Virus record (IMG/VR): IMGVR_UViG_3300009124_000879
Location: 1-25,569 of that record
Length of the DNA: 25,569 bases
Reading direction: 5' to 3' (one strand)
Source: a virus
Shown here: piece by piece, positions 1 to 25,569 of the stretch
Numbering within the stretch: the first letter of the stretch is position 1
Layout of the letters: the number at the start of each line of letters is the position of its first letter
Made by a program: the position numbers and the translations under genes
Notes under the pieces: generated by a model
Databases searched by the model: none
Seen by the model: only the letters and a program-made list of their open reading frames with translations
What the model was told of the DNA's origin: nothing

Positions 1-10
1 TAAGAGACAG
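1..10. other. Residual Nextera (Tn5 mosaic end) adapter, left end
   Basis: TAAGAGACAG is the last ten bases of the 19-bp Tn5 mosaic end used in Nextera libraries. It is the exact reverse complement of the start of the adapter at 25504. It is library sequence, not phage DNA, so the phage sequence begins at 11. Confidence 0.9.
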
Positions 11-295
11 GAATATACTGTGAACTTTAAGGAAAACTGGCTATCCCTTACTGTGTTATCTTTATTGTTGATTAATTATTAATTAAGAAGTTTAATAGTT
101 CTAACCCTGTGCTACGCCCTCCCAAACCGAATTAACTCCATATCGCAGCAGTTATACATATGTAGAATAATAGGCTTTTACCCTAGTTACCACCGGCAAG
201 CAAGTCGGCTTAATTAAAAGTCTTATCTAGTAAATTGTTCCTAAGTGCTTGAAATCTACTATGTTTGTTTACTAACTATACCACATAAAAAAATT
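11..295. other. Non-coding left flank, no gene seen
   Basis: No open frame of useful length with a start and ribosome site is visible on either strand. The stretch is AT-rich with scattered small inverted repeats, such as TTAATTA-T-TAATTAA in 71-90 and CTTTTA/TAAAAG enclosing CCG/CGG at about 175-220. The bottom strand around 90-125 reads a little like the 5' half of a tRNA but lacks an anticodon arm and T arm. It may be the 3' flank of an early-gene module or lie near a genome end. Confidence 0.5.
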
Positions 296-315
296 ATACA
301 AGTATTTACTTGTAT
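296..315. promoter_or_regulatory. 20-bp palindrome, operator-like
   Basis: ATACAAGTA-TT-TACTTGTAT is a perfect inverted repeat (9+2+9). It lies immediately upstream of and overlapping the -35 side of the promoter at 308-336. Its half-site ACAAGT recurs in the opposite arrangement (ACTTGT-N4-ACAAGT) at the promoter near 18308. A dimeric repressor or activator site is the natural reading, but no regulator gene is in the window. Confidence 0.55.
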
Positions 316-336
316 TAAATTCAGATAGTGTATAAT
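308..336 (+). promoter_or_regulatory. Promoter P1 (ACTTGT, 17 bp, TATAAT)
   Basis: ACTTGT at 308-313 and a perfect TATAAT at 331-336 are 17 bp apart. The -10 sits in GTGTATAATTAAT, nearly identical to GTGTTATAATTAAT at the second strong promoter (18325-18338). Transcription would start near 343 and meet a terminator at 403-441, so its own product appears to be a short RNA unless there is read-through. Confidence 0.6.
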
Positions 337-342
337 TAATTT

Positions 343-441
343 TAGAAATTGAACATCTTATCCATTCTTGGATACATATTGTTCCCCTTTCTATTGTGTT
401 GAGATAAAAGCCGGACAGCAATGGCCGGCTTTATCTTTTAT
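343..441 (+). ncRNA. Candidate small RNA between promoter P1 and a terminator
   Basis: A roughly 100-nt transcript is bounded by a consensus-like promoter and an intrinsic terminator and has no open frame. Its 5' part folds as TATCCA (359-364), loop TTCT, TGGATA (369-374). Its 3' end is the terminator hairpin at 403-435. I do not recognise the family. It could also be just the terminated leader of the small genes beginning at 456. Confidence 0.4.
403..441 (+). terminator. Intrinsic terminator
   Basis: GATAAAAGCCGG (403-414) pairs with CCGGCTTTATC (425-435) with one bulged A and a ten-base loop. It is followed by a T-rich tract, CTTTTAT. It separates promoter P1 from the small genes that follow. 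Confidence 0.65.
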
Positions 442-455
442 GTTATAGTTGGGAT

Positions 456-566
456 ATGACAATTTATGTTAAAGATTGCGATGAATGTTTACAACCAATG
501 TGGGAGGATTTAATCAATGAAGATGGTCTATGCGAAAATTGTCAAGAAAATATCAATAGCCAATAA
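456..566 (+). CDS. 36-residue zinc-finger-like protein
   Basis: This short frame starts ATG at 456 and stops at 564. It encodes an acidic 36-residue peptide with two Cys pairs, CDEC at residues 8-11 and CENC near residues 28-31. That spacing suits a small zinc-binding knuckle. The ribosome site is weak (GTTGGG just upstream). It overlaps the next small gene by 50 bp in another frame, and that gene's ribosome site lies inside this one. Function unknown. The regular Cys spacing is the main reason to think it is translated. Confidence 0.45.
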   Translation: MTIYVKDCDECLQPMWEDLINEDGLCENCQENINSQ

Positions 567-720
567 CTTACTGTTCTACTTCTATAATTATATTTTTAAG
601 AACGACAAGGTAGCTAAAGGTAGAAGAAAGTTTTATTGTGCTGGGTGCGGGCAAAGTCACATCTATCCTCTTACTAGCAAGGATTACTTTATGTGTAATT
701 CGTGTTGGAAAACTCTATAA
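517..720 (+). CDS. 67-residue zinc-ribbon protein
   Basis: A basic 67-residue protein whose C-terminal third forms a zinc ribbon: CAGC at residues 41-44 and CNSC at 60-63. The start at 517 is supported by GGGAGGA (502-508), eight bases upstream. An in-frame ATG at 523 is the alternative. The N-terminal half is hydrophobic and aromatic where it overlaps the preceding frame, so that part may be shaped by the overlap. It is followed by an A7T8 tract and the palindrome at 736. The role is unknown; small zinc ribbons in phages often bind nucleic acid or host polymerase. Confidence 0.55.
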   Translation: MKMVYAKIVKKISIANNLLFYFYNYIFKNDKVAKGRRKFYCAGCGQSHIYPLTSKDYFMCNSCWKTL

Positions 721-735
721 AAAAATTTTTTTTAC

Positions 736-764
736 GCCTCGTTAAAACGAGGCTACCCTATAAT
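736..764 (+). promoter_or_regulatory. Candidate promoter P2: perfect palindrome plus TATAAT
   Basis: GCCTCGTT-AA-AACGAGGC (736-753) is a perfect 18-bp palindrome. It is followed by TATAAT at 759-764. No -35 consensus is present and the palindrome occupies that place, as at the promoter near 18308. This would fit an activator-dependent promoter. The predicted start, G771, is the base just before the first hairpin of the RNA below. Confidence 0.45.
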
Positions 765-770
765 AAATCT

Positions 771-996
771 GCCTAGAAAAAGTTTCTAGGTACTGTATGA
801 GGATACAGTTGAAATAAAGAAAATAGCGTTTCTCTTTACAGATATGACAGCTCTGTTGTTGAGTTTAGTGAGATTGATTATTTCTTTTTTCTTTCACAGA
901 GAAGGTGTGAGGACTTTTAACTAAAGACACAACTGCCTTCTCGCAACAAAGTTGGACACTTTGTAAGGTCACTAAACCTCCTTCGGGAGGTTTTGT
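771..996 (+). ncRNA. Candidate structured non-coding RNA, about 225 nt
   Basis: Almost the whole stretch can pair locally. CCTAGAAA/TTTCTAGG is at 772-779/783-790 and ACTGTAT/ATACAGT at 792-798/803-809. An AAAG-rich hairpin spans 816-837 with one mismatch, and ACAGA/TCTGT lies at 838-842/852-856. A long-range helix GTTTAGTGA/TCACTAAAC (863-871/969-977) encloses a long hairpin at 899-942 and ACAAAGT/ACTTTGT at 946-952/958-964. The RNA ends in a UUCG-capped terminator. No open frame with a ribosome site is present. I do not recognise the family. It stands at the head of the late operon, so an antitermination or attenuation leader is as plausible as a free RNA. Confidence 0.55.
974..996 (+). terminator. 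UUCG-loop intrinsic terminator
   Basis: AAACCTCC (974-981), tetraloop TTCG (982-985), GGAGGTTT (986-993), then T and GTGC. This is the classical very stable tetraloop terminator, though the U tract is short. It lies only 27 bp before the first late gene, so the late operon must start downstream of it or read through it. Its 5' arm overlaps the long-range helix 863-871/969-977. Confidence 0.75.
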
Positions 997-1022
997 GCTA
1001 TTATGAATTAAAAGGAGGATGT

Positions 1023-1103
1023 ATGCCTAAAGGAATTGGATATCCAACCGGTATGAAAAAAGCTACTAAGAAAAAAGCAGCTAAAAAGAAAAAGAAAAAA
1101 TAA
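1023..1103 (+). CDS. 26-residue lysine-rich peptide
   Basis: ATG at 1023 follows AAGGAGGA (1012-1019) by three bases. The peptide opens MPKGIGYPTGM and continues as an almost pure Lys/Ala tail ending in six lysines. Its stop overlaps the next start as TAATG (1101-1105). Small MPKGIGY-type basic peptides ahead of the terminase are something I recall from environmental phage genomes, but I cannot name a family. A DNA-binding or packaging accessory role is only a guess from the charge. Confidence 0.6.
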   Translation: MPKGIGYPTGMKKATKKKAAKKKKKK

Positions 1104-1360
1104 TGCCGGAATATCAAGGAAAAAGTGTCACATTAAATAAACCTTCACGAATAGGTAAAGGTGAACCAGGAGATGGTCGTAAAAAATTTAAAGTGTATGT
1201 TAAAGATGGTGACAAGGTTAAGAAGGTTATGTTCGGTGACCCAAATATGGAAATTCGTAAAGATAACCCGGAAGCAAGAAAATCGTTTCGTGCTAGACAT
1301 AAATGCGATACAGCTAAAGACAAGACTACGCCTAGATACTGGTCTTGTAAGATGTGGTAA
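1103..1360 (+). CDS. Conserved small basic phage protein (RYWSCKMW motif)
   Basis: An 85-residue, strongly basic protein with a FKVYVKDG strand near residues 29-36, then FGDPNMEIR, FRARHKCD and a C-terminal RYWSCKMW. This succession of motifs is familiar from small conserved proteins in many environmental tailed phages and is unlikely to be chance. Its biochemical role is unknown to me. The start overlaps the previous stop (TAATG), and the protein sits in the gene cluster just before the terminase. Two cysteines (in HKCD and WSCK) could bind metal. Confidence 0.75.
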   Translation: MPEYQGKSVTLNKPSRIGKGEPGDGRKKFKVYVKDGDKVKKVMFGDPNMEIRKDNPEARKSFRARHKCDTAKDKTTPRYWSCKMW

Positions 1361-1362
1361 TT

Positions 1363-1524
1363 ATGGGAGGTAGAAACGCTAAAGCACCTTGGGATAAACC
1401 TAATCCAAAAAATAAATCTAGTAAGCTAACTTCTTCACAAAAGAGTAAAGCTAAAGCTAGAGCTAAAAAAGCTGGAAGGCCTTATCCTAACTGGGTTGAT
1501 AACACTTGGGCATCAAGACAGTAA
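1363..1524 (+). CDS. 53-residue basic protein, KARAKKAGRPYPN motif
   Basis: ATG at 1363, two bases after the previous stop; coding ends with TAA at 1522. The 53-residue product is rich in Lys, Ala and Ser. It has a KARAKKAGRPYPNWVDN stretch at about residues 31-47 and ends in WASRQ. I recall the same signature in short proteins next to the terminase of other environmental phages, which supports a real gene. Function unknown. Its basic character and position suggest association with DNA packaging. Confidence 0.65.
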   Translation: MGGRNAKAPWDKPNPKNKSSKLTSSQKSKAKARAKKAGRPYPNWVDNTWASRQ

Positions 1525-1525
1525 A

Positions 1526-1630
1526 TTGGATATTAACTGCCCCCGTTGTGGGCTACCAATGAATATAACCAGGGATGAAGGGCTTAAAGTAGTTTGTTTA
1601 AACAAGCAGTGTGGGAATTATAGAAAATGA
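1526..1630 (+). CDS. 34-residue zinc-ribbon peptide, probable TTG start
   Basis: A frame opening with TTG at 1526 encodes CPRC at residues 5-8 and C-x4-C near residues 24-29, a compact zinc ribbon. The only in-frame ATG (1559) would remove the first Cys pair, so TTG is preferred despite a poor ribosome site. The stop overlaps the terminase start as ATGA (1627-1630), a typical coupling junction. Part of the coding sequence is the palindrome TTGTTTAAACAA (1594-1605). Function unknown. Confidence 0.5.
   Translation: MDINCPRCGLPMNITRDEGLKVVCLNKQCGNYRK
1594..1605. repeat. Palindrome TTGTTTAAACAA, copy 1
   Basis: A perfect 12-bp palindrome 21 bp before the terminase start. Identical 12-mers occur at 13844, 18310, 18623 and 24121. 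Confidence 0.6.
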
Positions 1631-3543
1631 GTAAAGTAAAAGTTTGTTTCGCACAGGGATGTCATACAGTATTAAAACCCCCTAAAAGAAAATTTTGTAG
1701 TGATAAATGTTCCAGGAGTTATTTTAATAAAAAATTCTATGCAGAAAAACAAGGTGCAGTCTATGAACCGGAACACGATGGTAAACCAGTAGCTACACCG
1801 GATACACAAAAGCGTAGAGGTGAAGTCTATGAAAAACTAATAGAAAAAGATTTAGGACCATTAATTCTTAAAAAAGAAATAACAAAACAAGATGCTGCTG
1901 AAATACTACAGTGTTCTAAAGCAGCAGTTAGTTATGCATATGCGGCCTGGGTAGAAGATATGGAAACCAAAGAGAAGGCCGAGAACTGGACACTACCAGC
2001 TAAAGCAGAAAAATCATTAGCTGATTTTAAAATATTTAGAGATAGATACTTTGAAACTGAACAAGGCATACCTTATGAAACTCCGGAGTTCCACATTAGA
2101 TGGATACAGTCTATCTTAGAAGCAATAGAACACGGCAACCAGCAGATGATATTATCTCCACCACGACACGGAAAAACAGATTTGTTAATACATTTTGCAG
2201 TATGGTTAATAATTAAAAATCCTAATGTTCGTATCTTATGGGTAGGTGGTAACGAAGAAATTGCTAAAAACGCAGTAAGTTCAGTTATTGACCAGTTAGA
2301 GAATAACGAAAAACTTATAGAGGATTTATGCCCACCAGGAAAAAGTTTTAAACCTAACAGCCGTGCAGGTAAAGCCTGGTCACAAAACGGATTTACAGTT
2401 GGAACGAGAACAGTAACCGGTATAAAATCACCTACTATGGTAGGTATTGGTAGAGGTGGTAAAATCTTATCTCGTGACTGTGACATCATTATTGCTGATG
2501 ACTTAGAGGACCATTCATCTACTATGCAACCTTCATCAAGAGAGAACACTAGAACCTGGTGGACTACAACATTGTCATCTCGTAAAGAGGAACATACAGC
2601 TTTAGTAGTAATTGGTTCTAGGCAACATTATGATGACTTGTATTCTCACTTGTTAGATAACGAGAGTTGGAAAACAATAGTAGAAGAAGCACACGATACT
2701 GGATGCACACTCCCCGACTGGGATGATGAACACCACCAGGAATGTATGTTATGGCCTGGTAAAAGAACTTTTAAATGGTTAATGGACCGAAAGAAGGGTG
2801 CAGAAACTACAGGTGGTAGAGCAATATACGAAATGGTATATCTTAATGTAGCAATGCCGGATGGTATGGCTTTATTTGATAGCGTAGAGATAGATGCGTG
2901 TAGGGACCAAAACAGAACTATTGGACACATACCACACAATGTAAGATTAATTGCAGGACTTGACCCCGCATCAACTGGATACCAGGCTGCATTCTTATGG
3001 GGATATGACCAATCAACAAATAAACTTTTTATGATAGATATGGAAAACTCTTTAGGTGGAGGTATTCCACAAGCACTAAATATTATTAAACAGTGGTATC
3101 AAAAATATAGTTTGTCACATTGGGTAATTGAAGAGAACGGATTTCAGCGTGCAATTAGACAAGACCAATCTATAAAAGATTTTGCAGGTAGGCACGGAAT
3201 ATTCTTAGAAGGAACACAAACCTACTCTAATAAACACGACCCAATTTATGGTGTTACTGCAATGCGACCATTGTTTGAACAGCAATTAATTTCTCTACCA
3301 TATAATGGATTTGAAGCACAAGAGAAGGTAAACTTATATAAAAGTCAGTTGGTGTATTTCTCTTCTGCACAGAATAAAAGCAGAAGTGTAGGAACTAAAA
3401 CTGATATAGTTATGGCTAGTTGGTTCCCTATGAAAACTATTCGTAGAATGCAGAAGGAAAGACTTGCTACAATGGGACTAGAATACGAACCTAGTTTTGG
3501 AGGATATGAGCTAAGTACAATGGACTTAGATAATTGGAGATAA
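1627..3543 (+). CDS. terL: Terminase large subunit with zinc-finger/HTH N-terminal extension
   Basis: The 638-residue ATP-driven packaging motor and nuclease. Walker A is PPRHGKTD at residues 178-185. The hydrophobic Walker B strand is DIIIADDLED at 286-295. The RNase H-like nuclease half shows candidate acidic residues D446 (in AGLDPAS), E502/E503 (in VIEENG) and D593 (in TDIVMASW). Before the motor lies an unusual extension. It has C7, C12, C24 and C28, spaced as a zinc finger, and then a helix-turn-helix-like stretch at about 84-108 (KQDAAEILQCSKAAVSYAY). No separate small terminase is seen, so the extension may recognise DNA. The start is fixed by the ATGA overlap. The protein acts at the portal vertex during packaging. 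Confidence 0.93.
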   Translation: MSKVKVCFAQGCHTVLKPPKRKFCSDKCSRSYFNKKFYAEKQGAVYEPEHDGKPVATPDTQKRRGEVYEKLIEKDLGPLILKKEITKQDAAEILQCSKAAVSYAYAAWVEDMETKEKAENWTLPAKAEKSLADFKIFRDRYFETEQGIPYETPEFHIRWIQSILEAIEHGNQQMILSPPRHGKTDLLIHFAVWLIIKNPNVRILWVGGNEEIAKNAVSSVIDQLENNEKLIEDLCPPGKSFKPNSRAGKAWSQNGFTVGTRTVTGIKSPTMVGIGRGGKILSRDCDIIIADDLEDHSSTMQPSSRENTRTWWTTTLSSRKEEHTALVVIGSRQHYDDLYSHLLDNESWKTIVEEAHDTGCTLPDWDDEHHQECMLWPGKRTFKWLMDRKKGAETTGGRAIYEMVYLNVAMPDGMALFDSVEIDACRDQNRTIGHIPHNVRLIAGLDPASTGYQAAFLWGYDQSTNKLFMIDMENSLGGGIPQALNIIKQWYQKYSLSHWVIEENGFQRAIRQDQSIKDFAGRHGIFLEGTQTYSNKHDPIYGVTAMRPLFEQQLISLPYNGFEAQEKVNLYKSQLVYFSSAQNKSRSVGTKTDIVMASWFPMKTIRRMQKERLATMGLEYEPSFGGYELSTMDLDNWR

Positions 3544-5288
3544 TGAAAAACGCAGAACAAGTATATAACAGGGTATATGAACTAAGACAGCAACACGCAG
3601 ATTTTGCAGCTGATAAAGACAACATCAGAGATATTATGAATGGTGGTGCTGATGGCTTAAAAGCATTGTTAGGTAAATCAATGCGTGATATGGATTATCA
3701 ACAAATACCAGCACCTAACTTATTGCAATCCGGATTAGATAGACTTGCACAAAAACTTGGTAGAGCACCGGACTTAAAAGTAGATGTTTACAATGACAAA
3801 GATAGCGAGAGAGCATCTAAACGTGCAGAAAAACTAGAACGAATAGTTCACGCTTATGATGAAATACAAAACTTAGATTTACAATTACCACAAGTAGGTA
3901 GATGGTTACCTGGTTATGGTTTTGCAGTATGGGTATTAAAAGAGAAAAAGGATGCTAATGGTATTCCTTATCCATACGCAGAAATAAAAGACCCATATCT
4001 TTGTTACCCTGGATACTTTGGTGATGGACAACAACCTAATGAATTAGCAATAGTTCAAAGAGTTCCACATAAATCACTTGCAGAAATGTATCCTAACCAC
4101 GCCAATATGATTTTAGATGATGTGCCTAATGAAAATCAAACATTAGCGTATATGTCATCATACGATAAAGGATGGGCCAACCAAAGTGGTTCCGGTATGG
4201 TAGTTGCAGAATACTACGATAAAGATGGAACATACATCTTACTACCGGAAAAAATGGAGATAATAGATTTTATACCTAATCCTTTAAAGTCGGGACCAAG
4301 ATTTGTCGTAGCCAAAAGGTTTGCATTTGACCAAATGCAAGGTCAGTTCCATCACACGATAGGACTGATGGCCAATATGGCTAAGATAAATGTTCTATCT
4401 GTCATTGCAATGGAGGATGCTGTGTTTACAGAAACCAACATCATCGGTGAGATAGAAAGTGGGCAGTATAAGAAAGGAAGATTAGCAGTTAATTACTTAA
4501 CTCCTGGTTCGCAAGTAAGCAAGCCTACGAATAATCTACCCTATCAGCTGTTCCAACAGATAGATAGACTAGAACGACATTTACGATTAGGTGCTGCATA
4601 TCCAGTTAGTGATGATGGTCAATCACCAAATGCATTTGTTACTGGTAGAGGACTAGAAGAACTAGGACAATCAGCATCGTTGCATATCAGAGAATATCAA
4701 ACAATACTAAAGAATGCTTTAGAACAAATTGATATTAAGAGATTAGAGTGGGATGAAGCAATGTATCCTAATATGAGAAAACCTATTGCTGGTTATCGTA
4801 AAGGAACTGCATTCAAAGAAACATATACACCAGCTAATGATATTGCAGAGATGTATAAGACTAGAAGAATTTATGGTGTTATGGCCGGATTTGATGAACC
4901 ACAAAAAATTATTACTGGTTTGCAGTTAAAGCAACAAGGCATTATTGATACTCAAACATTACAAGAGAATATGGATGGCTTAGATAACATTACACAGATA
5001 CAACAAAGAATTAATAGCGAGAGAGCAGAAAATGTTTTGTTTGAAAGTCTTATGGCCCAAGCAGCACAAGGTAATCCTAAAGCTACTATGGCTGCAATAG
5101 AAATAAAGAAAAACCCTCAAAACATAAATAAAATTTTAGAGAAGTTCTATACTGCAGAAGGTGATGAAATGTCACCGGAAGAGGAAGCTCTTGCAGCTGG
5201 ACCGCAACAACAACCGCAAGGACCTCCTCCAGGATTACAACAAGTGTTAGCACAAGTTGCTGCACAAGGAGGTGGACCAGGTGCCTAA
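3543..5288 (+). CDS. Portal protein
   Basis: A 581-residue protein immediately after the terminase, the usual place of the portal. The portal is the dodecameric ring through which DNA enters and to which the motor docks. A long mixed alpha/beta body has GLDRLAQKLGRAPDLKVDV near residues 65-83 and a WLPGYGFAVWVLKEK strand pair near 121-135. A helical C-terminal half follows, and the tail is Gln/Pro/Gly-rich (QQQPQGPPPG). The ATG at 3543 overlaps the terminase stop (TAATG). A TTG at 3534 would add three residues and is less likely. The identity rests on position, length and general sequence character rather than a diagnostic motif. Confidence 0.82.
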   Translation: MKNAEQVYNRVYELRQQHADFAADKDNIRDIMNGGADGLKALLGKSMRDMDYQQIPAPNLLQSGLDRLAQKLGRAPDLKVDVYNDKDSERASKRAEKLERIVHAYDEIQNLDLQLPQVGRWLPGYGFAVWVLKEKKDANGIPYPYAEIKDPYLCYPGYFGDGQQPNELAIVQRVPHKSLAEMYPNHANMILDDVPNENQTLAYMSSYDKGWANQSGSGMVVAEYYDKDGTYILLPEKMEIIDFIPNPLKSGPRFVVAKRFAFDQMQGQFHHTIGLMANMAKINVLSVIAMEDAVFTETNIIGEIESGQYKKGRLAVNYLTPGSQVSKPTNNLPYQLFQQIDRLERHLRLGAAYPVSDDGQSPNAFVTGRGLEELGQSASLHIREYQTILKNALEQIDIKRLEWDEAMYPNMRKPIAGYRKGTAFKETYTPANDIAEMYKTRRIYGVMAGFDEPQKIITGLQLKQQGIIDTQTLQENMDGLDNITQIQQRINSERAENVLFESLMAQAAQGNPKATMAAIEIKKNPQNINKILEKFYTAEGDEMSPEEEALAAGPQQQPQGPPPGLQQVLAQVAAQGGGPGA

Positions 5289-5559
5289 AGATTTTGACCC
5301 AATGGCTGAAACAGATAAACAGTTTTATGATATTGTAAATAATCAACCAGGAGAGTGGATTAAAACAATAGAACAAAATCCAACAAATTTTGAATTTACT
5401 CCACATTATGTGGAATATCATATGCCTGGACCAATACCAGGAGTATTTATTCGTGTAAATATGAATTTAGAATTACCGGAGGAGATGATAGCCGTAAATG
5501 AATTTATGACAAACCTTAGTAAGTTTTTATTAGATGAGGATGAAAAATATGGTTCGTAA
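5281..5559 (+). CDS. Small acidic protein after the portal, unknown
   Basis: A GTG start at 5281 is preceded by AGGAGGT (5267-5273) with seven bases of spacing. It overlaps the portal stop by eight bases. The product is 92 residues and acidic, starts MPKDFDPMAETDKQ and contains an aromatic/proline segment, HYVEYHMPGPIPGVFIRV. I do not recognise it. Its place between portal and the large virion proteins suggests a head-completion or packaging accessory role. Its end overlaps the next frame. Confidence 0.7.
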   Translation: MPKDFDPMAETDKQFYDIVNNQPGEWIKTIEQNPTNFEFTPHYVEYHMPGPIPGVFIRVNMNLELPEEMIAVNEFMTNLSKFLLDEDEKYGS

Positions 5560-5995
5560 AACAGCAGGCAAGAAAATGGCTGACCAAGCTACAGATTTAA
5601 AAGCAGACCCAGGATATGCAGACTTGTATGTTCCAAGGAAGAGTGGCGACCCAACAGGACAAAGTAAATTAATTAACGAAGGACTAGCACCAGGACTTAG
5701 TGCAGAAACTACTGGACCCGAAGCAGACCAAGTAAACACACAGATAAGACAACCAGCATCACCTATATCAATAGGTGCACCTACTAAGTTTCAAAATGTT
5801 CCTATAACTAATAACCTAAGAACAGCAGGTGCGAACATTCCAGGAAAACCAACTTTAGATGTAGAAGCATATTGGGCAGGATTAATGGAAGATTTTCGTG
5901 ACCCAATAATTGCTGAATATTTAACTAACGATACTTTTGTAGCACCAAGAGTAGAAAAAGTGAGCCCAATACAAGCTGATACAGAAACAACCTAA
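5549..5995 (+). CDS. Hypothetical structural-region protein
   Basis: About 148 residues from ATG 5549 (MVRKTAGKKMADQ). Two in-frame ATGs lie at 5534 and 5540; GAGG at 5536-5539 suits 5549 best. The sequence is low in hydrophobics with repeated Pro/Gly/Ala spacers (GDPTGQ, PASPISIGAPT), suggesting an extended or disordered protein. A more ordered stretch near its end holds EAYWAGLMEDFRDPIIAEYL. Its stop overlaps the start of the giant protein (TAATG). No function is recognisable. It may be a chaperone or linker for the neighbouring virion protein. Confidence 0.68.
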   Translation: MVRKTAGKKMADQATDLKADPGYADLYVPRKSGDPTGQSKLINEGLAPGLSAETTGPEADQVNTQIRQPASPISIGAPTKFQNVPITNNLRTAGANIPGKPTLDVEAYWAGLMEDFRDPIIAEYLTNDTFVAPRVEKVSPIQADTETT

Positions 5996-8900
5996 TGCGT
6001 GGTTCATCGTTTTTTTCTGCTTCACACATAAGCGAGGCTATAGCTAGAGAAACTTTAAACAGAGTTAATTCTTACAAGCAAGGTCAAAAAATAGCTAAAA
6101 CTCCTAAAGGCCAGGAGATGATTAGAAACTTTACTGAAATGGGTAAAACTTATCCAAATGTTCCATTTAAGATGACTGCATATCAAGCAATGAGCGGTAC
6201 ACAAGATGATGATGCAGTAGCGTTTGCAACTGCTATGAGAACTGCAGAGATATTATCAGAACAGTACAACATAGAACCGATTACAAAAGTAGGCCCATTG
6301 AAAAGAGCATTTCAAGTAGGTATGTTAGGTCTTGACAGTATGTTTCAACCAGTATCAAGAGGTTTTAAATCAGCTGTAGTTGCTGCACAAGCAGAAGGTA
6401 AATCAGTTCCAGGCACAGTTGCACTTGCAACACTAGCTGGAATACCGGAAATATTTGTTGGTGATAAAGGTGAAGGTGGAGGTGCAGTCACACAAGGCGT
6501 TTTAAATGCATTGCTTGGTGATGGTGTTGGTGATAAATACAGACAAGCTAGAGATGCTTATGGACCAACAGAATTAACTAGATACATACAAGAAAAAAGG
6601 AAAGGTAATCCTATAAACCTAGGTGATGGCTTTATGCCTAACTCTGTTGATTTAACTAAAACACAAGAGTATCTCAATGCTATCCGTGCTGGTGAAAGCC
6701 AACAAGTAGCATATAACAAAGCTAAAGCTATTTATGGTAGAGATATTACGAATGCTTTTGATGCAGCAGAAGATAGGTTTAAATACACAACAAAGCGTGG
6801 AGAAAAAATAAATATATCTCCAGGAAGAGTTATTGCATCTACAATGACTAATCCAGGAAGCACAGGATACAGTGTTATATCCGGACTTATTGATGGTGTA
6901 TTTAGAGTAGCCGCTGACCCTATGAACTTAGCACTTATGTATGGTGCTGGAACTAAAACTGCAATGAGAACAATGTTAGATGCTAACAAAGCTGCAACAA
7001 GACTTGGAACTCCTGCTTATAAGAATGCACAGTTTTGGAAAGGTTTCTTACCAGGTAAAACAGGTAAAGAAAACAGAGCATTGTTTTATGGTAAAACAGC
7101 AGATGAAGTATTAACTACTGAATGGGGTATGAAATTTACAAGAGCGTTAGCTGATTTATCCGGAGATGAAGGACTAGCTTTTTTACGAGATATAAAAGAG
7201 TTTGATAGATTACCGGTATCAGTGTTGCAAGTTCTTAATGAAGTAGATGACCCATTGCAGATTAAACAAATACTAGAAACAGTATCTAAAGCAGGAAGAT
7301 TAACAGACCAAAACTATGATGATATGTTTAACATCATAAAAGAATATTTACCGGCTAATAAAAAAATAGAACTAGATAATGTTAGACAACTGACCGAAAG
7401 CAATAAGAACTTAGGGTTAAAAGTATTGCCTTATAAACCTACTGCTTATGGTGAGTTTTTTAATTATATGAACAAAGTAATTACAGGTGCAACTACAGAA
7501 GTAGCACCATTTAGAAAATTACTTGCATTAGGTACGGATAATCCAGTAAGAGGATTACTAGGTGCATCACAACAATTAAAGTTAGGATTACCTAAACATA
7601 TGCAGAGAGCATTAGCACTTAGACCGGAAACAATGGTAATGGTTACAGAACTAGATAACAGTGTTAAGAATATAGACAATATGCTTAAAGCTGCATTTGT
7701 AGACCCAAAGACAAGAGGTGCATATATTCGTGAAGGACTACAAGCTAGTAGCCAAACACAATTAGATGACTTAGTAAATAGAGCCAATATGGATATTGCT
7801 GGAAGTATTATAGATAAAAACCCTAACTTAAAGTTTGATGTAGAAGAGATAGTAAAACAACAAGAAAATTTTTCTGCACAAATGGAAGAGTTAAGAAGTT
7901 TTTTTAGTGGTACAGCTGGTTCTCTTGCTTTTAACGGAACTAAAATTAAAAAACGATATAAAACATTAATAAAGGATATAGAAGAATATTACAAAAGAGC
8001 AGGTATAAAAGATTTTAATAAATCAGATTTAGAACGATACATTTATGAAGCAGTTCCTACTATGCATTTATTGTCACAAGCAACTGGTTCATTTTCTTTA
8101 CTTATGGACCCACAAGATTTACTGCGTGCATCTAAAGCACATCAACAACTTATAGGACCGGAGGAAAGTTTACTTCGTGCCTGGGGTAAAAATGTAGGAC
8201 TTATAAAAGATAAAGACTGGGTAAAACAATTTAAAATTCCTAGAAGAGCATATGAAGGACAAACATCATTAAAACCACAAGGATATGTAGATAAGTTTTT
8301 TAATGATGCACAAAACAATTTTTTAAAACCTTTATGGATGATTAGGTTAGCATTGTTACTTCGTGTAGTTCCGGAAGAGGGATTAAGAAATGCATACGCT
8401 AACAATGTCAATCCATTTACAAAGTTCTTAACTAGATTATCTTTGACCTCAAATAAATATTATGAGTTTTTTAATATTGATAGAGCAGAGAGTGTAGCAA
8501 GAATATGGAACAATGTCGGTGAGTTAGTTATGAGTACACAAATGAAACCGGATGATATAGATTTTATGTTAAGAATGTTAGATGAAACAGATGTAAAAGC
8601 ATTAAATTCTATGGGATATGAACAAGCACAAAAACTTATGAAGCATTACTTGTTGGAAACTAATTACAGTGGAGAAGTAAGCGAGTATATGGTTAATGCA
8701 GCAGTTAATAACTTTGATGTTAGAAATGTAAAGTTTGCAGAACTTACAGAGAAAACATTTAATGCTAAAAAGAAAACTATTAAAGCAGAGGCCAAAGGTG
8801 CAATACAAGGATACGATGGTAATACTTATGGTTCTATGGGAGAAGCAATACTTGAAACTGGTGGTTTTTCAGTAGATTTGTCTAAACAAGGATTTATAGA

Positions 8901-11900
8901 CTTAGGATACAGAGGACCAGCAGAAGGTGATGTATTTGTATCAGCATATAAAAACAAAGAAATGCAGATAGGAAATATTGGTGATATAGAAAAAGAAGCA
9001 GCTAAGTATGGTGTAACAACAGCAGAATATTTAGATACACAAATAGACAATTTATTTTTTGATGATGACACAGTTGCATTGTTAAGTAAAGATAGACACG
9101 CAATGGGAGTTTATACAGACAATGATGGAAACATTATGTTAGATGTAGCTGTAGGACTAAGTGGTGACAATGCAGTCACTAATGCCGCAATGATAGGTAT
9201 GAACGCATTCCAGGAAAGTATCTATGTAGCTAATAGACAATTAGCAATAGATGCAGGATTTGGTAAAGCATTGGGTAATGGAGATAATGCTAACTTAATA
9301 ATCTTGCATTATGTAGAAGAAGGTAAAGGTGCTAAATCAATTAACTACGATAGTGTTATTAATAAACCAGCACTAGAAGCATTATTCAAATCTAACTTTG
9401 ATGCATTGAAGATAACAGTAGATGAAGTAAAAGGTGCCGCACAAGGATTACCAGGTGGTAGTTTAATGAACAATACACCGGAGTATATGTCATCTATGGG
9501 AGAACAAGCAGTTACAGCAGCATTTAAAACAGGCCGTAAAGATTTAATTGAAAATATGTTTATACAAATAGATAAGTATTTAGGTGATGGAAGAATAAAT
9601 CCTAGATACTGGGAAGCATTATGGAATGAAATAGAAGTATTAGCTATTGACCCTGTTGCAGTAAGAGTAGCCAATATGGGAGTAGATGAAACATTTACAT
9701 ACTTTAGAAATCAAGGTAGTGAAATCATAGAAGATTTAGTTGCTAGAAGTTTTAACGCAGAAGATAAAATATATGCACTTAAAAATGCTGCTGGTGATAA
9801 AGCATTAAAAGAATACTTAGAGAGTGTTCAATATAGAATAGCAAGACTTATAGGTGCAGACCATCAGATACTAGACCCAGTAACAGGAATACCATTATCT
9901 GCTGAAGCAGCTAGAAAAGTAGGATTTAAAGATGGATATAAAATATATCCTAAATTTACAAGCGACTTAAATTCAGTTAAGAGTTCACAAATATTAGAAA
10001 TGATTAAAACTGGTGGTGTTCTTAATAGAAAAGACTGGGTTAAATGGAAACAACATAACCAGTTGCTTAAAGGTAATTCATCTAGAACAGGTGGTAAAAG
10101 TATTAAAGGACAAGCTAACCAAGCATTTTACAAAGAGTTAATTGAAGTATTAACACCGGAAGTTGATAAAGCAGGAATGGGACCAACTTCATTACCAGCT
10201 AAATTTGATGGAACACAAAGAATAAGTGAAAGTGGAACTATGGTAGTTGGAGATAATATAGTAGCAGCAGGATATTTTGATGATGCTAATTACAATCCTG
10301 GACTTATGGGAGGATATCAAAAAATTATAGACACTGCATATGATAGTTTATTAGCTAAACCATCTAGCCGTTTAAACAGGGACCCATTGTTTAGGTATGC
10401 ATTTTATGAAAATGCAATAGAAGCTATGGCCTATATGGATGATGCGACTAGAGCAGAGTTCTTAAAAGGTGCTGAAGCCTGGGTAGATGGTAACAAATTA
10501 TGGGACCAACTAATAGAAGCAGCTAAACAACCAGCAGTAGAAAATACAATTACTTCTCTTAAACAAGCAGAAGATATATTAAAAGTTAAAGCAATGGAAG
10601 AGGTAAAGACAATATTGTATTCTACAAACCAAAGACATATGGCCAGTGATTTGTTTAACAAATATATTCCATTCCCGGAAATATGGGCAGAGGTATTTCA
10701 ATCCTGGGGTAAATTAATACAAGAAAATCCACAGAAGTTTAACAAAACAAGAATTGCAATAGACAATGGTGAAACTGCTAAACCTTGGGATAGTGAGAAT
10801 GGTTTCTTAGAAGAGGACCCAAGAACAGGCAAGATGATGTTTAACTATGTAGATGCACTTAACTTATTAACATTTGGTGTCGGTGGTAGGGCATTAAAAG
10901 CAGTAGCTAATAGAGCTGCATTTGGTGAAGATTTAGAAGATGAAGGTGTAAGAATGACAATACCTGGATATGCTAGTGGGCTTAACTTAATTGCACAGAA
11001 TGGTTTCGCACCAGGATTTGGACCATTAGTTACAATTCCAGCCAATATAATTGCTAACGCAATGCCTGTTCCTAAAAACATACAAGACTTTTTCCTAGGT
11101 TCATTTGGTAGAGGTAATCCATTTGACCAATGGCCAGCGTGGTTACAAAAATTTATGACAAGTGAAGATACATTTAGTGCAGAACGACAAGCACAATTTG
11201 GAACAGCAGTTATGGATACTTACACAGGATATGTATTAGCAGGTAAAGTAGACCAAAAAGACCAAGCAAGTATAGATAAATATATGGAAAAAGCATTTGT
11301 ACAAGCTAAACAATTATTTATATTTAGAGGAACTACACAATTTACATTGCCTACTGGAATACAACCAAGGATAGAAGTAGAAGATAAAGATGGTACTTGG
11401 TGGACAACACAAGTATTAAAATCTAAATACGATGAGTTGTTAATTAAGAATGGTTATGATTACATACAAACAGATATAGACTTTGAAGAAAAATTTGGTA
11501 TAAATCCAATTCCATTAACACAATCTAAGAACCAAAGTCTTGGTAAAAAACCAGTTAAAGAACATTCATACTTTTGGTGGAATGTAGATGATAGAAAAAA
11601 AATATTAGAACCAGGTGCATTACCAAATACTGGTGTGTATATACAACCGGATAGAATAGAAGATGATTTATATTATCCAGCATTCTATGAAATAGAAACT
11701 CAAAACTTACAACCACAACAATATGCAGAGTTTATGCAACAGTCACAAGCTATCTTTGAACTAGAAAAAAAGAAGGTAGAAATAAGAAATACTGAACCGG
11801 AAAGAAATTGGGATGATGCATACGCAGAAGCCAAGCAACAAATACAAGAAGAGTATGGTATTGCTAATATTTACAACTTTGTAGGCAGGCAACAAAGAGC

Positions 11901-12276
11901 GAAGATAGAAACTATTATGGCTGAATTAGATGACTGGGATAATTATGAACTTACTAAAAATTCACCGGAGTATCCATTTGTAGTAGAATATGTACAAAGA
12001 AGAAATGAAGTTCTTGATGTATTTCTTAATAATGGAAATTACACATACACTAACAGGTATGGACAAACTGAAAATTTAAGAATTAGAGGTTCTTCAAGAA
12101 CTAGAAAAGTGTTAAGTGGTAACAGTAATGATTACTTAGAAGCACAGGAAATAATGAGATTTATATGGGAGGACATTGTAGCTAAAAGTGAAGGCACAAA
12201 CTTTAGACAATTAGCTAATGAAGTGTTGTTTTACGAAATAAGCCCAGTGAACCCAACAAATATAAAGGATAGATAA
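5995..12276 (+). CDS. Giant (2093-residue) virion protein, probably internal/ejected
   Basis: At 2093 residues this takes about a quarter of the window. It is largely alpha-helical and mixed, with no lysozyme, polymerase or protease motif that I can identify. One stretch is Gly/Ala-rich and hydrophobic: VALATLAGIPEIFVG near 140-155. A second is a proline/glycine-rich, membrane-friendly segment, FAPGFGPLVTIPANIIANAM, near residue 1670. The C-terminal 300 residues are Trp/Tyr-rich and charged. The gene sits between portal and scaffold, where short-tailed and several actinobacterial phages can carry very large head-associated proteins. No tape-measure gene follows the capsid gene. An internal protein ejected with DNA is my inference. 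A tape-measure-like role cannot be excluded. Confidence 0.72.
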   Translation: MRGSSFFSASHISEAIARETLNRVNSYKQGQKIAKTPKGQEMIRNFTEMGKTYPNVPFKMTAYQAMSGTQDDDAVAFATAMRTAEILSEQYNIEPITKVGPLKRAFQVGMLGLDSMFQPVSRGFKSAVVAAQAEGKSVPGTVALATLAGIPEIFVGDKGEGGGAVTQGVLNALLGDGVGDKYRQARDAYGPTELTRYIQEKRKGNPINLGDGFMPNSVDLTKTQEYLNAIRAGESQQVAYNKAKAIYGRDITNAFDAAEDRFKYTTKRGEKINISPGRVIASTMTNPGSTGYSVISGLIDGVFRVAADPMNLALMYGAGTKTAMRTMLDANKAATRLGTPAYKNAQFWKGFLPGKTGKENRALFYGKTADEVLTTEWGMKFTRALADLSGDEGLAFLRDIKEFDRLPVSVLQVLNEVDDPLQIKQILETVSKAGRLTDQNYDDMFNIIKEYLPANKKIELDNVRQLTESNKNLGLKVLPYKPTAYGEFFNYMNKVITGATTEVAPFRKLLALGTDNPVRGLLGASQQLKLGLPKHMQRALALRPETMVMVTELDNSVKNIDNMLKAAFVDPKTRGAYIREGLQASSQTQLDDLVNRANMDIAGSIIDKNPNLKFDVEEIVKQQENFSAQMEELRSFFSGTAGSLAFNGTKIKKRYKTLIKDIEEYYKRAGIKDFNKSDLERYIYEAVPTMHLLSQATGSFSLLMDPQDLLRASKAHQQLIGPEESLLRAWGKNVGLIKDKDWVKQFKIPRRAYEGQTSLKPQGYVDKFFNDAQNNFLKPLWMIRLALLLRVVPEEGLRNAYANNVNPFTKFLTRLSLTSNKYYEFFNIDRAESVARIWNNVGELVMSTQMKPDDIDFMLRMLDETDVKALNSMGYEQAQKLMKHYLLETNYSGEVSEYMVNAAVNNFDVRNVKFAELTEKTFNAKKKTIKAEAKGAIQGYDGNTYGSMGEAILETGGFSVDLSKQGFIDLGYRGPAEGDVFVSAYKNKEMQIGNIGDIEKEAAKYGVTTAEYLDTQIDNLFFDDDTVALLSKDRHAMGVYTDNDGNIMLDVAVGLSGDNAVTNAAMIGMNAFQESIYVANRQLAIDAGFGKALGNGDNANLIILHYVEEGKGAKSINYDSVINKPALEALFKSNFDALKITVDEVKGAAQGLPGGSLMNNTPEYMSSMGEQAVTAAFKTGRKDLIENMFIQIDKYLGDGRINPRYWEALWNEIEVLAIDPVAVRVANMGVDETFTYFRNQGSEIIEDLVARSFNAEDKIYALKNAAGDKALKEYLESVQYRIARLIGADHQILDPVTGIPLSAEAARKVGFKDGYKIYPKFTSDLNSVKSSQILEMIKTGGVLNRKDWVKWKQHNQLLKGNSSRTGGKSIKGQANQAFYKELIEVLTPEVDKAGMGPTSLPAKFDGTQRISESGTMVVGDNIVAAGYFDDANYNPGLMGGYQKIIDTAYDSLLAKPSSRLNRDPLFRYAFYENAIEAMAYMDDATRAEFLKGAEAWVDGNKLWDQLIEAAKQPAVENTITSLKQAEDILKVKAMEEVKTILYSTNQRHMASDLFNKYIPFPEIWAEVFQSWGKLIQENPQKFNKTRIAIDNGETAKPWDSENGFLEEDPRTGKMMFNYVDALNLLTFGVGGRALKAVANRAAFGEDLEDEGVRMTIPGYASGLNLIAQNGFAPGFGPLVTIPANIIANAMPVPKNIQDFFLGSFGRGNPFDQWPAWLQKFMTSEDTFSAERQAQFGTAVMDTYTGYVLAGKVDQKDQASIDKYMEKAFVQAKQLFIFRGTTQFTLPTGIQPRIEVEDKDGTWWTTQVLKSKYDELLIKNGYDYIQTDIDFEEKFGINPIPLTQSKNQSLGKKPVKEHSYFWWNVDDRKKILEPGALPNTGVYIQPDRIEDDLYYPAFYEIETQNLQPQQYAEFMQQSQAIFELEKKKVEIRNTEPERNWDDAYAEAKQQIQEEYGIANIYNFVGRQQRAKIETIMAELDDWDNYELTKNSPEYPFVVEYVQRRNEVLDVFLNNGNYTYTNRYGQTENLRIRGSSRTRKVLSGNSNDYLEAQEIMRFIWEDIVAKSEGTNFRQLANEVLFYEISPVNPTNIKDR

Positions 12277-13751
12277 TGGCCAACGGAGAAGAAGAGAATA
12301 ATATATTAGACCTTGAAGAAGGTAGCAGTGGTGACACTGGTATTGAAGTTGCTGAATTTAGTAATTTACCCGAAGGTGTTATAACTATAGAACAAATAAT
12401 AACTTATTATCTAGCACAAGCTGCATATGAATATAATGTCGCAAAAGTAAATGAAAGAGGCACATCAGTTGATGCTGATACTCAAACTTTTAATATAAAT
12501 CAAATATTTCAAAACGATGATTTACAAGGTATATTTAGTGATGACACAATAGCTTTATACAATGATGTGACACTAAATCAAAATATAGATAAATTAACAG
12601 AGTTCATAATAAAAGCTGATGCAGAAATTAAAAGTGCTGAACCGGTAATTGATAGACCGACTGAAGGTTCTGCTAAAGGTGCAACAACATATACATTTCA
12701 AAAACCAGGATTTTTTGGAAGTGGTACACAAACAAATACACAAGACATAATAGATGACATAAATAAAACTCTTGACAGTGTTGATTTTCAAAGTGCTAGA
12801 GATAAAGAGAAAAAATTAGAAGAAAGAACTAAAGGCGGAGAAATTATTGCTGACCCAGCTGGTACTTATAGGTCAAGTCATCCAGCGTGGGGATATTCAA
12901 CTACACAAGGTGGAACAGTATATTCTAAAACTGAAACGGATGAAAATGGAAATCCTGTAGAGTACGATGCACCATTCTATAAAGGTGCAGAGTATAGAAA
13001 CTTTATTGATATGGACCCAAGTGATATATTTATATTAAAACAACGAATGGTAAGAGCAGGACACGATGCAGGACCACCAGCTGAGTTTGGCCAGTGGACA
13101 GATAAAGATGCTACTTTTATGGCCCAAATATTTATTAAAGCAACTGATAGTGGAAACTGGGAAAAAGATATGAATGCGAATATTCCTATGTATGAAACTA
13201 CTCTTACAGAACAAGAACAAATATATACAGAAACACAAAACTTTACGGATATGTACCAAGATATGTTAAATCTTGAACAACAAACTAAAGCTAATCCTAC
13301 ACAAATTAAAGAACTTATGGACCAAGTAGGTGCGTTATTAGGAATTAATTTTACTGATGCTGATTATGTAGAATTTGCACAAGATGTAAATGCTGGATTA
13401 GCACAATCTGCAGCATCACAAAGAGCATACGAAGAGAGTTTAATAACAGACAAAGATATTATTTTAGGAAGTACAGTTGGTATAGCAGGACAACAACCAG
13501 GAGAAGGATATGTTAAACATCCATTACCTGGTAGTGCATTGCCTCTAATAATTCCAGGATACGAAGTATTAATGCAAGGTAAAGGTGAGATACCACAACC
13601 ATTAAATGCATTAGATGCTATTGAACAGCATTTATTAGCTAATCCTAAAATACAAGGAGAAGTAGCATCTGTTGAAGAACTACAAAAAATACAATATGGT
13701 ACTAACTTTTTTGAAGCATCTATGAACCAAATAGGAATGGAAGATAAATAA
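12276..13751 (+). CDS. Virion-associated helical protein (491 aa)
   Basis: A 491-residue acidic protein coupled to the giant gene (TAATG). The first 130 residues are acidic and helical. Residues about 247-300 (DPSDIFILKQRMVRAGHDA..., then WTDKDATFMAQIF) have a helical pattern resembling peptidoglycan-binding-like segments I recall in structural proteins of actinobacteriophages. The remainder is Gln/Glu-rich helix. There is no signal peptide. It belongs to a row of helical proteins between the giant protein and scaffold and probably assembles with them inside the head or at the portal vertex. The family resemblance is from memory. Confidence 0.62.
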   Translation: MANGEEENNILDLEEGSSGDTGIEVAEFSNLPEGVITIEQIITYYLAQAAYEYNVAKVNERGTSVDADTQTFNINQIFQNDDLQGIFSDDTIALYNDVTLNQNIDKLTEFIIKADAEIKSAEPVIDRPTEGSAKGATTYTFQKPGFFGSGTQTNTQDIIDDINKTLDSVDFQSARDKEKKLEERTKGGEIIADPAGTYRSSHPAWGYSTTQGGTVYSKTETDENGNPVEYDAPFYKGAEYRNFIDMDPSDIFILKQRMVRAGHDAGPPAEFGQWTDKDATFMAQIFIKATDSGNWEKDMNANIPMYETTLTEQEQIYTETQNFTDMYQDMLNLEQQTKANPTQIKELMDQVGALLGINFTDADYVEFAQDVNAGLAQSAASQRAYEESLITDKDIILGSTVGIAGQQPGEGYVKHPLPGSALPLIIPGYEVLMQGKGEIPQPLNALDAIEQHLLANPKIQGEVASVEELQKIQYGTNFFEASMNQIGMEDK

Positions 13752-14083
13752 TGGAAGAAAATAATACAGAAACATCAGTGGACCCAATGCCTACTCCAAA
13801 CACTAAGTTTCCTAGAAGGCCGGAACCACAAGCTAAAAACTCATTGTTTAAACAACCAGCTAAAAGCTATTATTCATTGCTTAAATTTATGTCATCGGTA
13901 AAGGATAGCCCTTATGATTTAAAAACTATAGTTAATAGACTTGCACAAGGTGGAGGTGGACCTACAAAAGAAGCTCTAGCTAGAGCAGGTATGTTAGAGA
14001 GCGAACCACCTAATACACAGTTTCCACAAAATGAAGAAGCTCAATCATTATTAGAGATGGTTAAAAGAATACAAGGTGAATAG
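13751..14083 (+). CDS. Small proline-rich protein (110 aa)
   Basis: 110 residues, TAATG-coupled to the preceding gene. The N-terminus is Pro/Asn-rich and likely disordered (DPMPTPNTKFPRRPEPQ). A short helical centre (YYSLLKFMSSVKDSPYDL) and a QGGGGPTKEAL turn precede a helical end. Ends at TAG 14083. The codons for LFKQ include a copy of the palindrome TTGTTTAAACAA (13844-13855). I do not recognise the function. Confidence 0.62.
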   Translation: MEENNTETSVDPMPTPNTKFPRRPEPQAKNSLFKQPAKSYYSLLKFMSSVKDSPYDLKTIVNRLAQGGGGPTKEALARAGMLESEPPNTQFPQNEEAQSLLEMVKRIQGE

Positions 14084-14085
14084 CA

Positions 14086-14172
14086 ATGTCAGTTAAAATG
14101 AAAACTATTGAAGAAATAGCTGAAGAACTTAGACAGATGAAGGAACAATCTAAAAAATCTGAAGAGGAATAA
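14086..14172 (+). CDS. 28-residue charged helical micropeptide
   Basis: ATG at 14086 directly follows the previous stop, and its own stop forms TAATG with the next start at 14172, so it fills the gap exactly. The peptide is a single charged amphipathic helix (KTIEEIAEELRQMKEQ). The precise fit into the chain of coupled genes is the main evidence. It may be translated mainly to carry ribosomes on to the next gene, or be a small helix that binds a virion protein. Confidence 0.5.
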   Translation: MSVKMKTIEEIAEELRQMKEQSKKSEEE

Positions 14173-15947
14173 TGTCAGTTGAACTAGGTATTAGAGAAGT
14201 TCAAATGATAACTGATGCTATTAAATCAGTTATTAATGATGCTATAAAGTTCGGTAATCCCGAAAATTTTAAAACAGTTGATGGCTTTTATATGAAAAAC
14301 GCAGAGGACTGGCGTATGAGTATTATCTCTAATCTTATACAAGGAACTCCAGGAGATGCATACACAACACACACAAGTGTATTGTTTAATCACACTAACA
14401 AAATAGATAGCAATATGGGAAAAATAAGACTGGAAACTCTTATTGACTATGCATTAGAAAATTATAAAGCATTTGAAGAAACAGAAACTTTAGGTGATTT
14501 GACACTACCGGATTTTTTATGGACTGGATACGATGAAACAAGTGAAGCTGTCTACGATATTGCAATGGAATTATCTAATGATTTTGGTTTAGAGATACCT
14601 TCAGTTAGTGATGATGGCTGGGATATAAAAACAATATTGACAGAAACCAGTGAAGCATTAATGGATAGTGACATAAAAGTTGAGGACTTATCAAACAGTC
14701 TTGAATTAAAAGTAAGAGTTTTAGATGATATACGAGCTAATGAGCTATATCAAATGTATGCTACATTCCCATCTACTGAAGGTGTAAGGCCATTTACGAT
14801 ACAGCTTATAGAGTTGCACGACCAAATAGATAATTTAGATGATGACATAGCAGAAGTATTTAGGGTTGATGTATTAGATGAATTATGGATTACAAGGGAC
14901 CCTGGAGATTTACTTTATAAAAATGTACCTAATGATGCACAAGTAGTAAAAAATCAAATAAAATATTTCTTTGAAGAAATGACTGATTTACAAGAAAGAT
15001 ATATAAACTTCAAGAACACACCATCAACAATTTTTCAATCAACACACAATTCTGATGTTGAAAGAATGTTTGTCAATATGGGGTCAATAGTGGACCCAAT
15101 GAGAGATGCATTTGGTGATATGATATTTAGCACTAAAGAACCAGCACAGTTTACTACCAGCTTTAAAGTGTTTGATGGAATAGATACAGATTTACCATTT
15201 CAAATTAATAAAACATATATGAATAGGTTCCAGGAAATAGCAGGTAGAAAAGCATACGATGTTACTCTTGACCCAAATTTTGCTAAAGATATAAATGCAT
15301 CTAAAAACCTAACTGCTGGTGAATTTATTGCTGATTATGTAAGTATGAACATATACGAAAATCGTATTGATGATGATATGCGAGAAAAATTAAACCGCAT
15401 AAGTATTAATGATGTAAAGGAAGATTTACCATATGACCCACGATATATAACACCCGACCAATTAGTAGAAGATTTAAATAAATCTATAGACACACCTACA
15501 AATGTAGTAGATGATATAGATAATGTTATATCTAAATCAGATGGTGTAGAAAATTTAAATAAAGCCAAACAGATTATGAATAAAAACCCTGGTGTATTTA
15601 AAAAAGTATTTAGTGTGTTAGAAAAACTAGACATTGGGGACCAGGTAATTACTAAAGCAGTATTACCTGCGTTAGGAAGAATAGGTGTAGCTGGTGCAAC
15701 TGGACCACTTGCTTTAGCTTATGCAGGATATGAAACTGCATTACTGCTAGGAGATATATCAAATGCTATTTATCAAGCAAGAACAACTGATGAAGGCTTT
15801 TGGGATAACTTTGGTGAAGTAAGTGACAAGTATTCTATTAGTTATAAAATAAGTAAACCAGTGTATGATATAATATTTAGTAATCTCACTGAAGAATTAG
15901 AACAGGAGGATGAGGGATTTATTCCACAATATACTTATGGAAGATGA
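14172..15947 (+). CDS. Acidic helical virion protein with C-terminal hydrophobic segment (591 aa)
   Basis: A 591-residue, strongly acidic, mostly helical protein. Near the end, residues about 496-534 form a long Gly/Ala-rich hydrophobic stretch (LPALGRIGVAGATGPLALAY followed by AGYETALLLG). It could insert into a membrane or form a glycine-zipper helix. This arrangement of a soluble helical body with one late hydrophobic segment is seen in ejected internal proteins of short-tailed phages, which is the inference here. The start is set by TAATG coupling, and GAGG lies close before it. I do not recognise the family. Confidence 0.62.
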   Translation: MSVELGIREVQMITDAIKSVINDAIKFGNPENFKTVDGFYMKNAEDWRMSIISNLIQGTPGDAYTTHTSVLFNHTNKIDSNMGKIRLETLIDYALENYKAFEETETLGDLTLPDFLWTGYDETSEAVYDIAMELSNDFGLEIPSVSDDGWDIKTILTETSEALMDSDIKVEDLSNSLELKVRVLDDIRANELYQMYATFPSTEGVRPFTIQLIELHDQIDNLDDDIAEVFRVDVLDELWITRDPGDLLYKNVPNDAQVVKNQIKYFFEEMTDLQERYINFKNTPSTIFQSTHNSDVERMFVNMGSIVDPMRDAFGDMIFSTKEPAQFTTSFKVFDGIDTDLPFQINKTYMNRFQEIAGRKAYDVTLDPNFAKDINASKNLTAGEFIADYVSMNIYENRIDDDMREKLNRISINDVKEDLPYDPRYITPDQLVEDLNKSIDTPTNVVDDIDNVISKSDGVENLNKAKQIMNKNPGVFKKVFSVLEKLDIGDQVITKAVLPALGRIGVAGATGPLALAYAGYETALLLGDISNAIYQARTTDEGFWDNFGEVSDKYSISYKISKPVYDIIFSNLTEELEQEDEGFIPQYTYGR

Positions 15948-17133
15948 TAATAAACAAGGATTATTAACTAACCAGTTTGTATTCCAACCAACAGATATTA
16001 TAGAAATTGATGGTGTTGTATATGCAGTATATCTTGATACTGATGAAGCATTAGGTGACTTCCCTATTCTTGCTAAAATAGATAACCCTAATTTTATTAC
16101 AGTAGGTGTAGAACCCGAACCATTAGATATAGTTAGTTTTGCTGCTAAGTATAATTATGCATATAGAGGACACGAAGATTTATTAGTTAGTGAGATACTA
16201 ACAGGAGAAGAAGAAAAAGATTACACAGGTGTATTTAATGTAGTAGAAGCACAGTTTGAAGCTAAAGCACAAAAAGATGGTATGAAGTGGTTATTAGACA
16301 CAGATGTACAAGTTGCATTTTTAGCTGCTTCTTTAACTGGAACACCAATATCTACTGATGATTTAGAAGATACAGAATGGTATCAAAACTCTACTGAAGG
16401 CGAAAGAAACTTTATGATAAAGTATTACACTGACCCGGATGCAGTCGCTAAAGATATAAAAACTAATTTGGCCAGTATTAAAGAAGGAATTATATCCAGG
16501 AATATGACAGGGCCAGTAAATGAATTATCTAAAACCATATCAATGATGGTAACAACAGGCCAAATACTACCGGATGAAGTAGATACATATTTAGATTACA
16601 TTGATGATAGTACATATTTGGATATGTTAGGTGGTAAAGATTTATTACCGGAAGGATTACAAGATTTTGTTGGAAAATTTACTGGTGTTAATACAGGACA
16701 ATCAACTGCTAAAGGTTTAATTATGGATACATTAGGAGTTGGTGCTTACGAAGCTATGGTAGAAAACAATTCATTTTATAAAATAGCTGCAAGAGTTAGA
16801 GCAGGAGATATAGAAGGTGTAAAGAATGAATTACAAATGCAACACGATGTATTATATCCAATGTTTAAAGGTTCAAACTACGCTACCTGGAATGGTTACT
16901 ATTCTAATAGAGCATCTAAACTTATTAATGGAACTACTGGTGGACAATTAGTAAAGCTAACACAAAGCCAACAAGACAATGTAGATGATTTAATTGTTAA
17001 AGCTAATGGAGATTATATGGAATTTGATAAACTAATAAGACAAAAATATATTAATAGCCCAGGTATTAAAAACCAATTCTTAGATGATTTAGCATCAAGA
17101 GTACCACAAGCATATTCGGGAGTGTTTAGATAA
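15937..17133 (+). CDS. Helical structural protein (398 aa)
   Basis: From ATG 15937 (MEDDNKQGLLTNQ) the product is 398 residues. ATG 15910 would add nine, but the AGGAGG before it leaves no spacing, so 15937 is preferred. It opens with a beta-rich section (IDGVVYAVYLDTDEAL), followed by a helical body. EDTEWYQNSTEGERNFMIKY and a following TDPDAVAKDIK resemble, from memory, a WYQ/W-x-x-T-x-E repeat of structural proteins in actinobacteriophages. It overlaps the previous gene by 11 bp and is TAATG-coupled to the next. Probably head- or tail-tip associated. No catalytic motif seen. Confidence 0.65.
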   Translation: MEDDNKQGLLTNQFVFQPTDIIEIDGVVYAVYLDTDEALGDFPILAKIDNPNFITVGVEPEPLDIVSFAAKYNYAYRGHEDLLVSEILTGEEEKDYTGVFNVVEAQFEAKAQKDGMKWLLDTDVQVAFLAASLTGTPISTDDLEDTEWYQNSTEGERNFMIKYYTDPDAVAKDIKTNLASIKEGIISRNMTGPVNELSKTISMMVTTGQILPDEVDTYLDYIDDSTYLDMLGGKDLLPEGLQDFVGKFTGVNTGQSTAKGLIMDTLGVGAYEAMVENNSFYKIAARVRAGDIEGVKNELQMQHDVLYPMFKGSNYATWNGYYSNRASKLINGTTGGQLVKLTQSQQDNVDDLIVKANGDYMEFDKLIRQKYINSPGIKNQFLDDLASRVPQAYSGVFR

Positions 17134-18305
17134 TGCCTACATTTAGGGACCCAAGAACAGGACAAACAAAACAATTTGATACTTCTGCTGAAGCAGCAGG
17201 TGAAGGTTATTTTGAACAAGTACCGGACATTCAAATTGACCCCGATTTATTAGAAAAAATTAACAGCGGAACTCTTGACCCAAGCATTGACTTTAATATT
17301 GCTGACCCGCTAGATGAAGGTGATAGTGAGGAAAATTTAACACCAGGTATTATGACTTATTCTACATCAGCACAAGATGAATTAGATGCAGCTACAAACG
17401 CAGCGTTAGGAATAATACAATCATTATTAAAAGAGTTAGAAGGTTCTAATATTTATACTGGTTCATCTACACAATCAAAATTTGAAGAAGAAACTAAAAC
17501 ATATACACCTACTAAAGAAGATGCTTCGGCATTGTTCCCATATTTTCCGGACAACATTATTCAAAGCATTGTTAATAAATGGACTGAAACAGGAAGTATA
17601 GATATAGCACTAGCTACAGTAAGGTCAGGGGATGAATACGCTGCTGCGTTCCCTGGTATAAGAAGAGAAGATGGAACTCTTCGTATGACAGAAGTACAAT
17701 ATTTAGAATTAAAAGATGGTATGAAAGATGCATTAAGAACTTACAATCTTAATCCGGATATATTTGCAGATGAAATTGTTAATGCGATAAGTGGAGATGT
17801 AGATGTAACAGAGTTCCAAGCAAGATTAGAGTTTGGTTATGAACAATTAATAAACAACAAAGACCAAGTATTAGAAGTATTTAACGAACAGTATGGTTAT
17901 GCAATAGATGAAACTTCTTTATTTGCTATGTTTATTAGCCCAACAATATCTACAGCAGTATTAGAAAATCAGATACTTACATCTCAAATACTTGCAGAAG
18001 CAGAGATAGCTACAGTAACAGTAGGCCTATCAACAGCAGAAAAATTTGTAGAGGCAGATATATCACAAAGAGATGCAGCTAAAGTATTCGCTAGAACAGA
18101 AGAATTATCCGGACTTACAGGTGCAGCCGCAGGTCGTGGCGGTACTATTACTGAAGAACAAATTGCATTAGGTGTAGCCGGATTATCGCCACAAGAATTA
18201 GGATTAATTAAACGAGTATCAGCACAAGAAGCTAGTGAAAGTGCAGTACAGACAGGTGCAGCAACAACCCAAGGTGGTCAAGTTGTTGGATTAGTTGAGG
18301 ATTAA
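17133..18305 (+). CDS. Helical structural protein (390 aa), last gene of the coupled train
   Basis: 390 residues. The N-terminal 60 are acidic and extended. The body carries YAAAFPGIRREDG..., YLELKDGMKDALRTYNL, and a late helical array containing SPTISTAVLENQILTSQIL, ending in QGGQVVGLVED. The order (FPG segment, a Y-x-E helix, a D/F-x-x-x-I segment, then a P-T/A-rich array) matches a conserved phage family I recall from actinobacterial and environmental phages, function unknown. It ends directly before a promoter, so it is the last gene of the long operon starting at 1023. Confidence 0.65.
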   Translation: MPTFRDPRTGQTKQFDTSAEAAGEGYFEQVPDIQIDPDLLEKINSGTLDPSIDFNIADPLDEGDSEENLTPGIMTYSTSAQDELDAATNAALGIIQSLLKELEGSNIYTGSSTQSKFEEETKTYTPTKEDASALFPYFPDNIIQSIVNKWTETGSIDIALATVRSGDEYAAAFPGIRREDGTLRMTEVQYLELKDGMKDALRTYNLNPDIFADEIVNAISGDVDVTEFQARLEFGYEQLINNKDQVLEVFNEQYGYAIDETSLFAMFISPTISTAVLENQILTSQILAEAEIATVTVGLSTAEKFVEADISQRDAAKVFARTEELSGLTGAAAGRGGTITEEQIALGVAGLSPQELGLIKRVSAQEASESAVQTGAATTQGGQVVGLVED

Positions 18306-18307
18306 CT

Positions 18308-18334
18308 ACTTGTTTAAACAAGTTGTGTTATAAT
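18308..18334 (+). promoter_or_regulatory. Promoter P3 with embedded 16-bp palindrome, upstream of scaffold/capsid genes
   Basis: ACTTGTTT-AAACAAGT (18308-18323) is a perfect palindrome in the -35 region. TATAAT is at 18329-18334. If ACTTGT (18308-18313) is the -35, the spacer is 15 bp. The -10 context GTGTTATAATTAAT matches that of P1. The palindrome centre is 13.5 bp before the -10, close to the geometry at P2. It lies immediately after a stop codon, at the point where a fresh burst of scaffold and capsid expression is expected. Confidence 0.65.
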
Positions 18335-18340
18335 TAATAC

Positions 18341-18493
18341 GACACTCTACTAAGGCCGGGTGGTTAAACTAGACCTAGAACGAAAACTGTCTTGATGCCT
18401 ACATACAAGACACGATAAATAAATAATATGTAGTAGTTCAGCCGATGACATAAATGCGGCTTGTAAAAATATTATTTATAGAGGAGGACAGCA
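18341..18493 (+). promoter_or_regulatory. Long folded 5' leader of the scaffold gene
   Basis: About 150 nt from the P3 start to the scaffold ATG, with no gene. TGTCTTG/CAAGACA pairs at 18388-18394/18406-18412. An 11-bp helix ATAAATAATAT/ATATTATTTAT (18419-18429/18469-18479) encloses AGCCG/CGGCT (18440-18444/18457-18461). The strong ribosome site GAGGAGGA (18481-18488) lies just outside the 11-bp helix. The fold may protect the capsid mRNA or keep its ribosome site open. A separate small RNA is possible, but no terminator is seen before the gene. Confidence 0.5.
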
Positions 18494-18943
18494 ATGTCAC
18501 AAAACGAAGAAGCAAGCGTAGAAACCAATACTGGTGAAGATAAAAACTGGAAGGCAATTCGTGAGGAGAATAAAACCCTCAAAGAAGAACTGATAAAGTA
18601 TCAGACCCAGGAACGAGATGAGTTGTTTAAACAAATAGGTTTAGATAGGTCAAAAGGAATTGGTAAAGCAGCCGACCAAATGTACGAAGGCGATACTTCA
18701 GCAGATGCTTTAAAAGCATTTATATCTGAAGAATTTGGTGAAGAAGTATTTGGGCAACAAGACAGTTTTCGTGAAACAGTCAACGCAGGGCAGGAAAGAT
18801 TAGACAACCTTGCAGCACAAGCACAAGCCGTGTCGGGTTCCCCAGGAATTCGGGACCAAATTGCACAAGCACAAGAAACTGGTAGGGTGCGAGATAGCAT
18901 AGCTTCTAAAATGAAGGCTCTTAACGAGTTGGACAAAAAGTAG
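18494..18943 (+). CDS. Capsid scaffolding protein
   Basis: 149 residues, highly charged and predicted almost wholly helical. NWKAIREENKTLKEELIKYQ at residues 18-37 looks like a coiled coil. A middle GIGKAADQMYEG, an Ala/Gln-rich helix and a basic C-terminal helix (RDSIASKMKALNELDKK) follow. This composition, size and position directly before the major capsid gene are those of phage scaffolds, which direct head assembly and then leave. The start is clear: GAGGAGGA, then ATG at 18494. It includes a TTGTTTAAACAA copy at 18623-18634. No separate maturation protease is seen. Confidence 0.82.
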   Translation: MSQNEEASVETNTGEDKNWKAIREENKTLKEELIKYQTQERDELFKQIGLDRSKGIGKAADQMYEGDTSADALKAFISEEFGEEVFGQQDSFRETVNAGQERLDNLAAQAQAVSGSPGIRDQIAQAQETGRVRDSIASKMKALNELDKK

Positions 18944-18990
18944 TTTAGGAGAATAAGCCTCCTAAACAAGAAATTTAGGAGATTAAAATG
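18943..18990 (+). promoter_or_regulatory. Three-arm RNA element before the capsid gene
   Basis: GTTTAGGAG (18943-18951), a 7-nt loop, CTCCTAAAC (18959-18967), then after seven bases TTTAGGAG (18974-18981), which is the capsid gene's ribosome site. The middle arm CTCCTAAA can pair with either flank. Pairing upstream (9 bp) leaves the ribosome site free, and pairing downstream (8 bp) hides it. The upstream hairpin forms first during transcription. It could be a stabiliser or processing site that also guarantees an open ribosome site. Confidence 0.55.
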
Positions 18991-19998
18991 GCCGCAATAG
19001 GCTCACCCGACCCGATTTCAGTAAGCGAAATCAATAACTTTACAGGTGAACTATTCAAAGTTGGTGCAAGAAGAACACCTTTACTATCAATGGTTGGTGG
19101 TTTAACAGGTGGTAAACTTCTTAACTCTCCAGTTTTCCAAACCCAAAAAGTAGATACACCAGCAGTATCCGGCTACACAGCCGTTGCTGAAGGTGGTAAC
19201 CCTGCTTACTTTGGTAGAAGCAGAAGTTCATCTATTGACTGTGTGCAAATTTGGAACCAAGGTGTTAAACTCACCTATTCCGCATTAGCATCCACAGGAT
19301 ACTTGAACTCACAAGCTATGGAAACAGGAACAGCAGCTTTTGAAGGTTCAAACCCAATTAATGATGAAATGGCTTTTCAATTAGAAGAGTTACTTTCAAA
19401 GATAGCAAGAGAAGTTGAATATGAATTTTTCAATGCTACCTTCAATGATGGAACAGATGGAAACCCAAGAGAGATGCGAGGCATCGCTGAATGGGTAGCC
19501 ACAGGAAATGGTTCATCAGCATACGCACACGATGATGCCGGTAATGGAACCGGTTCAGCACAAGGTCTTGACTTTGATGCAATCGCAGAAACATTGAAAT
19601 TAATGTATGATGCCGGTGCACCAATGCAAAATGTAGTGCTCTTCGCAAGACCAGGTTCAATCTTAGACTTGAACCAAAACCTTGTTAAGAGTGGTTCTAA
19701 CCAAATGGCTATCTTACCAAGAGATAGAAATGTAGCTGGTATCAACATTGATACTATCGTTACACCATTCGGAAATATTGGATTAGCAGTGAACGAGTTC
19801 GTTCCTTCTGACCAAGCATTCGTATTGGACCTTGCATATCTTGATGTATGCTTCTTAAACATCCCTGGTAAAGGTGGTGTATTCGTAGAAGATACAGACA
19901 ATGATGATGCAGCAGCAGTATCAAAGCGTGTTTATATGGAAATTGGTCTTGAAAAAGGACCAGCGGAATATCACGCTGTTATCAATGGCGTAAGCTAA
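18988..19998 (+). CDS. Major capsid protein
   Basis: 336 residues, directly after scaffold, behind TTTAGGAG with six-base spacing. The N-terminus (FTGELFKVGARRTPLLSMVGGL) resembles the start of HK97-fold capsid proteins of the SU10-like type, where a T/P-LLSMIG motif is typical. A long helical spine follows in the middle (INDEMAFQLEELLSKIAREVEYEF). The C-terminal half is beta-rich (FGNIGLAVNEFVPSDQAFVLD). Codon choice here uses more C-ending codons than the neighbours (ATC, TTC, AAC), as expected for the most highly expressed gene. Identity from position, length and fold pattern. No protease cleavage site is evident. Confidence 0.85.
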   Translation: MAAIGSPDPISVSEINNFTGELFKVGARRTPLLSMVGGLTGGKLLNSPVFQTQKVDTPAVSGYTAVAEGGNPAYFGRSRSSSIDCVQIWNQGVKLTYSALASTGYLNSQAMETGTAAFEGSNPINDEMAFQLEELLSKIAREVEYEFFNATFNDGTDGNPREMRGIAEWVATGNGSSAYAHDDAGNGTGSAQGLDFDAIAETLKLMYDAGAPMQNVVLFARPGSILDLNQNLVKSGSNQMAILPRDRNVAGINIDTIVTPFGNIGLAVNEFVPSDQAFVLDLAYLDVCFLNIPGKGGVFVEDTDNDDAAAVSKRVYMEIGLEKGPAEYHAVINGVS

Positions 19999-20009
19999 AG
20001 ATAAAATTT

Positions 20010-20049
20010 ACAAGATTTGGGTGGAACTCCACCTCCACCCACTTCTTGT
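20010..20049 (+). promoter_or_regulatory. Strong hairpin after the capsid gene
   Basis: ACAAGA (20010-20015) with TCTTGT (20044-20049), then TGGGTGGA (20018-20025) with TCCACCCA (20034-20041) around an eight-base loop: 14 pairs with a small internal loop. No U tract follows, so it is not a standard terminator. A 3' stabiliser or processing point separating abundant capsid mRNA from the less needed downstream genes is likely. Confidence 0.5.
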
Positions 20050-20081
20050 GTTAAAATATAAAATAAGATTTAGGAGAAAGA

Positions 20082-20435
20082 ATGCCGGTAGCAGGTAAAA
20101 GTTTATACAAAACAAAAGCAGTAACAATAGACATAAGCGAAAGCACAACTGTATCTACAGCAGTGGATACTGATGGTTTATTGTTATCAGGAATTATCTT
20201 CCCAGCAGCAATGACAGGAACAGCTATTACATTTCAAGTAAGTAATACTAACTCCAACGGAAACTTTAAAGTCTTAACTGAAACTGATGGAACAGATGTG
20301 TCTTATACAGTATCAGCAGACAAACAAGTTCGTGTGGACCCTAGTGGATGGGCTGGAGTAGGTGCAATTAAAGTTGTATCCGGTTCCGCAGAAGCAGCTG
20401 ATAGAGAAATTAAATTAGTATTTCATTCAGCATAA
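20082..20435 (+). CDS. Small beta-rich structural protein after the capsid gene
   Basis: 117 residues, start supported by TTTAGGAG (20069-20076). Alternating hydrophobic/polar residues and many Thr/Ser/Val suggest a beta-sandwich (TAITFQVSNTNSNGNFKVL, VRVDPSGWAGVGAIKVV, REIKLVFHSA). Its position after the major capsid gene suits a decoration, head-fibre or head-completion protein. I do not recognise the family. Confidence 0.65.
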   Translation: MPVAGKSLYKTKAVTIDISESTTVSTAVDTDGLLLSGIIFPAAMTGTAITFQVSNTNSNGNFKVLTETDGTDVSYTVSADKQVRVDPSGWAGVGAIKVVSGSAEAADREIKLVFHSA

Positions 20436-20443
20436 GGTAGAAA

Positions 20444-21385
20444 ATGAGTAGTGATATAAGAGGTCTAGTAGATAGGACATTTAGAGAGTACCTAGATACA
20501 CCCGATAAAGTTAATAGCTATTCATATTTAACAGGAGGTGTTGCTATTGATGCAACTACTGTTGCTTATGATGGTGACTTGTTAAGTGTTGAAGAAGAAG
20601 ATGCTTTAGATGCTGGTGCAATTATAGAAATTGGCCAGGAGATTATGTTCTCTACTGCATTAAATACAGTATCAAACGAAATAACAGTCAAGAGAGGACA
20701 AAGAGGTACTACTGCAGCAGCACATAGTGCAGGTGATATTATAAAAATAGCACCATCTTATACCAGGAAAGCAGTTTATGATGCTGTTACAGACCAAATA
20801 GAAAATTTATATCCTACAATTTACGCAGTTGAAGAACAAACATTAACTTCTGCTACTGGATATGTTGCTTTAACTGGTGGAGATGACAACTTAATTGTTG
20901 CACCTTTAAAAGCGGTATCACAATTTACAACACTTGCATCGGGCAATGAAACATCAGTACAGTTTAGGGGTGTATCTGTAGAGTTAATAGATGTACCCAC
21001 ATCTGTAACTGCCTCCGGTAAAGTTGTACAGTTTTTTGGAATAAATACTGGTATAAATGTTCACGTTACATTTAAGAAAAAGTTTGGACAAGTAACAGAT
21101 GAAGATACAACACTTGCTTCAATAGGATTAGAAAGTGAATATGAACCAATTATTATGGCTGGTGTTGCTGCACAATTAATAGCAGGTAAAGATATATCTA
21201 CAATGGATGCAAGTTTTATTACAGAACAATTACAAACAGCTAGTGTTCCTATAGGAAGTTCAAACTCTGTAAGAAATTCATTATTACAATACCAACAGTT
21301 GCTTATTCAACAAGCACGAAAGGACCTTAGAGCAAGATACCCGGAACCAGTAACAATAAATAGTGTTGTATATCCGAGTGCATAA
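20444..21385 (+). CDS. Head-tail region structural protein (313 aa)
   Basis: 313 residues with an N-terminal helical section, then a beta module at about 58-101 (AIIEIGQEIMFST, VKRGQRGTTAAAH, GDIIKI). This module resembles one near residues 57-97 of the 257-residue fibre protein at 23355. The remainder mixes beta strands (VSVELIDVPTSVTASGK) with a C-terminal helical stretch, SSNSVRNSLLQYQQLLIQQA. The pattern is common in phage virion proteins. Position between capsid and tail genes suggests an adaptor or connector. TAATG coupling to the next gene links it to tail assembly. Confidence 0.62.
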   Translation: MSSDIRGLVDRTFREYLDTPDKVNSYSYLTGGVAIDATTVAYDGDLLSVEEEDALDAGAIIEIGQEIMFSTALNTVSNEITVKRGQRGTTAAAHSAGDIIKIAPSYTRKAVYDAVTDQIENLYPTIYAVEEQTLTSATGYVALTGGDDNLIVAPLKAVSQFTTLASGNETSVQFRGVSVELIDVPTSVTASGKVVQFFGINTGINVHVTFKKKFGQVTDEDTTLASIGLESEYEPIIMAGVAAQLIAGKDISTMDASFITEQLQTASVPIGSSNSVRNSLLQYQQLLIQQARKDLRARYPEPVTINSVVYPSA

Positions 21386-23355
21386 TGCCTAGAGTATCAA
21401 GCACTTCCAATTTAAGAAATCCAAAACGATACGGATACGACATACAAATTGATGATATATATTTAAGAACTGCTACATCCCCGGATAGACAAATGACAAT
21501 ACAATCTTCTGATGTACAAGAACAACAGGTTAATGTAAAACAAAATGCTGAAGATTTTACTTCTAACTTAGGTCGTATATATTCAAGAAATAATTTTACA
21601 GGAGGACAAGGACTTGATACTGCACATAGAGCAGATGCAAAACCTAATGACCCAAATAGATTTTGGGATAGTAAAGGAGTAGATGTTTTTCACGGAGATG
21701 ATGAAGTAGCTTATAATATTCATTTATTATTTACAACAGAAACAAAAAGTATTAATTTTTCAAATACAAATAACTATTTAGCAAGAACAACCAATGGTGA
21801 TTTGTATGTGACAGATAGTACTACAATATATCAATCTACAAATGATGGAGTATCTTGGTCATCAGTTTCACCAGGTTTTACTATAAACTATAATATTACA
21901 GGTATTGCATCAGTAGGTGACCACATTTATGCAACAACAGCAAATAGTGTATCTAATTCAGAGTTAATAAAATATGATGGTACTACCTGGACCAAAGAGA
22001 ATACACACTGGGATAGCAATGGAGGACTTACTGGTGTGTGGTTTCAAAAAGGACAGTTATTTATATCTACAGATGATGGTGTAATAGAGAGAGTTTACGC
22101 TGTAAGCCCATTTAATAAAACTTGGTCATCATCTGATTTAGCAGTTGATGATGAAATAATTAAATTTGAAGATAGTCACCACGTTTCACAAGTAATTGAT
22201 GCCGGTGCTGTAGTGTTAGTAGCAAGTACAAATGGTGATATATATTCTTGTAAAGAAGTAGAAGGTACATTCGGACTTAAAGGGCAAACAAATATTCCGT
22301 ATGAAGAAATACATTCTATTGCAGCTGCAGAAGGTCAAGTATTTTTTGGTACTAAAGAATTTAGTCGTGATGTAGGTAGGATGTATCGTGCTCAACTATC
22401 AGTAGCAGATGATTTGTATGTCTTAACTGGTAGGCAATTAATAAAAGAATGGGTTATTGATGGTATAGACACAACACCAAAACATATGTTCGTATCAAGA
22501 GATAGTGTATATTGTGGTATCCAGGAAGATACTAATGAAAGTTATTTATGGAGATATTACTTACCAACTGCAGGTCTAGCTAGAGATTTAGAATTGGGTG
22601 AAGGTGGATTTGTTACTGGTATATCTAACGCAGGTGGTAAATTTTTAGCAGTAGTAGCCGGTGCTGATATATATAGAGAAACCTCTACACATATGAGTGA
22701 AGGTTATTTAGTGTTATCTGCTGCAGATTTTTTTACTGCAGAAAATAAACAATTTGTTGGTGCAGAAATATCTACTACTAACTTAGCAACTAACACAAGC
22801 GTTGAGTTGCAATATTCTACAAAGTTTGAAGATTTAGATACTCCTACTGCTGCTACATACACAAGTGCCTTTGAACAAATATCCGGTACAGGTGATATTG
22901 AAAAACAAATAGCAGAAGTATCAAGATATATTATTGGTAAAGTAGTTTTAAAATCAAGTGATGGTATCAATACACCTAAAGTTAAATCAGTACAGTTTCG
23001 TGCATTAGCTAGACCGGAACTTGTAGTTGCACAAATACCTATAAATATAAGCGATAGAGTTGAAAGGCCCGGCAGAAAACCTATAACTGTAAAAGGATTA
23101 GGAGATGAATTATATTCTGCACTTCGTTCTAAAGAAGGTGACAGTGTTACATTAGAAATATTTCAACCACGAGAAATTATTCGTGGTGTGGTAGAACAAA
23201 TAAGCTATCCAGTTATATCTAACAATAACTTAGGTAGCGATACTACTTATGCTATCATTACAGTGCGTGGAACTAGACAGCCTACATTGACAGATGTAAC
23301 TTCTGTACACGTTCCAGGTATTGCAGCATTTGGTATAATGAGATACGGAGGATAA
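21385..23355 (+). CDS. Tail protein with beta-propeller repeats
   Basis: 656 residues. An N-terminal segment (about 1-110) precedes a propeller-like repeat region at about 115-430. That region holds an Asp-box, STNDGVSW (151-158), and repeated G-D-L-Y/G-D-I-Y strand motifs (NGDLYVT, VGDHIYAT, NGDIYSC, GADIYRE). A C-terminal beta domain follows, with SDRVERPGRKPITVKGL near residues 570-590. BNR/Asp-box propellers occur in tailspikes, sialidases and receptor-binding proteins. No catalytic set is evident, so binding rather than cleavage is the safer reading. TAATG junctions on both sides. Probably the main tail or receptor-contact protein. Confidence 0.7.
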   Translation: MPRVSSTSNLRNPKRYGYDIQIDDIYLRTATSPDRQMTIQSSDVQEQQVNVKQNAEDFTSNLGRIYSRNNFTGGQGLDTAHRADAKPNDPNRFWDSKGVDVFHGDDEVAYNIHLLFTTETKSINFSNTNNYLARTTNGDLYVTDSTTIYQSTNDGVSWSSVSPGFTINYNITGIASVGDHIYATTANSVSNSELIKYDGTTWTKENTHWDSNGGLTGVWFQKGQLFISTDDGVIERVYAVSPFNKTWSSSDLAVDDEIIKFEDSHHVSQVIDAGAVVLVASTNGDIYSCKEVEGTFGLKGQTNIPYEEIHSIAAAEGQVFFGTKEFSRDVGRMYRAQLSVADDLYVLTGRQLIKEWVIDGIDTTPKHMFVSRDSVYCGIQEDTNESYLWRYYLPTAGLARDLELGEGGFVTGISNAGGKFLAVVAGADIYRETSTHMSEGYLVLSAADFFTAENKQFVGAEISTTNLATNTSVELQYSTKFEDLDTPTAATYTSAFEQISGTGDIEKQIAEVSRYIIGKVVLKSSDGINTPKVKSVQFRALARPELVVAQIPINISDRVERPGRKPITVKGLGDELYSALRSKEGDSVTLEIFQPREIIRGVVEQISYPVISNNNLGSDTTYAIITVRGTRQPTLTDVTSVHVPGIAAFGIMRYGG

Positions 23356-24128
23356 TGGCTACAAGTCAAATAGTAAACTTTTATGAAAGCACCTTAGCAT
23401 CAATACTAACAGGTGCTACTCCTGCTAGTACAACAGTAGTTACAGCACCAACAACAGATGGTACTACTGTAATTAATGCATCAGTTAGTAGCCCTATATA
23501 TTTAGTTATGGACCCGGATAACTCTGCTAACAGAGAAGTTGTATCTGTAACTGCATCTTCGGGTACTTCTTTTACTGCTATAACAAGAGATTTAGAAGGT
23601 AGGCACGCAAGTTTACCAACACACCAAGTAGGTACAATAGTAAGACTTGCTGTATTAGCCGAACATATTAGTGATGCACAAACTTTATCAACAAATGCAC
23701 AAACAACTGCAAACGCAGCACTTCCTAAATCCGGTGGAACTATGACTGGTACTGTAGATTTTGATGGTAACGAACTTACACAACCTAAACTTGCAGGTTT
23801 TGAAGAGAAGGTTTCGGACCTTGGTGCTTTAACTACTGGTACTACAGATTGTGATTTAGAGGCACACAATGTATTTGAAGCAGACATACAAGGAACAGTA
23901 ACATTAAACTTAACAAATGTTGATAGTTCATTATTAGAAAATGCAACATTTATTCTGAAAAATACTACAGGAACAGCAGCATTATCCTGGGAAATAGATG
24001 GCGTATCTAAAACACCTAAGCACGCTAATGGTAATGTTTATGCACAAACTGCATCGGGAATAGATATAGTAGGTGTATTAACATATGAAGGTGATTTATA
24101 TATAAACGCATTACAGGCCTTTGTTTAA
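23355..24128 (+). CDS. Tail fibre protein
   Basis: 257 residues. The N-terminal beta module (NREVVSVTASSGTSFTAITR then a GRHASLPTHQVGT turn) resembles that in the protein at 20444. Next is a short helical neck (LSTNAQTTANAALPKSGGTM) whose ALPKSGGTMTG element is a hallmark of phage tail fibres. The C-terminal beta domain contains NATFILKNTTGTAALSW and IDIVGVLTYEGDLYI, typical of fibre tips. The stop codon sits inside the palindrome TTGTTTAAACAA (24121-24132), which also supplies the A of the next ATG. Confidence 0.82.
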   Translation: MATSQIVNFYESTLASILTGATPASTTVVTAPTTDGTTVINASVSSPIYLVMDPDNSANREVVSVTASSGTSFTAITRDLEGRHASLPTHQVGTIVRLAVLAEHISDAQTLSTNAQTTANAALPKSGGTMTGTVDFDGNELTQPKLAGFEEKVSDLGALTTGTTDCDLEAHNVFEADIQGTVTLNLTNVDSSLLENATFILKNTTGTAALSWEIDGVSKTPKHANGNVYAQTASGIDIVGVLTYEGDLYINALQAFV

Positions 24129-24132
24129 ACAA
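24121..24132. repeat. Palindrome TTGTTTAAACAA at a gene junction
   Basis: This copy contains the TAA stop of the fibre gene and the first base of the next ATG, so it is not explained by the same codons (Leu-Phe-Lys-Gln) that create the copies at 13844 and 18623. Confidence 0.6.
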
Positions 24133-24380
24133 TGAGTATGTTACTAATGCTAAAAGAAGGTGGAAGTTTAGGTATTGATACTATTGGTAACTTACCAATA
24201 GATGAAGATATAGATTTATTACCTGATGCTAGTGGATTTGATGCAACATTATTATTTACAACATATAGAATTTTTACAGGAACTAATGCTTTACAACAAC
24301 CTAGTAACAGTGTTCATTGGGTAGAAGCAGTTGGTTTTGCAAATTCCGAAGAACAAGTTATCCTATTAACTGGGCTATAA
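24132..24380 (+). CDS. Small tail-region protein, paralogue A
   Basis: 82 residues. The N-terminus is hydrophobic then acidic, and the last 45 residues carry ATLLFTTYRIFTGTNALQQP, a central HWVEAVGF and a C-terminal QVILLTGL. The last section matches the next gene's product position by position. Likely a duplicated small tail-associated protein. Start ATG 24132; GTTTAAAC lies just before it instead of a good ribosome site, so coupling with the previous gene is probable. Confidence 0.6.
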   Translation: MSMLLMLKEGGSLGIDTIGNLPIDEDIDLLPDASGFDATLLFTTYRIFTGTNALQQPSNSVHWVEAVGFANSEEQVILLTGL

Positions 24381-24381
24381 A

Positions 24382-24570
24382 ATGCCTTTAGGTGCAACAA
24401 GATTTGCGTTTAGTGGGAGTGATGAACCATATGATGAAAACCTCGCTTTCCTTGTAACAAGATTTTTTGGTGCTAATATAGGTATAGCTACAGATAATCC
24501 GGACAATAGATGTCACTGGGTTATAGTACAAGAGTTTGAGCAACAACAATTATTGCTCACACAATTATAG
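24382..24570 (+). CDS. Small tail-region protein, paralogue B
   Basis: 62 residues, starting one base after the previous stop. Its C-terminal 42 residues (LAFLVTRFFGANIGIATDNP, then HWVIVQEF, ending LLLTQL) share with paralogue A the order L-x-F-x-T-x-F-x-G-x-N, P-x-N, HWV, F, Q, LLT-x-L. No strong ribosome site. Tandem duplication followed by divergence is the simplest explanation. Unknown role in the fibre/adhesin cluster. Confidence 0.6.
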   Translation: MPLGATRFAFSGSDEPYDENLAFLVTRFFGANIGIATDNPDNRCHWVIVQEFEQQQLLLTQL

Positions 24571-24581
24571 GAGATAATTAA

Positions 24582-24911
24582 ATGGCGAATGAGTATAAAA
24601 TACTTGCACAAAGTAACCCTGCTGCTACTACTAATACAGATATTTTAACTGTTGGTGCAGATACGCAGGTAATAGTTTCAACAATAACAGTTGCAAACTT
24701 AGAGGGTTCAGCAAATACTTATCGTATTGCAGTTAGAGATGGTGGTGCATCCATAGACAATTCACATTACATTGCTTATGACACTACTATTCCTGCAAAC
24801 GATACAGTTGCTTTAACTTTGGGTATTACTTTAGGTGCAACAGATGTAATAACTATATATGCTTCAGACACAAACTTAGCTTTTAATGTATATGGCGTAG
24901 AGATTACATAG
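24582..24911 (+). CDS. Conserved beta-sandwich tail-associated protein
   Basis: 109 residues preceded by AGGAGA with suitable spacing. MANEYKILAQSNPAATTNTD..., then VSTITVANLEGSANTYRIAV, HYIAYDTTIPANDTVALTLG and GATDVITIYASDTNLAFNVYG follow a pattern I recognise from a widespread small protein family next to tail-fibre genes of environmental phages. It looks like a single immunoglobulin-like beta-sandwich. Probably a fibre chaperone or small virion ornament. Function not established. Confidence 0.72.
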   Translation: MANEYKILAQSNPAATTNTDILTVGADTQVIVSTITVANLEGSANTYRIAVRDGGASIDNSHYIAYDTTIPANDTVALTLGITLGATDVITIYASDTNLAFNVYGVEIT

Positions 24912-24919
24912 GAGTATAA

Positions 24920-25503
24920 ATGGGAGTTTACAGAGCAACTGCACAAGCAGTTGGTTTGGGTAGAAAATCTAAAAAAAGTTTAGGTTTTGTTACGCAAACA
25001 CATACATATACATCTAGTTCTTCATTTTCTAAACCACTTGGCTCTAACTATTTTGAAATGTTAGTAGTAGGTGGTGGAGGAGGACCAGGAAATCATCAAG
25101 GTGGTGGCGGTGGTGGTGCCGGTTATGTAGATGGTTTTGGATTTCTTAGTGTACAACCTGGTAATAACATTACTGTAACTATTGGTAATGGTGGTAACAA
25201 CGCAAACAACTCCGGCCAAAGAGGTGGTCAATCTAGTATTGGTAACATTGCTGCAGGTGGCGGTGGTGGTGGCGGTGCTTGTTGTGGTTGGGGTGGACAA
25301 GTAGGTAACAACTCTAGTACAGGTTCCGGTTCTACTAAAGTAACTGTAACTTCCGGTGGAGAAAAAGGAACAGGTAATGGTCGTTCCGGTGGTGCCCATA
25401 ACAATGCACAACACGTTAATCGTGGAGAAATAGGTGGATATTTTAACAGAACTTCTACTGACTATGGTTCTACTTACTATCATTCCGGTGGTGGTGGTGG
25501 AGG
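24920..25503 (+). CDS. Glycine-rich tail adhesin, 3' truncated
   Basis: ATG 24920 with GGAG five bases before. The N-terminus has a short basic stretch (GLGRKSKKSLGF). A beta strand, YFEMLVVGGGGGPG, then leads into repeated poly-glycine clusters alternating with SVQPGNNITVTIGNGG and NVNRGEIGGYF-like segments. This is the pattern of glycine-rich fibre-tip domains, whose polyglycine loops in adhesins such as T4-type gp38 contact the receptor. At least 194 residues are present. The frame continues without a stop through the adapter, so the true C-terminus is missing. Codons use GGT heavily, making low-complexity DNA. Confidence 0.75.
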
Positions 25504-25569
25504 CTGTCTCTTATACACATCTGACGCTGCCGACGATCTACTCTGTGTAGATCTCGGTGGTCGCCGTAT
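25504..25569. other. Nextera adapter, i5 index and P5 sequence, right end
   Basis: It begins with the 19-bp mosaic end CTGTCTCTTATACACATCT, continues with the rest of the transposase adapter and an eight-base index TCTACTCT (reverse complement AGAGTAGA, an Illumina i5 index), and ends in the reverse complement of the P5 primer. None of this is biological. It also contains the only two GATC sites of the window. Confidence 0.98.

Follow-up and report, generated by a model that had tools for sequence, protein, structure and literature searches.

The tailed phage whose DNA lies in the window (the whole analysed stretch of 25,569 nucleotides) has been purged of about 15 short DNA words, and we consider the best explanation, with a probability of roughly 0.87, to be clade-by-clade counter-selection by restriction-modification systems of successive host populations, mainly of Type II. 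The genome may thus be read as a record of the defences that its hosts have carried, with a different set of words purged in each of its close relatives.

The phage DNA itself comprises 25,493 bases (positions 11-25503) and is flanked on both sides by adapter remains. Positions 1..10, read directly from the sequence as TAAGAGACAG, are presumably the end of a transposase adapter; positions 25504..25569, which begin with CTGTCTCTTATACACATCTGACGC, we take to be adapter read-through, and they carry the only two GATC of the record (25535 and 25550). A second assembly of the same phage (IMGVR_UViG_3300026138_000017, 30,315 bases; G029, also L124) overlaps the window at both ends, over 14,701 bases with 3 mismatches and over 1,139 bases with 2, and the two together therefore form a closed circle of 39,968 bp. 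The gene for a 67-aa zinc-ribbon protein (517..720, plus strand) is also the last gene of G029, which closes the circle as well. The window covers the greater part of the genome of this tailed phage, a marine bacterial virus of ~40 kb.

On the plus strand, the window encodes an 85-aa protein of phrog_7595, a family of unknown function (1103..1360), the large terminase subunit (phrog_38; 1627..3543), which served as the marker for fetching relatives, a conserved protein directly after the terminase that by its position is a candidate portal protein and matches no family (3546..5288), a 2093-aa protein, again with no family match (5995..12276), and an SU10-type major capsid protein (PF17236; 18988..19998). 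The recognisable products are structural proteins, an SLT transglycosylase, a Rad52-like annealing protein, an exonuclease and a SprT-like protein, some of them assigned via related contigs or by direct reading, and an N-acetylmuramoyl amidase assigned by reading. The remainder of the same phage carries a gene for a tryptophan halogenase (PF04820, 1e-26; 13317-14519 of L164, minus strand).

The original prediction had stated that GATC, GANTC and CATG are absent from positions 11-25503 and that TCGA apparently is too. Indeed, a program count gave 0 for all four words, against a codon-preserving shuffle expectation of 75, 42, 41 and 30 sites, respectively; in a second set of shuffles (n = 60) the minima were 56, 28, 30 and 19. 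Because the shuffles kept the proteins and codon counts fixed and left non-coding bases unshuffled, these expectations are conservative. The codon choices described in that prediction were confirmed as well: serine after Asp or Glu is encoded by AGT/AGC in 39 of 39 cases and never by TCN (elsewhere 287 TCN vs 146 AGY), Asp preceding a C-starting codon is always GAC (62 GAC, 0 GAT), and His preceding a G-starting codon is always CAC (23 CAC, 0 CAT). Moreover, none of the 182 ATG codons is preceded by a codon ending in C.

The same stretch (11..25503) is also purged of ten words that had been overlooked (GACG/CGTC, TGSCA, CCAGA/TCTGG, GGAGC/GCTCC, GAGAC/GTCTC, ACSGT, CTYRAG, CAATTG, AAGCTT and GCGC) and of most ACGT. 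Eight 4-mers are absent from the window, and shuffles leave at most one absent. A greedy search for exact and symmetric words, in which each found word was masked before the next was sought and bipartite Type I words were covered up to 2+N+2, gave a minimal list of 15 words for the window and G029: GATC, GACG/CGTC, CATG, GANTC, CCAGA/TCTGG, TGSCA, ACGTA and TCGA, followed by GGAGC/GCTCC, CTYRAG, ACSGT, GAGAC/GTCTC, CAATTG, AAGCTT and GCGC. The five residual ACGT start at 3821 (3821..3824), 21063, 22181, 23309 and 25413, and every one of them reads CACGTT/AACGTG; the contigs of the rest of the window's clade have none.

These absences extend to the 39,968-bp genome, where the observed and expected numbers were 0/98 for GATC, 0/88 for GACG, 0/74 for CATG, 0/57 for GANTC, 0/53 for CCAGA, 1/47 for TGSCA and 2/45 for TCGA; the words are under-represented with a ratio below 0.1 versus a composition-preserving null, which we regard as elimination. 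It could be argued that codon or mutational bias made these words rare without any selection on sites, as the phage is A+T-rich and some CpG words are rare anyway. This is extremely improbable: shuffles that preserve both proteins and codon use expect 12-98 sites of the purged words per genome, sister clades of the same composition hold normal site numbers, and the similar words CTAG, TGCA and CCGG are not depleted in the window; in the joined genome these three and CCWGG occur at or above expectation.

The way in which the sites were lost was followed in alignments with nine relatives. As these relatives are not independent, the figures count comparisons, not events. Of 303 aligned CATG sites, 165 are covered by amino acids that are unchanged in the window, and at none of these 165 did the window keep CATG, all having been changed silently. 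The same was found at conserved amino acids for TGSCA (0/119 kept), GGAGC (0/43), GAGAC (0/97) and TCGA (0/73), whereas 27-86% of the sites of ten control words were kept. The purged sites were thus removed by synonymous change.

The terminase retrieved 80 virus contigs at 71-100% identity and the capsid 40 contigs. A tree of 39 related contigs was built from the terminase, the protein after the terminase and the capsid; genes of the relatives were called as mechanical ORFs. On this tree the states are mostly bimodal, that is, all or none, and the sets of avoided words vary between clades. Throughout the close family GATC is missing or almost missing, and it counts as purged in all 39 contigs; GANTC is purged in 30 of the 39 (3 changes), GAGAC in 13 (4 changes), GTSAC in 9 (5 changes) and CCGG in 10 of the 26 scorable contigs (5 changes). 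Purging of CATG and TGSCA is restricted to the six-contig clade of the window, with one change each; GGTGA and ACTGG are each purged in one clade alone and GTWAC in one contig. Intermediate states, e.g., 4 of 54 expected TCGA in G032, form a minority and fit the drift-back of abandoned words. One clade (G025 and G019, i.e., L065 and L058) lacks the trinucleotide CCG/CGG entirely, with 0 of 240 expected occurrences in 67.7 kb.

The adapter remains on both contig ends might point to an artefact of the library or the assembly, such as one caused by digesting the sample. We consider this practically negligible: the two assemblies differ by 3 mismatches in 14,701 bases, the same absences occur in the independent assemblies of the phage (L001 and L124/G029) and in relatives, independent metagenomes give the same zeros, and a single metagenome gives differing ones. 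Within metagenome 3300031974, GANTC occurs 0 times in L032 and 29 times in L050; with differing barcodes in one metagenome, the absences are not a library effect.

Because removal by synonymous change is complete, the states are clade-specific and all-or-none, and many of the words are known Type II specificities, several sequence-specific DNA-targeting systems fit these data best. This agrees with the idea of several host systems put forward in the original prediction; the methylation-dependent systems that it also invoked are not needed. We infer that the selection comes from restriction-modification systems of the host, or from similar systems that target DNA, mostly of Type II, and that the host carries or meets many of them. 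Some 15 systems per host would be unusual, and the words may instead reflect a population-wide pool. Each system would kill genomes bearing its unmethylated recognition word, and mutants with fewer sites would survive more often. As a synonymous change would suffice to destroy nearly every site, the word would reach zero genome-wide within a short branch; with changing host repertoires, new words would be purged and abandoned ones would drift back. The expected outcome would be a barcode of missing words that is almost binary and specific to each clade. Among the purged words, we take GATC, GANTC, CATG, TCGA, GCGC, ACGT, CTYRAG, GTSAC, GGTGA, GGATG and GTCTC to be known Type II sites, and we know of no specificity for GACG, ACGG, CCAGA, CCAGC, TGSCA, GGAGC and CATCG; few known systems have four-base asymmetric sites.

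Alternatively, the sites could be missing because the phage spares itself from a site-specific nuclease of its own. The minus-strand arm does hold small uncharacterised genes, one with a possible PD-(D/E)XK motif (EIKSER), but 15 words are not explicable by one or two nucleases, and the EIKSER gene is also present in relatives with other barcodes (G009 and G002), making this very unlikely. Among the recognised genes there is no DNA polymerase, integrase or methyltransferase; the gene products scanned, in which no integrase was recognised, include many that match no family. Two methyltransferase families, PF01555 and PF02086, had no match in the phage contigs searched, which makes phage-encoded protection unlikely. 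Avoidance of the words may therefore be the main protection of the phage.

One further word is not absent but polarised. From the first GGAC at position 413 to the end of the phage DNA (413..25503, plus strand), the window has 92 GGAC and no GTCC, which is one arm of a genome-wide pattern: on the linear map, 108 GGAC come first and 27 GTCC after them, so that the orientation switches once (between 31,084 and 32,407), the second block being the minus-strand gene arm. Shuffles gave a mean of 52.5 switches and a minimum of 37, and no other asymmetric 4-mer is similar (next ratio 0.26). Codon pairs were considered as an explanation and rejected, as GTCC is depleted in all three reading frames. Other clades polarise other words: GAGC/GCTC has 3 switches in G011 and 5 in G012 (60.6 and 50.6 in shuffles), and G038 shows polarity of GGCT/AGCC. 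To our knowledge, no enzyme is described for the polarised GGAC/GTCC word. We lean slightly towards the view that such two-block words are the imprint of an orientation-acting defence, either a two-site system (Type III or Type ISP-like) or a strand-specific one at the transcript level, that turns over between clades.

For the first of these, a Type III-like system would cut only between inversely oriented sites, and in each arm the phage would have removed just the less frequent orientation, not all sites. The single switch, unmatched by any other 4-mer, the low numbers for GAGC in G011 and G012 and the depletion of GTCC in all frames argue for it. The polarised word differs from clade to clade, as the other purged words do, and it is the minority orientation that was purged in all three cases. 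Furthermore, T7 escapes EcoP15 because all of its 36 sites point the same way (PMC3874151). Nevertheless, the single switch on the linear map becomes two on the circle; within each arm the word occurs in one orientation only, and the arms are oppositely directed, so inversely oriented pairs remain in the genome, with one inverted interface per class that a strict two-site enzyme could cut. In addition, the polarity nearly follows transcription, and in a broad survey, avoidance was not systematically strand-asymmetric (PMC6286503). We therefore regard this reading as tentative; it concerns the polarity only and is compatible with restriction as the cause of the absent words.

The second possibility, a host ribonuclease or other RNA-level defence acting on GUCC (GCUC and AGCC in other clades), would account for the purged orientation being the sense strand in both arms. 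It is challenged by two sense-strand exceptions in a well-supported gene of G029, at most 120 bases from the end of this last plus-strand gene, which place the border of the polarity inside a gene. Homologous places in G032 carry the same two exceptions, which count therefore as one observation, and another plus-strand gene position in G032 shows a further exception; the remaining sense-strand matches in G029 sit in ORFs that we judged spurious. Since an RNA rule also would not require the rarer orientation to be purged in all three clades, we consider transcript avoidance rather unlikely.

When 84,980 genomes were scanned with a terminase profile, three binned contigs matched at 52-64% identity; they belong to Gammaproteobacteria, Actinomycetota and Rhodobacteraceae, and as these are three different groups, no host was called. 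The RS345 bin holds two phage contigs of the wider family (G043:C30 and C36), in which matches repeat at a distance of ~43.8 kb, which would fit a circular phage of this size assembled past its end. One of these distant contigs encodes a CcrM-like methyltransferase and has abundant GANTC, while GATC is still lacking; its methyltransferase gene (L203, 1441-2199) adjoins an annealing-protein-like gene. However, 41 further genomes of the order of RS345 are without such a phage, and in the MED855 order a full-length match was found in 1 of 57 genomes, the RS345 bin only. The small-genome actinobacterial order tested as a proxy has mostly one or two PF01555 methyltransferases per genome; were that order the host, this would not suggest a rich repertoire and would speak against restriction as the cause. 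A similar PF01555 methyltransferase of ~280 aa occurs in nearly every genome of this order (most of 42), and the one gene inspected (L202, 1330-2166) has no recognisable restriction gene beside it.

If the absent words record host restriction, the phage sequence alone would tell which specificities its hosts carried, and the phage tree would date their arrival and loss. Specificities awaiting discovery would then include GACG, CCAGA, TGSCA, GGAGC and all CCG, and the barcodes would offer a new signal for pairing uncultured phages with hosts by methylome.

With the phages known to have SU10-type capsids, the window phage shares the PF17236 major capsid protein and the phrog_38 terminase, but the nearest cultured capsids, those of Mycobacterium and Propionibacterium phages, have 31-32% identity to that of the window, and no phage record exceeds 60% identity for terminase or capsid. 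The same pipeline found 10 purged words in Pelagibacter phage HTVC011P (L227), 11 in Puniceispirillum phage HMO-2011 (L229), 5 in T7 (GATC 6/124, CCWGG 2/52) and 2 in an H. pylori phage. HTVC011P and HMO-2011, neither of which is among the terminase matches listed, have zero GATC like the window phage, and their words are partly different. The mean was 1.9 words per 12-15 kb in 33 other marine virus contigs, from the groups of these two phages, vs 5.5 in 38 contigs of the family cut at 15 kb. These controls rule out that multi-word purging is peculiar to the family: it is common in marine phages, though weaker in the others, and the window family shows a known phenomenon in strong form.

Lytic phages likewise eliminate Type II words genome-wide when they have no protection (Rusinov et al. 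2018, PMC6286503); the window phage differs in purging ~15 words at once, many of them asymmetric, and in the near-binary switching between sister clades. In that survey, most cases of elimination concerned orthodox Type II sites and non-temperate phages, Type I and IIG sites were reported to show no avoidance and that of Type III sites was very rare, so the asymmetric purged words deserve attention. If the absent words do record host restriction, our data suggest, contrary to the published near-exclusivity of orthodox Type II systems, that asymmetric and orientation-dependent systems can leave strong marks. The newer part of our findings is the GGAC/GTCC polarity, a form of avoidance that this survey did not find. 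Its closest counterpart is T7 facing EcoP15 (PMC3874151), where an asymmetric word is also tolerated in one orientation only; in the window phage, the word is a different one and forms two oppositely oriented blocks.
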